A stretch of DNA of 64,000 nucleotides from NCBI RefSeq assembly GCF_002929535.1, contig NZ_PJJO01000061.1:1-64000 (forward strand). Reading direction: 5' to 3'. Position numbers and translations under genes: made by a program. This document shows positions 1 to 64,000 of this stretch, piece after piece (the stretch's first letter is position 1; each line of letters starts with the position of its first letter). This DNA is from Cryobacterium sp. Y11. GTDB lineage: Bacteria; Actinomycetota; Actinomycetes; Actinomycetales; Microbacteriaceae. Below the pieces are notes generated by a model that did not search any database, was not told where the DNA came from, and saw nothing but the letters and a program-made list of their open reading frames with translations.

Positions 1-2
1 AC

Positions 3-89
3 GACCAGACACCAAATCCGACCGCGCTAAAACCCATCGTCACCGGGGAAGACGCCCACATCGTCACCCCGCGAGACGTTCAACAGTAG
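3..89 (+). CDS. C-terminal tail of an unidentified ORF entering from the left edge
   Basis: An open frame runs from the window edge to a TAG at 87-89 and encodes 28 residues ending in TPRDVQQ. I do not recognise the family. It meets the truncated SNF2 helicase gene tail to tail, and the TAG itself lies in DNA that still matches the helicase. This may be the end of an inserted or rearranged gene that took its stop from the disrupted helicase, or a chance open frame. Too little is visible to assign a function. Confidence 0.22.
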   Translation, partial: DQTPNPTALKPIVTGEDAHIVTPRDVQQ

Positions 90-1423
90 GGGCGAAGCGT
101 CGCGTGCACACCTGCAGGCAGCGGGACCGCGTCGATTCCGGCGAGATCTTTCAGGCCAGCTGCGGCCGCTCGCCACGACACGGCCGGCACGGTCTCATCG
201 GCGAGATCTTCGAAATCGCTCCACAGGCTGGCCTGATAGCGGCTGATGCGCAGGCCCGTCTCCCATTCTTGCAGTGCACGGGCTTCATTGATGAGCTCGT
301 GGAGCTGCTCGAATTCGGGCTGTTGCAGCGAGAGATAACTGTTGTCGACCAGTTTCAGGCGGGTCTGGCCCGTCGCGAGGGCCTTGAACAGTGGGCCGAA
401 CGGCACCGTGATGGCGCCGACCGTGACGATGACGCCGAGGTCGAACCAGTCGCGCTGGTCGGTTTCCACGGTGGTGATGACGAGGTGGGGCACTTCGGTG
501 CGCTCAAAGTTGTCGGGCAGTACCTCGGGAAAGTGCACCGATAAATCTGTGCTGGTGACGGTGACCGTGCACTGCAGGGCCGGATAGACGGTGCCGAGAA
601 ACTCGGCCGTGTCGGCTGGGGGAACGGTTGCCGCATCGAGTTGCGTGATCAGGTGACGCTGCTCGTCGCTGACCGGTCCGGCCATTGGCGCGAGTGTGAA
701 CACGGTCGGACTGCCGAAGCGCACGCTGTAGATCCCGTGGCCGGAGATGACCCCGGCGGCCTCGAGCGGGTGGTTTAAGCCGTCAATGTGTAGCCGGGCC
801 TGCAGGATAAGCGGGCCGGCGGCATCCGTTTGGGAGGCGTCGAGACTGATGCCGGCGAGCGAAGCGACCCGCACGATCACGTCTTTTTTGCTGCCGACGA
901 GACCGATGCCCAGCTGCTCTGCCTCGGCCAGCAGCGGCCAGAGCAACGGGCTGGTGAAGTTGTCGAGGTAGATCCAGTCGGTTTCCTGGCTCGTGTAGAC
1001 CTCGCGCACGGCCCGGTAGAGGGCGGCGAACTGCGAGATCCAGCGGTGATGCTCTGGATCGAGGTTGAACCGGTTCAGCTGAAAGGTGAGGTGGCTCCAG
1101 GTGACGTTGCTGCGCACCCAGTTGCCCTGCGCATTGTGAATGACCGGCCGCACACCGAGCCGGTATTCGCCGTGCCCGGCCACGAGCGTCTTCACCGGTT
1201 TGGCGGTCGGCCCCCGCCAGCGGTCGTTCGTGCGCGGAGTCTGCTCCCGCAACTCAAACTGCAGTCCCATCGGCACTTTCGGGCCTGTCGGAATCGGTCG
1301 CGGTTGCCCAAAATTGCCCATCCGTGGCAGAACGGATGCCGGCTGCTTGGGCGGCAGCACCAGCCGCTTCCAGGCCGGGGTGCCCTCGAGCCCGTTGGTC
1401 GGGGCATCCTCAGAATGCGACAT
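80..1423 (-). CDS. SNF2-family helicase, N-terminal fragment only (truncated)
   Basis: This 447-residue ORF resembles the region preceding the ATPase core in actinobacterial SNF2 helicases. It has the stretch around residues 33-130 with many conserved Arg, Trp and His, the phrase RWISQFAALYR, and near the end HATLRPY. In intact homologues LRPY is followed by Gln and then the helicase Walker A region. Here LRPYC is followed at once by TGA, and none of the three minus frames beyond it resembles a helicase. The whole ATPase is therefore missing. It is probably a pseudogene left by an insertion, deletion or rearrangement near 83-89; an assembly join is the alternative. It starts downstream of the oligopeptidase terminator and would have its own promoter. 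Confidence 0.6.
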   Translation of the reverse strand: MSHSEDAPTNGLEGTPAWKRLVLPPKQPASVLPRMGNFGQPRPIPTGPKVPMGLQFELREQTPRTNDRWRGPTAKPVKTLVAGHGEYRLGVRPVIHNAQGNWVRSNVTWSHLTFQLNRFNLDPEHHRWISQFAALYRAVREVYTSQETDWIYLDNFTSPLLWPLLAEAEQLGIGLVGSKKDVIVRVASLAGISLDASQTDAAGPLILQARLHIDGLNHPLEAAGVISGHGIYSVRFGSPTVFTLAPMAGPVSDEQRHLITQLDAATVPPADTAEFLGTVYPALQCTVTVTSTDLSVHFPEVLPDNFERTEVPHLVITTVETDQRDWFDLGVIVTVGAITVPFGPLFKALATGQTRLKLVDNSYLSLQQPEFEQLHELINEARALQEWETGLRISRYQASLWSDFEDLADETVPAVSWRAAAAGLKDLAGIDAVPLPAGVHATLRPYC

Positions 1424-1468
1424 TCCCCTATTTTCTCACGGTGTTGCCTCCGGTCGGAGCGCGTGAGG

Positions 1469-1513
1469 GGCGCACATCGACCTACAACCGACCTCGGAAG
1501 GTCGATGTGCGCT
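1469..1513 (-). terminator. hairpin downstream of oligopeptidase B
   Basis: Perfect 14-bp arms at 1470-1483 and 1499-1512 surround a 15-nt loop, with an outer wobble pair. It lies 30 bases past the stop of the minus-strand oligopeptidase and before the helicase fragment start. No clear U-run follows, as is common in actinobacterial terminators. Confidence 0.7.
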
Positions 1514-1542
1514 CCTTCACCTTGAAATGCGCGCCGGTTCGC

Positions 1543-3750
1543 TCAATCGGCGGCGTTCAGGCCGGCGGCGCCCAGCACCCAGGCGTAGTTGAACGCGCGT
1601 TCATGCCAGGCGCTGTACCGACCGGACACCCCGCCGTGGCCAGCCGACATTTCGGTCTTGAGCAGGGCATCCGCTCCCACCTCGCGCAGCTTCGCCACCC
1701 ACTTAGCCGGCTCGACGTAGAGCACGCGAGTATCGTTCAGGCTGGTCACGGCCAGAATCGACGGGTAAGTGACGGCTCGCACGTTTTCGACGGGGGAGTA
1801 AGACTTCATGTAGGCGTAGACCTCGGCGTCGTGCAGGGGATCGCCCCATTCGTCCCATTCGATCACGGTCAACGGCAGTGACGGATCCAGAATCGAGGTG
1901 AGCGCGTCGACGAACGGAACCTCGGCGAGAATGCCGGAGAACAGCTCGGGGGCGAGGTTGGCGACGGCGCCCATCAGTAGTCCGCCGGCGCTGCCGCCCT
2001 CGGCGACCAGCTGGGGCGGGGTGGTCAAGCCCGCGTCGATCAGGTGCCGGGCGCAGCTGACGAAGTCGGTGAAGGTGTTGCGTTTGGTGGTGGTTTTGCC
2101 CATTGAGTACCAGGTGCGGCCGAGTTCGCCGCCGCCGCGCACGTGCGCGATGGCGAAGATCATGCCGCGATCGAGCAGGCTGAGGCGGGCGATTCCGAAT
2201 CCGGGGTCGATGCTGTGTTCGTAGGAGCCGTAGCCGTAGAGCAGGGTCGGCGCCGGGGTGCCGGGCGTGACGAGGTCGCGGCGGTAGACCAGCGAGATCG
2301 GCACCCGCGTGCCGTCGGCGGCGGTGGCCCACTCCCGGCGCTGTTCGTAGAGCGCCGGGTCGTAGCCGCCGAGTACCGGCTGCTGCTTGAGCAGGCGTCG
2401 CTCACCGGTCGCCACGACGAGGTCGTAGACCGTTGACGGAGTGATAAAGCTCGTAAAGCCGAACCGAATGGTCGGCTGGGTCCACTCGGGGTTTCCGGCC
2501 GAGCCGACGGCGAACAATGGCTCGTCGAAGTCCAGCTCGGTCAGTCCGCTGGCGTCGTGCCGGTCGATGGCGAGGCGGGTAAGTCCGTCGCGGCGGTACT
2601 CCACGACGAGAAAGTCGGAGAAGGCGTCGACGCTTTCGAGACGGATCTGCGGGTCGTGCGGCAGCAGCATCCGCTTGGCGCCCTGCGGGTCGTGGGCTGC
2701 GACGCTGACCAGCTCGAAATTGACGGCGTTTCCGCCGTTGTGCACGATTAGCAGGCGGTCGTCACCGTCGATGATGGCGTGTTCGACGTCGTATTCCGTG
2801 TTGTCTTGCCGGGGCCAGACTACGGTGAAGTCGCCGGTCGGGTCGCTCGCGTCGAGTAGCCAGGACTCGGTCGTGACGCTGGAGCCGGCCTCGATCATAA
2901 GAAATTTGCGGCTGCGGGTAATGCCGACGCCCACCCAGAACCGTTCGTCGGGTTCGTGAAAGATGCTGGTATCAGCGTCTGGCGTGGTGCCGATTTCATG
3001 CCGCCACACGGTGTCCGGGCGCCAGGCGTCGTCGACGGTTGTGTAAAAAAGATAGCGTCCGCTCGGGTCGAACAGGGCGCCGGCGCTCGTGTTCTTGATG
3101 GTGTCTGGCAGATTTTCGCCGGTAGCAATGGTGCGCACACGAATCGTGTAGCGCTCATCGCCTTCGACGTCGACGGCGTAGAGCAGCTGGGTGCCGTCGT
3201 CGCTGAGGTCGAAGCTGCCGAGCGAGAAGAACTCGTGACCGGCCGCTTCGACGTTGTCGTCGAGCAGGATCTGCTCGCCGGGGAGGCCGGGCGCCGTGGC
3301 CGGGTTCGCGGAGGCAGACTGGTCGGCGCTTTCGAGGGGCGGTGCGGTCCCATCGTCGGCGGGCTTGATCAGCGGCGGGGTGGCGAGCACGGGCGCAGCC
3401 CAGTCGTCGGGGCCGCTGATCGGCGCGCGGCAGTGGATGCCATATTCCTGACCCTCGACGGTGCGGGTGTAGTACCAGTAGCTGCCGCGACGCACCGGAA
3501 CGCTGAGGTCGGTCTCCTGGGTACGGTTCTTGATCTCGTTGAAGATCTGCTGCCGGAGCGTTTCCTGATCGGCGGTGCGGGCATCCGTGTAGCTGTTTTC
3601 CGCCTCGAGGTGGGCGATGACCTCTGGACTGTCCTTGTCGCGGAGCCACTCATAATCGTCGATATAGACGTCGCCGTGGTGTTCGCGACGTTGCGGCTTC
3701 TTGGCGGCGGTGGGGGCGGTCAGGGGAGGTGTGATCGGGCCAGAGGTCAT
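1543..3750 (-). CDS. ptrB: oligopeptidase B, S9 prolyl oligopeptidase family
   Basis: The protein has 735 residues, the usual length for the S9A family. An N-terminal beta-propeller (about residues 60-440) is followed by an alpha/beta hydrolase domain. The catalytic triad is visible: Ser587 in GGSAGG, Asp673 in LNDTRV and His705 in SAGHGG. Family members cleave short peptides, usually after basic residues, in the cytosol. I chose the ATG at 3750 because the S9-type sequence (KKPQRREHHG, then DDYEWLRD) begins just after it; an open frame continues upstream to 3846 but does not look coding. A G-rich run directly abuts the ATG, too close for a normal ribosome site. It lies downstream of the hut operon in the same direction but is separated by a hairpin. 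Confidence 0.9.
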   Translation of the reverse strand: MTSGPITPPLTAPTAAKKPQRREHHGDVYIDDYEWLRDKDSPEVIAHLEAENSYTDARTADQETLRQQIFNEIKNRTQETDLSVPVRRGSYWYYTRTVEGQEYGIHCRAPISGPDDWAAPVLATPPLIKPADDGTAPPLESADQSASANPATAPGLPGEQILLDDNVEAAGHEFFSLGSFDLSDDGTQLLYAVDVEGDERYTIRVRTIATGENLPDTIKNTSAGALFDPSGRYLFYTTVDDAWRPDTVWRHEIGTTPDADTSIFHEPDERFWVGVGITRSRKFLMIEAGSSVTTESWLLDASDPTGDFTVVWPRQDNTEYDVEHAIIDGDDRLLIVHNGGNAVNFELVSVAAHDPQGAKRMLLPHDPQIRLESVDAFSDFLVVEYRRDGLTRLAIDRHDASGLTELDFDEPLFAVGSAGNPEWTQPTIRFGFTSFITPSTVYDLVVATGERRLLKQQPVLGGYDPALYEQRREWATAADGTRVPISLVYRRDLVTPGTPAPTLLYGYGSYEHSIDPGFGIARLSLLDRGMIFAIAHVRGGGELGRTWYSMGKTTTKRNTFTDFVSCARHLIDAGLTTPPQLVAEGGSAGGLLMGAVANLAPELFSGILAEVPFVDALTSILDPSLPLTVIEWDEWGDPLHDAEVYAYMKSYSPVENVRAVTYPSILAVTSLNDTRVLYVEPAKWVAKLREVGADALLKTEMSAGHGGVSGRYSAWHERAFNYAWVLGAAGLNAAD

Positions 3751-3791
3751 TCCCCCAGCGTAGTTCCCACGTCTGCCTGCCTCGCGAGAGC

Positions 3792-3832
3792 GGAAAATGG
3801 TTGCTTCGGGCCTGCTGAAGCAGCTATTTTCC
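3792..3832 (-). terminator. hairpin overlapping the end of hutI
   Basis: Arms of 16 bp with two wobble pairs (3792-3807 with 3817-3832) and a 9-nt loop form a stem on the minus strand. The outer part is AAAAT/ATTTT, so a short U-rich tail lies in the stem. The hutI stop codon (3824-3826) sits inside it. It probably ends hut operon transcription before ptrB. Confidence 0.5.
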
Positions 3833-5014
3833 CGCACTCGCGGCACGGAATGGAACAGCGCGTGCCCCGTGGCGATAGACGGCGGCGGTGAGGGGGACTC
3901 CGGGGCGGTAGGCCAGGTGCGAGATCGATGGGGCGTTCAGTACCTGCAGGTCGGCCCGGCCGCCGACAACGAGACGCCCCAAGGCATCCGCTCCCTGATC
4001 GCGGTCGAGCGACATCGCCGCACCGCGGGTCGCGGCCCAGACGGCCTCGCCCACGGTCAGGCCCATTTGCAGCACGGCGGTCGCCACGCAGAACGGCATT
4101 GAGGTCGTGTAGGAGGTGCCCGGATTGCAGTTGGTGGCCAGGGCAATGGTCACGCCGGCGTCGAGCAGCTGCCGGGCCGGCGGAAAAGGCTGTCGGGTCG
4201 ACAGATCGCAGGCCGGCAGCAGGGTAGCGACCGTGGTCGATGCGGCCAGGGCGTCGATGTCGGTCGGCTTCAGATAGTTGCAGTGATCAACGCTGTGAGC
4301 GCCGAGTTCGGCGGCGAGCCGCACGCCACCGCTGAAGCCGAGCTGATTTCCGTGCAGGCGCAGCCCCAGGCCGGCGGCACGACCGGCGAGCAGTACCTCG
4401 CGGCATTCCTCCACGTCGAACGCGCCCTTCTCACAGAACGCATCGATGAACTGCACATACGGAAGCACCGCCGTGAGCATCGGCCCGGTCACCAAGTCGA
4501 GATAGTCGCGACGATCCAGCTCGGTAGGCACGATGTGGGCGCCCAGAAAGGTGACGACGTCGGCGACTTGTGCTGCTGCCCGAGCCGAACGAGCTTCGCT
4601 CTCGATGTCGAGCCCGTAACCGGTTTTGGTCTCGAGAAAGGTGGTGCCCTGGGTTTCAGCTTCGTGGCGGAGGTTCAGAGCCGTGGCCACGAGCTGCTTC
4701 TCGGTTGCGGCGCGAGTGGCGGCGACGGTCGTATTGATGCCGCCGGCGGCGTAGGCCTGCCCGGCCATGCGGGCTTCAAACTCCGCCGAGCGGTCGCCGC
4801 CAAAGACGAGGTGGGTGTGCGTGTCGACCCAGCCGGGCAGAACGGCGCGGCCGCCGACATCCGTTTGCCGATCAGCAGCGGGAGCCTGGTCGGCTGGGCC
4901 GATCCAGAGGATGCGGCCATCGCCGATCACGAGGGCCGCGTCGTGCCGGCGCTCGCCGGAATCATCGTGCGTCGTCAGCTCGCCAATGCCCGTCACCAGT
5001 TCAGTCGCAGTCAT
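3824..5014 (-). CDS. hutI: imidazolonepropionase
   Basis: This cytosolic enzyme of histidine degradation hydrolyses 4-imidazolone-5-propanoate to N-formimidoyl-L-glutamate. The 396-residue protein has the amidohydrolase-superfamily metal motif DTHTHLVFGG (His66 and His68), the substrate stretch ETKTGYGLD, and later LHGNQ and ATNCNPGTSYT, all typical of HutI. The start is the ATG at 5014, which overlaps the hutF stop as ATGA, indicating translational coupling. It is the last gene of the hutU-M20-hutF-hutI operon. Confidence 0.95.
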   Translation of the reverse strand: MTATELVTGIGELTTHDDSGERRHDAALVIGDGRILWIGPADQAPAADRQTDVGGRAVLPGWVDTHTHLVFGGDRSAEFEARMAGQAYAAGGINTTVAATRAATEKQLVATALNLRHEAETQGTTFLETKTGYGLDIESEARSARAAAQVADVVTFLGAHIVPTELDRRDYLDLVTGPMLTAVLPYVQFIDAFCEKGAFDVEECREVLLAGRAAGLGLRLHGNQLGFSGGVRLAAELGAHSVDHCNYLKPTDIDALAASTTVATLLPACDLSTRQPFPPARQLLDAGVTIALATNCNPGTSYTTSMPFCVATAVLQMGLTVGEAVWAATRGAAMSLDRDQGADALGRLVVGGRADLQVLNAPSISHLAYRPGVPLTAAVYRHGARAVPFRAASAGK

Positions 5015-6330
5015 TCGCCGAGCCTGCCGAGCGCCTCGGCCATCAGCGCCGCCGGTCGCGCGCCGCCCACCAGTTGACCGCACTCGGCCACGAGACGCCC
5101 GCCGACGATAACCCGCAGCACATCGGAGGCCGTCGCCGTCAGCGGCAGCTGCTCCGGATGAGACCCCGCCGTGCGCACGCTGGCCGCGTTGATCTCGACC
5201 AGATCGCACGGGTCGCCCGGCTGGAGCGAGTGCCGGCCCAGCCCGAGCGCGGCATAGCCGGCGGCCCCGGCTGCGGCCAGCAGGGCGGCCGGGGTGAATC
5301 GTCCGCGCTGCCGCGAGGCCAGCCGCTCACCCATTTCCAGGCCGCGCATCTCGAGGAACGGGTCGATCACGGCGTTCTGATCGGAGCCAAGAGCAATCGG
5401 GCAGCCCGACGAGGTCAACGCGAGCGCCGGACCGATGCCGTCGCCGAGGTCAGCCTCGGTGGTCGGGCACATCACGACGGTCACCCCGGCGTCGCCGAGC
5501 AGCGCCCGGTCGTTATCGCTCAGGTGTGTCGCGTGCACCACGCTTAGTCGCGGTGCGAGAGCGCCCAGCGAATCGAGCAGACCAGAGGGGGTCAGGCCAT
5601 ACGCGGCCAGGCATTCGACGTTCTCCTGCGGCTGCTCCGACAGGTGAATGTGCAGCGGAACCTCCGGCGGCAACCCGGCGAGAACGTCGCGCATCGCGTC
5701 GGGCGTGACGGCGCGCACCGAGTGCAGGGCCGCGCCGAGTGTCAACAAATCATCGCCGGCAAGCGCCGCACGCAGCGAGTGCCACCGAGCCAGCCAACCG
5801 GCGGCACTGCCATCGCTGAACGCTAGTTGCTGTGGCGCAAGCTCCCGCCCGATTCCGCCCTGCAGATACACCGTGTCGAGCAGCACTAAACGGATGCCGA
5901 CGGCCCGCGCCGCCGCCGCAAGCGCCAGTTCCATGGCGTGCGCGCTCTCATACGGCTCACCATTCTCGCGGTGATGCACGTAGTGAAACTCACCGACCGC
6001 CGTGTAACCGCTCACGAGCATCTCGGCAAACACCGCCGTCGCCAGTTCCTGATATTTCGCGGGATCGAGCTGCGCGGCCACCCGGTACATCCGCTCACGC
6101 CAGAGCCAAAAATCGCCGCCCTCCGCGTGGGTGTGACCGCGCAGGGCCCGGTGAAAGGCGTGCGAGTGGGCATTGCCGAAACCCGGCAGCACCGTTCCCA
6201 AACGGATGTCCGCAGCCTCGGCCGCGTGAACCTGAACCCGCGAGATGTCCCCCGCCACGTCAGCCTCCAGCCGCACCCCGGCAACGGTGACCCCGTCGAC
6301 CAGCAGGGTTTCGCACCAGAACGCCGTCAC
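5011..6330 (-). CDS. hutF: formimidoylglutamate deiminase
   Basis: It converts N-formimidoyl-L-glutamate to N-formyl-L-glutamate and ammonia, the step that sets the five-enzyme Hut route apart from the HutG-only route. The 439-residue amidohydrolase shows GNAHSHAFHRALRG (His55 and His57 as metal ligands), FHYVHH, IHLSEQ, VHATHLS and GSDQNAVID in the expected order. The GTG at 6330 overlaps the upstream M20 gene stop as GTGA, with a GAGGGA ribosome site 8-13 bases upstream. A longer open frame upstream is arginine-rich and antisense-like, so it was rejected. Confidence 0.94.
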   Translation of the reverse strand: MTAFWCETLLVDGVTVAGVRLEADVAGDISRVQVHAAEAADIRLGTVLPGFGNAHSHAFHRALRGHTHAEGGDFWLWRERMYRVAAQLDPAKYQELATAVFAEMLVSGYTAVGEFHYVHHRENGEPYESAHAMELALAAAARAVGIRLVLLDTVYLQGGIGRELAPQQLAFSDGSAAGWLARWHSLRAALAGDDLLTLGAALHSVRAVTPDAMRDVLAGLPPEVPLHIHLSEQPQENVECLAAYGLTPSGLLDSLGALAPRLSVVHATHLSDNDRALLGDAGVTVVMCPTTEADLGDGIGPALALTSSGCPIALGSDQNAVIDPFLEMRGLEMGERLASRQRGRFTPAALLAAAGAAGYAALGLGRHSLQPGDPCDLVEINAASVRTAGSHPEQLPLTATASDVLRVIVGGRLVAECGQLVGGARPAALMAEALGRLGE

Positions 6331-7514
6331 AGGAGGTCCCTCAGTAGTAGTACCAGTGCGTCGATGCCGGCCACGCAGTCTGCGGCCTCGGCGAATTCCT
6401 CCGGCGCGTGCGAGATTCCGGTGGGGTTGCGCACGAACAGCATCGCGCTCGGTACGTGGGCGGCGAGCACGCCGGCGTCGTGGCCGGCCCCGGTCGATAG
6501 CTGCGGCACCTGGCCGAGGGCCTGCGCACAACGTTCGCGCAGGCCGGGGTGAAAGTGCACGGCGCCGGCCCAGGATTCCTCGGTGAGGGTGGCGAAGCAT
6601 CCGTTCTGCTCGGCAGCCTGCTGGGTGCTGGCCGCAATGGACGCCACGAGCAGGCGAGTTTCTTCGTTGGTCTCGGCGCGGGCGTCGAGCCACGCAGCCA
6701 CCGAACTGGCAATAACGTTGGTGCCACCGGGGATGGCTTCGATGCGACCGATGGTTGCCCGGGATCCCGGGAGTAGGCGGGCGGCGGTCTGCACACCGAC
6801 GATCGCCTGGGCGGTGGCGACCATCGGGTCGCGGCGCCCGGTCATGGTGGTCGTGCCGGCATGATTGCCCTGGCCGGTGACCGTAAGGCGCCAGCGGCCG
6901 TGCGCGAGAATCGACGATGCCACGGCCACCGGCTGGTCGAGGTCGATGAGGCCACGGCCCTGTTCAACGTGCAGCTCGATGAACAGGCCGACGCGGGCGA
7001 GAGCGTCGGGGTCGGCGCCGAGGTGGGCCGGGTTCAGGCCTACTTTTCGGGCGGCCTCGGCCAGAGTCACGCCATCGCGGTCTTGGAGCGCGCGGGACTT
7101 ATCGGCGTCGATCGCGCCGGTGAGCAGCCGCGAGCCGAGGCAGGCGACGCCGAAGCGGGAGCCCTCTTCTTCGGCGCACATCAGCACCGCGCACGGCCGG
7201 GTCGGAACGAACCCGCTCGCCTGCAGCCGCGCGATCGCGTCGAGCGAGGAGACCACGCCGAGCGGCCCGTCGTAGGCGCCGCCGCCGGGAACGGAGTCGA
7301 GATGGCTGCCGGTGACGACGGCGTCCATTCCCGGCTGGCCCCACCAAGCCCAGAGGTTGCCGTTCCGGTCGGTTTCGACCTGCAGATCCAGGCGTTCCGC
7401 GCGCTCGATAAACCAGGAGCGCAGCTCGAGGTCGGCCGACTGCCAGAGGTGGCGCGAATAGCCGCCACGGCGGTCGCGGCCGACATCGGCGATCTCGGAA
7501 AGGCCGGCGAGCAT
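6327..7514 (-). CDS. M20 amidohydrolase (allantoate/N-carbamoyl amino acid amidohydrolase type) inside the hut operon
   Basis: The protein has 395 residues of the M20/M28 di-metal amidohydrolase family. Metal-site motifs are GSHLDSVPGGGAYDGPLG (His71 and Asp82), CAEEEGSRFG (Glu115-117) and ELHVEQG; a dimerisation domain and a C-terminal GAGHDAG metal site follow. Family members hydrolyse allantoate or N-carbamoyl amino acids. The gene lies between hutU and hutF with 2-nt and overlapping junctions, while hutG is absent. I infer it may deformylate N-formylglutamate to glutamate, but substrate cannot be read from sequence. The start at 7514 is preceded by GGAGG, which lies within the last codons of hutU. 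Confidence 0.85.
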   Translation of the reverse strand: MLAGLSEIADVGRDRRGGYSRHLWQSADLELRSWFIERAERLDLQVETDRNGNLWAWWGQPGMDAVVTGSHLDSVPGGGAYDGPLGVVSSLDAIARLQASGFVPTRPCAVLMCAEEEGSRFGVACLGSRLLTGAIDADKSRALQDRDGVTLAEAARKVGLNPAHLGADPDALARVGLFIELHVEQGRGLIDLDQPVAVASSILAHGRWRLTVTGQGNHAGTTTMTGRRDPMVATAQAIVGVQTAARLLPGSRATIGRIEAIPGGTNVIASSVAAWLDARAETNEETRLLVASIAASTQQAAEQNGCFATLTEESWAGAVHFHPGLRERCAQALGQVPQLSTGAGHDAGVLAAHVPSAMLFVRNPTGISHAPEEFAEAADCVAGIDALVLLLRDLL

Positions 7515-7516
7515 TC

Positions 7517-9184
7517 TTATTCCTCCCACATGGGCACGCGCAGGCCGCGGTCGCGGGCCACTTCTTCGGCCCGTTCGTAGCCGGCATCGACGTGACGCAT
7601 GACGCCGGTGCCGGGATCGTTGATCAATACGCGCTCGATCTTCTCGGCGGCCAGGGCGGTGCCGTCGGCGACGATGACCTGCCCGGCGTGGATGCTGCGG
7701 CCAATTCCCACGCCGCCGCCGTGGTGAATCGATACCCAAGTCGCGCCGGAGGCCGTATTCAGCAGCGCATTCAGCAGCGGCCAGTCGGCGATCGCGTCGG
7801 AGCCGTCTTTCATATCTTCGGTCTCGCGGTACGGCGAGGCGACCGAACCGGAATCGAGGTGGTCGCGGCCGATCACGATCGGTGCGCGCAGTTCACCCGA
7901 GGCGACCATGTCGTTGAACTTGAGTCCGGCCAGGTGGCGTTCCTTATAGCCGAGCCAGCAGATGCGGGCCGGCAGGCCTTCAAACTGCACCTTTTCTTCG
8001 GCCTTAGTGATCCAGCGATGCAGCCCGGCGTCGTTGGGAAACAGCTCGAGAATGGCCTGGTCGGTGGCTGCTATATCGGCCGGGTCGCCGGAAAGCGCCA
8101 CCCAACGAAACGGCCCCTTGCCCTCGGCGAACAGCGGGCGAATGTAGGCCGGCACGAATCCGGGAAAGTCGAAGGCCCGCTCGTAGCCGCCGAGCTTCGC
8201 CTCGGCGCGAATGGAGTTGCCATAGTCGAAGACCTCGGCACCGGCATCCTGAAATTCGACCATCGCCTTGACCTGCTTGGCCATCGCGGCGCGGGCACGC
8301 ACGGTGAACTCTTCCGGGTTCTCGGCCGCGTAGCTGTGCCATTTCTCAACGGAGACGCCTTCGGGCAGGTAGGAGAGCGGATCGTGCGCGCTGGTCTGGT
8401 CGGTGACGATGTCAATCGGCACCTTGCGGGAGCGCAACTCGGCGAACACAGTCGCGGCATTGCCGACCAGGCCGACCGACAGTGCCCGGCGTTCGGCCTT
8501 GGCCGCGAGCACCCGAGCAATGGCGTCGTCGATGTCGTCGGTCATCTCGTCGAGATAGCCGTGGTCGACGCGGCGCTGCAGCCGCGCTGGGTCGACGTCG
8601 ACGATGAGCACGACGCCGTCATTCATGGTGACGGCCAGTGGCTGCGCGCCGCCCATGCCGCCAGCTCCGCCAGTCAGGGTCAGCGTGCCGGCCAGGGTTC
8701 CGCCAAACGTCTTAGTCGCGACGGCACCGAAGGTCTCATAGGTGCCCTGCAGAATGCCCTGGGTGCCGATATAGATCCACGATCCGGCGGTCATCTGCCC
8801 GTACATGGTCAGTCCCAGGTGCTCGAGGCGGCGAAATTCGGGCCAGGTAGCCCAGTCGCCGACCAGGTTGGAATTGGCGATGAGTACCCGCGGCGCCCAC
8901 TCGTGGGTGCGAAACACACCGACCGGTTTGCCCGACTGCACGAGCAGGGTTTCGTCCTTCTCCAGCGTCTCGAGCGTACGTATAATCGCGTCGAAGCACT
9001 CCCAGTTGCGGGCAGCCTTGCCGGTGCCGCCGTAGACGACGAGGTCGTCGGGGCGCTCGGCGACCTCGGGGTCGAGGTTGTTCATCAGCATGCGCAGCGC
9101 ACCCTCGGTCTGCCAACTCTTCGCGGTCAGTTCGGTGCCGCGGGCGGCGCGAACGGGGCGTGCCGTGTGGGGTGCAGTCGTCAT
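7517..9184 (-). CDS. hutU: urocanate hydratase
   Basis: It converts urocanate to imidazolonepropionate using tightly bound NAD as an electrophile. The 555-residue length matches the family. Characteristic segments are [12 protein letters not shown] near the N-terminus, [20 protein letters not shown] in the NAD-binding region, [12 protein letters not shown], and [11 protein letters not shown] near the C-terminus. The ATG at 9184 has GGGAGA 6 bases upstream. It is first in the hut operon; histidine ammonia-lyase (hutH) is not within this window. Confidence 0.96.
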
Positions 9185-9547
9185 TGTGATCTCCCTCGAT
9201 TACAGACTTAAGCGGATGCTGCGGCGCGATCCAGCGCGCGGCTTTCGGCGAGCAAAACCGTCACCAGGTGGCACTGCCATTATCGCGTCCGTGGGGTTGA
9301 ACGGTGAGCGGGCCGTGATTACCCTCAGTGCATGTGCCGAAACATTCACACCCTGAGCAACTTTGAGCCAGCACGCGCCCAAGAACCGCGAAATTGAGGC
9401 CGACAAGGCGAAGGCACGCTCCGCGAAACGCTTCGTCGCAGCCTGATTCGACCGGCCGTTCAAAACTTCGGAGATTGGCGAGTGATAGCCGATTGTGGGT
9501 GCGGTGAGCTGAAATCTTCGCAGTTTCGTACCGGGCCTGGATTCCTT
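9185..9547. other. intergenic region upstream of hutU; no gene recognised
   Basis: About 360 bases lie between the hutU start and the end of the next minus-strand gene. Open frames here are short and lack family resemblance. The part next to hutU must hold the hut operon promoter but no clear -35/-10 pair stands out. One copy of the iterated word discussed in the findings lies at 9211-9219. Confidence 0.4.
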
Positions 9548-9991
9548 CTAGTTGTGGCGGCTTCGACGGTCCGCGTAGCGCACCAGGACGGCAGCCACGA
9601 CACCGGCTGGCAGACCGAGCACCACGCCGAATCCGATCGTGATGCCGGCATAGAGTGCGTCGTCCATCGTGACAAGCACGCTGGCGATGATGCCGGCCAA
9701 CAGCACCACGCCGCCGGTAGCTCCCAGCGCGGCCAGAAACGCTCGGGCGCGCCGTGATTTCGTGAGGCGGCGATCCGTCATGGCCACCAGCGCCAGCCCG
9801 CCCAGCAATGCGACCGCCCCGATAACAAGCCCGATCACACCGTAATTCGACATTGACCGCAGGACGAACCAGAACCGAAATTCGGTCTCCCCGCTGCCGA
9901 AATCGGTCATCACCACGGCAACGACGGCCGCTATCAGAAACCCCACGACGGGAGCGAATACCGCGATACGCCAATACCGCCGAATTATCAT
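9548..9991 (-). CDS. small integral membrane protein, four predicted helices
   Basis: This 147-residue protein has four hydrophobic segments (about residues 10-30, 50-70, 85-108 and 115-140), short charged loops containing DRRLTKSRRAR, and a basic tail RYADRRSRHN. No enzyme motif is visible and I do not recognise the family. It is clearly paralogous to the next upstream gene: both start MMI(I/H)RYWR and align through YGxxGL and VDRHL/TDRRL. I chose the ATG at 9991; a TTG immediately before it is an alternative. Confidence 0.65.
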   Translation of the reverse strand: MIIRRYWRIAVFAPVVGFLIAAVVAVVMTDFGSGETEFRFWFVLRSMSNYGVIGLVIGAVALLGGLALVAMTDRRLTKSRRARAFLAALGATGGVVLLAGIIASVLVTMDDALYAGITIGFGVVLGLPAGVVAAVLVRYADRRSRHN

Positions 9992-10028
9992 CAATCCAGC
10001 TTAGATGGAGTCGGGTCCAGACGATGTT

Positions 10029-10525
10029 TTAGAAATCGGCCCAGGCGCTGGGCAGCGGATGCTCCACCCGCTCTGGCCCCGCGTGCTCGCTGCGCCTCTC
10101 GGCGCGATGCACCAGAATCGCCGCCACGATTCCGGCCGCGACGGCCAACGCGACGCTGAAACCGACAATGAGGAACGCACAGCTGCCCACTCCGATCGCC
10201 CACCGCCACGTCGCAAATACGATCCCCAGAATGAGCACGCCGCCGGCTGCACCAAACGCTGCGGCGGTCGCGCGCAAACCGGACGACTTTGCTAGGTGCC
10301 GATCGACGAAGGCGACCAGAATGATACCGTCGAGAACAGCAGCCACGCTGACCGCGAGTCCACGCTGCCGTAGACCAGAACCGCCCGAATGAAGTCTCCG
10401 ATTGTCTGACCGGTTCGCGCCTGGGGATTACCGGTAATGGTCGCCAACCCGAACACGACGCCACCCAGCAGAAACGCGACCCTCGACGCCATTAGTGCGG
10501 TGCGCCAATACCGGTGAATCATCAT
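10029..10525 (-). pseudogene. frameshifted paralogue of the adjacent membrane protein
   Basis: One frame (ATG at 10525 after AAGGTGGGAG) encodes MMIHRYWR and runs to VLVYGSVD. A second frame continues the match from LAVSVAAVLDG through VAFVDRHL to the stop at 10029. Aligning with the intact neighbour places a single missing base near 10359-10360, in a codon that is Gly in the paralogue. All downstream hydrophobic segments are preserved in the second frame, so the break is recent or a sequencing error. Restored, the protein would be about 165 residues with four membrane helices. Confidence 0.65.
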
Positions 10526-10590
10526 GGCTCCCACCTTTATGCGCTACTCGTCAGGCTGAATCTAAGCGAATTCCACCTTTCGTTTTTGCG

Positions 10591-11715
10591 CTACTCCTGG
10601 TAACTCTTGATCGTTTCGCGGATGTCTTTGGCGAAGAGATAGATTTCATCCAGGCTTTCGATGGCGTGTCGTGTCTCGACCTTAGCTGCGTCGAAGACTC
10701 CGAGATACTTCTGCTTCTTTCCATTGAAATGAAGCCGCGCGACTGGCTTTCGATTGTTATCGTCGAGCAGTACGGCAAAATACGATTTCGAGTCTCTGTG
10801 CGTCACTCGAGGCGGCTTTACTTCGCTGCAGGCAATGGCCTTGACAATCTGATATCCCTCCAGTTCTTCGAGGGTCGTTTCGATCTCAGTGTCACGTGCG
10901 AGATCGACCTCAACAATGTCTTGGCTGTTGATAACATCACCGCCCGCTTCTGCCACGGCCCCCGAGAAATTTGAACCCCCAAGCGCAGTTTTCAATCGGT
11001 CGTTGACTTGATCATTCAAAAATTGCTTCGTCGACTTTGTTACCAAGGTTGTGAATTGCTCACGGACTTTCTGCGTAAAGGCTCCCTCGTAGACGCGTGT
11101 GGTGAAGAAGCGGATCCAGTCATCTTCAGGCGCCATGAACTGAGCGGCGATAGTGCGCTTGATTTGGCCAATGTACTTGAGCTCTTCGGCCGAGTTGATG
11201 ATGGAGTCGAGGTCGAAGACATCCTTAGTAAGCTTCTTCAGCTCAGGGATCAGCGTTTCGTCGATGTCCATCAAGTCGAGTACCAGAAACGGCTTCGAGT
11301 CCATGCGGTTCGGTGCGTCCAAATCCGTGTAGAACTGGTAAATCTCGCCATTTGTGAGCACGGCAATACGTGCATTGGTTACCGCGAAGTAACGAAAGAG
11401 CTGTGAGGCATGCTCAATCTTTAGTGCTTCCGTGGATTTCTTGCATTCGATGAGAATCTGTACTTCACCGTCGCGCATAATCGCGTAATCGACTTTCTCG
11501 CCCTTTTTCACGCCGACGTCAGCCGTGAATTCGGGGACGACCTCCAGTGGGTTGAAAACGTCATAGCCCAAAATCGTCGAGATAAACGGCATAATAAATG
11601 CGTTCTTCGTGGCCTCTTCGGTCTGAATCGCTTCGCGCTGGTTACGTACTTTAAGAGCCAGTGCTTCAATTAGTTCTGTAAATTCCACGATTCCCCCGTT
11701 GTCGTTCGCTTCCAT
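10591..11715 (-). CDS. orphan nuclease with HsdR N-terminal (PD-(D/E)XK) domain
   Basis: The protein has 374 residues. The N-terminal half matches the type I restriction HsdR-N domain: TKNAFIMPFISTILGYDVFNP, then the nuclease core with Asp76 (EKVDYAIM), Glu90 and Lys92 (ILIECKK). This is followed by SQLFRYFAVTNARIAVLTNG, seen in this family. There is no Walker A motif or helicase region, and no HsdM or HsdS gene nearby. Homologues of this compact form are usually annotated as type I restriction endonuclease subunit R, but their role is not established. Composition is more AT-rich than its neighbours and the surroundings (frameshifted gene, vapC remnant) suggest an accessory block. Confidence 0.75.
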   Translation of the reverse strand: MEANDNGGIVEFTELIEALALKVRNQREAIQTEEATKNAFIMPFISTILGYDVFNPLEVVPEFTADVGVKKGEKVDYAIMRDGEVQILIECKKSTEALKIEHASQLFRYFAVTNARIAVLTNGEIYQFYTDLDAPNRMDSKPFLVLDLMDIDETLIPELKKLTKDVFDLDSIINSAEELKYIGQIKRTIAAQFMAPEDDWIRFFTTRVYEGAFTQKVREQFTTLVTKSTKQFLNDQVNDRLKTALGGSNFSGAVAEAGGDVINSQDIVEVDLARDTEIETTLEELEGYQIVKAIACSEVKPPRVTHRDSKSYFAVLLDDNNRKPVARLHFNGKKQKYLGVFDAAKVETRHAIESLDEIYLFAKDIRETIKSYQE

Positions 11716-11720
11716 TGACC

Positions 11721-11914
11721 TTATCGGCAGCCCGCAACCTTCACAGTGACGTCAGGCGCCTCAGAGTGTGCCGCGGGAAACGATCCATTCGTTTCTGAAC
11801 TGGGCATGACCGTCGCAATGTGCTCAAAGTCGCTGTCGTAATGCAAAACAATCGCATCGATGGCGGCACACTGCCGGCCCTTCATGACTGTTTCGCGAAT
11901 GGCGAAAGCAACCG
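11721..11914 (-). pseudogene. C-terminal remnant of a VapC-like PIN-domain toxin
   Basis: The minus-strand frame encodes AIVLHYDSDFEHIA, the signature end of VapC PIN domains in which a conserved Asp follows a His-Tyr-Asp phrase. The preceding residues show only weak similarity, and the N-terminal acidic residues and a vapB antitoxin gene are missing. I interpret it as a decayed toxin-antitoxin relic ending 5 bases beyond the nuclease start. The upstream boundary is uncertain. Confidence 0.45.
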
Positions 11915-12004
11915 CCACCATTCTTGCGCTGGCTGAGCCTTGTCGTGTAGGGCGTACGGCACTAAAATTCACGACAAATTGTGGCCGGGAATCGGAAGGA
12001 TGCG

Positions 12005-13732
12005 ATGATGCGCATTGCCCAACTTGTTTCTGCACGCTTACTTCGCCGCACCGCTGCCGCGCTTGTAGTAGGCGCCATTGCCACCAGCTCGTTTACGCTG
12101 TTACCGACCGCTGTGGCGGCCACCCCAACGTCACGTGTCGTGCAGACCACCCCGAATCTGGCAACGGTGTGCGCCAGGTTGAAAATCACGGTCGCCAAGA
12201 CCTCGCTCTGCAGCCACGGACCCGACCCCGTCGGTGCTTTTGGCGGTGCGGCCAAGCTTAAGCAGACATCCGCTGCCATGGAGACCACGCTGGCCGTTGC
12301 GCCGGCTTCTGAGCTGACCGCGCTCTGCAGCACCGATGGTGTCAGCGGCAAGCGCATCGAGGTGATCTACGGGGTTCCGCAGGATCGCCCCAACCGGTAC
12401 AGCACGATTCTGGCACCGCTGCGCGACGTGATGCGGCAGGTGAACAATAATCTTGAGGCAGCGGATGCCGCCAGCAGCCAAAACTACCGCTTTCTGTGCG
12501 CAAATGGTGCGGACGTCACGGTGCGCAACGTCACCTTACTGCCCGTCGGTGCCGATGCCTCTTTTACGTTCGATAACTATGTCGCCAGCCTGCAAAACCA
12601 GGTGGCCTACGGCCTGGGGCCGGTCGATTACATCGCCAACAACCGCCTCTATATTGCCTTTATCGATCAGGTGCAGGGGGCCTATCCGTTTGGTGGGCAG
12701 GGTGAGCTCTCCATCGACGACCGGCCGAATCCCGCCGTGAATGTCAACAACGACGCCCGGCCGCGCTACTCGATGTCGGTCTTTCTCGATATGCCAGTGA
12801 TCGCCCACGAAATCGGGCACAACCTGGGGGCGGTGCAATACTCGGCGCCGCACTCCAGCGAGGCCGGCCATTGCTTCGACGAATCCGACCTGATGTGTTA
12901 CAACGACGGTGGGCCGTACTTTGCCCGAGGAGGCGTCCTGACCTTCTCCTGCGCGAGCGTAGCCTCGGCCATCGACTGTCGCGATGAGGACTATTACTTC
13001 CCGGGCACGCCGCCCGCGTCGAACTACCTGGCCACCCATTGGAACACTGCCAACAGCGGGTTTCTCACGCCGATCGTCTTCGGAACCGACAGGACCGCGC
13101 CAACGGTCGCGGCGAAGTCGCCGACGAGCCTGGCGACCAGGGTCGCGCAGACAGCGAACGCGACGGCAACGTTCAGCGAGTCCGTGCAAGGCGTCGGGGC
13201 GACCACGATGCGATTGAAAAACCCGGTCGGCACGGTCATCTCGGCCGCGGTCAGCTACGACGCAACCAGCCGGGTCGCGACCCTCAATCCCAGTGCGAGT
13301 CTCGTGGCTGACACGAAATACAGCGTGAGCCTCACCGGGGGAGCCGCCGCTATCCGTGACACGGCGGGCAATCCGCTGGTGTCGACGGGATGGAGCTTCA
13401 CGACCGGTCCTGCGCCGACCATCACGACCCGCACGCCGGCCAGCGGGGCCGCGGGCGCGAGTCGTACCGCGAGTGTCTCGGCGACGTTCAGTGAGGGAAT
13501 GGCGGGGGTGGCGGCATCCACTTTCACACTGAAGCGCACCGCAACCGGCGGTGCGATCGCTGGCGTTGTGTCACGTAACGGCACGACCAACCAGTGGATT
13601 CTGAACCCGAGCAGCACGCTCGCCGCCGGAACCAACTTCACTGTCACGATCACCGGCGGCACTGCGGCCGTGCGAGATCTGGCGGGCAACCCGGTATCGA
13701 CGACCATCTGGAAGTTCACGACCGGCAGCTGA
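12005..13732 (+). CDS. secreted metzincin-like zinc protease with two Ig-like (Big_5/SbsA) domains
   Basis: This 575-residue exported protein begins with a signal peptide (RR near residue 14, a hydrophobic core, then LLPTAVAA as a likely cleavage site). The metalloprotease domain carries HEIGHNLGAVQ at about residues 268-278 and, about 25 residues later, DLMCY, consistent with a metzincin Met-turn. The C-terminal part holds two repeats of about 100 residues, each starting PTVAAKSP or PTITTRTP and ending SxGWSFTTG or TTIWKFTTG, typical of bacterial Ig-like Big_5 domains. The start may be 12005 or the adjacent ATG at 12008, which spaces better from GGAAGGA. Substrate is unknown. Confidence 0.8.
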   Translation: MMRIAQLVSARLLRRTAAALVVGAIATSSFTLLPTAVAATPTSRVVQTTPNLATVCARLKITVAKTSLCSHGPDPVGAFGGAAKLKQTSAAMETTLAVAPASELTALCSTDGVSGKRIEVIYGVPQDRPNRYSTILAPLRDVMRQVNNNLEAADAASSQNYRFLCANGADVTVRNVTLLPVGADASFTFDNYVASLQNQVAYGLGPVDYIANNRLYIAFIDQVQGAYPFGGQGELSIDDRPNPAVNVNNDARPRYSMSVFLDMPVIAHEIGHNLGAVQYSAPHSSEAGHCFDESDLMCYNDGGPYFARGGVLTFSCASVASAIDCRDEDYYFPGTPPASNYLATHWNTANSGFLTPIVFGTDRTAPTVAAKSPTSLATRVAQTANATATFSESVQGVGATTMRLKNPVGTVISAAVSYDATSRVATLNPSASLVADTKYSVSLTGGAAAIRDTAGNPLVSTGWSFTTGPAPTITTRTPASGAAGASRTASVSATFSEGMAGVAASTFTLKRTATGGAIAGVVSRNGTTNQWILNPSSTLAAGTNFTVTITGGTAAVRDLAGNPVSTTIWKFTTGS

Positions 13733-13757
13733 TCAGCCCGGCCGATAGGCTGAAACG

Positions 13758-14927
13758 ATGACCGTGCTGCGCCAATTAGGTGCTCTCCCCGACCTCGTCT
13801 GTTCCGAGTGCGCCGTGATCTACCCGGTCGGCAGCCTGGCTTGGCGGTGCACCTGCGGGGGCCTTCTCGACGTGGCCGAGTTTGCCATGAAAGTGGATGC
13901 CGCGGCGCTGCTCGGCCGCGCCGCCTCGCTCTGGCGCTATGCCGAGGCACTGCCGATAGCGGTTGACCCGACGATCACATTGGGGGAGGGGTTCTCGCCG
14001 CTCGTGCCCTCCCGGGCATTGCCAAACGTGCAGCTTAAACTCGACTTTCTACTGCCGACGCTCTCGTTCAAAGACCGTGGCGCCGTCGTGCTCGCAACCC
14101 TCGCCAAGCGGCTCGGCGTTGAGAACGCCATGGTCGACAGCAGCGGAAATGCGGGCACCGCAATGGCCGCGTACTTCGGGCGGGCCGGCATCGGCTGCAC
14201 GGTGTATGTTCCCGAATCCACTTCGCCCGGCAAGCTCGCGCAGATGCGCGCGCACGGCGCGAACGTTGTCCTGGTACCCGGTTCGCGCGCGGATACCTCA
14301 GCGGCGGCCCTCAAAGCGGCGGGCCAACCCGGCGTCATGTATGCGAGCCACGTCTACCAGCCGTATTTTCTGCACGGCGTGAAAACCTACGGCTACGAGC
14401 TCTGGGAGCAGCGCGGGCGCTCGCTGCCAGAGACGGTCGTGGTTCCGGTCGGCAACGGCACGCTGTTGCTCGGCTGTTACCTGGCCTTTGATGAGCTGGT
14501 CGCCGCTGGTCTCGCCGAGCGGATGCCGCGAATCGTCGCGGTGCAGGCATCCGCTTGTTCGCCGCTCGAACAGGCGATGGCTCAGGGACTTGAGGCGCCG
14601 GTGGCCGTTGACGGCGGCGCCACCATCGCTGAGGGCATCGCCATTGCTTCGCCACCGCGCGGAAAACAGATCCTGCGGGCTGTGCGCGCTACCGGCGGCA
14701 CGATCGTCTCCGTCACCGACCAACAGACCGCGGCCGCTCGCCAAGAACTCGCCGACGAGGGACTCTTTGTCGAACCGACGTCCGCCGTGTGTTTCGCCGC
14801 CGTGCGCGCCGCCGTCGACCAGACGTTCGACGGCGCCAGCCCCACCTGGGCGGTGGCGGCGAGCCTGCTCATGGCCAACTCGGTGGTCGTGCCCCTCTGC
14901 GGCGCGGGCCTAAAGTCGCCCAGCTGA
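13758..14927 (+). CDS. PLP-dependent threonine synthase-like enzyme with N-terminal zinc ribbon
   Basis: The protein has 389 residues of fold type II PLP enzymes. Residues 15-33 contain CSEC and CTCGG, a zinc-ribbon segment also found in long-form threonine synthases. Lys105 in LSFKDRGA is the predicted Schiff-base lysine, SSGNAGTA binds the phosphate, and PVGNGTLLLG is the glycine-rich loop. A separate thrC lies at 27541 within the lysA-hom-thrC-thrB cluster, so this is a paralogue, possibly a threonine synthase isozyme or a lyase with another substrate. Its stop overlaps the next small gene as TGATG. Confidence 0.8.
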   Translation: MTVLRQLGALPDLVCSECAVIYPVGSLAWRCTCGGLLDVAEFAMKVDAAALLGRAASLWRYAEALPIAVDPTITLGEGFSPLVPSRALPNVQLKLDFLLPTLSFKDRGAVVLATLAKRLGVENAMVDSSGNAGTAMAAYFGRAGIGCTVYVPESTSPGKLAQMRAHGANVVLVPGSRADTSAAALKAAGQPGVMYASHVYQPYFLHGVKTYGYELWEQRGRSLPETVVVPVGNGTLLLGCYLAFDELVAAGLAERMPRIVAVQASACSPLEQAMAQGLEAPVAVDGGATIAEGIAIASPPRGKQILRAVRATGGTIVSVTDQQTAAARQELADEGLFVEPTSAVCFAAVRAAVDQTFDGASPTWAVAASLLMANSVVVPLCGAGLKSPS

Positions 14928-15091
14928 TGTCAGACTTAGCAATGCTCGAAAGCGACGATGACCTCATTTGTCCCGCGTGCGGTGCCCAGATGATTGAGGA
15001 CGGCGTCGATACCGCCGACGGTCTCGAATCTTGCCATCGATGTCCCTCTTGTCGGCTGGTCATCGTCGTGCCCGGTCTCCTGCCGGAGTAG
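14927..15091 (+). CDS. small zinc-ribbon protein
   Basis: This 54-residue ORF has two Cys pairs, CPAC near residue 15 and CHRCPSC near residue 36, as in a zinc ribbon, and is rich in acidic residues at the N-terminus. It overlaps the preceding threonine synthase-like gene by one base (TGATG), suggesting coupled translation. I do not recognise a named family. It might be a small accessory or regulatory protein; the evidence is the conserved-looking Cys pattern and the coupling. Confidence 0.5.
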   Translation: MSDLAMLESDDDLICPACGAQMIEDGVDTADGLESCHRCPSCRLVIVVPGLLPE

Positions 15092-15103
15092 CCCCGTTCC
15101 CGG

Positions 15104-15145
15104 CGTATAACTTTTCAATTGCAGAAGAATCTCATTTCTTCTGCA
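15104..15145 (+). promoter_or_regulatory. candidate aceA promoter with operator-like palindrome
   Basis: A GTATAAC -10-like element near 15105-15110 is followed by a perfect inverted repeat with 10-bp arms (15120-15129 and 15136-15145, half-site TGCAGAAGAA) and a 6-base spacer. The palindrome would overlap the start site of a long-leader aceA transcript. No U-run follows, so it resembles a repressor site more than a terminator. The regulator is unknown. Confidence 0.45.
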
Positions 15146-15260
15146 CGACCTTCCCGAGAAGACCGGTTGTTTTTGCGCCAACCTTGATTTCAGCAGCCGA
15201 TAACGGCCCGCCGAGTCAGGAGTCCTGGCTCAGCCCACGTCACTCGTCGAAGGAAAACAC

Positions 15261-16877
15261 ATGACGCTCTATCAGGAAGATACCGAGGCCATCGAAGCTC
15301 TCAAGCAGGGTTACGGAACGAGCTGGGATGCCATCAACCCCGAATCCGTCGCCCGGATGCGCGCCCAGAACCGCTTCAAGACCGGCCTCGAGATTGCGCA
15401 GTACACGGCCGACATCATGCGCACAGACATGGCGGAGTACGACGCTGACTCCTCGATCTACACCCAGTCCCTTGGCGTCTGGCACGGCTTTATCGGCCAG
15501 CAGAAAATGATCTCGATCAAGAAGCACCTGAAGACAACCAATAAGCGCTACCTGTACCTCTCCGGTTGGATGGTTGCAGCGCTGCGTAGCGAGTTCGGTC
15601 CGCTCCCCGACCAGTCCATGCACGAGAAGACGGCCGTTCCCGCGCTGGTCGAGGAGCTCTACACCTTCCTCCGTCAGGCCGATGCCCGCGAGCTGGACCT
15701 TCTCTTCACGGCGTTGGACAACGCCCGCCTGGCCGGTGACGACCAGGCGGCCGCCGCGCTCCTGGGTCAGATTGACGCCTTTGAGACCCACATTGTGCCG
15801 ATCATCGCCGACATTGACGCCGGTTTTGGTAACCCTGAAGCTACCTATCTTCTGGCCAAGAAGATGATCGAGGCCGGCGCCTGCGCCATCCAGATCGAGA
15901 ATCAGGTGTCGGACGAGAAGCAGTGCGGTCACCAGGACGGCAAAGTCACTGTTCCGCACGAAGACTTCATCGCCAAGATCAACGCCGTTCGGTACGCCTT
16001 CCTCGAACTCGGCATTGAGAACGGCATCATCGTGTCCCGCACCGACTCGCTCGGTGCTGGCCTCACGCAGAAGCTCGCCGTGACCTACCAGAGCGGCGAC
16101 CTGGGCGACCAGTACAACTCCTTCCTCGACGTGGACGAGATTACCGAAGCGGAGCTCGGCAACGGCGATGTAATCATCAAGCGGGGCGGCAAGCTGCTTC
16201 GCCCGAAGCGCCTGGCCAGCAACCTGTTTCAGTTCCGCGCCGGAACCGGTGAGGCCCGCTGCGTGCTCGACAGCATCACGTCGCTCAAGAATGGTGCCGA
16301 CCTGCTCTGGATCGAGACCGAGAAGCCGCACATCGGCCAGATCGCCGGCATGATGAACGAGGTTCGCAAGGTTATCCCGAACGCCAAGCTGGTCTACAAC
16401 AACAGTCCGTCGTTCAACTGGACCCTGAACTTTCGCCAGCAAATGTTCGACACGCTGGTCGAGGAGGGCGCGGACGTGTCGGCCTATGACCGCGCCAAGC
16501 TCATGAGCGTCGTCTACGACGAGACCGAGCTGGCTCAGCGTGCCGACGAGAAGATCCGCACCTTCCAGCGCGACGCATCGGCCGAGGCGGGCATCTTTCA
16601 CCACCTCATCACCCTGCCGACGTATCACACGACAGCGCTCTCGACGGATGACCTGGCCAAGGGCTACTTCGCCGACCAGGGCATGCTTGCCTACGTCAAG
16701 GGCGTGCAGCGCCGGGAGATTCGCGAGGGAATCGCCACGGTCAAGCACCAGAACATGTCCGGATCCGACCTGGGTGATAACCACAAGGAGTACTTCGCGG
16801 GCGAAGCCGCGCTGAAGGCCGGCGGCAAGAACAACACCATGAACCAGTTCGAGGAACCGGCGTTGAGCAGCCACTAG
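15261..16877 (+). CDS. aceA: isocitrate lyase
   Basis: The first glyoxylate-shunt enzyme, splitting isocitrate into glyoxylate and succinate for growth on acetate or fatty acids. The 538-residue protein has the catalytic loop EKQCGHQDGK with Cys222, IIADIDAGFG for metal binding, and VSRTDSLGAGLT. The KQCGH variant and length match the longer Pseudomonas-type subfamily rather than the KKCGH enzymes of about 430 residues. The ATG follows GAAGGAAA. Malate synthase is not in the window. It stands alone between an operator-like palindrome and a strong terminator. Confidence 0.96.
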   Translation: MTLYQEDTEAIEALKQGYGTSWDAINPESVARMRAQNRFKTGLEIAQYTADIMRTDMAEYDADSSIYTQSLGVWHGFIGQQKMISIKKHLKTTNKRYLYLSGWMVAALRSEFGPLPDQSMHEKTAVPALVEELYTFLRQADARELDLLFTALDNARLAGDDQAAAALLGQIDAFETHIVPIIADIDAGFGNPEATYLLAKKMIEAGACAIQIENQVSDEKQCGHQDGKVTVPHEDFIAKINAVRYAFLELGIENGIIVSRTDSLGAGLTQKLAVTYQSGDLGDQYNSFLDVDEITEAELGNGDVIIKRGGKLLRPKRLASNLFQFRAGTGEARCVLDSITSLKNGADLLWIETEKPHIGQIAGMMNEVRKVIPNAKLVYNNSPSFNWTLNFRQQMFDTLVEEGADVSAYDRAKLMSVVYDETELAQRADEKIRTFQRDASAEAGIFHHLITLPTYHTTALSTDDLAKGYFADQGMLAYVKGVQRREIREGIATVKHQNMSGSDLGDNHKEYFAGEAALKAGGKNNTMNQFEEPALSSH

Positions 16878-16884
16878 CCCGCAC

Positions 16885-16928
16885 TGCACGACACAGCCCC
16901 AGTCGGCCGACTGGGGCTGTGTCGTGCA
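16885..16928 (+). terminator. perfect 44-bp palindrome terminating aceA
   Basis: Two 22-bp arms are exactly complementary with no spacer, starting 7 bases after the aceA stop. The stem is GC-rich and a short T-run (CCTTTTG) follows 6 bases later. This is a strong intrinsic terminator and separates aceA from the nitrite reductase genes. Confidence 0.85.
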
Positions 16929-16940
16929 ACGGTCCTTTTG

Positions 16941-16971
16941 ATAAAAATGAAAGGAGTACTCTAAAAGAAAA
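16941..16971 (+). promoter_or_regulatory. AT-rich region with GAGTACTC palindrome upstream of the DUF2249 and nirK genes
   Basis: An AT-rich island in otherwise GC-rich DNA holds the 8-bp palindrome GAGTACTC (16954-16961) flanked by A-runs. It lies 38 bases before the first gene. Such a placement suits a regulator responding to nitrite, NO or oxygen, but no known binding consensus is recognised. Confidence 0.3.
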
Positions 16972-16998
16972 GCCCGTAACCGCCGAACAGGAGACACC

Positions 16999-17331
16999 AT
17001 GACCGCCGAACCGATCACCATTGCTGCAGGCCCGTCCGCACACGAGCACGCGTCCACCGCCGAGAACGCCGCAGCGACCTGCAACTGCGGCCATGACGCG
17101 AGCGAAGCGATCGTTCTCGATAGCCGAACCATTCCGCACGCTGTGCGCCACGCCGCAATTTTCGGTGCCTTGGATGCTATCCAGCCCGGCATCTCGCTCG
17201 ACCTGGTCGCGTCACACAACCCGCTGCCGCTGCTCGCGACACTGCAGCGTAATCAGCCCGACGCCTTCACGATCAGCTATCTACAAGAGGGTCCCGAGGT
17301 CTGGACCCTGCGCCTGACGCGTAACGCGTAA
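16999..17331 (+). CDS. DUF2249 domain protein
   Basis: This 110-residue protein ends in a TusA-like DUF2249 fold (residues 38-110: VLDSRTIPHAVRHA, then PGISLDLVASHNPLPLL, then YLQEGPEVWTLRLTR). The N-terminal 36 residues are flexible and include His-Glu-His and CNCGH, which might bind metal. DUF2249 genes often accompany nitrite or nitric oxide handling genes. AGGAGA stands 4 bases before the ATG. The nitrite reductase follows after 32 bases, so the two probably form an operon. Confidence 0.8.
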   Translation: MTAEPITIAAGPSAHEHASTAENAAATCNCGHDASEAIVLDSRTIPHAVRHAAIFGALDAIQPGISLDLVASHNPLPLLATLQRNQPDAFTISYLQEGPEVWTLRLTRNA

Positions 17332-17363
17332 CGGTTCAAACTCGGCAACTGCAAGGAACCACC

Positions 17364-19985
17364 GTGAAACCCAGCCTCAAACGCCGGCTGTGGCACCAGA
17401 TCACCGGCATGCTCGTTCCCACCTGGCTGATCCTCGGAATTGTCAGCGTCATCCTCTATCGAGAATCGTCGTTCGGGCCGTGGCTGATGGTTCATCTGCT
17501 GCTGCTCGGCGCACTGTCGACGGCGGTTTTGGTGTGGAGCCAGCACTTTGCTGACAGTCTGCTCAAGAATGCCGCGCCGGGCGGCCGGTACTGGCTCGGC
17601 GTTCGGCTGACCGTTCACACGATCGGGGCAGCGTTGGTGCTGATCGGCATCACTCAGGCCTGGTGGCCCGTGGTGCTGGTCGGCGGAATCCTGGTCGGGA
17701 CGAACGCCATCGTGCATGCCGCGATTCTGATCGGTCAGATGCGCGGCGCCCTTCCAGCCCGGTTCGCCCCCTTGGTGCGCTATTACATTGCCGCCGCCGG
17801 ATGCCTCGTGGTCGGCGTGATTCTCGGCATCGTGATGGCGCACCCCGGCAGTTCCCTCGGGCTCTACGAACGCCTCTACATTGCCCACATCGGGCTGAAC
17901 CTGCTCGGCTGGGTGGGGCTGACCGTGATCGGAACGGTCCCGCTGCTGCTGCCGACCGTGCTGCACGCCCGAGTAAAGTTGACGCCGAAGGCGGCCGCGC
18001 GACGAACCCTGCCCATATTGCTCTCGGGCCTGACCGTTCTGGGCGCCGGGGCCTACGCTGACTCGCGCCTCATCACGGCGGCCGGGGTACTGATTTATTT
18101 GGTCGGGCTCGTTCCCGTGCTGATCGAGCTTGCCGGCCATCTGCGGCGCTCACCCGCCGTCAGCTACGCCGGGTGGAGCATTACCGCGGCCCTGTGCTGG
18201 TTCGCGCTGTGCGCGGTCGGATTCGCCGTAGCCGTCGCGATCGCTCCCAATTGGGCGGATGCCGCGGCTAGCCTGGAAGGGCTGGTCCCGTATTTCGCGG
18301 TGGGCTTTGGCGCCCAGATCATGATCGGTGCGTTGAGCTTTTTGATTCCGGTGGTGCTCGGTGGCGGGCCGCGCGCGGCCAAGGCCACCGCGCAGGAGCT
18401 CGACCGGGCTGGCCTGTTTCGGGTGACCGTGGTCAACGGCGCCCTGCTGCTGATGCTGCTTCCGCTGGCTGAATTCGCCACCGGCGCGCTCGCCGCGGTT
18501 GTTCTGGCTACACTCGCCTGCTTTATCGTGCTGATGGTGCGGGGGCTGCGCATCAATCGCCAGACTCGCACGCCGCCGGGCGCCGGGCTCCCTCCGCTGG
18601 CCCGCGACACCGACGCGGAGCCTTCAGCACTGTCATATTCTCGCGGTGGAATATTCGTAGCGGCCGCAACCACTCTCGCGCTGACGCTCGCCATCGGTGT
18701 GACCCTTGATCCGTCGGTGAGCCTCGCCAGTGGTGGGTGGTTTACCGGTCACACGACAACCGTTGATGTCACGATGATCGACACCCGATTCAGCCCCGCC
18801 TCGATTGACGTTCCAGTCGGCGATGTTCTGGTCATTAGCTTGAGCAATGCCGACGGCATGCTGCACGACCTCGTACTCGACAACGGAGTCGACTCCGGGT
18901 CGGTCGAACCGGGCGGGGCGACCACCGTTGACGTTGGTGTGATCGACGCCGATCTGACCGGCTGGTGTTCCCTCGGTGGTCACCGCATGCTCGGAATGGT
19001 GTTGACGGTGAACGCGGTTGGCGCGGCTCCGGCGAGTAGTGGCGACTCCGCAGCGATGGACCATGGCGAGATGAATGGTGAACCCGAAAGTAGCTGGGCT
19101 GCGGGGGACATTGATGTGATGGCTGAGCCGGGGAACGGATTTGTCGCACGCGATGCGGCGGTGGCGCCGGCGGCATCCGCTACCGTGCACGAGAGCACGA
19201 TGACCGTCAGCAATGTCGAAACGGAGGTTGCCCCGGGCGTCACCCAAATGCTGTGGACCTATAACGGCACGGCGCCCGGGCCCGTGCTGCGTGGCACGGT
19301 CGGTGATGTGTTTGAGATCACCTTCGTCAACGAGGGAACGGTTGGCCATTCACTCGACTTTCACGCCGGATCGCTCGCGCCAGACAAGGCGATGCAGACC
19401 ATCGACCCCGGGGAGAGCCTGATATACCGATTCACCGCGACTCGATCGGGAATCTGGCTGTACCACTGCTCAACAATGCCGATGGCGGCTCATATTGCCA
19501 ACGGTATGTTCGGCGCGGTCATCATTGACCCGGCCGGTTTGCCGGTGGTTGACCGGGAATACCTGCTGATCCAGTCGGAGTTCTACCTGGGCCAGCAGGG
19601 CGGGGAAGTCGACACGGCAAAGGTGCAGACGCAGCTGCCGGACCTGGTGACCTTCAACGGCTACGCGAACCAGTATGTGCATGCGCCGCTGACGGCACGC
19701 GTCGGCGACAAGGTTCGCATCTGGGTGCTCGATGCCGGACCGAACACGAGCAGCTCGTTTCACGTCGTCGGCGGCCAGTTCGACACCGTCTTCGCCGAGG
19801 GCGACTATCGGTTGAAGGACGGCGGCAGCACCGGAACCGGCGGATCACAGGCCCTCTCATTGCTGCCAGCACAGGGCGGCTTCGTCGAGATTACCTTTCC
19901 CGAAGCCGGTAGCTACCCCTTCGTGAGCCACATCATGTCCGATGCCGAAAAGGGGGCCCAGGGCGTGTTCCTGGTTACCGACTGA
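17364..19985 (+). CDS. nirK: membrane-anchored copper nitrite reductase fusion (polytopic domain, cupredoxin, NirK)
   Basis: The 873-residue protein has three parts. Residues 1-445 are a polytopic membrane domain with about ten helices. Residues 450-555 form a plastocyanin-like cupredoxin with His501, Cys535, His540 and Met545 as type 1 copper ligands. Residues 600-873 are a copper nitrite reductase: type 1 copper by His662, Cys702, His710 and Met715; type 2 copper by His667, His701 and His856; and active-site Asp665 and His800, matching the order in classical NirK. It should reduce nitrite to NO outside the membrane, with the cupredoxin as a tethered electron donor. All expected ligands are present. 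No NO reductase gene is nearby. Confidence 0.9.
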   Translation: MKPSLKRRLWHQITGMLVPTWLILGIVSVILYRESSFGPWLMVHLLLLGALSTAVLVWSQHFADSLLKNAAPGGRYWLGVRLTVHTIGAALVLIGITQAWWPVVLVGGILVGTNAIVHAAILIGQMRGALPARFAPLVRYYIAAAGCLVVGVILGIVMAHPGSSLGLYERLYIAHIGLNLLGWVGLTVIGTVPLLLPTVLHARVKLTPKAAARRTLPILLSGLTVLGAGAYADSRLITAAGVLIYLVGLVPVLIELAGHLRRSPAVSYAGWSITAALCWFALCAVGFAVAVAIAPNWADAAASLEGLVPYFAVGFGAQIMIGALSFLIPVVLGGGPRAAKATAQELDRAGLFRVTVVNGALLLMLLPLAEFATGALAAVVLATLACFIVLMVRGLRINRQTRTPPGAGLPPLARDTDAEPSALSYSRGGIFVAAATTLALTLAIGVTLDPSVSLASGGWFTGHTTTVDVTMIDTRFSPASIDVPVGDVLVISLSNADGMLHDLVLDNGVDSGSVEPGGATTVDVGVIDADLTGWCSLGGHRMLGMVLTVNAVGAAPASSGDSAAMDHGEMNGEPESSWAAGDIDVMAEPGNGFVARDAAVAPAASATVHESTMTVSNVETEVAPGVTQMLWTYNGTAPGPVLRGTVGDVFEITFVNEGTVGHSLDFHAGSLAPDKAMQTIDPGESLIYRFTATRSGIWLYHCSTMPMAAHIANGMFGAVIIDPAGLPVVDREYLLIQSEFYLGQQGGEVDTAKVQTQLPDLVTFNGYANQYVHAPLTARVGDKVRIWVLDAGPNTSSSFHVVGGQFDTVFAEGDYRLKDGGSTGTGGSQALSLLPAQGGFVEITFPEAGSYPFVSHIMSDAEKGAQGVFLVTD

Positions 19986-20002
19986 CGTTCAAATGCTGCG
20001 GA

Positions 20003-20938
20003 TCATGTCTTGAGGGCCTTCTCGGGCGAAGGTGCCGACGTACTCTCGATGTCGTTGGTCGGTGCGATGGCGAGGATGAGGAGGACGCCGGCGATGACCG
20101 CCAGTCCGACCCATCCGGCTGTTGTGAGTTGCTCGCCGACGATGAGCACGGCAAGGATGGTGGCGATCGCGGGTTCCGTGAGTGTGATCGTGGTGGCAGT
20201 GCTGGCCGAGACGCGAGTGAGGCCGAAGCCGAACAGAAGGTAGCCGAGAAACATTGGAATGATTGCCATGTATACGGCAACGCTGAATGCCTGAGCGGAT
20301 GCGAGCAGGGGGGCGCCGGTGACGATGAGCACGGGCAACAGGAGCACACCGCCGAGCCCGAACACGGAGCCCATGGATGCTGCGCGGCTGATGCCTCGGT
20401 TCATCAGGCGACGCGCTGCCCAGGAGTAGGTGGCATAGGTTGCCCCGGCGATGAGGCCGAGTGCGATACCGGCCATGGTCTGACCGGTCGATTCGGCGGC
20501 ATCCGTCATCGTGGACAGACACAGCAGCGTGCTGCCAATGATTCCGAGGCCTGCAGCCAGGGCCCACCAGCGGCTCAGCGGTTTGCGTTCGAGCAGGAGT
20601 TCGAGCAGGCCAGAGGCGAGGGGCGCGGAGGCGAGCGACACCACGGACCCGATCGCGACGCCCGCCAAGTGCATAGCGCTGTAGAAGGCGAGGGGATAGA
20701 TCATGACGGCGACCGCCCCGAGAATGACCAGCCGCAGATTGGCGCGCACGGCGGGCAGGGCGGCGCGCAGCCCGGGAATCGCGATGACGGCCTGCAGAAT
20801 TCCACCGATACCGAGAGCTGCCGAGCCGATCGCGAGCGGGCCCGCGCCCGGCGCGAATGTCGCCGCGGTTCCGGTTGTGCCCCACAGGATGGACGTCGCG
20901 GTGATCGCTCCGATTCCAGCGAGGCGATGCCGATTCAC
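20003..20938 (-). CDS. EamA-family (DMT superfamily) transporter
   Basis: This 311-residue protein has ten predicted membrane helices arranged as two EamA repeats (about residues 8-145 and 160-295). The first opens SILWGTTGTAATFAP and the second includes TEPAIATILAVLIVGEQL, the typical EamA repeat ending. Such proteins usually export amino acids or other small metabolites; substrate cannot be assigned. The start is GTG at 20938. It converges on the nitrite reductase with only 17 bases between the stop codons. Confidence 0.85.
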   Translation of the reverse strand: MNRHRLAGIGAITATSILWGTTGTAATFAPGAGPLAIGSAALGIGGILQAVIAIPGLRAALPAVRANLRLVILGAVAVMIYPLAFYSAMHLAGVAIGSVVSLASAPLASGLLELLLERKPLSRWWALAAGLGIIGSTLLCLSTMTDAAESTGQTMAGIALGLIAGATYATYSWAARRLMNRGISRAASMGSVFGLGGVLLLPVLIVTGAPLLASAQAFSVAVYMAIIPMFLGYLLFGFGLTRVSASTATTITLTEPAIATILAVLIVGEQLTTAGWVGLAVIAGVLLILAIAPTNDIESTSAPSPEKALKT

Positions 20939-20986
20939 AGCGCGTCCCGACAGCCCGGCTCGAACCCCGCGAGGAGTGTCAGTCGC

Positions 20987-21304
20987 CTAAATTTTGACAA
21001 AGCGGCCGATCTCAACGGTTTCGCCAAGATTTGGGTTGGTCCCGAGCAAGCGGATGAGCCCGGTCTTTCGCGGGTTCTGGAACGAGCGCTCAGGTTCGTC
21101 ATCCATCTCGGCGAACAGCTCAAAGCGCCGCCCGAGTGCGTGCTCGTCCACCCAACGGAGCACCTCGGTGATGTCCTCGACGCCGGTCAGTGCGTACGCA
21201 TCCAGTGCCCAGGCCTGCCCGGATCGCTGCCAAAAGTTCACGCGGTAGCACGGTGATTCGACGCAGTCACGTGGCTCCGCATGGACCGTTTCGATTGGGC
21301 GCAT
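20987..21304 (-). CDS. conserved hypothetical protein, about 105 residues
   Basis: The ORF from the ATG at 21304 encodes a soluble, acidic protein with no signal peptide and no motif I recognise. The opening RVNFWQRSG and the phrase EVLRWVDEHALGRRFELFAEMDDEP suggest a compact folded domain, and codon use is normal for the region. It lies between the EamA gene and tRNA-Arg on the same strand. Function is unknown. Confidence 0.65.
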   Translation of the reverse strand: MRPIETVHAEPRDCVESPCYRVNFWQRSGQAWALDAYALTGVEDITEVLRWVDEHALGRRFELFAEMDDEPERSFQNPRKTGLIRLLGTNPNLGETVEIGRFVKI

Positions 21305-21359
21305 GCTCGCCAGCCTATTAGTTGACGTTGGCGTCGTACATCCCGACAAATGTCAGGTG

Positions 21360-21431
21360 TGCCCCCAGGCAGATTCGAACTGCCGCCCCTGCCTCCGGAG
21401 GGCAGTGCTCTATCCCCTGAGCTATGGGGGC
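21360..21431 (-). tRNA. tRNA-Arg (CCG anticodon)
   Basis: The minus-strand sequence folds as a cloverleaf. The 7-bp acceptor stem GCCCCCA/TGGGGGC is followed by a D arm with AGCTCAGGGGATAGAGC, an anticodon stem CTGCC/GGCAG around loop CTCCGGA, and a T arm with GTTCGAAT. Anticodon CCG reads the Arg codon CGG. The 3' CCA is not encoded. argS, whose product charges this tRNA, starts about 760 bases away. Confidence 0.95.
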
Positions 21432-21477
21432 CAGGGTGGTTCAAGGTTAGCATCATGACTGGCCACCAAGAACCGTG

Positions 21478-22149
21478 CTAGCCGAGGTGTCCGAGCACCG
21501 CACTCATGAGGCCCTCGGCGGCCCCGGGCTCGTTGAAGAAGGCCGGCGAGCTCAGCGTGACCCAGTACGTTCCGGTGAACACCTGCGCCTGCCCGCTGGC
21601 GCCGAGGTAGGCGAAGAAGCCGTCGACGGTCGGCGGGGTTCCGTAGGTGGGCACGGCCTGGCTGGCGGCATCCGCTTGCTGCTTGAGCGTGGTCATCAAG
21701 ACGTCGTTGGGTGCCACTACCGAGAGTTCGATGAGTTCACCGCTGGACTGGTTCGAGTATCCGCAGGTCAGTCCGTTGTAGGTCGCAGCGGTCTCGGCCA
21801 GACTGCCAGTGGTCGGCGAATAGGCGGCCGCGGTGCCGTAGTTCGGATTGAAATCGTAGACATCCTGCAGGGTGAGCAGCTCATCGCAGCCCTGTGCGAT
21901 AGGGGAGCCGGTCGCCTCCGGCGTCGGGGTGGGCGACGACGATGGTGCTGCGCTCTCGGTCGGCTCAGCGGATAACGTGCTGGTCGCGGTCGCCGAGTTC
22001 GTCGGCGTCGACGTTGGCTCGTTGGCTGGGGCGCAGCCACTCACAACAAGGGCGAACAGCGCGCCACCGGCGAGCACCAGGCCGGCCCGACGCCGTGCGG
22101 AGCGAGGAGCAGTACGGGTAGATGAGGGGTAGACGCGTGTATCAGTCAC
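21478..22149 (-). CDS. secreted lipoprotein, function unknown
   Basis: The 223-residue protein starts with a basic region (RRRAG), a hydrophobic stretch and the lipobox VVSGC at about residues 35-39, so Cys39 is probably lipidated. A Ser/Thr/Pro-rich linker of about 45 residues follows, typical of a cell-wall-spanning tether, then a folded domain with two Cys ([13 protein letters not shown] and LTCGYSNQ) that could form a disulfide. No enzymatic motif is recognised. The GTG start lies 41 bases from the divergent argS start. Confidence 0.75.
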
Positions 22150-22152
22150 GCG

Positions 22153-22190
22153 TTGACCTTACCAACATGAGGGGCCGGTACGATTGTTCA
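22153..22190 (+). promoter_or_regulatory. argS promoter giving a probable leaderless transcript
   Basis: TACGAT at 22179-22184 ends six bases before the GTG start at 22191, so transcription should begin at or next to the start codon. TTGACC at 22153-22158 could serve as -35 with a long 20-base spacer. No ribosome site precedes the GTG. Confidence 0.5.
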
Positions 22191-23879
22191 GTGACTCCTG
22201 CCGAACTCTCCCAGTCCCTTTTTGATCTCATCCAGGGCGTCAGCGAACGCCGACGCGGGGCCGACGCTGGCACAGGGATGGTCGTACCGAACCTCGGACT
22301 CACCCTCGCCGACGTCGCCGTCGAACGCCCACGTAACCGTGATCACGGTGACTGGGCCTCGAGTATCGCGCTCAAGATCGCCAAGCCCCTCGGCGCCAAC
22401 CCACGTGAAATCGCCGCGGAGCTGGCGGCCGGTCTCGAGCAGCTGAGCGATGTCGCATCCGTTGAAATCGCCGGTCCCGGCTTCATCAATATTCGTCTAG
22501 AAGCTGCGGCAGCCGGCGCACTGGCGCAAACCATCGTCAACCTGGGCGACGGGTACGGCACCGGCCACCTCTACGACGGTCTCAAGATCAACCTCGAATT
22601 CGTCTCGGCCAACCCCACCGGCCCGATCCACATGGGCGGAGTGCGCTGGGCCGCTGTCGGTGACAGCCTGGCTCGCGTGCTGGTGGCCCAGGGCGCCGCC
22701 GTGACCCGGGAGTACTACTTCAACGACCACGGTTCGCAGATCGACCGCTTCGCCCGCAGCGTGCTCGCCAGCTACCTCGGCGAACCCACCCCCGAAGACG
22801 GCTACGGCGGAGCGTACATCGGAGAAATAGCCGCCAACGTGCTCGCCAGGTACGACGGCGACGTCGCCGCCCTGCCGCGCGAGGAGCAGCAAGAAGTGTT
22901 CCGCTCGATCGGCGTCGACCTCATGTTTACCGAGATCAAAGACAAACTGCACGGCTTCGGCGTGGACTTCGACGTGTACTTTCACGAAGACTCCCTGCAC
23001 GAGTCCGGCGCCGTCAACCGCGCCATCGACCGCCTGCGCGAACAGGGGCACATCTTCGAAGCGGATGGCGCCATCTGGTTGCGCACGACCACCTTCGGTG
23101 ACGATCGTGACCGGGTGATCATCCGCTCGAACGGCGAACCGGCCTACATCTCCGGTGACCTCGGCTACTACCTCGACAAGCGCGAACGCGGATTCGACCA
23201 GTGTCTGATCATGCTCGGCGCCGACCACCACGGCTACGTCGGCCGCATGATGGCAATGGTCTCCGCCTTCGGCGACAAGCCCGGCGTGAACCTGCAGATT
23301 CTGATCGGCCAGATGGTCAACCTGCTAAAAGACGGCGAACCGGTGCGCATGTCCAAGCGGAACGGCACCATTGTTACCCTCGACGACCTCGTCGACGCCG
23401 TCGGTGTCGACGCCGGCCGCTACGCCCTGGTGCGCTCGAACAGCGACTCACAGCTCGATATCGACCTCGACCTGCTCGGCAAACGCACCAACGACAACCC
23501 CGTCTTCTACGTGCAGTATGCTCACGCCCGCACCTGCTCGGTCGCCCGCAACGCTCTTGCGAGCGGCGTCGAGCGCTCAGTGTTCGCCCCGGAACTGCTC
23601 GTGCACGACAGTGAATCCGCGCTACTGGGCGTGCTGCAGGAATTTCCCCGGGTCGTCGCCCAGGCCGCCGAACTGCGCGAGCCCCACCGCGTGGCCCGCT
23701 ACATCGAAGAGGTTGCCGGCTACTACCACCGCTGGTACGACAACTGCCGGGTCATCCCGCTCGGCGACGAACCCGTTACCGACCTGCACCGCACCCGCCT
23801 TTGGCTGAACGACGCAACCGGCCAGGTGATCCGCAACGGCCTCGGCCTGCTCGGCGTCACCGCGCCGGAGCGCATGTGA
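22191..23879 (+). CDS. argS: arginyl-tRNA synthetase
   Basis: This class I synthetase charges tRNA-Arg. The 562-residue protein has an N-terminal Add-1 domain, the HIGH-type motif PIHMG at residues 145-149, the ArgRS segment [11 protein letters not shown], and the KMSKS-type motif RMSKR at 386-390, then an anticodon-binding domain ending near [10 protein letters not shown] chose GTG at 22191 because it fits a leaderless promoter and the usual N-terminus; an in-frame ATG at 22167 lies upstream. It leads the argS-DUF2993-lysA-hom-thrC-thrB series typical of actinobacteria. Confidence 0.96.
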
Positions 23880-23881
23880 CG

Positions 23882-24643
23882 ATGGCCAGGAAGAAACGTC
23901 GCGGCCTCGTACCGCTCATTATTCTCGGCTCCCTCGCCGTTCTGCTTGTCGTCGCGTTCTTTCTGGTCGACAGCGGGCTGCGTTCGTTCGCGGAAGACCG
24001 CGCCGAAGCCGAAATTAGCCAGCGGATGCCTTCTTCCGTCACCGGCGACGTCACCGTCACCGTCGGCGGTACCTCGGTGATCGCCCAGTTCATTGCCGGC
24101 AATTTCGAGCAGGTGGAACTGACCGCGCCGAAGCTCACCGTTGACGGCGTGCCGGCATCCGTTCATGTCATTGCGCGCGACGTGTCGACCAACACGGCCA
24201 AGGCCATCGGCTCGCTCAGCGCGACGCTTGACGTTGACCAGGCCGCACTGAACCAGCTCGTGGTGGCCTCCGGCAACGCCCCCGCAGACGTTGTGATGAC
24301 GCTCGGGGACGAGACGGTGACGTACACCGGCACGGTGAAGTTATTCGAGTTCAATGTCGGCTACAGCGCAACGGCCACTGCCAGCGCCGCCGGTGACACG
24401 TTGAATTTCACGCCGACCGAAGCCACCGTCACCAGCGGCGTCGGTGACATCGACGCAACACCGCTGGTGAATCTCATACTTCAGCAGGCGCCGATCGGCG
24501 TCTGCGTTGCAAGCTACCTGCCGGCGGGCGTCGAGCTGAGCGGCGTTGACATTTCGCCAGAGCGGGCACGCGTTACGCTGGAGTCGAGCACTCTTATGCT
24601 CACCGTGCAGTCGCTGACCACCCTCGGCAGCTGCGCCGGCTAA
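23882..24643 (+). CDS. DUF2993 (LmeA-like) membrane-anchored protein
   Basis: The 253-residue protein has a basic N-terminus (MARKKRRG), one hydrophobic segment (residues 10-29) acting as an anchor or uncleaved signal, and an extracytoplasmic beta-rich domain of the DUF2993 type, related to mycobacterial LmeA. The pattern of repeated Val/Thr strands and conserved VDGVPASVHVIARDV fits the family. The ATG at 23882 lies 3 bases past the argS stop; an overlapping GTG at 23876 is an alternative. Homologues act in cell-envelope lipid or glycan maturation, but the role here is inferred only. Confidence 0.8.
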   Translation: MARKKRRGLVPLIILGSLAVLLVVAFFLVDSGLRSFAEDRAEAEISQRMPSSVTGDVTVTVGGTSVIAQFIAGNFEQVELTAPKLTVDGVPASVHVIARDVSTNTAKAIGSLSATLDVDQAALNQLVVASGNAPADVVMTLGDETVTYTGTVKLFEFNVGYSATATASAAGDTLNFTPTEATVTSGVGDIDATPLVNLILQQAPIGVCVASYLPAGVELSGVDISPERARVTLESSTLMLTVQSLTTLGSCAG

Positions 24644-24648
24644 TTCGA

Positions 24649-24669
24649 ACCGCCACCATCTGCGGCGGT
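24649..24669 (+). terminator. short GC hairpin after the DUF2993 gene
   Basis: Six-bp arms ACCGCC and GGCGGT enclose a 9-base loop just after the stop codon. There is no U-run, and the -10 element for lysA begins at its last base, so read-through or promoter function is equally possible. Confidence 0.3.
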
Positions 24670-24779
24670 AGAATGATGTCAGGCACGCCCTTCTGTCGGG
24701 CAGGCCCATTTTCCGGCTTCAGGGACCAATCCGGGTTCGCTCGCTGAGATTCCCCTTCGACTCTCGTGAGGTAGTTCCT
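24669..24779 (+). promoter_or_regulatory. candidate promoter and about 100-nt leader of the lysA-hom-thrC-thrB operon
   Basis: TAGAAT at 24669-24674 is a good -10 element; transcription would start near 24681, giving a leader of about 100 bases. The leader holds a GCCC/GGGC hairpin near 24687-24701 and GTGAGGTAG before the GTG start. A control function (attenuation by lysine or threonine) is possible but no known riboswitch fold or Lys/Thr-rich leader peptide is evident. Confidence 0.35.
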
Positions 24780-26207
24780 GTGACACGTGATCCCCTAGAA
24801 CGCACGCCCAATCCGTTGGCGCCCGACTGGCTGCGCGTACCCGCCGACGCCAACGCGCTCGCTCCCGGTCTCTGGCCACGCGAGGCTATCCGCACGGGCA
24901 GCGGCGATCTCAGTATCGGCGGGGTGCGCGCCTCAGCCCTCGCCGCCGAATTCGGCACTCCTCTCTATGTCATCGACGAAGCGGATGCTCGCGCTCGCGC
25001 AGCCGAGCTGCTCACCGTGTTCCAGGCCGAGTTCGCCCGCATCGGCACCAGCGCCACGGTGTACTACGCCGGCAAGGCATTTCTCTCCACCGAGATCGTG
25101 CGCTGGGTCACCGCAGCCGGCCTCAACATTGACGTCTGCAGCGGCGGTGAACTCGCCGTCGCGCTGGCCGGCGGTGCCGACCCCGCGCGGCTTGGCTTTC
25201 ACGGCAATAACAAGTCACTCGCCGAACTCGACCAGGCCACCCGGGTCGGTGTCGGCACGATCGTGATCGACAGTGAGATCGAAATCGGGCGCGTTGCCGA
25301 AGCCGCGGCGCGCAACGGTCGGGTGCAAAACGTGCGCCTGCGCGTGAACAGCGGCGTGCACGCGCACACCCACGATTTTCTGGCGACCTCACACGAAGAC
25401 CAGAAATTCGGCATCGTGCTCACCGACGCGCCGCGGCTGGTCGCGCTCATTCGCGCCGAAGCCGCGCTCAACTTCGTTGGCCTGCACTGCCACATCGGCT
25501 CCCAGATCTTCGGTGCAGACGGATTCGCCGAGTCGGCAGCCCGGCTGCTCGACGTGCACGCCACCTTGCTTAGAGACGGCCCGGTGCCCGAGCTGAACCT
25601 CGGCGGCGGTTTCGGCATCGCATACACCAGCGCCGACGAACCCACCCCAATTCGAGAGCTCGCCGTTGCCCTGGCCGATATCGTCGCCGCCGAATGTGCG
25701 CGACTCAACATCCCGCTTCCGGTCGTCGCGTTCGAACCCGGCCGCGTCATCATCGGTCGCGCCGGCGTGAGCCTGTATCGCGTCGGCACCACCAAGGCCG
25801 TCGACGTGTCCGGCACTGAGCGCCTCTATGTCAGCGTCGATGGCGGCATGAGCGACAACGTGCGCCCGGCACTCTACGGCGCCGACTATGCGGTGCGTAT
25901 TGCCGATCGGGTGTCTTCGGCCGAGCCTGCGCTCGTGCGCATCGCCGGTAAGCACTGCGAGAGTGGTGACATCGTCGTCGACGCCGATTACCTGCCCGGC
26001 GATGTCGCCCCCGGCGACCTGCTGGCCGTGCCAGCCACCGGCGCCTACTGCTGGGCACTCTCCAGCAACTACAACTATCAGGGCCGCGCGCCCGTCGTTG
26101 CCGTATTCAATGGAACGGCGCGTGTGCTCATACGAGGCGAAACGATTGCCGACCTGCTCGCGCGGGACACCGGGGCACAGCAGCCTTTTATCGGAGGAGA
26201 ATCTTGA
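24780..26207 (+). CDS. lysA: diaminopimelate decarboxylase
   Basis: The last step of lysine synthesis, decarboxylating meso-diaminopimelate. The 475-residue protein is a fold type III PLP enzyme. Lys99 in YYAGKAFL is the PLP lysine, GLHCHIGSQ and LNLGGGFGI are barrel motifs, EPGR binds phosphate, and GKHCESGD carries the active-site Cys from the second domain. The start is GTG at 24780. The stop overlaps the hom start as TTGA, so hom is translationally coupled. Confidence 0.96.
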   Translation: MTRDPLERTPNPLAPDWLRVPADANALAPGLWPREAIRTGSGDLSIGGVRASALAAEFGTPLYVIDEADARARAAELLTVFQAEFARIGTSATVYYAGKAFLSTEIVRWVTAAGLNIDVCSGGELAVALAGGADPARLGFHGNNKSLAELDQATRVGVGTIVIDSEIEIGRVAEAAARNGRVQNVRLRVNSGVHAHTHDFLATSHEDQKFGIVLTDAPRLVALIRAEAALNFVGLHCHIGSQIFGADGFAESAARLLDVHATLLRDGPVPELNLGGGFGIAYTSADEPTPIRELAVALADIVAAECARLNIPLPVVAFEPGRVIIGRAGVSLYRVGTTKAVDVSGTERLYVSVDGGMSDNVRPALYGADYAVRIADRVSSAEPALVRIAGKHCESGDIVVDADYLPGDVAPGDLLAVPATGAYCWALSSNYNYQGRAPVVAVFNGTARVLIRGETIADLLARDTGAQQPFIGGES

Positions 26208-27541
26208 AGATCGAATACCGCAACCTGCGCGTCGCGCTGCTCGGTGGTGGTATTGTTGGCGCCCAGGTGGCCCGGATGCTACTGGAACAGGGCCCGGAAC
26301 TGGCCAATCGGGTCGGCGCCACCCTCGAACTGGTCGGCATCGCGGTTCGCGACCTCGAGGCCGAACGCACCGTCGACCTGCCGCGCGAATTATTCACGAC
26401 CGACGCCGAAGAACTCATTCTCGGCGCCGACATCGTGATTGAACTGATGGGTGGCATTGAGCCGGCTCGCAGCCACATTCTGCTCGCAATCAGCAGTGGA
26501 GCGGATGTCGTCACCGCCAATAAGGCGCTCATCGCACTGCACGGCCCCGAGCTGTTCAGTGCAGCCGACCAGGTCGGTGCGCAGATCAACTATGAGGCCG
26601 CAGTGGCCGGGGCCATTCCCATTGTGCGTCCGCTCCGCGAAAGCCTCGCCGGTGACCAGGTGCAACGCATCCTCGGCATCGTCAATGGCACCACAAACTT
26701 CATTCTTGACCGGATGGATACCCAAGGGTCCAGTCTCGAAGACGCGCTGGCCGAGGCTACGGCGCTCGGTTACGCCGAGGCGGATCCGACCGCAGACATT
26801 GGTGGCTATGACGCGGCGCAAAAGGCGGCTATCTTGGCGAGTCTGGCCTTTCACACGACGGTGCCGTTGGCATCCGTTTACCGGGAGGGCATCACCTCGA
26901 TCACATCAGCGCAGATCGAATCGGCCCGCAAGGCCGGCTATGTCGTGAAGCTACTCGCGATTTGTGAACGGGTCACCGATGAGAACGGTGTGGATGGCGT
27001 TTCGGCGCGGGTCTACCCGGCGATGGTGCCGCGCAGTCATCCGCTTGCCGCGGTGCACGGCGCGAACAATGCCGTCTTCGTCGAGGCCGAAGCGGCGGGC
27101 AGCCTCATGTTCTACGGCGCCGGAGCCGGGGGAGTTGAAACGGCCTCGGCCGTGCTCGGCGACGTTGTCTCGATCGCGCGGCGCCATGTTGCTGGCGGAC
27201 CAGGAGTTGCCGCGTCGAGCCACGCCGCCCTACCTGTGTTTGACATTGGCCGAGTCACCACCCGCTATGCCGTGACCCTCGAAGTCACCGACGAGCCCGG
27301 CGTGCTCGCGACCATCGCGAGCGTGTTCGGCCAGCGCAAGGTGTCTCTGGCACTCGTGGAGCAGTCCATGACGCCGGCGGTGATGGCGACGAAGAGTCGT
27401 GCAGCACGCTCGGCCACGGCTACCCTAGTAATAGGAACCCACGACGCAACGGAGGCCGCACTCGCCGCCACCGTGCATGACCTGGCCACCAACAGCGTTG
27501 TCACCGAAGTTGCATCCGTACTGAGAGTTGAAGGAGTCTGA
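26204..27541 (+). CDS. hom: homoserine dehydrogenase
   Basis: It reduces aspartate semialdehyde to homoserine, the branch point toward threonine and methionine. The 445-residue protein has an N-terminal Rossmann motif LLGGGIVGAQVA, the dimer and catalytic region with VNGTTNFIL and YAEADPTADIGGYDAAQK, and a C-terminal ACT domain from about residue 360 (EVTDEPGVLATIASVFG), the usual site of threonine feedback. The start codon is TTG, overlapping the lysA stop; GGAGGAG at 26192-26198 is well placed and decides this start. The stop overlaps thrC as TGATG. Confidence 0.96.
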   Translation: MKIEYRNLRVALLGGGIVGAQVARMLLEQGPELANRVGATLELVGIAVRDLEAERTVDLPRELFTTDAEELILGADIVIELMGGIEPARSHILLAISSGADVVTANKALIALHGPELFSAADQVGAQINYEAAVAGAIPIVRPLRESLAGDQVQRILGIVNGTTNFILDRMDTQGSSLEDALAEATALGYAEADPTADIGGYDAAQKAAILASLAFHTTVPLASVYREGITSITSAQIESARKAGYVVKLLAICERVTDENGVDGVSARVYPAMVPRSHPLAAVHGANNAVFVEAEAAGSLMFYGAGAGGVETASAVLGDVVSIARRHVAGGPGVAASSHAALPVFDIGRVTTRYAVTLEVTDEPGVLATIASVFGQRKVSLALVEQSMTPAVMATKSRAARSATATLVIGTHDATEAALAATVHDLATNSVVTEVASVLRVEGV

Positions 27542-28668
27542 TGTTCAGCCCAAGCAAGACCAGTCCCGGCCAGACGAATACCGGCACAATTGTCAGCCGT
27601 CAGTGGCGCGGAGTATTGAACGAGTACTCCGATCGGCTGAACATCTCTGCCGCAACCCCCATCATCACACTCGGCGAGGGTGGTACGCCGCTCATTCCCG
27701 CCGCAGCGCTCTCCGCACGCACCGGAGCCAAGGTCTGGATCAAGTTCGAGGGCATGAACCCGACAGGGTCGTTCAAGGACCGCGGCATGACCATGGCCAT
27801 TTCCAAAGCCATGGAAGACGGCGCGAAGGCCGTCATTTGTGCCTCGACCGGAAACACCAGTGCATCCGCCGCCGCGTACGCCACCCACGCCGGCATTACG
27901 GCCGCCGTGCTGGTGCCAGAGGGCAAGATCGCCATGGGCAAGCTCAGCCAGGCCGTGGCACACAACGCACAGCTGTTGCAGGTGCAGGGCAACTTCGATG
28001 ACTGCCTCGATATTGCGCGTGACCTCGCCACCAACTACCCGGTGCACCTGGTCAACTCGGTCAACCCCGACCGCATCGAGGGCCAGAAGACCGCGGCCTT
28101 CGAGGTCGTCGAGGTGCTCGGCGACGCCCCCGACTTTCAGTTCGTTCCGGTGGGCAACGCGGGCAACTACACCGCCTATTTTCGTGGCTACAGTGAAGAG
28201 GTCGCCCGCGGCGCCACCACGAAGCTGCCGCGCATGTTCGGCTTCCAGGCCTCCGGCAGCGCCCCGATCGTGCTCGGCCACCGCGTCGAACAACCAGACA
28301 CCATCGCGAGCGCCATCCGCATCGGTAACCCGGCGTCCTGGGATCTCGCGCTGAGCGCACGCGAGCAGAGCGACGGTTACTTCGGCGCGATTACCGACGA
28401 GAAGATTCTCGAAGCCCACCGCATCCTCTCGGCTGAGGTTGGAATTTTCGTGGAACCGGCATCCGCTATCGGCGTCGCCGGTCTTCTTGAGCGGGCAGAG
28501 GCGGGTTTCATTCCGAAGGGCTCGACCGTCGTGATCACCGTCACCGGCCATGGCCTGAAGGATCCGCAGTGGGCGCTGCGCACCGCGGATGGTTCCGACG
28601 TCGTGCCGACCATTGTTCCGGTAGACACCGCCGAAATCGCCAGTGTGCTCGGCTTGGGCAAGGCATGA
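27541..28668 (+). CDS. thrC: threonine synthase
   Basis: It converts O-phosphohomoserine to threonine. The 375-residue PLP enzyme has Lys79 in GSFKDRGM, the phosphate-binding STGNTSASAA, and PVGNAGNYTAYF. It is the short form without a zinc ribbon, unlike the paralogue at 13758. ATG at 27541 overlaps the hom stop and its own stop overlaps thrB as ATGA, so the hom-thrC-thrB block should be translated as a unit. Confidence 0.96.
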   Translation: MFSPSKTSPGQTNTGTIVSRQWRGVLNEYSDRLNISAATPIITLGEGGTPLIPAAALSARTGAKVWIKFEGMNPTGSFKDRGMTMAISKAMEDGAKAVICASTGNTSASAAAYATHAGITAAVLVPEGKIAMGKLSQAVAHNAQLLQVQGNFDDCLDIARDLATNYPVHLVNSVNPDRIEGQKTAAFEVVEVLGDAPDFQFVPVGNAGNYTAYFRGYSEEVARGATTKLPRMFGFQASGSAPIVLGHRVEQPDTIASAIRIGNPASWDLALSAREQSDGYFGAITDEKILEAHRILSAEVGIFVEPASAIGVAGLLERAEAGFIPKGSTVVITVTGHGLKDPQWALRTADGSDVVPTIVPVDTAEIASVLGLGKA

Positions 28669-29612
28669 CCGCTCCTGTCTCGTTGATGGGGCGTGCCGTC
28701 TCGGTGCAGGTTCCGGCCACTACGGCCAACCTTGGTCCCGGCTTCGATACGCTCGGCCTCGCGCTGGCCAAGTATGACCAGCTCGAGGTCACGGTGCGCA
28801 GTGCTCCCGGCGTGTTTGTCGAGGTACACGGCGTCGGTGCTGGTGAGGTACCCACCGACGAGAGCAACCTTGTCGTGCGGGCCATCATGCACACCTTTAA
28901 AGCGGTCGGCCAGCCCCTGCCCGGGCTCAACATCGTCGCGCACAACGTCATCCCGCACGGGCGCGGGCTCGGTTCCTCCGGCGCGGCCATCGTATCGGGC
29001 ATCATGGCGGCCAAGGGGCTACTCGAGGGCATCGTCGACATCGACGCCGAGCAGCTGCTCGTGCTCGCCACCGAGATGGAGGGCCACCCCGACAACGTCG
29101 CGCCAGCCCTGTTTGGTTGTCTGACCATCGCCTGGACTACCCCAGAGGGTCCGCGGCACAAGAAGCTTATGGTGCACCGCGGCGTCAAGCCGCTCGTCTT
29201 TGTGCCGGAGCAGGAGATGTCGACAGCGCTCGCGCGCAGCCTGCAGCCGGCTTCGGTTCCGCACGAAGATGCCGTCTTCAATGTGTCGCGCTCGGCACTG
29301 CTGATCGCAGCGCTCATCCAGAGCCCGGAGCTGCTCCTCGCTGCAACCGAGGACAAGCTGCACCAGAGCTATCGTGCCGCAGCGATGCCCGAAACAAACA
29401 AGCTCATCACCCTGCTGCGCGCTGCCGGTTTCGCCGCCGTTGTGTCCGGTGCCGGGCCATCCATTCTCGTGCTCGCGAGCGATCCCGGTCAGCGCCTGGT
29501 CGCTGCAGAACTCGTGGCGAAGCACTCGGATACCCCGTGGCGGGCGCTCATGCTTGCCGTTGATGTGCAGGGCGCTACCGTGCAGCCGCTCGTCCAGCAG
29601 AGCGCGGCTTAA
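28665..29612 (+). CDS. thrB: homoserine kinase
   Basis: It phosphorylates homoserine for ThrC. The 315-residue GHMP-family kinase shows the three family motifs: VPATTANLGPGFDTLG near residue 14, the ATP-binding PHGRGLGSSGAAI near residue 100, and GAGPSILVLA near residue 260. Start ATG at 28665 overlaps the thrC stop. It is the last gene of the coupled lysine and threonine series; a GCCCGC/GCGGGC hairpin without a U-run lies just after its stop. Confidence 0.95.
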   Translation: MTAPVSLMGRAVSVQVPATTANLGPGFDTLGLALAKYDQLEVTVRSAPGVFVEVHGVGAGEVPTDESNLVVRAIMHTFKAVGQPLPGLNIVAHNVIPHGRGLGSSGAAIVSGIMAAKGLLEGIVDIDAEQLLVLATEMEGHPDNVAPALFGCLTIAWTTPEGPRHKKLMVHRGVKPLVFVPEQEMSTALARSLQPASVPHEDAVFNVSRSALLIAALIQSPELLLAATEDKLHQSYRAAAMPETNKLITLLRAAGFAAVVSGAGPSILVLASDPGQRLVAAELVAKHSDTPWRALMLAVDVQGATVQPLVQQSAA

Positions 29613-29650
29613 CCAGCCCGCTCGTGGCGGGCCGGGTGCCGGGGGAGTGC

Positions 29651-29861
29651 TATGGTTATTGTGCACCCGATAGAAACCGCTCAACGCGACATCTTCTCCG
29701 GTGCATTCCCTGTACCTCACTGCTTTTGCGATTTTTTGCGTAGCGGTGGGTGTTTACACCAATCCCCTCCATTGTCGGATTGGATCACCCGCAGCGCATT
29801 CTCGCTGCATACATCTCTCCTGACCTGAATTTTTGTTCGGCAGGGGAAAGGAATCCCCTTC
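29651..29861 (+). promoter_or_regulatory. rho promoter and structured 5' leader
   Basis: TATGGT at 29651-29656 is a candidate -10, giving a leader near 200 bases. It contains inverted repeats CCAATC/GATTGG (29759-29764, 29778-29783) and GCAGCG/CGCTGC (29791-29796, 29803-29808). A third hairpin, AGGGGA/TCCCCT (29842-29847, 29854-29859), places the AAGGAA ribosome site in its loop. Rho genes are commonly autoregulated; whether this leader does so is inference. Confidence 0.4.
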
Positions 29862-32443
<2,582 letters not shown>

Positions 32444-32444
<1 letters not shown>

Positions 32445-33523
32445 TGTTCGAATCCGTCCTCACGCTGTTGGCCGAGCACGACGACCTACAGTCGCAGTTG
32501 GCGGATCCGGAGCTACACGCGAATCCGGCCCGTTCGAAGAAAGTCAACCGGCGTTACGCCGAGCTGAGCCGCATCATCGCCGCGTACCACGAGTGGAAAC
32601 AGGTTGAAGATAACCTTGAGGCCGCTCGCGAACTCGCCGACGAGGATGCTGCTTTCGCCGAAGAGATTCCGGGTCTCGTTGTACAGCTAGATGTCACGGC
32701 TGAGAAGCTGCGCCGCCTGCTGATTCCTCGCGACGAACTCGACGCGCGCGACGTGATCATGGAGATCAAGATGGGGGAGGGCGGCGCGGAATCGGCACTG
32801 TTCGCCGCCGATCTGCTGCGCATGTACCTGCACTACGCCGAGTCGAATCGCTGGAAGACCGAGATCATTGAGCAGACTTCGAGCGACCTGGGCGGCATTA
32901 AAGACATTCAGCTCGCCATCAAGGGCAACTCAAGCGATCCAGCAGAGGGCGTATGGGCGCACCTCAAATATGAGGGCGGCGTGCACCGCGTACAGCGGGT
33001 GCCGGCGACCGAGTCGCAGGGACGCATCCACACCTCAGCGGCGGGCGTGCTCGTTTTTCCCGAGGTAGACGAGCCTGAAGAGGTTGAGTTGCACCCGAAC
33101 GACCTCAAGATCGACGTGTATCGGTCGAGCGGTCCTGGTGGCCAGTCGGTCAACACGACCGACTCTGCCGTGCGCATCACCCACCTTCCGACCGGAATCG
33201 TCGTCGCGATGCAGAACGAGAAGTCGCAGCTGCAAAACAAGGAAGCGGGCATGCGTGTGTTGCGGGCGCGCGTTTTGGCTCGTCAGCAGGAAGAGATCGA
33301 CGCGGCGGCCTCGCTGGTGCGCAAGGGTCAGATTCGAACCATGGATCGCTCCGAGCGTATTCGAACATACAACTTTCCCGAGAACCGTATCGCCGACCAC
33401 CGCACCGGTTACAAGGCATACAACCTCGACGCCGTCATGAACGGCGCTCTCGGCCCGGTCATCGACTCCTGCATCCACGCCGACGAAGAAACCCGCCTAG
33501 CCGAGCTAGGCGACCCCGAGTAA
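32444..33523 (+). CDS. prfA: peptide chain release factor 1
   Basis: It releases nascent peptides at UAA and UAG codons. The 359-residue protein carries the stop-codon tripeptide PAT at residues 187-189 (VPATESQGR) and the GGQ motif at 232-234 ([16 protein letters not shown]), where hydrolysis is catalysed. The ATG overlaps the rho stop by one base, and rho-prfA order is typical. The HemK-type methylase gene prmC, which modifies the GGQ Gln, lies 1.8 kb away, separated by cysK-cysE on the other strand. Confidence 0.96.
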
Positions 33524-33534
33524 TCCCATTAAAC

Positions 33535-33607
33535 GGACGCGGCCCAGGCCCCGTCCACGGGCCCAGTCTATAAACTGGGCCTATGGACGCGGCCCAGGCC
33601 CCGTCCA
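33535..33607. terminator. three tandem hairpins between convergent prfA and cysE
   Basis: A 23-base direct repeat (33535-33557 and 33585-33607) flanks a central hairpin with 8-bp arms GGCCCAGT/ACTGGGCC (33560-33567, 33574-33581). Each 23-mer is itself a near-perfect hairpin (GGACG outer stem, GGCC-CA-GGCC inner part, one C-C mismatch). It lies 12 bases past prfA and 21 bases before the end of cysE, so it probably terminates both strands. Confidence 0.6.
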
Positions 33608-33627
33608 TAGTGTTGGAGTGGGGCGGA

Positions 33628-34215
33628 TTAGAGGTAATACTCGGGTTCGAGGGTTCCTCCTCGCGCGGACTCGACCGTCGCGGAGGACTGCGGGCGAATT
33701 GTTGCTGGAACGCCAACGAGCAGCGACCTGGGCGGAGCATTCTTCGTCACGACAGCGTTCGAGCCGATCGTGCTCCAGGCCCCGATGGTGATCGGGCCGA
33801 GCACCTTGGCTCCGGCGCCCACGGTGACGCCGTCTTCGAGATGCGGATGCCGCCGCACACCACGAGCGTGCCCGTGACGGCTCTTCCCGCCCAGCGTTAC
33901 CGCGTGGTAGAGCATCACATCATCGCCGAGCACCGCCGTTTCACCGATCACAACACCCATGCCGTGGTCGATGAAGAGGCGGCGCCCGATGGTTGCCCCC
34001 GGATGAATCTCAATTCCGGTCAGAAACCGGGTCAGCTGTGACAGCAGGCGTGCGGGCAGGTGCAGTCCGCTGCGCCAGAGACGGTGCGCGATGCGATACG
34101 ACCAGACCGCGTGCAGCCCACTGTAGGCAAGAAACACCTCGGTGTTGCTGCGCGCTGCGGGATCGTGGGTGCGCGCGGCAGCCATGTCTTCACGGATACG
34201 CCCGAATACAGTCAT
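33628..34215 (-). CDS. cysE: serine O-acetyltransferase
   Basis: It makes O-acetylserine from serine and acetyl-CoA, the substrate of CysK. The 195-residue protein has an N-terminal helical part and a left-handed beta-helix of hexapeptide repeats ([18 protein letters not shown], then [23 protein letters not shown], then [14 protein letters not shown]). His in FIDHG and Asp in the helical part are the expected catalytic pair. It follows cysK after 38 bases on the same strand, forming a cysK-cysE operon. Confidence 0.94.
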
Positions 34216-34253
34216 AGGAACGTGGGATTCATGAAAGGGCAGACGGCCTTCGC

Positions 34254-35189
34254 TTAGTCCAGCAGGTCTTCGTACAGCACGGTCGAGATGTAGCGCTCAC
34301 CGAATCCCGGAACGATGACGACGATGGTCTTGCCCGCATTTTCGGGTAGTTTCGCTTGCTCGAGCGCGGCCCAGACGGCTGCGCCACCGGAGATACCGCC
34401 GAGGATTCCCTCGGCGGTACCGAGGACACGGGCGGTGGCGAGCGAATCGGCCAGGGTCACGTCGGTGATCGAGTCATAAACTTTGCGGTCGAGGGTTTCG
34501 GGCACGAAGTTCGCGCCGAGGCCCTGAATCTTATGTGGGCCGGGCTTGCCTCCGGAGAGGATGGGGGAGTCGATGGGCTCAACACCGACGACCTTGAGGC
34601 CCGGTTTCTGCTCCTTGAGATAGTTTCCAGCACCCGACAGGGTGCCGCCGGTTCCGATTCCGGCAACGAGAATGTCCACCGCGCCCTCGGTGTCGTTCCA
34701 GATCTCCACGCCGGTCGTGGCCCGGTGAATGGCCGGATTGGCCGGGTTTGTGAACTGGCTCGCCAAAACAGCGCCGGGAGTGTTCGCAACGATCTCGGCG
34801 GCCTTCTCGACCGCACCGCGCATGCCGTCGGCACCCGCGGTCAGCACGATCTCGGCGCCGTAGGCGCGCATCATGACGCGGCGTTCCTTGCTCATCGTCT
34901 CCGGCATGGCCAGAATGACGGTGTAGCCGCGGGCCGCGCCGACCATGGCGAGGGCGATGCCCGTGTTCCCGCTGGTGGCTTCAACAATGGTTCCGCCCGG
35001 CTTCAGCGAGCCATCCTTCTCGGCCGCGTTGATGATGGCGACGCCAATGCGGTCCTTCACGCTGCTCGAGGGGTTGTAGAACTCGAGCTTGGCCAGAACG
35101 GTAGCGCCGAGCCCAGCGGTCAAACGGTTCAGTTTGACGAGGGGGGTTCCACCAACGGCTTCGGTGATGTCGGAATAGATCTTGGGCAC
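34254..35189 (-). CDS. cysK: cysteine synthase (O-acetylserine sulfhydrylase)
   Basis: It forms cysteine from O-acetylserine and sulfide. The 311-residue PLP enzyme has Lys45 in [20 protein letters not shown] for substrate binding and [12 protein letters not shown] for the phosphate. I chose GTG at 35189 because it gives the standard CysK N-terminus ([15 protein letters not shown]); an open frame continues to a TTG at 35228. It is divergent from prmC with 115 bases between start codons. Confidence 0.95.
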
Positions 35190-35304
35190 GTGAGCAACTT
35201 TCGTTCGGTGAAATTCAGCGGAATTCAAATAAAATTGGGTAGGTGGGCGTTGTCCAGCCTATGGCCCTCGACCACTAGCGCCCGGGTGCGTTACATTTCA
35301 CTAC

Positions 35305-36189
35305 GTGACCTCTTCAGACTCTGCCCCACCCACGACCGTCACTTCCCTGCGAAATGAGGCGATTGCCCGGCTGACTGCCGCTGGAATCACCGACCCGGAG
35401 GTTGATGCAGATCTGCTGATCGGTCACGTGCTCGGCCAGAGTCGCGGCGAGGTACAGGCCGCCAGCATCATGGCCAAACCAATCAGTGCAGCGGATGCTG
35501 CCGCCATCGACCTCCTGCTGGCCCGCCGCAGCGCCCGCGAGCCCCTGCAACATATAACAGGCCGTGCTCCGTTTCGGGCGCTTGACCTCAACGTGGGACC
35601 TGGCGTTTTCGTGCCGCGCCCCGAAACCGAACAGGTCGCCCAACTGGCCATCGATGCCCTGCGCGGGATGCCCGACGCTGAACCGATCGGCGTCGACCTC
35701 GGCACGGGCAGCGGCGCCATTGCCCTCGCCCTGGCCACCGAGGTGCCGCATGCCCGCATCTTCGCGGTAGAGAACTCGCCCGAGGCATACGCGTGGACCA
35801 CCCGCAATTTTGCCGAGGTCGCCGCCGACAACCTCACCCTGGCCTTCGGCGACCTCGCCGACGCATTCGTCGAACTCAACGGCACCGTCGCGGTCGTCAT
35901 TTCCAACCCGCCCTACATCCCAGTGGATGCCATACCGCGTGATCCAGAGGTGCGCCTGTTCGATCCCGCCCACGCCTTGTTCGGCGGACCGGACGGCCTC
36001 GACGTTATTCGTGCGGTATCCGCCACCGGCCTCCGACTGCTGCGGTCCGGCGGCGTGCTTGTGATTGAACACGGGGAACAGCAGGGGGAAGCCATTCGTG
36101 CACTGCTGGCCGACGATGGCTGGCGTGCACCCGCAACCCACCCCGACTACACCAGCCGTGATCGTGCCACGACTGCGCTGCATCCCTGA
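35305..36189 (+). CDS. prmC: release factor glutamine methyltransferase
   Basis: This SAM-dependent enzyme methylates the Gln of the GGQ motif in release factors. The 294-residue protein has an N-terminal helical domain, SAM motif I VDLGTGSGAIALALA near residue 131 and the catalytic NPPY at residues 201-204. Start GTG at 35305. It is followed by tsaC and the cell-wall transferase, the common actinobacterial order linking prfA, prmC, tsaC and the ATP synthase operon. Confidence 0.95.
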   Translation: MTSSDSAPPTTVTSLRNEAIARLTAAGITDPEVDADLLIGHVLGQSRGEVQAASIMAKPISAADAAAIDLLLARRSAREPLQHITGRAPFRALDLNVGPGVFVPRPETEQVAQLAIDALRGMPDAEPIGVDLGTGSGAIALALATEVPHARIFAVENSPEAYAWTTRNFAEVAADNLTLAFGDLADAFVELNGTVAVVISNPPYIPVDAIPRDPEVRLFDPAHALFGGPDGLDVIRAVSATGLRLLRSGGVLVIEHGEQQGEAIRALLADDGWRAPATHPDYTSRDRATTALHP

Positions 36190-36227
36190 AAGCGCCAATT
36201 CGCACCCTGAGGCAACGGCATCCGCTC

Positions 36228-36259
36228 TTCACAACCTCGCTGAGATAGAATTGTCGGAA
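36228..36259 (+). promoter_or_regulatory. promoter for a probable leaderless tsaC transcript
   Basis: TAGAAT at 36246-36251 ends 8 bases before the ATG at 36260, placing the expected transcription start on or next to the start codon. A weak TTCACA lies upstream near 36228. Confidence 0.45.
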
Positions 36260-37051
36260 ATGACACGTATCTACGATTGCACGAGCGACTCGGACACGAG
36301 TCAGCCAGACACGAGCCAGTCCAGCTACCAAGAGCACATCGCGTTGGCGCGCACGGCCATAGGCAGCGGTGCCCTCGTCGTGATTCCCACCGACACCGTC
36401 TACGGCGTCGCGGCCGATGCCTTTAACGCCGAGGCGGTGCAGCTGCTCCTCGACGCCAAGGGACGCAGTCGCCAGTCGCCGCCACCCGTTCTCATTCCCG
36501 GCATCCCCACCCTCGACGCCCTCGCAGTGGACGTGCCGCAGCCGGTGCGCGATCTGGTCGCCGCATTCTGGCCTGGTGGTTTGACAGTCATCGTCAACGC
36601 CCAGCCATCACTGGTCTGGGACCTCGGCGAAACCCGAGGCACGGTGGCCCTGCGTATGCCGAGCAATCAGATCGCGCTTGACCTACTGGCTGTAACCGGA
36701 CCGCTCGCCGTCTCCAGCGCGAACCTCAGTGGTATGCCGGCCGCTCTCGACGCACAGTCGGCCGAAGCGGCACTCGGCGAGAGCGTCGAGATCTATCTCG
36801 ACGGCGGCAAGTCCGGTGAAACCTATGCCAGCGTGTTCGGTCAGACCGGAGATGGTTCCTCGACCATCGTCGACGCGACCGGTTTTGAGGCTAACGGCGG
36901 TCTGCTACACATTGTGCGTGCCGGGGTCATTACGCGCGACGCGATCGCCGCCGTCATCGGCGACGTACTTGCCGCAGCGCCGGCCGTCAACACGGATGCC
37001 GCTCCCACCCTCGTCGCTCCTGGGCCGGACGAACGCGACACTGACCGGTAG
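36260..37051 (+). CDS. tsaC: L-threonylcarbamoyladenylate synthase (Sua5/YciO/YrdC family)
   Basis: It makes threonylcarbamoyl-AMP for the universal t6A modification of tRNAs reading ANN codons. The 263-residue protein has the YrdC core: VVIPTDTVYGVAADAF near residue 40, KGRSRQSPPPVLI, WPGGLTVIV, TVALRMPSN and AVSSANLSG. Length and the C-terminal extension of about 60 residues (Ala/Asp-rich) are longer than TsaC but shorter than full Sua5, as usual in actinobacteria. The next gene starts 3 bases after its stop. Confidence 0.93.
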   Translation: MTRIYDCTSDSDTSQPDTSQSSYQEHIALARTAIGSGALVVIPTDTVYGVAADAFNAEAVQLLLDAKGRSRQSPPPVLIPGIPTLDALAVDVPQPVRDLVAAFWPGGLTVIVNAQPSLVWDLGETRGTVALRMPSNQIALDLLAVTGPLAVSSANLSGMPAALDAQSAEAALGESVEIYLDGGKSGETYASVFGQTGDGSSTIVDATGFEANGGLLHIVRAGVITRDAIAAVIGDVLAAAPAVNTDAAPTLVAPGPDERDTDR

Positions 37052-37054
37052 TCC

Positions 37055-38341
37055 ATGACCCTATTCGTTCTGCTCGCACTCGTCTCGGCAATCGTCACCT
37101 TCGTGTTTTCGATCATCGTCTACAAGCTCAGCCACAAGTACCGGCTCTACCCGAAGATTCGCGAACGTGATGTGCACACCCGCCCGACGCCGCGCCTGGG
37201 CGGCATCGCCATGTTCCTCGGCATCCTCGTCGCCTTCGGCGTTGCTTACCTCACTGCCGGGGCATTCGCACCGATGCGGTTGGTCTTCGCCGACCCGCAA
37301 CAGATCCTGGCCATCCTCGGCGCGGCGCTGCTGATCGTGCTCGTCGGGGTGGCCGACGATATCTGGGACCTCGACTGGATGACCAAACTTGCCGGCCAAT
37401 TCATTGCCGCCGGCCTAGTGGCGTGGCAGGGCGTGCAGATCTACTCCCTGCCGATCGGAGGTCTCACGCTCTGGAGCGGCCGGACGTCGATCGTTGTCAC
37501 GGTCGTCGCCATCGTCGTCGTGATGAACATGATCAACTTCATCGACGGCCTCGACGGATTGGTCACCGGCGTCGCCCTGATCGCCAACGGAGTGTTCTTT
37601 CTCTACAGCTACCTGCTCGTGCGAGACACCTCGCCGACCAACTACTTCAACCTCGCCTCGTTGATCGCCGCCATTTTGGTCGGTGCCTGCGTCGGATTCC
37701 TTCCGTTGAACTGGCATCCGGCCAAGATGTTCATGGGCGATGCCGGTGCACTCCTAGTGGGCCTGCTCATGGCCACGAGCGCGATCGCCATCACCGGGCA
37801 GATCGACGTCACGGCGATCGATCGTTCCCAGCTCTTCCCGGCCTTCATCCCTCTCCTCCTGCCTGTGGCGATTATGATCATCCCGCTGCTCGACTTCGGA
37901 CTCGCCGTGATCCGTCGCGTGCACGCCGGCAAATCACCGTTCAGCGCCGACCGAAAACACCTGCACCATCGCCTGCTCGATATGGGACACTCCCACCTGC
38001 ATGCCGTGCTAATTTTCTACGGCTGGAGCGCGGCAGCATCGATCGGATGCCTGCTCTACTACCTCCTGCCGGTCTACCTCGGTCTTCCAACGGGCTATGC
38101 GACAATCTTTCTGGTCGTATCACTGCTCATCTGCACGATCGTCACGCTCGCACCGCTCGGACGCCGCAAGGCCGCCGAGTGGATCAGCCAGTCAGCGCCC
38201 GTCCCAACGCCAACCTCGCTCCTCGACCCGCTCGATCAGAGCGCAAGAGATCACGACGAGTCCCGCGGTGGCACCACCACAAGCCATCCAACCAACACGA
38301 GCGACCGCCCAACGGCGGCGCCTGCCGAGGAGAACGCATGA
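37055..38341 (+). CDS. wecA: undecaprenyl-phosphate N-acetylglucosaminyl (or related sugar) 1-phosphate transferase
   Basis: This MraY/WecA/TagO family integral membrane enzyme transfers a sugar-1-phosphate from a UDP-sugar to undecaprenyl phosphate, starting a wall polymer or glycan. The 428-residue protein has about 11 helices. Catalytic and Mg-binding motifs are VGVADDIWDLDW, NMINFIDGLDGLVTG and MFMGDAGALLVG, with KHLHHRLLDMGHSH in the last cytoplasmic loop. The C-terminal 60 residues are hydrophilic. It overlaps the AtpI-like gene by ATGA. The exact sugar is not certain. Confidence 0.9.
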   Translation: MTLFVLLALVSAIVTFVFSIIVYKLSHKYRLYPKIRERDVHTRPTPRLGGIAMFLGILVAFGVAYLTAGAFAPMRLVFADPQQILAILGAALLIVLVGVADDIWDLDWMTKLAGQFIAAGLVAWQGVQIYSLPIGGLTLWSGRTSIVVTVVAIVVVMNMINFIDGLDGLVTGVALIANGVFFLYSYLLVRDTSPTNYFNLASLIAAILVGACVGFLPLNWHPAKMFMGDAGALLVGLLMATSAIAITGQIDVTAIDRSQLFPAFIPLLLPVAIMIIPLLDFGLAVIRRVHAGKSPFSADRKHLHHRLLDMGHSHLHAVLIFYGWSAAASIGCLLYYLLPVYLGLPTGYATIFLVVSLLICTIVTLAPLGRRKAAEWISQSAPVPTPTSLLDPLDQSARDHDESRGGTTTSHPTNTSDRPTAAPAEENA

Positions 38342-38814
38342 CCAGCACCAACCCGCCCGCCCGAATCACGCCGTCGTCCGTTCCGGTGCTGCGGCGCATC
38401 CTGATTTACGGCGCCTGGGTCGCCATCGCCATCGCCATGATTGGTTCCGTCATCGGCTTCGCTGTCGACGGCGGCACCGGGGTGCTGAGCGCCCTGATCG
38501 GAACGGTCATGTCGGTCGCCTTCATGGGGATCACCGCCGGCAGCATCCTGCTGGCCAATCGTGTGGCAGGCAGTGAGTCAGCCATCGGCGGCTTCTTCGG
38601 AATCATCTTGGGCGGATGGCTGCTTAAATTCGTGGTGTTTCTGGCGCTGACGATGCTATTGCAAGACCGGGCGTGGATCCACCCAATAGTGCTGTTCTGC
38701 TGCATCATTGCCGGAGTAATCGGCTCCCTCGTAGTTGATGCCGTCGTTGTGGCGAAGAGCCGTATGACCTATGCCAGTGATGCCATCCTGCCCGCCGCGC
38801 CGGTCGAGGACTAA
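38338..38814 (+). CDS. AtpI-like membrane protein preceding the ATP synthase operon
   Basis: The 158-residue protein has four predicted helices (about 22-44, 50-72, 82-104 and 110-132) with a GGxxG-rich second helix. Position immediately before atpB, overlapping the previous gene by 4 bases, and the four-helix layout match AtpI/Unc-I type proteins that aid c-ring assembly or Mg uptake. Sequence resemblance alone is weak, so the assignment rests mainly on context. Confidence 0.7.
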   Translation: MTSTNPPARITPSSVPVLRRILIYGAWVAIAIAMIGSVIGFAVDGGTGVLSALIGTVMSVAFMGITAGSILLANRVAGSESAIGGFFGIILGGWLLKFVVFLALTMLLQDRAWIHPIVLFCCIIAGVIGSLVVDAVVVAKSRMTYASDAILPAAPVED

Positions 38815-38985
38815 CCCGTCAACCCATGCACCTCTGGATCCTGCTCTCGATTCGGCTCAGCGCCTGATCTTTGCTACAGTAAATACTGATCCCACCCCGG
38901 TTTGCAGACGCTTCACTGCGTCGTAAACCTGTCCATATTCGTCGATGCGCGAGCAGAGCTCACCGCCCCGAAACAGGAGAAAGCG
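38815..38985 (+). promoter_or_regulatory. atp operon upstream region
   Basis: Between the AtpI-like gene and atpB, TACAGT at 38874-38879 within GCTACAGTAAATACT is the best -10 candidate, giving a leader of about 100 bases. AGGAG at 38975-38979 is a good ribosome site. No convincing ATG, GTG or TTG follows it at the usual distance; see atpB. Confidence 0.4.
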
Positions 38986-39798
38986 CTGCTAGAAATCGCC
39001 GTAAACCTGATGGTTCCGTCTGCCACCGGCGACGGTGAATTCCACGGTCCTACCATCAATGAGTTCTTCCCCGAGGTTATTTTCTTCGCGGGTACGAACT
39101 TTGAAATCAATCGCATCATGCTGATTCGGTTCCTCGCCGTCGCGGCGCTGATGCTGGTCTTCTGGCTCGGTACTCGCCGCATGAAGATCATCCCGACCCG
39201 CGGCCAAAGCCTGACCGAAATGGGACTCGACTTTGTTCGCGTCAGTATTGCCGAAGACCTGCTGGGTAAAAAAGATGGCAAGCGTTTTCTGCCACTGATC
39301 ACGACCGTCTTCTTCATGGTCCTGTTCATGAACATCACCGGCATTATCCCCGGTCTGAATATCGCGGGAACCTCCGTTATCGGCGTGCCTCTGTTTCTCG
39401 CCGGTGTCGCGTACGTCGCGTTCATCTACGCCGGTGTGAAGAAGAGCGGCATTGGGTTCTTCCGCACCGCACTCTTCCCGCCCGGAGTTCCGAAGTTCCT
39501 CTATATCATCCTCACGCCCGTAGAGTTCATCTCCACGTTCATCGTGCGTCCGGTCACGCTTACACTTCGACTCCTGATGAACATGATCGTGGGTCACCTC
39601 CTGCTGGTCATCCTTTTCTCTGCCACACAGTTTTTCTTCTTCACGGCAGATGGGGGCCTCAAGCTGTTAGGCGGCGGGACTCTGGTCTTCGGGTTGGCTT
39701 TCACGCTCTTCGAGCTGCTGGTAGCCGTGTTGCAGGCTTATATCTTCGCCATTCTCACCACTGTTTACATCCAGCTCGCGCTGGCTGAGGAGCACTAA
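38986..39798 (+). CDS. atpB: ATP synthase Fo subunit a
   Basis: Subunit a forms the proton half-channels beside the c-ring. The protein has about 270 residues and five or six helices. The essential Arg lies in the helix TLTLRLLMNMIVGH, and the C-terminal helices include YIFAILTTVYIQLALAEEH. Start choice is unusual: AGGAG at 38975-38979 is 6 bases before an in-frame CTG at 38986, which would give an N-terminus close to actinobacterial homologues. Alternatives are TTG at 38902, which adds 28 residues, and ATG at 39010, which has no ribosome site. Confidence 0.92.
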   Translation: MLEIAVNLMVPSATGDGEFHGPTINEFFPEVIFFAGTNFEINRIMLIRFLAVAALMLVFWLGTRRMKIIPTRGQSLTEMGLDFVRVSIAEDLLGKKDGKRFLPLITTVFFMVLFMNITGIIPGLNIAGTSVIGVPLFLAGVAYVAFIYAGVKKSGIGFFRTALFPPGVPKFLYIILTPVEFISTFIVRPVTLTLRLLMNMIVGHLLLVILFSATQFFFFTADGGLKLLGGGTLVFGLAFTLFELLVAVLQAYIFAILTTVYIQLALAEEH

Positions 39799-40080
<282 letters not shown>

Positions 40081-40109
40081 TCCTCCTTTTTCACTTCTAA
40101 CATGGAGGT

Positions 40110-40688
40110 ATGTTGCTTCACATCGTGATTGCCGCTGCCGCGGCTGAGCAGAAGAATCCGCTTATCCCGGAGCTGTACGACATTATCTGGTCGGCGGTCT
40201 GCTTCTTTGTCATTCTGTTCTTCTTCTGGAAGATCGCACTACCGAAGATGCAGGTGCTCCTCGATGACCGCGCAGACGCCATCGAAGGCAACATGGCCAA
40301 GGCCGACGACGCCCAGCGCAAGGCTGAAGCTATGTTGGTGCAGTACACGGCTCAGCTCGCTGACGCTCGTGCGGAAGCCGGTGCCATTCGTGACCAGGCC
40401 CGCACCGACGGCCAGCGTATTGTCGCTGAGCACAAGGAGCGGGCTGCGGTCGAAGCCGGCCGCATCGCGGCCAGTGCCAAAACGCAAATCGAAGCCGAAC
40501 GTCAGGCCGCCGTTGTGTCCCTCCGCAGCGAGGTAGGCACCCTCGCCATTGACCTCGCCTCGGGTGTCATTGGTGAGAGCCTGTCCGACGATGCTAAGGC
40601 GAGCGCCATTGTCGAGCGTTTCCTGGCCGAACTCGAAGCCAGCGAAGTGCCGTCGCAAGCAGCAGCTCCTACAGCCGGAAAGATTTAG
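40110..40688 (+). CDS. atpF: ATP synthase Fo subunit b
   Basis: The peripheral stalk subunit, 192 residues: one N-terminal membrane helix (about 25-45) followed by a long charged coiled coil rich in Ala, Glu, Arg and Gln that binds delta. GGAGGT directly abuts the ATG at 40110; TTG one codon later would be better spaced, so the true start may be either. Followed by atpH after 3 bases. Confidence 0.95.
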   Translation: MLLHIVIAAAAAEQKNPLIPELYDIIWSAVCFFVILFFFWKIALPKMQVLLDDRADAIEGNMAKADDAQRKAEAMLVQYTAQLADARAEAGAIRDQARTDGQRIVAEHKERAAVEAGRIAASAKTQIEAERQAAVVSLRSEVGTLAIDLASGVIGESLSDDAKASAIVERFLAELEASEVPSQAAAPTAGKI

Positions 40689-40691
40689 CAC

Positions 40692-41489
40692 ATGGGAAGC
40701 GCCACCAGAGAAGCACTCGCCACATCGAGGGCGGCACTGTCCGTCCCGGGGGTCACGACTGATCTGGCGACGGCTGAAAGCCTGTTCGGTGCCGGGCGCG
40801 TTATCGGTTCGTCGTCGCAACTTCTGTCGGCGCTCGGCGACGCGGCAGCGGATACGGCAGCTAAGGTCACCCTCGTTCGCGCCGTTTTCGGTGCGGGCGT
40901 GACACCTCGTGCGCTCGACCTGCTTGCGGGCGTCGTCTCCGAGCGCTGGTCCAGCCACGATGATCTGTTGGCCGGAATTGAAGAATTGGGCTTGCGGGTA
41001 TCCGCCCTGTCTGTTTCTACCGGCACATCGATCGAGAGTGAACTGTTTGAATTCGGCACAGCAGTGTCGTCAGACGCAGGGTTGGAACTGGCCCTGGCCA
41101 GCAAACTCGGCAAGAGTGACGCCAAGGCCGCCCTGGTCGAGAAACTTCTGGCCGGCAAGGTATCCGGTCAAACTCTTGCTATCGTTCGGCACCTGGTGCA
41201 GCAGCCTCGCGGCCGCCGCATGGGCGAGTTGCTGCGACAGGCGGCATCCGTTGTAGCGGACCAGTCTGGCAGTGCGATTGCCACCATCACGTCGGCGAGT
41301 GTTCTTTCGCCTGTCCAGTTAGACCGTTTGAAGAAGAGTCTTGAAGAACGTCACGGACGCTCACTCAGCATCAACCAGATCGTTGATCCGGCATTGGTTG
41401 GCGGGGTTCGCGTACAAATCGGTGACCTGGTCATCGATGGCAGCATCTCAACTCGCCTCGCCGATTTGCGACTGCAGCTCGTTCGCTAA
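40692..41489 (+). CDS. atpH: ATP synthase F1 subunit delta
   Basis: It connects the peripheral stalk to the top of F1. The 265-residue protein is longer than the roughly 180-residue E. coli form, as common in actinobacteria. The C-terminal region with [19 protein letters not shown] and [19 protein letters not shown] is the conserved delta/OSCP signature. It is in the operon between atpF and atpA. Confidence 0.94.
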
Positions 41490-41611
41490 GCACTGCTGAT
41501 GCGGTACCAGCGCGATCAGTAACACCACAATCACAGCACGATAAGAAGACGCAGGGCGGCAACGTCCTGGAAGAGACAGAACCTGTGCAGCCGTACAGAA
41601 AAGGGAAGATG

Positions 41612-43249
41612 ATGGCAGAACTAACGATCAGCCCCGATGAGATCCGTGGCGCTCTCCAGGACTTCGTGAAGTCCTATGAGCCGAACAAGACGTCAACGAC
41701 GGAGGTCGGCTATGTCACCACGGCCGGCGACGGTATCGCCCACGTTGAGGGCTTGCCCGGCGTGATGGCCAACGAGCTCATCAAATTCGCCGACGGCACG
41801 CTGGGCCTGGCCCAGAACCTCGACGAAGACGAGATCGGAGTCGTCGTGCTCGGCGAGTTCGCTAGCGTTGTTGAGGGTATGGAGGTGCACCGCACCGGAG
41901 AGGTTCTTTCCGTTCCCGTTGGTGATGCCTTCCTCGGTCGCGTCGTCGACCCGCTCGGCGCACCAATCGACGGCCTCGGCGAAATTGTCAGCGAAGCACG
42001 CCGTGCCCTCGAGCTGCAGGCTCCCGGCGTTATGCAGCGCAAGAGCGTGCACGAGCCCATGCAGACCGGCATCAAGGCCATCGACGCCATGATCCCGATC
42101 GGCCGCGGCCAGCGTCAGCTCATCATCGGTGACCGTCAGACCGGCAAGACCGCGATCGCGATCGACACCATCATCAACCAGAAGGCCAACTGGGAGTCCG
42201 GCGACACGAACAAGCAGGTGCGCTGCATCTATGTCGCCATCGGACAGAAGGGCTCCACCATCGCTTCGGTGAAGGGTGCGCTCGAAGATGCCGGAGCGAT
42301 GGAGTACACCACCATCGTTGCGGCGCCCGCTTCCGACCCGGCCGGTTTCAAGTACCTCGCACCGTATACCGGTTCGGCCATCGGCCAGCATTGGATGTAC
42401 GCCGGCAAGCACGTACTCATCGTCTTCGATGACCTGTCCAAGCAGGCGGAGGCTTACCGTGCTGTTTCGCTGCTGCTGCGTCGCCCGCCGGGACGCGAGG
42501 CGTACCCCGGCGACGTGTTCTATCTGCACTCCCGTTTGCTCGAGCGTTGTGCCAAGCTGTCCGACGCCCTCGGCGCCGGATCGATGACCGGTCTCCCGAT
42601 CATTGAGACCAAAGCCAACGACGTTGCCGCCTACATTCCGACTAACGTGATCTCGATCACCGACGGCCAGATTTTTCTACAGTCCGACCTGTTCAACGCC
42701 AACCAGCGCCCAGCTGTTGACGTGGGTATCTCGGTCTCTCGTGTCGGTGGCGACGCGCAGGTTAAGTCGATCAAGAAGGTGTCCGGAACGCTCAAGCTTG
42801 AGCTCGCCCAGTACCGTTCGCTTGAAGCCTTCGCGATGTTCGCCTCCGACCTCGACGCGGCCAGTCGTCGTCAGCTCGCGCGCGGTGCTCGCTTGACCGA
42901 ACTGCTGCGCCAGCCGCAGTACTCGCCGTACCCCGTTGAGGACCAGGTCGTTTCGATCTGGGCCGGCATCAACGGCAAGCTCGACGAGGTACCGGTTCCC
43001 GACGTTCTGCGATTCGAGCGCGAATTGCTCGACTTCTTGGGTCGCAACACCGAGATTCTGAAGAACCTGCGCGAGACGAACGTTCTCTCCGACGAGACCG
43101 TTGCCGCGCTGACTGCTGGTGTCGACAAGTTCAAGCTTGAGTTCCAAACCGGCGAGGGCAAGCCGCTCGCCTCGGTGGGTAAGGAAAAGTTTGAGGCCAT
43201 CGCTGCCGAAGACGTCAACCAGGAAAAGATCGTCAAGCACCGCCGCTAG
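41612..43249 (+). CDS. atpA: ATP synthase F1 subunit alpha
   Basis: The regulatory nucleotide-binding subunit, 545 residues. Walker A GDRQTGKT lies at 173-180, the ATPase signature region includes [15 protein letters not shown], and the arginine finger lies within it. ATG at 41612 has AAGGGAAG upstream; another ATG immediately before is too close to that site. A 122-base gap without a gene separates it from atpH and contains no obvious hairpin. Confidence 0.97.
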
Positions 43250-43310
43250 TCGTTCACGCGACTCGCACTACAAATGACGACACCAAACTGAAAGACAAGG
43301 AAGCAGACAC

Positions 43311-44213
43311 ATGGGAGCGCAACTTCGCGTCTACCGGCAGAAGATCAAGTCTGCCCAGACGACCAAGAAGATCACTCGGGCCATGGAGCTGATCTCCGCC
43401 TCGCGCATCCAGAAAGCGCAGGCGCGAGTCGCTGCGTCAACCCCGTATTCGCGTGCAGTGACACGTGCCGTTTCGGCAGTGGCCACGTACTCGAACGTCC
43501 AGCACGTGCTCACGACTGAGCCAGAGAAAATTGAGCGCGCAGCGGTCGTTATCTTTGCCTCCGACCGGGGTCTGGCTGGCGCGTTTAGCTCGCAGGTTCT
43601 TCGTGAAGCGGAGTCGCTCAGCGAGTTGTTGCGTGGCCAGGGCAAAGACATCGTCTACTTCCTGGTCGGACGCAAGGCCATCGCGTACTTCACCTTTCGG
43701 GGGCGCGCGTCGGAGCGAGTGTGGACCGGCGGCACCGATCAGCCCCAGTTCGAAACTGCCAAAGAAATCGGTGAGGCCCTGCTCGGTTCGTTCCTTACGG
43801 ACTACGCCGATGGTGGAGTCGACGAGATTCACATCGTCTACAACCGCTTCGTGAGCATGGTTACGCAGGTTCCCGAAGTTGTTCGGCTGCTTCCACTCGA
43901 GGTCGTCGAGGGTGTTGAAGAACCGAGCAGTAACGCGGTTCTGCCGCTCTACGAGTTCGAACCAGACGTGGAAACCGTTCTGGACAGCCTGCTCCCGGTC
44001 TATATCGAGAGTCGTTTGTTCAACGCCATGCTGCAGTCGGCGGCGTCAGAACATGCCAGCCGTCAGAAGGCGATGAAGTCGGCCAGCGATAACGCCGACA
44101 AGCTGATCACGGACTACACGCGGTTGTCGAATAACGCGCGTCAGTCCGAGATTACCCAGCAGATTTCCGAGATCGTGGGTGGAGCCGATGCGCTCTCATC
44201 CGCCAAGAAGTAG
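43311..44213 (+). CDS. atpG: ATP synthase F1 subunit gamma
   Basis: The rotating central shaft, 300 residues. The conserved N-terminal helix ([20 protein letters not shown]) and the C-terminal helix ([18 protein letters not shown], then [15 protein letters not shown]) form the coiled coil inserted into the alpha-beta hexamer. The region between is a Rossmann-like fold that contacts epsilon and the c-ring. Confidence 0.97.
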
Positions 44214-45710
<1,497 letters not shown>

Positions 45711-45712
45711 CC

Positions 45713-45985
45713 ATGGCAAAGTCGCTGTCCGTCAGCGTTGTGTCGGCCGACCAGCAGGTCTGGACCGGCGAGGCGACGATGGTTGTCGCCAAGACCGTCG
45801 AGGGCGAGATCGGTATTCTTGCCGGTCACGAGCCGATGTTGGCAATTCTGGCCGTTGGCGACGTTCGCGTTACCCTGGCCGATGGTTCCAAGGTGATCGC
45901 GAAGGCTGAAGATGGCTTTCTGTCCGTCGACAATGACATCGTGACCGTCGTCGCTCGCAAGGCTGAGCTCGTTAGTTCCTTGTAA
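45713..45985 (+). CDS. atpC: ATP synthase F1 subunit epsilon, short form
   Basis: The 90-residue protein contains the N-terminal beta-sandwich (VSVVSADQQVWTGEATMVVAKTVEGEIGILAGHEPML) that binds gamma and the c-ring. The C-terminal two-helix domain, which inhibits ATP hydrolysis in E. coli, is almost wholly absent, as in several actinobacterial relatives. Sequence ends in ARKAELVSSL. It closes the atp operon. Confidence 0.94.
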   Translation: MAKSLSVSVVSADQQVWTGEATMVVAKTVEGEIGILAGHEPMLAILAVGDVRVTLADGSKVIAKAEDGFLSVDNDIVTVVARKAELVSSL

Positions 45986-46003
45986 AAAAGCCTAGCCATA
46001 CCG

Positions 46004-46819
46004 TTGTTGATACTGCTACCGCCGTCGGAGACGAAACGCTCCGGCGGCGAAGCTGTACCCCTCAGCTGGTCTTTACTGGCCTATCCGTCCCTGAACGCGA
46101 AACGTCGAACGCTCGCGCGGGCGCTGGTTGCCCTGTCGCGGCATCCGGAAGCTGCCATAGCCGCCCTCAAACTCGGTCGCACCCAGTTGTTCGAAATTGA
46201 CCGCAACCTCGAGCTGTTGCGGTCGCCAACCCTGCCGGTCATCGACCGCTACACCGGGGTGCTCTTTGACGGGTTGGATGCTGCGACCCTGTCGGCGGCG
46301 CAGCGTGAGTTCGCGAACGCCCACGTGGTGGTGCATTCGGCGTTGCTTGGACCGCTCGCCGCTCTAGATCCGATTCCGGCGTATCGACTGTCGCACGACT
46401 CGAGGGTGCCGGACTTGACGTTGAACACGCACTCGCTGAGGCAGCACTGGAGCACCGACGTGCATAAGCTGCTCAGCCACACCGACGGCCTGCTGCTTGA
46501 CCTGCGTTCCGAAGCCTACGTCGCCCTGGGGCCCCGCCCGGTGCGCCCTAACTCGATCTATCTGCGGGTTGTCGCCGACGCCGGAGATGGCCAGAAACGC
46601 GCGCTCAACCACTTCAACAAGAAGTCCAAGGGCGAATTCACGCGGGCCTTGATCGACAACGGACAAAACTTTTCGACCGTTGGCGAACTGATCGAGTGGG
46701 CAGAATCCGTGGGAATACAGGTGCAACCGGGCGTGCCTGGTGAACTGCAGCTTCTCGTTGAGCAGCACCTGGCCAGCAAGGGGCAGCCGGCCACGTCGAC
46801 AATCTATACGGTGCGCTAG
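46004..46819 (+). CDS. yaaA: peroxide stress protein YaaA family
   Basis: The 271-residue protein has the family opening LILLPPSETK with the conserved Lys, the phrase LFDGLDAATLSAAQREFA and, near the C-terminus, FNKKSKGEFTRAL. YaaA in E. coli limits free iron during peroxide stress and binds DNA; the role in actinobacteria is inferred. The start is TTG at 46004, 18 bases after the atpC stop, so it may be read through from the atp operon. Confidence 0.85.
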   Translation: MLILLPPSETKRSGGEAVPLSWSLLAYPSLNAKRRTLARALVALSRHPEAAIAALKLGRTQLFEIDRNLELLRSPTLPVIDRYTGVLFDGLDAATLSAAQREFANAHVVVHSALLGPLAALDPIPAYRLSHDSRVPDLTLNTHSLRQHWSTDVHKLLSHTDGLLLDLRSEAYVALGPRPVRPNSIYLRVVADAGDGQKRALNHFNKKSKGEFTRALIDNGQNFSTVGELIEWAESVGIQVQPGVPGELQLLVEQHLASKGQPATSTIYTVR

Positions 46820-46838
46820 TACATTACGAGAGGGACGG

Positions 46839-47336
46839 CTAGTGGTGCACGATTCCTTCGTGATCGAGCAACCAGGCCTTGGTGGGGATTCCCTGGCCGG
46901 CGCTGTACCCAGTGATCTGACCGCTGGTAGCGAGCACCCGGTGGCAGCCGATGATGATCGGCACCGGGTTGGCGCCGACGGCACCACCGATAGCGCGACC
47001 CGATCCGGCGCGACCGATCTGGCTGCCGAGGGCTCCGTAGGAGATGACTTCTCCAAAGCCTACGGTAGCCAGGCGAGCCCAGACGGTGCGCTGAAACTCG
47101 GTACCGCGGGTCAGGTGCACGGGAAGATCGAAAGAGTGTCGGGTACCGGCGAAGTACTCGGCCAACTGCTCGGCCGCGCGGTGTAGCACCGGTGAGGGAG
47201 CCTCGGCGGTTTCGTCCAGCGGAAGGTGCCCGTCGGTTTCGATCGAGAGCGAGAGGATGCCGTCATCGTCGGCCGTGAGCTCGATCCGCCCGAGCGGGCT
47301 CGGCAGACGAAGAAGAGCGGGAGAAATCGAGGTCAT
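46839..47336 (-). CDS. ogt: methylated-DNA--protein-cysteine methyltransferase
   Basis: This suicide enzyme repairs O6-methylguanine by moving the alkyl group to its own Cys. The 165-residue protein has FQRTVWARLATVGFGEVISYG with the helix-turn-helix Arg and the active-site stretch PVPIIIGCHRVLA with Cys131. The residue before Cys is Gly, where most enzymes have Pro (PCHRV). Start ATG at 47336 gives the normal length; an open frame extends seven codons further. It is convergent with yaaA. Confidence 0.92.
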   Translation of the reverse strand: MTSISPALLRLPSPLGRIELTADDDGILSLSIETDGHLPLDETAEAPSPVLHRAAEQLAEYFAGTRHSFDLPVHLTRGTEFQRTVWARLATVGFGEVISYGALGSQIGRAGSGRAIGGAVGANPVPIIIGCHRVLATSGQITGYSAGQGIPTKAWLLDHEGIVHH

Positions 47337-47458
47337 ACTTCGACTGTAGCCGCGCACTCCCGGTTGACCTCGCGGGGTTCGGACGTTGGTGCATAAGGTC
47401 GACGGCCGTGCGGGTGTGGAGGAGGGTGCAGGTTGGCGTCGAGCCGCCGGAACGGCCC

Positions 47459-47470
47459 TATTCTGTAGGG
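47459..47470 (+). promoter_or_regulatory. -10 element for a probable leaderless aldo/keto reductase transcript
   Basis: TATTCT at 47459-47464 ends six bases before the ATG at 47471, the spacing expected when the start codon is the first transcribed codon. Confidence 0.5.
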
Positions 47471-48433
47471 ATGGCTCAGATTGAATATCGCAGACTTGGC
47501 TCTTCCGGATTGACCGTGTCGACGATTGGACTCGGGTGCAACAACTTCGGGCGCACCGGCACCGCGACGGAGGGGCAGGATGGTACGACGGCCGTCATTG
47601 ACGCGGCCTTCGAAGCGGGGGTGACCTTGTTTGACACGGCCGACATCTATGGTGCCGAACGGGGACTGAGTGAGACCCTGATGGGGCACTCGCTGCGCGG
47701 CAAGCGCGATCAAATCGTGCTCGCTACCAAATTCGGTATGGATATGGGTGGGCGCAACGGGCCCGATTGGAACGCGCGTGGCTCGCGCCGATACATCCGT
47801 TTGGCCGTTGAGGCGTCGCTGCGTCGACTACAGACCGACTGGATCGACCTGTACCAGCTGCACGCGCCCGATCCGTCGACGCCGATCGAGGAAACCCTCG
47901 CGACGCTCGACGACCTCATCACCGCGGGCAAGATTCGCTACATCGGCCATTCCAACCTGGCCGGCTGGCAGATTGCTGAGGCGGAATTTACCGCGCAAAT
48001 GAATGGGCATCCCAAATTTATCTCGAGCCAGAACGAGTACAGCCTGCTGGTGCGCGATATCGAAGAAGAGGTCCTTCCGGCCGTCAACGCCTTCGGCCTG
48101 GGTTTTCTGCCATTCTTTCCCCTCTACAACGGACTATTCACCGGCAAGTTCTCGCGCAGTGGTGGACCGGCCGACAGCAGAATCATGATGATTCGCCGCC
48201 ATCTTGCCGACGACGCCCCGTGGGACGTGATCGAGCAGTATCAGGACTGGTGCGACGCGCGCGGGGTGAGCATGCTCACGGCGACCTTTGCCTGGCTGCT
48301 GGCCCAGCCCGGACTGACCAGCGTCATTGCCGGCGCGACCAAGCCAGAGCAGATCATTCACAACGCGACGGCCGCAACAGCCTGGCAGCCCAGTGCCGAT
48401 GAGGTTGCCTACATTTCGGGCCTCTTTGCCTGA
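47471..48433 (+). CDS. aldo/keto reductase
   Basis: This NADPH-dependent oxidoreductase of the AKR superfamily (320 residues, TIM barrel) has the tetrad Asp55, Tyr60, Lys87 and His131, seen in FDTADIYG, LATKFGMD and YQLHAPD. The order and the KPEQI-type C-terminal cofactor motif (GATKPEQIIHNATA) are standard. Substrate is unknown; the type with SSGLTVSTIGLGCNNFG resembles YajO/YhdN-like general aldehyde reductases. It stands alone behind a leaderless promoter. Confidence 0.9.
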   Translation: MAQIEYRRLGSSGLTVSTIGLGCNNFGRTGTATEGQDGTTAVIDAAFEAGVTLFDTADIYGAERGLSETLMGHSLRGKRDQIVLATKFGMDMGGRNGPDWNARGSRRYIRLAVEASLRRLQTDWIDLYQLHAPDPSTPIEETLATLDDLITAGKIRYIGHSNLAGWQIAEAEFTAQMNGHPKFISSQNEYSLLVRDIEEEVLPAVNAFGLGFLPFFPLYNGLFTGKFSRSGGPADSRIMMIRRHLADDAPWDVIEQYQDWCDARGVSMLTATFAWLLAQPGLTSVIAGATKPEQIIHNATAATAWQPSADEVAYISGLFA

Positions 48434-48485
48434 ACGCTCGATGTGCAGTTGTGCAATAGTCAGCGATTTTTTTGCTAGGAGCGCA

Positions 48486-48584
48486 ATGTTTCGATCGACG
48501 AGGCGGCAGAAAGAGTGCAGGATGGCATCAGAGGTAGCTGCGCCGACTAATCCGGACTGGCACGTGGCCGTTTCACGCATCTAG
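48486..48584 (+). CDS. possible leader peptide upstream of the ABC exporter
   Basis: A 32-residue frame starts at ATG 48486 after AGGAG (48477-48481) and stops 22 bases before the exporter start. The N-terminal half is Arg-rich (FRSTRRQKECR). Ribosome-stalling leader peptides precede some antibiotic-efflux ABC genes in actinobacteria; that analogy is the only functional argument. A T-run lies upstream at 48467-48473. It could also be a chance frame. Confidence 0.3.
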   Translation: MFRSTRRQKECRMASEVAAPTNPDWHVAVSRI

Positions 48585-48606
48585 ACAGTTTCGCGAGGAG
48601 AATTAC

Positions 48607-50340
48607 GTGCTGTGGTCCTTGCTCCTGCGTTATCTGCGGCCGTATTGGCAGCTGCTGACCGGGGTGATCGTCTTTCAACTGGCTCAGTCGATCGCGTCTC
48701 TCTTTCTGCCCACTCTGAATGCCGACATCATCGATGAGGGTGTGGCCACTGGCGACACCGGCTATATTTTGCGCGTCGGCGGCGTCATGCTGATCATCAC
48801 CCTCGGCCAGATCATCTGCGCGATTGTGGCCGTGTACTTCGGGGCCAAGGTAGCCATGAAGGTCGGTCGTGATCTGCGTGGCGACGTCTTTAGCCGGGTT
48901 GGCGAATTCTCCGAGCAGGAGGTCGCCCGCTTTGGCGCGCCGTCGCTCATTACCCGCTCCACCAATGACGTGCAGCAGGTGCAGATGCTCGTGCTGACGA
49001 CGTGCACGCTGCTGGTCTCTGCGCCGATTCTCAGCATCGGCGGTGTGATCATGGCGATCCGTCAGGACGTGCAGCTGTCCTGGTTGATCGCCGTCAGCGT
49101 GCCGATTCTGCTCATCGCGGTGGGTCTCATCGTGGTGAGAATGGTGCCGTTATTTCGCAAGATGCAGACCCGCATCGACACCGTCAACCGGGTACTGCGG
49201 GAGCAGCTCACCGGCATGCGTGTCGTGCGGGCGTTCGTGCGCGAGACGCAAGAGATCGCCCGATTTGCCCAGGCCAATCAGGACGTCACCGACGTTGCAC
49301 TCAGCTCCGGCCGATTGATGGCGCTGATGTTCCCCATCGTCATGCTCGTGCTGAACGTATCGAGCGTTGCCGTGATCTGGTTCGGTGCGTTCCGCATCGA
49401 AGACGGTTCGATGCAGGTTGGCACCCTGATCGCCTTCCTCAGCTATCTCATGCAGATTCTCATGGCCGTCATGATGGCAACATTTATGGCCGTCATGATT
49501 CCGCGTGCCGCCGTCTCAGCCGACCGCATCGGCGAGGTTCTCGAAACCTCGTCGAGTGTAGTGCCGCCGGCGAACCCGGTGAACGTGATAGTCGGCCACG
49601 GTGAGCTTGAACTGCTCGACGTGGGCTTCGCCTACCCCGGCGCCGAACAGCCGGTGCTGCAGAACGTGAGCTTCATCGCCCGCCACGGTGAAACCACCGC
49701 GATTATCGGCAGCACCGGCAGCGGCAAGACCACGCTGGTCAATCTGCTGCCGCGACTGTTCGACGCCACGAGCGGTTCCGTGCTGGTTGACGGCGTCAAC
49801 GTGCGTGAGCTCAACCCCGACCTGCTCTGGGGAAGTATCGGTCTCGTCCCGCAAAAGCCGTACCTCTTCTCTGGCACCGTGCGCAGCAACCTGCTCTATG
49901 GCAAACCGGATGCGAGCGACGACGAACTCTGGCAGGCGCTGACCATCGCGCAGGCGCGGGAGTTTGTCGCGGAGATGGACGGCGGACTCGACGCACCGAT
50001 TGCCCAGGGCGGCACCAACGTGTCTGGCGGCCAGCGCCAGCGCCTCGCTATTGCCCGAGCCCTGGTGAAACGGCCAGAACTCTACATTTTTGACGACTCG
50101 TTCTCGGCGCTTGACCTGGTAACGGATGCCCGCCTGCGGCTCGCCCTCAAACAGAGCACCGACGGGGCGACGATGGTCATCGTCGCCCAGCGAGTGTCGA
50201 GCATCATCGAGGCCGACCAGATTCTCGTGCTCGAAGACGGCCGCATCGTCGGTCGGGGAACTCACGAACAACTACTCGAGTCAAACACCACGTACCAAGA
50301 AATTGTGTCATCCCAGCTCACCGCGGAGGACGCAGCATGA
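48607..50340 (+). CDS. ABC exporter half-transporter A (degenerate catalytic site)
   Basis: The 577-residue protein fuses a six-helix transmembrane domain (about 1-320) with an ATPase domain. Walker A is GSTGSGKTT at 368-376, the signature VSGGQRQR is canonical, and Walker B is YIFDDSFSALD, where Asp497 replaces the catalytic Glu. Start GTG at 48607 with GAGGAGA upstream. It overlaps the next gene by ATGA; the pair matches heterodimeric multidrug exporters such as LmrCD or TM287/288. Its own Walker A and B would form the degenerate, non-hydrolysing ATP site. Confidence 0.92.
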   Translation: MLWSLLLRYLRPYWQLLTGVIVFQLAQSIASLFLPTLNADIIDEGVATGDTGYILRVGGVMLIITLGQIICAIVAVYFGAKVAMKVGRDLRGDVFSRVGEFSEQEVARFGAPSLITRSTNDVQQVQMLVLTTCTLLVSAPILSIGGVIMAIRQDVQLSWLIAVSVPILLIAVGLIVVRMVPLFRKMQTRIDTVNRVLREQLTGMRVVRAFVRETQEIARFAQANQDVTDVALSSGRLMALMFPIVMLVLNVSSVAVIWFGAFRIEDGSMQVGTLIAFLSYLMQILMAVMMATFMAVMIPRAAVSADRIGEVLETSSSVVPPANPVNVIVGHGELELLDVGFAYPGAEQPVLQNVSFIARHGETTAIIGSTGSGKTTLVNLLPRLFDATSGSVLVDGVNVRELNPDLLWGSIGLVPQKPYLFSGTVRSNLLYGKPDASDDELWQALTIAQAREFVAEMDGGLDAPIAQGGTNVSGGQRQRLAIARALVKRPELYIFDDSFSALDLVTDARLRLALKQSTDGATMVIVAQRVSSIIEADQILVLEDGRIVGRGTHEQLLESNTTYQEIVSSQLTAEDAA

Positions 50341-52313
50341 GCGAGACCCACGCCGACGACAAGCCGGCTGCGCGTCCGCAGCGCGGCGGGGGCCCCTTCG
50401 GCGGCATGAACCTGCCGGTCGAGAAATCGATGAACTTCACCGCCTCCGGCAAACGACTGCTCGGAAAACTGCGGCCGGAACGCCTCTGGCTGGCCCTCGT
50501 CTTCGCCCTCGCCGTGATTAGCGTCACGTTTTCGGTGCTCGGCCCGCGTCTGCTCGGCGAGGGCACCAACCTGATTTTTTCCGGCGTCATCTCGAAGCCC
50601 CTGCCGAGCGGCAGTAACCAGGCCGACGTGATCGCTGGTCTTCGGGCATCCGGTGATACCACCCAGGCCGACATGCTCAGCGGTATGACGCTCACCCCTG
50701 GCCTCGGCATCGACTTCGCCATGCTCTCTACCGTGCTGTTGTGGGCGCTCGCGCTCTATGTACTCTCGAGCGTGTTCAGCTGGATGCAGGCCTACGTGCT
50801 CAACGGTGTCGTGCAACGAACGGTGTACCGGCTGCGCGAGGAGATCGAGGCGAAGATCAACCGCCTGCCGCTGAGTTACTTCGACAAGAAGCCGCGCGGC
50901 GAGCTGCTCAGCCGGGTCACCAACGACGTCGACAATATCTCGCAGAGCCTGCAGCAGTCGCTCAGCCAGGTGGTGACCAGCCTGCTCACCGTGATCGGCG
51001 TCATCGTGATGATGCTTATCCTCTCGCCGCTGCTCGCGTTGATTGCGCTCGTCACGGTGCCGATCACCCTGGTGATCACCACCGTCATCGCGAAGCGGTC
51101 GCAGAAGCTGTTCGTGGCACAGTGGGCCAACACCGGCGAGCTGAACGGGCAGATTGAAGAGACGTTTACCGGCCACGCCCTGGTTAAGGTATTCGGACGG
51201 CAGAAAGAGGTCGACGCGCGGTTCAGGGCGAAGAACGACGAGCTGTACGAAGCGAGCTTCGGCGCGCAGTTCATCAGCGGCATGATCATGCCGGCGATGA
51301 CCTTCATTGGCAACCTCGTCTACGTTGCCATCGCGGTTGTCGGCGGTCTGCAGGTCGCCTCCGGTGCTATGCAGCTCGGTGACGTTCAAGCGTTCATTCA
51401 GTATTCCCGCCAGTTCACCCAGCCGCTCGCACAGCTGGGGTCGATGGCGAACCTGCTGCAGTCGGGCGTCGCATCCGCTGAACGGGTGTTCGACCTGCTC
51501 GACGCCGACGAGCAAAGCGAAGACCCAGAACCTGCAACTGCGCCAACCACGGGCCAAGCCGAGGTGCACGGCCGTCTGGTCTTTGAGAACGTGTCGTTCC
51601 GCTACGCGCCGGACAAGCCGCTGATTGAGGAACTGAGCCTGATCGCTGAGCCGGGGCAGACCATCGCTATCGTCGGACCGACCGGGGCCGGCAAGACCAC
51701 CCTGGTCAATCTCATGATGCGGTTCTACGACATCGATGCCGGGCGCATCCTGCTCGACGGTGTCGACGTGTCGACCATGACCCGGCATGACCTGCGTCGC
51801 CGCATGGGTATGGTGCTGCAGGATACCTGGCTGTTCGGCGGCACGATCCGCGACAATATCGCCTACGGCCGACCGGATGCGACGGAGGCCGACGTTCTCG
51901 CCGCCGCCAAGGCCACCTATGTTGACCGCTTCGTGCATTCCCTGCCCGATGGCTACGAGACCGTGCTTGACGATGAGGGCAGCAACGTGAGCGCCGGCGA
52001 GATGCAGTTGCTCACCATCGCTCGGGCGTTCCTGGCCAAGCCGAGCGTGCTCATCCTCGACGAGGCGACCAGCTCGGTCGATACGCGCACGGAAGTGCTC
52101 GTGCAGAAGGCGATGAGCGCGCTGCGGGCGGAGCGCACGAGCTTCGTGATCGCGCACCGGTTGTCGACGATTCGCGACGCGGACGTGATTCTCGTCATGG
52201 AGTCAGGACGCATTGTGGAGCAGGGCAACCACGTGGCACTGCTCGCCGCGAATGGTGCGTACCACGCGTTGTACGCCGCGCAGTTCGCGGCGCCGGTCGC
52301 CGACGAGGTGTAA
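50337..52313 (+). CDS. ABC exporter half-transporter B (catalytic Walker B, altered signature)
   Basis: The 658-residue partner has a hydrophilic N-terminus of about 60 residues, six helices with an enlarged first extracellular loop, and an ATPase domain. Walker A is GPTGAGKTT, Walker B is LILDEATSSVD with catalytic Glu576, and the signature is VSAGEMQLL instead of SGGQ. The altered signature faces the degenerate site of the partner, while its own Walker B is intact, exactly the asymmetry of heterodimeric exporters. Substrates could be drugs or lipids; nothing nearby specifies them. Confidence 0.92.
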   Translation: MSETHADDKPAARPQRGGGPFGGMNLPVEKSMNFTASGKRLLGKLRPERLWLALVFALAVISVTFSVLGPRLLGEGTNLIFSGVISKPLPSGSNQADVIAGLRASGDTTQADMLSGMTLTPGLGIDFAMLSTVLLWALALYVLSSVFSWMQAYVLNGVVQRTVYRLREEIEAKINRLPLSYFDKKPRGELLSRVTNDVDNISQSLQQSLSQVVTSLLTVIGVIVMMLILSPLLALIALVTVPITLVITTVIAKRSQKLFVAQWANTGELNGQIEETFTGHALVKVFGRQKEVDARFRAKNDELYEASFGAQFISGMIMPAMTFIGNLVYVAIAVVGGLQVASGAMQLGDVQAFIQYSRQFTQPLAQLGSMANLLQSGVASAERVFDLLDADEQSEDPEPATAPTTGQAEVHGRLVFENVSFRYAPDKPLIEELSLIAEPGQTIAIVGPTGAGKTTLVNLMMRFYDIDAGRILLDGVDVSTMTRHDLRRRMGMVLQDTWLFGGTIRDNIAYGRPDATEADVLAAAKATYVDRFVHSLPDGYETVLDDEGSNVSAGEMQLLTIARAFLAKPSVLILDEATSSVDTRTEVLVQKAMSALRAERTSFVIAHRLSTIRDADVILVMESGRIVEQGNHVALLAANGAYHALYAAQFAAPVADEV

Positions 52314-52403
52314 CGGCTCCTCCACCGGAACGGTTTCGGCCAGAATTCTACAGATCCCGGCCGCCCGTGACGCAGCTGAGCCGGAACCGGGCACAGTGTC
52401 GGC

Positions 52404-53762
52404 ATGCAACCAACCATCGTCAAAGCCCAGAAGGCCCAGGACTTTCTGGCACTCGTTCCCCAGCTGCTCGGTTTTCTGCCCGAGACCAGCGCGGTCCTCG
52501 TCGCGTTTCGCGGCAACCGCACCTGCGGCGCGTTGCGCTTCAACCTGCCAGAAGACGGTGCATCGCAGAAGGTGTACAAACGCATTGCAACGACGCTGGC
52601 CGGGATGCTGTGTAAAATTCCTGGCGTCGACGCTGTTGTACCCGTCATGTATTCCGACGAATCCTTCGTCGGAGTCCGTGGAATTCCGGGTGAGCGTTTT
52701 GCGGATATTTTGAATCGACGGCTCGAACTCAGCGGATTTCTGTTGCGTGACTCGCTGTGTGTGGCAGCGGATGCCTGGGGCAGCTACCTCGACCCGGAGT
52801 GCCCGGCTGGCGGGCATCCGCTCAGTGATATTGCTGCGTCACCGGTGAACGAGCAGCCGGCGACGTTTCCCGAACGCCCGCTGGGTACGCTGCAAAACGG
52901 CGCGGATCCTGTCGGCGTCAACCTGGCGTCCAAGGAACGCCTGGCCCGGATCTATCGGCGGTACCGCCACCTGCTCGCTCGGGCCGAGAATGCTCCGACG
53001 TTGTTTCCGACCCTCGGTGTGTTGCTCGACCCGGTAGCGATCGCCGAGGCCGCATTGACCTGGAGCACTCCGCCGACCGAAGATGATGCGGCAGCGCTGC
53101 TGGTGCTCGTCCAATCACCGCCGAATCGCGACCAGATCATGGTGCAATTTGCCTTTGGACGCGAGGAGGGTGTGCGTGCCCAGGAGATCAACCAGCATTA
53201 CGCTCTGCTCCAACACGAAACCGGTCGAAGCCTCGACGATATCGTCACCGATGAGATCAACTTGGGTGATCCCGGTGCGCAGCACACCAGCGACATCATG
53301 ATTGGCCTCCGACGAGACAGACCAGATGTCGACCGTATTCGCATTGCCATCACCCTGCTGCGCACCGTGGTCGCGATGGCTCCGCGGTCGGCCAGGCCGG
53401 CGCCGCTCTGCATGCTGGCCTGGCTGTCCTGGGCGCTCGGCAGCGGTTCGGTGGCCGGATTCTTCGTTGACCAGGCACTCGCCATCGACTCGCGGTACAG
53501 CATGGCGAACCTACTTCAGCTGCTGTTCGCCTCGGGACACCTGCCGGAGTGGGCGTTCGCGGTGCCGCGCAGCGATGACGATGAATCAGCGGGCGATGAG
53601 GAGCTTCGGTTCGAGGCTGACGACGCTGTTGATGGTTTCGAGGAGGACGACTATTTCCTCGACGTGGACGACGGTTTTAACGACGAGAACGACGAGAACG
53701 ACGACGACGATCTAGAAGGCGACCTAGACGACGACGAAGACGAGCGCGCCGTGGGTGGTTGA
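52404..53762 (+). CDS. DUF4192 protein with acidic C-terminal tail
   Basis: The 452-residue protein is typical of the actinobacterial DUF4192 family, opening with AQDFLALVPQLLGFLPETSAVLVAF. A second conserved block is LCMLAWLSWALGSGSVAGFFVDQALAIDSRYSMANLL. The last 70 residues are almost entirely Asp and Glu, longer than usual. It is cytosolic with no known function; family position is independent. It is followed by a strong terminator. Confidence 0.85.
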   Translation: MQPTIVKAQKAQDFLALVPQLLGFLPETSAVLVAFRGNRTCGALRFNLPEDGASQKVYKRIATTLAGMLCKIPGVDAVVPVMYSDESFVGVRGIPGERFADILNRRLELSGFLLRDSLCVAADAWGSYLDPECPAGGHPLSDIAASPVNEQPATFPERPLGTLQNGADPVGVNLASKERLARIYRRYRHLLARAENAPTLFPTLGVLLDPVAIAEAALTWSTPPTEDDAAALLVLVQSPPNRDQIMVQFAFGREEGVRAQEINQHYALLQHETGRSLDDIVTDEINLGDPGAQHTSDIMIGLRRDRPDVDRIRIAITLLRTVVAMAPRSARPAPLCMLAWLSWALGSGSVAGFFVDQALAIDSRYSMANLLQLLFASGHLPEWAFAVPRSDDDESAGDEELRFEADDAVDGFEEDDYFLDVDDGFNDENDENDDDDLEGDLDDDEDERAVGG

Positions 53763-53778
53763 CCTAGTAACGACCACA

Positions 53779-53822
53779 CGCGACCCGCCCCGGCATCCGT
53801 TTGGATGCAGGGGCGGGTCGCG
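53779..53822. terminator. bidirectional terminator with an inverted iterated word at its tip
   Basis: Outer arms of 13 bp (53779-53791, 53810-53822) are followed by a G-A mismatch and inner arms GCATCC/GGATGC (53793-53798, 53803-53808) around a GTTT loop. It lies between convergent genes. The tip is made from the word GCATCCGTT plus an inverted partial copy, as uptake sequences do in Neisseria and Haemophilus terminators. Confidence 0.8.
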
Positions 53823-53831
53823 GCGAATGGT

Positions 53832-55262
53832 CTACATGTACTTCGGCGCGTCCGAGAGCACACCGTGCAGAATCTCACCGATCTCGGCGAATTCCTTCGG
53901 GCCGATGGTCAGCGGGGGAGCGAGCTGAACAACCGGGTCGCCACGGTCATCCGCTCGGCAATACAGTCCGGCCTCATACAGCGCCTTCGACAGATAACCG
54001 CGGAGCAAACGCTCGGACTCGTCATCGTTGAACGTCTCCTTGGTGCCCTTGTCCTTGACCAGCTCGATTCCGAAGAAGTAGCCGGCACCGCGCACGTCGC
54101 CGACGATCGGCAGGTCGAGGAGCTTCTCGAGCTCCTTGCGGAACAATGGCGAGTTCTCGCGCACGTTTTCGTTGAGCTTTTCCTCCTCGAAGATATCGAG
54201 GTTAGCCAGGGCGACAGCCGAGGAAACCGGGTGGCCGCCAAAGGTGTAGCCGTGATAAAACGTCGTGTCGCCGTGCTTGAACGGTTCGTAGATGCGGTCA
54301 CTGATGATGGTCGCGCCGATCGGCGAGTATCCGCTCGTCATGCCCTTGGCGCAGGTGATCATGTCGGGCTGAATATCATAGGTCGTCGAGGCAAACATAT
54401 TGCCGATGCGACCGAATGCCGTGATGACCTCGTCGGCTACCAGGAGCACGTCGTACTTGTCGCAAATTTCGCGCACGCGCTTGAAGTAGCCGGGCGGCGG
54501 CGGAAAGCAGCCACCGGAGTTCTGCACCGGCTCCAGAAATACGGCGGCGACGGTTTCCGGGCCCTCGAACTCAATCATTTCTTCGATGCGGTTCGCAGCC
54601 CACTGCCCGAACATTTCGAGGTTGTCGCCGAGGCCGAGGCCAGGGCTCATCTCGTCGGCGCGATAGAAGTTCGTGTTGGGAACGCGAAAACCACCGGGGG
54701 TGACCGGCTCGAACATTTCCTTCATGGCGGGAATGCCGGTGATGGCCAGCGCGCCCTGCGGAGTGCCGTGGTATGCCACGTTGCGCGAGATGACCTTGTG
54801 CTTGGTGGGTCGACCCATCAGCTTCCAGTAGTATTTGGCGAGCTTGAACGCTGTCTCGACGGCTTCGCCGCCTCCGGTGGAGTAGAAGACACGGTTGAGA
54901 TCGCCGGGGGCGTAGCTGGCGAGGCGGTCCGCGAGTTCGATTGCATTCGGGTGCGCGTACGACCAGATCGGGAAGAAGGCGAGTTCCTCGGCCTGCTTCG
55001 CGGCGACCTCGGCCAGGCGCTTGCGTCCGTGTCCGGCGTTGACCGTGAACAGACCGCTCAGGCCGTCGATGTACTTCTTGCCCTGGGAATCCCAGATGTG
55101 GTGGCCCTGGCCCTTGACGATGATGGGAACTCCCGCACCGGATTCCATCACCGACTGACGAGAGAAGTGCATCCAGAGGTGGTCCTTGGCCTTCTGCTGC
55201 AGCTCGGCATTGTGAGCGTCACTGAAAGCGGTCGAGGCTTCGGTGGGTGTGGTGAGCGTCAT
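53832..55262 (-). CDS. class III aminotransferase (probable polyamine or omega-amino acid aminotransferase)
   Basis: The 476-residue PLP enzyme has Lys306 in ITCAKGMTSG, the metal-stable STGGGEAVETAFKLA pyridoxal region, and LLVADEVITAFGR. Family members transfer amino groups from putrescine, GABA, beta-alanine or similar to pyruvate or 2-oxoglutarate. An Lrp-type regulator lies immediately upstream, an aldehyde dehydrogenase is divergent, and a PotD-like protein lies further right, supporting polyamine use. The specific substrate is not provable from sequence. Confidence 0.85.
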   Translation of the reverse strand: MTLTTPTEASTAFSDAHNAELQQKAKDHLWMHFSRQSVMESGAGVPIIVKGQGHHIWDSQGKKYIDGLSGLFTVNAGHGRKRLAEVAAKQAEELAFFPIWSYAHPNAIELADRLASYAPGDLNRVFYSTGGGEAVETAFKLAKYYWKLMGRPTKHKVISRNVAYHGTPQGALAITGIPAMKEMFEPVTPGGFRVPNTNFYRADEMSPGLGLGDNLEMFGQWAANRIEEMIEFEGPETVAAVFLEPVQNSGGCFPPPPGYFKRVREICDKYDVLLVADEVITAFGRIGNMFASTTYDIQPDMITCAKGMTSGYSPIGATIISDRIYEPFKHGDTTFYHGYTFGGHPVSSAVALANLDIFEEEKLNENVRENSPLFRKELEKLLDLPIVGDVRGAGYFFGIELVKDKGTKETFNDDESERLLRGYLSKALYEAGLYCRADDRGDPVVQLAPPLTIGPKEFAEIGEILHGVLSDAPKYM

Positions 55263-55265
55263 TTT

Positions 55266-55748
55266 TTACCGTGTTCCCCAGTTATAGAACTGTTTGTGGA
55301 GTTTGAGATAAACGAATGTCTCGGTGGAGAGGACTCCGTCGAGGTTGCGGATCTGAGAGTTGAGCAGTTCGAGCAGCTCGTCGTCGTCTTCACAGACGAC
55401 CTCGGCGAGAATGTCAAAGGTGCCGGCCGTGAGAACGACGTAGTCCACGGCGTCAATTGCCGCGAGCTGCTCGGCGAGAATGCGAGTGTCGGTGGACGCC
55501 CGAATGCCGATCATGGCCTGGCGAAAAAAGCCGAGCTGCATCGGATCGGTGACGGCGACGACCTGCATGACGCCGGAGTCGGTGAGCTTCTGCACGCGTT
55601 GCCGCACAGCGGCCTCACTGAGACCGACGGCTTTGCCGATCTCCGCGTAGGACCGACGTCCGTCGACCTGCAGCTGTTCGATGATCTTTTTTGACACATC
55701 GTCGAGCTGGGCCGGCTTGGGCGGGTGGCTTCGCCGTTGACCATTCAT
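55266..55748 (-). CDS. Lrp/AsnC-family regulator
   Basis: The 160-residue protein has an N-terminal helix-turn-helix (LDDVSKKIIEQLQVDGRRSYAEIGKAVGLSEAAV at about residues 15-50) and a C-terminal RAM ligand domain (ILAEVVCEDDDELLEL). Such proteins sense amino acids and act on adjacent genes. It starts the operon with the aminotransferase (3-base gap) and is divergent from the aldehyde dehydrogenase, the usual arrangement for local control. Confidence 0.92.
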   Translation of the reverse strand: MNGQRRSHPPKPAQLDDVSKKIIEQLQVDGRRSYAEIGKAVGLSEAAVRQRVQKLTDSGVMQVVAVTDPMQLGFFRQAMIGIRASTDTRILAEQLAAIDAVDYVVLTAGTFDILAEVVCEDDDELLELLNSQIRNLDGVLSTETFVYLKLHKQFYNWGTR

Positions 55749-55871
55749 GCATCGATTGTGTCAGTCAAAATGTACTTCGGCAAGTGAATCCGTCGCACAT
55801 AATACAAATTACTGCGGATTTCATTTGTGAATCTGAATGCGCATGAAACCGAAATAGGTACACTGGGCCGC
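55749..55871. promoter_or_regulatory. divergent promoter region between the lrp-like and aldehyde dehydrogenase genes
   Basis: This AT-rich region includes CATAATACAAATTACTG near 55799-55815, the kind of AT-rich site Lrp proteins bind, and TACACT at 55858-55863 seven or eight bases before the ATG at 55872, suiting a leaderless transcript. The regulator site is inferred from position and composition only. Confidence 0.35.
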
Positions 55872-57308
55872 ATGGGCGCCCCCGAACTACGCAACTTCGT
55901 CAATGGCCGCTACGCCGAGTCGATCGGGGCAGAGCGATTCGACCTGGTCGACCCCGCGACGGAGGTGGTCTACGGCAGTAGTCCGGTGTCGAACCGGGCA
56001 GATGTCGATGCGGCCTACCGGGCTGCGGCATCCGCTTTCGAAATTTGGGGTGAGACGACCCCGGCTGTTCGGCAGCTGGCACTGTTTCGCATAGCGGATG
56101 CGATCGAGGCGCGCGCCGAGGAATTTGCCGATGCCGAGTCGCTCGACACCGGCAAACCGCGCTCCACCCTGGTCGAGGACGAGATATTGCTCTCGGTCGA
56201 TCAGATTCGGTTCTTCGCGGGAGCCGCTCGCAACCTCGAGGGCCGCGCGGCAGGCGAGTATATGACCGACCACACCTCCTTCATTCGCCGCGAGCCAATC
56301 GGCGTCGTCGGTCAGGTCACACCGTGGAACTACCCGTTGAACATGGCGGTCTGGAAGTTCGCTCCAGCGCTCGCCGCGGGAAACACGACCGTGCTCAAGC
56401 CCTCAGACACCACCCCGAGTGCGACGCTGCTGCTGGCCGAGGTTGCGGCGGAATTTCTGCCGGCCGGCGTGCTCAACGTGATCACCGGCGATCGCTCGAC
56501 CGGCGCCGCCATGATCGACCACAAGATTCCACAGCTCGTGTCGATCACCGGTTCGGTGCGGGCCGGAATGGCCGTGGCCGCGGCAGCCTCCCACGACCTC
56601 AAGCGCGTGCACCTGGAACTCGGCGGCAAGGCACCGGTGATTGTGTTCGACGATGCCGATATCGACCTCGCCGTGGCCGGCATTGTCGCGGCGGGCTTCT
56701 TTAACGCCGGTCAGGACTGCACGGCGGCGACCAGGCTGCTCGTGCAAGCCGGAATTCACGACGAATTCGTCGCCGCGCTCGCCGCCTATGCCCGGGACAA
56801 CGCGCGCACCGGAGCGCCTAGTGAGGCAGGAATCCTGTTCGGACCGGTCAACAACGCCAACCAGCTTGCCCAGGTCACCGGTTTCATTGACCGGCTACCC
56901 GACCACGCTGTGCTCAGTCTCGGCGGCGATCGCATCGGCATGACCGGCTATTTTCACGAGGCAACCATCGTGAGTGGGCTGTTGCAGACCGATGAGGCGG
57001 TACAACAGGAGATCTTCGGCCCGGTGATGACCGTGCAGCGGTTCACCGATGAGGCGGAGGCGCTGCGCTGGGCCAACGACGTGCAATATGGGCTCGCGTC
57101 GTCGGTGTGGACCCGCGATCACGGGCGGGCGATGCGTTTCGCCAAACACCTCGACTTCGGCTGCGTCTGGATCAACACGCACATTCCGATCGTTGCCGAG
57201 ATGCCGCACGGTGGTTTCAAGCACTCCGGTTACGGCAAGGACCTCTCGATGTACGGCTTCGAGGACTACACCCGGATCAAGCACGTGATGAGTTATATCG
57301 GACACTAG
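55872..57308 (+). CDS. aldehyde dehydrogenase, probably gamma-aminobutyraldehyde dehydrogenase
   Basis: The 478-residue NAD(P)-dependent enzyme has Asn153 in PWNYPL, Glu249 in LELGGKAP, Cys283 in [10 protein letters not shown] and the C-terminal [12 protein letters not shown] typical of aminobutyraldehyde dehydrogenases. It would oxidise 4-aminobutanal, formed from putrescine by the divergent aminotransferase, to GABA. I chose the ATG at 55872 behind a -10 element; a GTG at 55827 would add 15 residues. Confidence 0.85.
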
Positions 57309-57414
57309 GCCGGTACGGTGTCAACGAACGGTGACGATATTATGATTCAAGTCCTTCGGTGAACGTTGGAACGGCGGGGCCGACTTGGCGCCCCACATTC
57401 GGAAGGCACCGCCC

Positions 57415-58218
57415 GTGACCCAGATTGGTCAAGGTTCGACCGGTTTTCGCGTTGAACTACCCAGCGTCGCAACGACGTTAACGCTGGCTTGGGCTGCGTT
57501 GACCGATGTTGGCCATCGCCGCGAGGTCAATGAAGATAGTCTGCTTGCCGCACCGCCGCTATTTGCTGTTGCTGACGGCATGGGCGGGCACTCGGCCGGA
57601 GACGTTGCCAGCGCCGCCGTGGTGACCAGGCTCGCCGAACTTTCTGGAACGCTCGTGGCCGAGGCTGGATCGATTGATCGGGCGCTCGTGCTCGCGGTTG
57701 AGGACATGGCGCAGGGTGTCGGAGTGACCGACCAGGGCACCGGAACCACGGTGACCGGTGTGGCCTTGGCTCTCGTCTCGGATGCCGTCAGCTGGATCGT
57801 CTACAACATCGGTGATTCCCGGGTCTACCAGTTGACCGGAGGCGTACTCGAGCAGGTCACCACCGATCACTCGGTCGTGCAGGAACTTGTCGACGCCGGT
57901 CGCATCACGCGCGAAGAAGCGGATGTGCACCCACACGGCAACATCATCACCCGCGCGGTCGGCTTTCACGAACCGCCCATTCCCGACTATCGCATTCTGC
58001 CTATTCAGGCCGGGATGCGCATCCTGGTCTGCTCCGACGGGCTTACCAAGGAACTAACGTCCTACGGTATCCGTCATTTTCTGCTCGAAAAGAAGCTGGC
58101 AGCGGATGCCGTCGCCGCAATGGTCGAGGCGGCCCTCGAAAACGGTGGTCGTGACAACGTCACCGCGATCGTCGTCGACGTGCTGGCGGTCGACCCCTAC
58201 GAGGCGCCAGAAGCCTGA
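57415..58218 (+). CDS. PP2C-family protein serine/threonine phosphatase
   Basis: The 267-residue protein has the metal-binding motifs of PP2C phosphatases: DVGHRREVNEDSLL, VADGMGGHSAGD, IGDSRVYQL, CSDGLTKEL and GRDNVTAIV. It would remove phosphate from Ser or Thr of target proteins, countering PknB-type kinases, none of which is in the window. GTG at 57415 is preceded by GGAAGG at the right distance; an upstream frame is not coding-like. A -10-like TATTAT lies at 57338-57343. An FHA protein and EccC-like ATPase follow downstream. Confidence 0.93.
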   Translation: MTQIGQGSTGFRVELPSVATTLTLAWAALTDVGHRREVNEDSLLAAPPLFAVADGMGGHSAGDVASAAVVTRLAELSGTLVAEAGSIDRALVLAVEDMAQGVGVTDQGTGTTVTGVALALVSDAVSWIVYNIGDSRVYQLTGGVLEQVTTDHSVVQELVDAGRITREEADVHPHGNIITRAVGFHEPPIPDYRILPIQAGMRILVCSDGLTKELTSYGIRHFLLEKKLAADAVAAMVEAALENGGRDNVTAIVVDVLAVDPYEAPEA

Positions 58219-58266
58219 TCGCTCTCGGCTGGCGTCTTCGCTGGTCGAGGCGCTAGACCACTCGCG

Positions 58267-58279
58267 TATTATGTAACGA
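58267..58279 (+). promoter_or_regulatory. -10 element for a probable leaderless transcript of the zinc-ribbon gene
   Basis: TATTAT at 58267-58272 ends seven bases before GTG 58280, with no ribosome site between. The transcript would start on or next to the start codon and probably continue into the FHA gene 11 bases beyond the first stop. Confidence 0.45.
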
Positions 58280-58624
58280 GTGAATGAGACCCTGCCCCCG
58301 TGCCCTGCATGCTCCAGCGACCTGACCTATGAAATGGGCGCTCTGCTGGTGTGCCCGCTCTGCGCCCACGAGTGGTCGGATGAACCGGTTGACGAAGAGC
58401 AGGAGACCGTCGTTAAGGACGCCTTCGGAACCGTTTTGTCCGACGGTGACACCGTATCGGTCATCAAGGATCTCAAAGTCAAGGGCCAATCGTTGTCGAT
58501 CAAGGTCGGCATGAAGGTGCGTAACATTCGTCTCGTCGACCCGGTTGACGGCCACGACATTGACTGCAAGGTCGATGGTTTTGGTTTCATGCAACTCAAG
58601 AGCAGCTTGGTCAAGAAGGTCTAA
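58280..58624 (+). CDS. YjdM/PhnA-family zinc-ribbon protein
   Basis: The 114-residue protein begins with a zinc ribbon (CPAC at residues 8-11 and CPLC at 25-28) followed by the PhnA domain with VKDAFGTVLSDGDTVSVIKDLKVKG and IRLVDPVDGHDIDCKVDGFGFMQL. Despite the historic name, this family is not proven to act in phosphonate use. The FHA gene follows after 11 bases. Confidence 0.92.
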   Translation: MNETLPPCPACSSDLTYEMGALLVCPLCAHEWSDEPVDEEQETVVKDAFGTVLSDGDTVSVIKDLKVKGQSLSIKVGMKVRNIRLVDPVDGHDIDCKVDGFGFMQLKSSLVKKV

Positions 58625-58635
58625 GTGAGCAAATT

Positions 58636-59220
58636 GTGACGTGTCGGATTTGCGGTGCCTGGCTTTCGGCCGGCTCCCTGTTCTGCGGCGAATGCGGTAG
58701 CTCCCGCACCGCCACAGTGGCGTCCCGCAAGCGTCCAGACCCGCGCCCGAACGACACGACGATCATTGCCCGGCTGCCGCGCCCACCCGCTGTCATCTCC
58801 ATACCGATTCCCGCCACCCTGCCGGAGCCGGTGGGGGTATCCGGTGTCGTGCCTGAGGTTTCGCCCGCAGCCCCGATCGTCGCACTGCCGAGTAGGGCTT
58901 CCTTCGAGTTGAGCTTCAGCACTGGTCAGACGGTGTCCGTGCAGGGATCAGGCCTCATCGGCCGCAAACCCCTACCTCAACCCGACGAACTATTTGACGA
59001 CCTCATTCGGGTAGTGGATGCCGACCGTTCCGTCTCGAAGACCCACCTGGAATTCGGCCAGCACGACGGGGAATTCTGGGTCAGTGACCGGGTCTCTGGC
59101 AACGGCACGGTCATTCGTCGGCCCGGCGACGCTGCCGAGACGTTGGAGCCGGGACGCCGCTATGTGCTTCCGAGAGAAACCAGGGTCGAGATCGCCGACA
59201 TCTCGTTCACGGTCGACTGA
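58636..59220 (+). CDS. zinc-ribbon FHA-domain protein
   Basis: The 194-residue protein has an N-terminal zinc ribbon (CRIC and CGEC, residues 3-20), a Pro/Ala-rich linker of about 60 residues, and an FHA domain at about 95-194. The domain carries GRKP, VSKTHLEF and NGT, the residues that bind phosphothreonine peptides. Start GTG at 58636. It is likely the reader of phosphorylation that the PP2C phosphatase reverses. An FtsK/EccC-type ATPase starts 95 bases downstream, so it may bridge signalling to that machine. Confidence 0.88.
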   Translation: MTCRICGAWLSAGSLFCGECGSSRTATVASRKRPDPRPNDTTIIARLPRPPAVISIPIPATLPEPVGVSGVVPEVSPAAPIVALPSRASFELSFSTGQTVSVQGSGLIGRKPLPQPDELFDDLIRVVDADRSVSKTHLEFGQHDGEFWVSDRVSGNGTVIRRPGDAAETLEPGRRYVLPRETRVEIADISFTVD

Positions 59221-59315
59221 CCGGCCGCTCCTCCACAGGCGGCAACCACGCCCGCTTGTACACCGATACTCCCATTTACGCCCGCCACAGGGGTGCTGGC
59301 TGGTCTGCTTGACCT

Positions 59316-62300
59316 GTGTCCACCGTCGAAGAGCCCCTCACGTTGCCGCCGACGCCGAGCGCGCCGCAGCCCGCCGCTTTTCCGCTACTGGCGACGGTGG
59401 CGCCCTTGGTCGCCGCGGGTTTGATTTGGCTGATCACGGGTTCGGCGTTCGCGTTGATCTTCGCCGTGCTGAGTCCTCTCATCGCGGTGGCGAGTCTGTT
59501 CGACTCGAAGCACTCCGGCCGCAAGGGGCGAATTGCCGATGCGGCGTCACAGATCGAGGCCATAACCGTGCTTCGATCAGCGATCGCTGAACGCCAAGCC
59601 CGTTGGCGCGATGCTGCCTGGCAGCACACTCCGTCGGCCCGCAACATTGTGCGTGGCCTGGCCGCGGCCGCTCGTTGGCGACAAGTAGATGCAACGCTGG
59701 TCACCCTGGGCACCGGCCCAGCCGCCAGCGGCATCAGACTCGGTGGAGCCACCGGTCCGAACGAGTACCGCGAATTGAGGGAGCGGGCCGCGACCGTCAG
59801 CGACGCGCCCATCGTTGTAGACGTGGCCACGGGGCTTGGCATCGTCGGCCCCGAGCCGCTTTCGGCAGCGTTGGCCCGGGCGGTGCTCGTGCAACTGTGC
59901 TTCGCCCTGTCACCCCACGACGTGGGGCTCAAGGTCGATGCTCCCGGTTGGGAGTGGGCAGCACACCTCCCACACGCCAACGTGTCAGCGGCAAGCCGGC
60001 TCATCGTGCTGAGCGAGACGGCAGCCGTGGCACTGCCGCGCACAGCTGGCGCGCCGCAACCCGGCCCCACGCGGCTGTTCATCGCCGTAGCCACGCGCCT
60101 GGAAGACCTTCCCCCCGGGTGCGGAACCGTCGTACGGGTGGGTGGCCCCGGGCGAGCACACGTTGTTCGCTCGCCGAACCGTGCGCCGCCGATAGAGTTT
60201 TGCCCGGAACTGCTGGCTCGGGCCGAGGCCGCCGACTTCGCCGTGGCGCTGGCCGGGCAAGCACGAGCGGCCGGGCTTCTCGCCGCGGCCGGAACGATTC
60301 CGTCGAGCCCGACTCTGCGGGAACTGCTCGCCGCCGACACGTCATCGTTCAGCACGGCACCGTCGAGCGTGGCCGGCCGGGCTCCTTCCGAACTCTCGTG
60401 CCCGATCGGAGTTGGCTGCGATGGGCCGGTGCGCATCGATCTGGTGCAGTCCGGACCACACGCCGTCGTTGGCGGCACAACGGGCAGCGGCAAGAGCGAG
60501 CTCCTGACGACCTGGGTGGCCTCCCTGGCGGCGACTTACTCGCCCGATCAGCTGAACTTTCTGCTCGTCGACTTCAAGGGCGGCGCCGCGTTGCAGCCAC
60601 TCGGGCGCCTGCCGCACTGTGTCGGCCTGATCACCGACCTCGACTCACATACGGCGGCCCGTGCCTTGGCGAGTCTGGGGGCCGAGCTTCGTTACCGCGA
60701 GCGGATGCTGAGCGCAGCTGGTGCGCGGGATCTGACCGACGTTCGCCTGGTGCATCCGCTGCCCCGGCTGGTCATCGTCGTGGATGAATTCGCGACCATG
60801 CTTGGGGCCTTCCCCGAGCTGCACGCTCTGTTCGTCGACATTGCCGCGCGTGGCCGGTCACTCGGGGTGCACCTAATTTTGTGCACTCAACGGCCGGCCG
60901 GGGTGGTGCGCGATGCCCTCCTGGCCAACTGCAGCCTGCGCCTATCGCTGCGGGTGAACAATCGCGCCGACAGCCAGGCGGTGATCGGAACGGACGCCGC
61001 GGCCGCGCTGGCACCGAATCAGCCCGGGCGGTGCGTGGTCGCCACCGAGATGAACGAACCGATGCTCTGCCAGGTAGCTTCGACCGGGGAAGCCGACATT
61101 GCTTACATCGCGGAGGCTTCCGCGTTATCGACACCCTCTGGTGGCCCCGCGCGGCGGCCGTGGCTGGATGCGCTGCCGCAGCTGGTGACCGCGACCGATC
61201 TGCGCGCGGTCGATCAATTAGGTGCACGAGCAGAGGAGGCCCCTGCGCTGGGCTACCGCCTCGGATTGCTCGACGAACCGGAGCGTCAGCGCTACCGCGT
61301 GTTCGCCTACGAACCCCAAACCGATGGGCACCTGCTCGTCGTCGGCGGAGCCGGCTCCGGCAAGTCCACGCTGCTGCATACCCTCGCCCGGGTGATTTCC
61401 GGCAGCGCGGTCGAGCAGCGCGTCGAGGTTGACCACATCAGCGGCGACATTGAGATGGTCTGGGACGCCCTGGAACGGGTCTGCACCGCGATTGAAACCG
61501 GAACTCAGACGGCCTCAGCGCCACGACTGCTGTTGTTTGACGACTTCGACTCGGTCTGTGCCCGTTGGCACCCTGACCATCGCCTGGCCGCGGTCGACAT
61601 GCTCACCGGGCTGTTGCGTGACGGACCGGCCGCCGGGGTGCACATCGTCGTCGCCGTGCAACGACACACCAGCGTGATCCCCGGCCTGGCAGCCCTCTGC
61701 CAGAGCACGCTGCTGCTGAAATTGCCCAGCGTGCAGGACCACCTTGCTGCCGGAGGGCTCTCAACCGGCTATAACCCGGCACTGCCACCAGGCGGGGGAG
61801 TGTGGCGCACTCTCCGCGTGCAACTGCTCGCGCCGGACGCCGCGCTGCCCGCTCAGCCCGATTCGATGCCCATAGCTTTCCCTACGCGACTTCCCACGGC
61901 GCTCCCCGCCGCGCTCCCCACGGCGGGACCGCTCCTGATCGTGTCCTCGTCACCGGCGCGAACGGCCGCACGCCTGCGCGCTGCCCTAGCGCTCCCGGTG
62001 ATCGAGCTGGCGGCAACGAGTGGGCCGGCGGCATCCGCTCTGCAGATCACTGTCGACGGGAGTCAAACGGATGCTCACGGCCAGCTGATCGTCGTCGGTG
62101 ACTCCGACACCTGGCAGACGAACTGGACGATGCTGGCGCGGCTACACAGCAGCCACGCCAGCATTGTCTTCGATCGGTGCAGTCTCTCGGACTTTCGGTT
62201 GATCAGTCACCGGCGTGAATTGCCGCCACCGCTTGCACCCGGGCGCGGCCGGGTGTGGGTATTGCATCCTGACGGGGAGGTGACGCGCGCGGTCCTGCCG

Positions 62301-62321
62301 GAAACGGCCGATCAGCACTGA
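59316..62321 (+). CDS. EccC/FtsK-SpoIIIE-like membrane ATPase with two P-loop domains
   Basis: The 1001-residue protein has two N-terminal helices (about 25-60), a linker, and two FtsK/SpoIIIE-type ATPase domains. The first has Walker A GGTTGSGKSEL near residue 387, LLVDFKGGAALQPL, Walker B LVIVVDEFATM and HLILCTQRPAGVV. The second has GGAGSGKSTL near residue 676 and LLLFDDFDSV. A C-terminal 130 residues lack a Walker A and may be a decayed third domain. The plan resembles EccC of type VII secretion, but no WXG100 substrate or EccB/D/E gene is visible. Start GTG at 59316. Confidence 0.9.
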   Translation: MSTVEEPLTLPPTPSAPQPAAFPLLATVAPLVAAGLIWLITGSAFALIFAVLSPLIAVASLFDSKHSGRKGRIADAASQIEAITVLRSAIAERQARWRDAAWQHTPSARNIVRGLAAAARWRQVDATLVTLGTGPAASGIRLGGATGPNEYRELRERAATVSDAPIVVDVATGLGIVGPEPLSAALARAVLVQLCFALSPHDVGLKVDAPGWEWAAHLPHANVSAASRLIVLSETAAVALPRTAGAPQPGPTRLFIAVATRLEDLPPGCGTVVRVGGPGRAHVVRSPNRAPPIEFCPELLARAEAADFAVALAGQARAAGLLAAAGTIPSSPTLRELLAADTSSFSTAPSSVAGRAPSELSCPIGVGCDGPVRIDLVQSGPHAVVGGTTGSGKSELLTTWVASLAATYSPDQLNFLLVDFKGGAALQPLGRLPHCVGLITDLDSHTAARALASLGAELRYRERMLSAAGARDLTDVRLVHPLPRLVIVVDEFATMLGAFPELHALFVDIAARGRSLGVHLILCTQRPAGVVRDALLANCSLRLSLRVNNRADSQAVIGTDAAAALAPNQPGRCVVATEMNEPMLCQVASTGEADIAYIAEASALSTPSGGPARRPWLDALPQLVTATDLRAVDQLGARAEEAPALGYRLGLLDEPERQRYRVFAYEPQTDGHLLVVGGAGSGKSTLLHTLARVISGSAVEQRVEVDHISGDIEMVWDALERVCTAIETGTQTASAPRLLLFDDFDSVCARWHPDHRLAAVDMLTGLLRDGPAAGVHIVVAVQRHTSVIPGLAALCQSTLLLKLPSVQDHLAAGGLSTGYNPALPPGGGVWRTLRVQLLAPDAALPAQPDSMPIAFPTRLPTALPAALPTAGPLLIVSSSPARTAARLRAALALPVIELAATSGPAASALQITVDGSQTDAHGQLIVVGDSDTWQTNWTMLARLHSSHASIVFDRCSLSDFRLISHRRELPPPLAPGRGRVWVLHPDGEVTRAVLPETADQH

Positions 62322-62360
62322 CGCGAGATCAGCACTGAGGCGAGATCAGCACTGACGCGA
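62310..62360. repeat. 17-bp tandem repeat spanning both convergent stop codons
   Basis: Three units of GATCAGCACTGASGCGA (62310-62326, 62327-62343, 62344-62360) plus a partial fourth. The ATPase stop (62319-62321) lies in unit 1 and the alanine dehydrogenase stop (62346-62348) in unit 3, so each protein ends in repeat-encoded residues. Confidence 0.85.
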
Positions 62361-63473
62361 GTTCAGCACCTCCGCGAGTGGACGGTGTCTCAGGCCATGG
62401 GCGATCGCCACGGGCGCGCTGATCAGGTGCCCGCCGAAGACGTTGAGGCCGAGAGCGAGCGAGGGATCCGCTCGCAGCGCGTTCACCCAGCCAAGCGTTG
62501 CGAGAGCCCGAATGTAGGGCAGCGTCGCGTTGGTCAGCGCGTAGGTCGAGGTGTGCGGCACAGCACCTGGCATGTTTGCAACGCAGTAGAACAACGATCG
62601 ATGCACAGTGAACGTGGGGTCGGCGTGCGTGGTCGGGTGGGTGCCTTCGAAGCATCCGCCCTGGTCAACAGCGATATCCACCAGCACACTGCCCGGTTTC
62701 ATTCGTGACACCAACTCGTTGCTGACCAGCTTCGGAGCCTTCGCCCCCGGAATTAGCACCGAACCGATGACCATATCGGCCTCCGATACGGCCTTGTCAA
62801 TTTCGAAGCTGTTCGAGGCGATGGTCTTGACCCGGCCGAAGTGCAGGGAGTCGATCTCGCGCAGCCGAAACAGATTGGTGTCGAGCACGGTGACCTCTGC
62901 GCCGAGTCCGAGCGACACCTGCATTGCGGCGGTGCCAGCGACGCCGCCGCCGAGAACAGCGATCTTGGCCGGATGGGTGCCGGGTACGCCGGGTACCAGC
63001 AGACCGAGGCCACCGTTCGGTTTGAGCATGGCATTAGCGCCCACGATCGGTGCCAGTCGACCGGCGACCTCACTCATCGGCGCCAACAGGGGCAGGGACC
63101 GCGACGGCAGCTGCACCGTCTCGTAGGCGATCGCGGTGACCCCACTGGCGAGCAGGGCCCGGGTCAGTTCGGGTTCCGCTGCGAGGTGCAGGTACGTGAA
63201 CAGCACCAGCCCGGCGCGAAAGTAGCCGTATTCGCTCGACACCGGCTCCTTCACCTTCAGCAACAGATCAGCGGATGCCCACACGCTCGCGGCGTCCGGC
63301 AGAATCGTGGCTCCGGCTGTTGCATACTGCTCGTCGCTGATCGACGAGCCTTCCCCTGCACCGGCCTGCACGAGAACCTCGTGACCGTGGCCGACCAGGT
63401 CGTGCACCCCGGCGGGAGTGATCGCGACCCGAAACTCATTGTTCTTGATCTCGGTGGGAACTGCGATCTTCAT
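62346..63473 (-). CDS. ald: alanine dehydrogenase
   Basis: It interconverts alanine with pyruvate and ammonia using NAD. The 375-residue protein has the N-terminal KIAVPTEIKNNEFRVAITP signature, the nucleotide-binding AVLGGGVAGTAAMQVSLGLGAEVTVLD, and MSEVAGRLAP with catalytic residues nearby. Start ATG at 63473 is preceded by GAGGAG. Only the last few residues are unusual, since they arise from a tandem repeat. It is divergent from the PotD-like gene. Confidence 0.95.
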   Translation of the reverse strand: MKIAVPTEIKNNEFRVAITPAGVHDLVGHGHEVLVQAGAGEGSSISDEQYATAGATILPDAASVWASADLLLKVKEPVSSEYGYFRAGLVLFTYLHLAAEPELTRALLASGVTAIAYETVQLPSRSLPLLAPMSEVAGRLAPIVGANAMLKPNGGLGLLVPGVPGTHPAKIAVLGGGVAGTAAMQVSLGLGAEVTVLDTNLFRLREIDSLHFGRVKTIASNSFEIDKAVSEADMVIGSVLIPGAKAPKLVSNELVSRMKPGSVLVDIAVDQGGCFEGTHPTTHADPTFTVHRSLFYCVANMPGAVPHTSTYALTNATLPYIRALATLGWVNALRADPSLALGLNVFGGHLISAPVAIAHGLRHRPLAEVLNSRQC

Positions 63474-63605
63474 GGTGCTCCTCACGATTTCTCTTGCGCA
63501 TCACCCTAGTATTCGATACCAACGATTTCGAGGGCGACCCCTCTGCGTCAAGCTGAGTGCGAATATGTGCTGATTTCGTGACAAATCGATTGCAAGATCA
63601 ATGTT

Positions 63606-63636
63606 TTGACCAGTTTCAGGTGCGATTACCTATGAT
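63606..63636 (+). promoter_or_regulatory. candidate promoter for the PotD-like gene
   Basis: TTGACC at 63606-63611 and TATGAT at 63631-63636 are separated by 19 bases. Transcription would start near 63643, giving a leader of about 65 bases with a TAGGAGA ribosome site. Confidence 0.45.
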
Positions 63637-63709
63637 TTGTGTAACTATCGACCAACTCACAACGCAGAGAGTACTGACCGTGCGTGCCCAGAATTCTAGG
63701 AGAACCTTG

Positions 63710-64000
63710 ATGAAGTCCAAGCCGCTGCCCGCCGACCCTATGATTCGCCAGCTCATTCGTCAGGCACAGAACTCGCAAATGGGCCGTCGCACGCTGCTGG
63801 CCGGCGCCGGTGCCGGTGCTACGGCTCTCGCGCTCGCCGCCTGCTCCTCAGGAACCGCGGCCAAGCCCACTGCTGCGGCAGACACTTCGGCGACAGACAA
63901 GACCATCCGCTGGGACAACTGGGCTCTCTACATCGACGTCGATGATGCGGGAAACTATCCAACGCTTGAAGCATTCAAGGCACAGACGGGTATTTCGGTC
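63710..64000 (+). CDS. PotD-like polyamine/solute-binding lipoprotein (partial, runs off the right edge)
   Basis: The first 97 codons are visible. The N-terminus has GRRTLLAGAGAG, a Tat-like twin-Arg region, then the lipobox LAAC, so it is probably an exported lipoprotein. The mature part starts with IRWDNWALYIDVDDAG, as in PotD/PotF-type periplasmic binding proteins that often take spermidine or putrescine. This agrees with the nearby aminotransferase and aldehyde dehydrogenase. A permease and ATPase are expected beyond the edge. AGGAG lies 7 bases before the ATG. Confidence 0.85.
   Translation, partial: MKSKPLPADPMIRQLIRQAQNSQMGRRTLLAGAGAGATALALAACSSGTAAKPTAAADTSATDKTIRWDNWALYIDVDDAGNYPTLEAFKAQTGISV

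Follow-up and report, generated by a model that had tools for sequence, protein, structure and literature searches.

The question raised by this locus is why a nine-base word, GCATCCGYT, recurs on both strands throughout the window, i.e. the whole stretch of 64,000 nucleotides of Cryobacterium sp. Y11 DNA that was analysed. In our opinion the word is probably a DNA uptake sequence common to much of the Microbacteriaceae, in its Cryobacterium dialect. That it biases uptake, and which protein would read it, are putative points to which the genomic evidence leads. Among the roles named in the original prediction, uptake bias fits best, while a mutational or repair bias is unlikely in view of the codon control, the intolerance of changes in CATCC and the use of other words in related genera.

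Abundance of the word

An exact count finds 40 copies in the window (22 plus, 18 minus), whereas 100 dinucleotide-preserving shuffles give 2.07 +/- 1.53 with a largest value of 6. The over-representation that had been predicted is thus real, although the figure given with it, 37 copies (20 plus, 17 minus), was too low. The form GCATCCGTT occurs on the plus strand at 822..830, 6597..6605, 22455..22463, 24155..24163, 26870..26878, 30459..30467, 41244..41252 and 53793..53801 (intergenic), and on the minus strand at 1331..1339, 5889..5897, 30446..30454, 50121..50129 and 62066..62074. The form GCATCCGCT occurs on the plus strand at 1667..1675, 2667..2675, 3984..3992, 14547..14555, 19173..19181, 21668..21676, 28459..28467, 32022..32030, 36218..36226 (intergenic), 51471..51479, 52814..52822, 56028..56036, 60752..60760 and 62031..62039, and on the minus strand at 9211..9219 (intergenic), 10054..10062, 12460..12468, 14518..14526, 20294..20302, 24021..24029, 24980..24988, 35490..35498, 52766..52774, 56093..56101, 58101..58109, 60700..60708 and 63270..63278. 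Copies are present across the window, as had been stated, but not uniformly: the largest gap runs from 41,244 to 50,121, and about half of it is occupied by ATP synthase genes (genes named by eye). Only one copy lies within the initial 20 kb of contig C22.

The enrichment extends to the whole genome, a check that had been proposed for the word. The assembly (4,028,303 bases in 61 contigs) carries 2,052 copies, 1,026 per strand or one per 1.96 kb, while the reversed word, used as a control, is found 109 times in the same bases. As in the known DUS and USS systems, copies number in the hundreds to thousands, far above the expectation from chance and codon usage. Base-by-base analysis covered 444 kb of the 4.03 Mb genome, and in the remainder copies were counted only. 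The extended consensus is G-GCATCCG-YT with CATCC as its core; information in the flanks is about 0.1 bit per base or lower, with no A+T-rich extension.

Codon usage, reading frames and near-misses

The codon-shuffled control that the original prediction had called for leaves the word far above expectation. In a 404 kb sample that takes in the window, the 329 called genes with 100 codons or more (339 kb) hold 176 copies, against 15.4 +/- 3.6 (largest 25) in 100 synonymous-codon shuffles, which do not preserve codon pairs. These 176 are the genic share of the 241 copies in the 404 kb sample. The background of such shuffles is not low, unrelated words reaching z 8.3 in unenriched samples; CGAGCAGC in another genome (G193) reaches z 12.7.

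It had also been claimed that genic copies are locked to one frame. This is too strong: 60 copies read GCA TCC GYT and 60 read RCG GAT GC on the other strand, but the other 56 of the 176 are spread over the remaining four frames. GCA is, as had been noted, an unfavoured alanine codon, with 11% usage in the called genes. Near-misses that differ within CATCC show no excess (133 versus about 171 expected); for the 7-base core as a whole 274 are found versus 202 expected, and the surplus comes from changes at its two end positions. For a Pasteurellaceae uptake word, one-offs are given as 947 versus 86 in the available text of PMC1939737.

Strand, placement, inverted pairs and conservation

Strand bias is absent across 18 genome stretches (chi2 15.4, df 18, p 0.64). 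Together with the equal numbers per strand this bears out the view that the word is not a replication-polar mark, and DUS and USS likewise lie equally on both strands without replication polarity. Our gene calls come from a greedy procedure of our own making that uses G+C at third positions. Density per kb is 0.52 in coding DNA (404 kb sample, genes with 100 codons or more). A different set, 444 kb with genes of 70 codons or more and gaps between 20 and 1500 bases long, gives 1.13 in tandem, 1.75 in convergent and 0.50 in divergent intergenic DNA. Intergenic DNA is denser than coding DNA (p 1e-5), and convergent regions are denser than divergent ones (p 0.006). Enrichment of intergenic copies at convergent gene ends, which here refers to the genome of Y11 and to our own gene calls, is also a property of DUS and USS. 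Within the window exactly the three copies that had been described as intergenic, at 9211, 36218 and 53793, fall between called genes.

Pairs of GCATCCG on opposite strands at most 40 bases apart are in excess in the Y11 sample, 15 in the -+ and 8 in the +- orientation versus about 3.2 expected for each, whereas only one same-strand pair is found versus about 6.4 expected. In the window, the GCATCCGTT copies at 30446 and 30459 are the left and right arms of a perfect hairpin that leaves 4 bases between them, within the rho reading frame; inverted pairs are also formed by the GCATCCGCT copies at 14518 (left arm) and 14547 (right arm) and by those at 52766 (left arm) and 52814 (right arm). G193 has 11 -+ pairs versus about one expected. 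A clear excess was not seen in the named Cryobacterium loci (5 -+ and 4 +- versus about 2.8 each, and 4 same-strand; 69 of 77 loci were used, eight short or unnamed-genus loci being left out), nor in the genomes G038, G357, G381 and G280, where counts are small. For published uptake words, hairpins are commonest in tail-to-tail regions, according to the available part of PMC1852404.

At orthologous sites in Cryobacterium loci of 75-80% identity, words are kept in 43% of cases versus 21% for random 7-mers, these being pairwise counts that share sites and ancestry and are drawn from regions around pilC. Genome counts, codon shuffles and this conservation all back the suggestion that the DNA word itself is favoured. 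Five Cryobacterium species were grouped by low copy number, not by tree.

Distribution and dialects

We used samples of genomes from the family (160), the order (297) and the phylum (396). In 106 of the 160 Microbacteriaceae genomes GGCATCCG exceeds its reversed control by a factor of 3 or more. Genomes below 2 Mb have a median density of 45 per Mb versus 276 in larger ones, and at least 3-fold enrichment is found in 10 of 27 of them versus 96 of 133 larger genomes. Rhodoluna lacicola and Aurantimicrobium photophilum, both members of the family, have small genomes.

Some genera carry a different word. Genus g128 is poor in GGCATCCG (1.2-1.4-fold) and carries GCGCCTCCT instead; AGGAGGCGC has 1,612 copies in one of its genomes (G401) and 1,079 in another (G330). 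The case for this word is made by counts over whole genomes (10-fold in G401, 3.8-fold in G330); in codon shuffles its z stays at or below 7.9, within the background. AGGAGGCG in G401 was considered as a Shine-Dalgarno artefact and this was rejected: of 76 copies, 4 precede a called gene on the same strand by at most 40 bases, while 52 are inside genes, in all six frames. GGATCCTGC is the word of g97 and g140, with 476-839 copies in three g97 genomes and 833 in the g140 genome G342, all four having only 1.4-2.0-fold GGCATCCG. Since a CTAG is present in reversed GGATCCTGC, this control gives too low a count and other genomes are a better yardstick. The basis for GGATCCTGC is whole-genome counts in both genera and a codon-shuffle z of 12.6 that GATCCTGC reaches in g140; the z in 60 kb of g97 is 4.9, not above other words there. 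Hence there are dialects among relatives, as with DUS and USS; for the Neisseriaceae eight have been described, according to the available text of PMC3630211.

G280 (g5) is 14-fold enriched by whole-genome counts, with a codon-shuffle z of 7.3 in 126 kb of genes, not above background. No convincing word was found in G412 (g143) or G388 (g107); CGATCCRC, suggested for G412 by a Markov model, did not stand out in codon shuffles and was dropped. In other families of the order no word exceeds z 8.3 (five genomes, 36-72 kb of genes each). Literature matches to both 'DNA uptake sequence' and GCATCCG were primers or a table of over-represented words.

Uptake machinery and a possible mechanism

The host does carry genes for DNA uptake. 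Y11 has a T2SSE ATPase, a T2SSF protein, a DUF4244 pilin, a TadE-like protein, comEA and comEC, its Com/Tad gene copies being on contigs C35 and C52, and type IV pilus genes are also present. Over the family, ComEC is found in 158 of 160 genomes, ComEA in 157 (111 over the model cut-off) and DUF4244, taken here as a Flp-like pilin, in 155. ComEA, ComEC and DUF4244 are uninformative as correlates of the word: the Com and Tad-linked genes are near-universal, so they permit uptake but do not track the word. A PilC relative, marking the classical type IV pilus, is present in 81 of 160 genomes, and its association with the word is weak (p 0.02 in genomes above 2.3 Mb, uncorrected for relatedness). 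The classical pilus as a required reader is not supported, since a ratio above 10 is also seen in 10 of the 79 genomes that lack a PilC relative. Among these, G021 and G038 consist of one contig each, although some of the others are incomplete.

During natural transformation, double-stranded DNA bearing the word might be preferred by a surface receptor, located either on a pilus (of the Flp/Tad kind, or classical type IV in certain members) or on ComEA, and ComEA and ComEC would then import one strand. Recombination with the chromosome would spread and repair words, keeping the DNA of kin rich in them, and if the receptor changed the word would follow, giving rise to dialects.

Alternative explanations

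The main rival is that the word marks where an abundant chromosome-organising or nucleoid protein binds, with a specificity that shifts from genus to genus. We consider this unlikely, though it deserves some weight: wide spread, occurrence on both strands, conserved sites, intergenic excess and the inverted pairs of the Y11 genome would all suit it. Known organiser sites are usually palindromic or polar, whereas this word is asymmetric, mostly single and without strand polarity, and an excess in convergent over divergent regions suits terminators better than a general binder. Moreover, the word swap in g128 and in g97/g140 would require very many sites to adapt to a changed specificity, with no drive by recombination of the kind that uptake supplies. 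If the word is an organiser site after all, a dense chromosome code with switching dialects would be surprising as well.

A Chi-type signal modulating an end-resecting nuclease is decidedly improbable in our opinion. The density is similar, and the CT form, when reverse-complemented, starts with AGCGG, the Chi word of Bacillus subtilis AddAB; however, this half is missing from the TT form and from the other dialects, the replication orientation expected of Chi is absent (p 0.64) and the excess at convergent ends has no reason under it. RecC, the target of the search as opposed to AddAB or AdnAB, was found in 0 of 160 family genomes, and with the lack of polarity this led us to reject Chi of the RecBCD type.

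Very little speaks for a methylation mark or the target of a regulator. The word does contain GCATC and GGATG, which are type IIS recognition words, but restriction selects against its sites and would deplete rather than enrich them, and the word is mostly genic (176 of 241 copies) and poorest, among intergenic classes, in divergent promoter regions.

It is scarcely credible that the word results from codon usage, codon pairs or a bias in mutation or repair: 120 of 176 genic copies do lie in two frames and codon pairs were not kept by the shuffles, but these shuffles yield 15.4 copies rather than 176, intergenic density exceeds genic, near-misses in CATCC have no excess, genera of the same family use other words, and one Microbacterium phage (46 kb, from another host genus) has no copy of the 9-mer and 6 of GGCATCCG.

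Comparison with known systems and significance

An uptake sequence in Cryobacterium would resemble the DUS that Neisseriaceae read with the minor pilin ComP. Alike, as far as the available literature on DUS goes, are about 2,000 copies per genome, a word of 9-10 bases, copies at convergent gene ends, dialects by genus and, in the Y11 sample and in G193, hairpin pairs; naturally transforming relatives are a further likeness. In contrast, the host here is a Gram-positive member of the Actinomycetota, its word is unrelated and has few near-misses, no ComP has been identified, a role in uptake is putative and comes from sequence, and some strongly enriched Microbacteriaceae genomes have no classical type IV pilus that we could find. 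The USS of Pasteurellaceae shares a 9-base word on both strands that is partly intergenic, but the Cryobacterium word is unrelated to it, has fewer near-misses and lacks A+T-rich flanks. Chi sites too are short over-represented words every few kb; unlike them, this word shows no strand polarity, is enriched at convergent gene ends and occurs in genomes where RecC was not found. Similar in machinery is the Flp/Tad-ComEA-ComEC transformation system of Micrococcus luteus, whose parts have counterparts in Cryobacterium, known from genes. Its transformation needs Flp/tad genes, and the term 'uptake sequence' is absent from the available text of that report (PMC4322843).

We lean, if only slightly, towards a broader proposal, that this would be the first uptake sequence system in Gram-positive bacteria: a self-code in much of the Microbacteriaceae, independent of those in Neisseriaceae and Pasteurellaceae and read by a Flp/Tad component or ComEA in place of a minor pilin of the ComP type. 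It would comprise three or more dialects that largely exclude one another (GGCATCCG-type, GCGCCTCCT and GGATCCTGC) and may act as barriers to gene flow between genera. Self-specific uptake is a clear case of bacteria choosing their recombination partners, and in the available parts of PMC1939737 and PMC7811141 it is described for Pasteurellaceae and Neisseriaceae. An independent origin in a large actinobacterial family, if true, would mean that such codes arise repeatedly, and the many genera with natural dialects would lend themselves to testing drive, receptor change and species barriers. It would also suggest a practical rule, that DNA for transforming hard-to-engineer Microbacteriaceae should carry the right word. 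Rhodoluna lacicola and Aurantimicrobium photophilum are naturally transformable (available text of PMC11577799), and recent gene flow is reported in 55 of 95 Cryobacterium genomes in the accessible part of PMC12943682.

Abundance of the word and codon control

It is nearly certain, in our opinion, that GCATCCGYT is a signal at the level of DNA. The window holds 40 copies (22 on the plus strand, 18 on the minus) against 2.07 +/- 1.53 in shuffles, and AGCGGATGC, the CT form, ranks first among its 9-mers by the score used. The excess originally noticed in the window extends beyond it: the whole assembly contains 2,052 copies, 1,026 on each strand, against 109 of the control, which is the word read backwards, and 241 copies were counted in a 404 kb sample of the same genome (the window plus 17 stretches of 20 kb each). 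It also survives a codon-preserving control, since the 329 called genes contain 176 copies, whereas 100 synonymous-codon shuffles gave 15.4 +/- 3.6, the largest 25. The supposed lock to one reading frame is too strong a claim: two frames are indeed preferred, with 60 + 60 of the 176 copies, and encode Ala-Ser-Ala/Val and x-Ala/Thr-Asp-Ala, but copies occur in every one of the six frames. Intergenic density is about twice the genic (54 in 50 kb against 176 in 339 kb, p 1e-5, two samples that differ slightly).

The view that the word is no replication-polar mark is borne out, as strand counts are homogeneous across 18 stretches (chi2 15.4, df 18, p 0.64); the plus strand holds 131 of the 267 copies in a 444 kb sample of the genome. 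This lack of strand polarity, like the absence of RecC from all 160 Microbacteriaceae genomes searched, disfavours the idea that the word is Chi.

In the 404 kb sample the base before GCATCCG is G in 55% of cases, the two bases after it are usually Y and T, and the information content of the flanks is about 0.1 bit or less per base. Within CATCC, one-off variants sum to 133 against about 171 expected in the 444 kb, although individual variants differ (the one with T in second position occurs 10 times against 3.3 expected). Variants altered at the first or the last base of GCATCCG exceed expectation there (93 against 19 and 48 against 12 expected).

Placement and pairs

In the own genome, 17 copies fall in 9.7 kb of convergent intergenic DNA, 30 in 26.5 kb of tandem and 7 in 13.9 kb of divergent (p 0.006 for convergent versus divergent). 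Close GCATCCG pairs in the own sample are mostly inverted: 15 are -+ and 8 are +-, against about 3.2 expected each, and 1 is same-strand against about 6.4 expected. The sampled genome G193 gives 11 -+ pairs against about 1 expected. Named Cryobacterium loci give 5 -+ and 4 +- against about 2.8 each, with 4 same-strand against twice that number; counts from G038, G357, G381 and G280 are too small to judge an inverted excess. The pair excess is thus present in two of seven samples. Perfect hairpins of the word with a 4-base gap do exist, one at 30446-30467 of the window and another in intergenic DNA of locus L016. Hairpin pairs formed by the Neisseria uptake word are described as concentrating in tail-to-tail regions (PMC1852404).

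The window hairpin lies inside the rho gene, an 860-codon frame (29862-32444, plus strand) with Rho_N near its start, about 430 residues and then the RNA-binding domain; the frame contains three words, two of which form the hairpin. A 1,001-codon frame at 59316-62321 (plus) has four words; it has an FtsK/SpoIIIE domain with further AAA-type matches, and resembles an EccC-like secretion ATPase.

Conservation among Cryobacterium

Alignments of 33 named Cryobacterium loci and two own stretches, whose counts share sites and ancestry, indicate that words outlast random 7-mers in every identity band of at least 70%: 35% against 16% are kept at 70-75% identity, 43% against 21% at 75-80% and 66% against 32% at 80-85%. 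In the 65-70% band 4 of 181 9-mers survive, and the 7-base core survives in 15% against 9% for random 7-mers. Among pairs at 70-85% identity, a one-base difference in the core is seen at 9% of sites (random 7-mers, 32%) and a three-base difference at 22% (random 7-mers, 14%). This bimodal pattern of lost or gained words is odd, and would not be given by ordinary decay through point mutation. Words are mostly either intact or far from it, which fits near-misses being repaired rapidly or words coming and going in tracts.

Distribution and dialects

Cryobacterium belongs to the Microbacteriaceae (Actinomycetota); among named loci, the own PilC copies are nearest to C. psychrotolerans (87%) and C. 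levicorallinum (90%). Among 297 genomes of the order, GCATCCGYT beats its control in 22 of 23 Microbacteriaceae, at 76-554 per Mb, the exception being G069; the 274 outside the family stay at or below about 50 per Mb (highest G290), a few of them exceeding their own control, as read from the table. Among 396 genomes of the phylum, GGCATCCG occurs at 480-950 per Mb in five of six Microbacteriaceae (G069, about 95), and at most at about 180 per Mb in the other 390 (highest G743, likewise read from the table). Across 160 Microbacteriaceae genomes it exceeds its reverse at least 3-fold in 106 and at least 2-fold in 132, and is below 1.5-fold in 17; the top count is 4,093 (G054) and the top density 4,041 in 3.9 Mb (G351). 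Genomes under 2 Mb have a median density of 45 per Mb against 276 in larger ones, and 10 of 27 reach 3-fold against 96 of 133. In G388 (genus g107) GGCATCCG numbers 75, below the 120 of its reverse, while two g107 relatives are 2.2- and 2.4-fold enriched; a recent loss is possible.

Codon shuffles suggest dialects. The top word is CATCCGCT in the own sample (z 26.8) and in named Cryobacterium loci (z 33.5), with CATCCGTT as runner-up. It is GGCATCCG or CGGCATCC in G193, G038, G357, G381 and named Microbacterium (z 10.1-16.1), G381 additionally showing CGACATCC, and CGCATCCG in Agrococcus (z 9.6). These values are to be read against unrelated words reaching z 8.3 in unenriched samples and 12.7 in G193. 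The top words of G280 (z 7.3) and Leifsonia (z 6.6) lie within this background, and five genomes of the order that lie outside the family gave no word above z 8.3. The background is defined by CGAGCACG and CGAGCAGC, prominent in several genera at z about 5-13, perhaps through a codon-pair effect. Five Cryobacterium species chosen for few 9-mers show no more than a weak and shorter word (z 7.1); MP_M3, cryoconiti and cheniae of this genus show GCATCCGT (z 9.5). The palindrome CACCGGTG exceeds codon shuffles in the G280 (g5) sample and in loci L087, L089, L091 and L100 (z 7.2 and 5.3).

Two g128 genomes hold 1,612 and 1,079 copies of AGGAGGCGC against 162 and 283 reversed, with lesser excesses elsewhere (e.g. 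G349 522/325, G303 151/43, G345 34/8, G388 31/9). GGATCCTGC reaches 624, 839 and 476 in three g97 genomes and 833 in G342, against 2-169 in other genomes. In these six genomes GGCATCCG is enriched just 1.2-2.0-fold. TCC is common to GGCATCCG, GCGCCTCCT and GGATCCTGC as written. Eight dialects built round a CTG core are reported for Neisseriaceae uptake words (PMC3630211).

Possible function and uptake genes

A candidate DNA uptake sequence fits best, because the word is dense, asymmetric and strand-neutral, is in excess at convergent gene ends and has genus dialects. This reading is weakened by the scarcity of near-misses, by an excess of pairs confined to two of the seven samples and by machinery genes whose presence does not follow the word; the main rival is a chromosome-organising site. 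Uptake words have been described in Pasteurellaceae and Neisseriaceae (PMC1939737, PMC7811141). Among the matches listed from the open-licence literature, none describes the word or an uptake sequence from Actinomycetota, which is weak evidence of absence, as subscription journals are mostly uncovered and preprints entirely so.

Two Microbacteriaceae are reported to be naturally transformable (PMC11577799). Of the 160 genomes of the family, 158 have ComEC, 157 have ComEA (111 of them above the curated cut-off) and 155 have DUF4244; these genes are present in genomes with and without the word. The classical pilus, found in 81 of 160, is weakly associated with it in genomes above 2.3 Mb, where the median ratio is 7.2 in those that have the pilus and 3.8 in the rest (p 0.02, uncorrected).

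In the own genome, comEA (HHH_3, SLBB) and comEC are adjacent on contig C35. A tad-like cluster on C52, judged by eye to lie beside a topA-like gene, comprises a T2SSE ATPase, a T2SSF membrane protein matched over two stretches, DUF4244 and TadE-like proteins, and an extra small frame with no Pfam match; by eye, the DUF4244 protein looks like the Flp pilin of Micrococcus luteus. In that other actinobacterium, transformation is reported to require both tad clusters, TadB and TadC being fused in one (PMC4322843). Contig C59 carries two similar classical type IV pilus clusters (L031, L032) about 36 kb apart, their genes mostly named by eye, with rpoC next to one of them. Three PilC relatives occur in G125, which belongs to the same genus.

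Word-poor stretches

The longest word-free part of the window is 41244-50121, as if constrained genes shut the word out. ATP synthase genes fill about half of its length, and low density alone is therefore no proof of foreign DNA. Contig C22 (L021) has 1 word in 20 kb and C24 (L020) has 5, where the remaining stretches of that length have 8-21; both could be acquired DNA, plasmid or contamination (2.2% reported).
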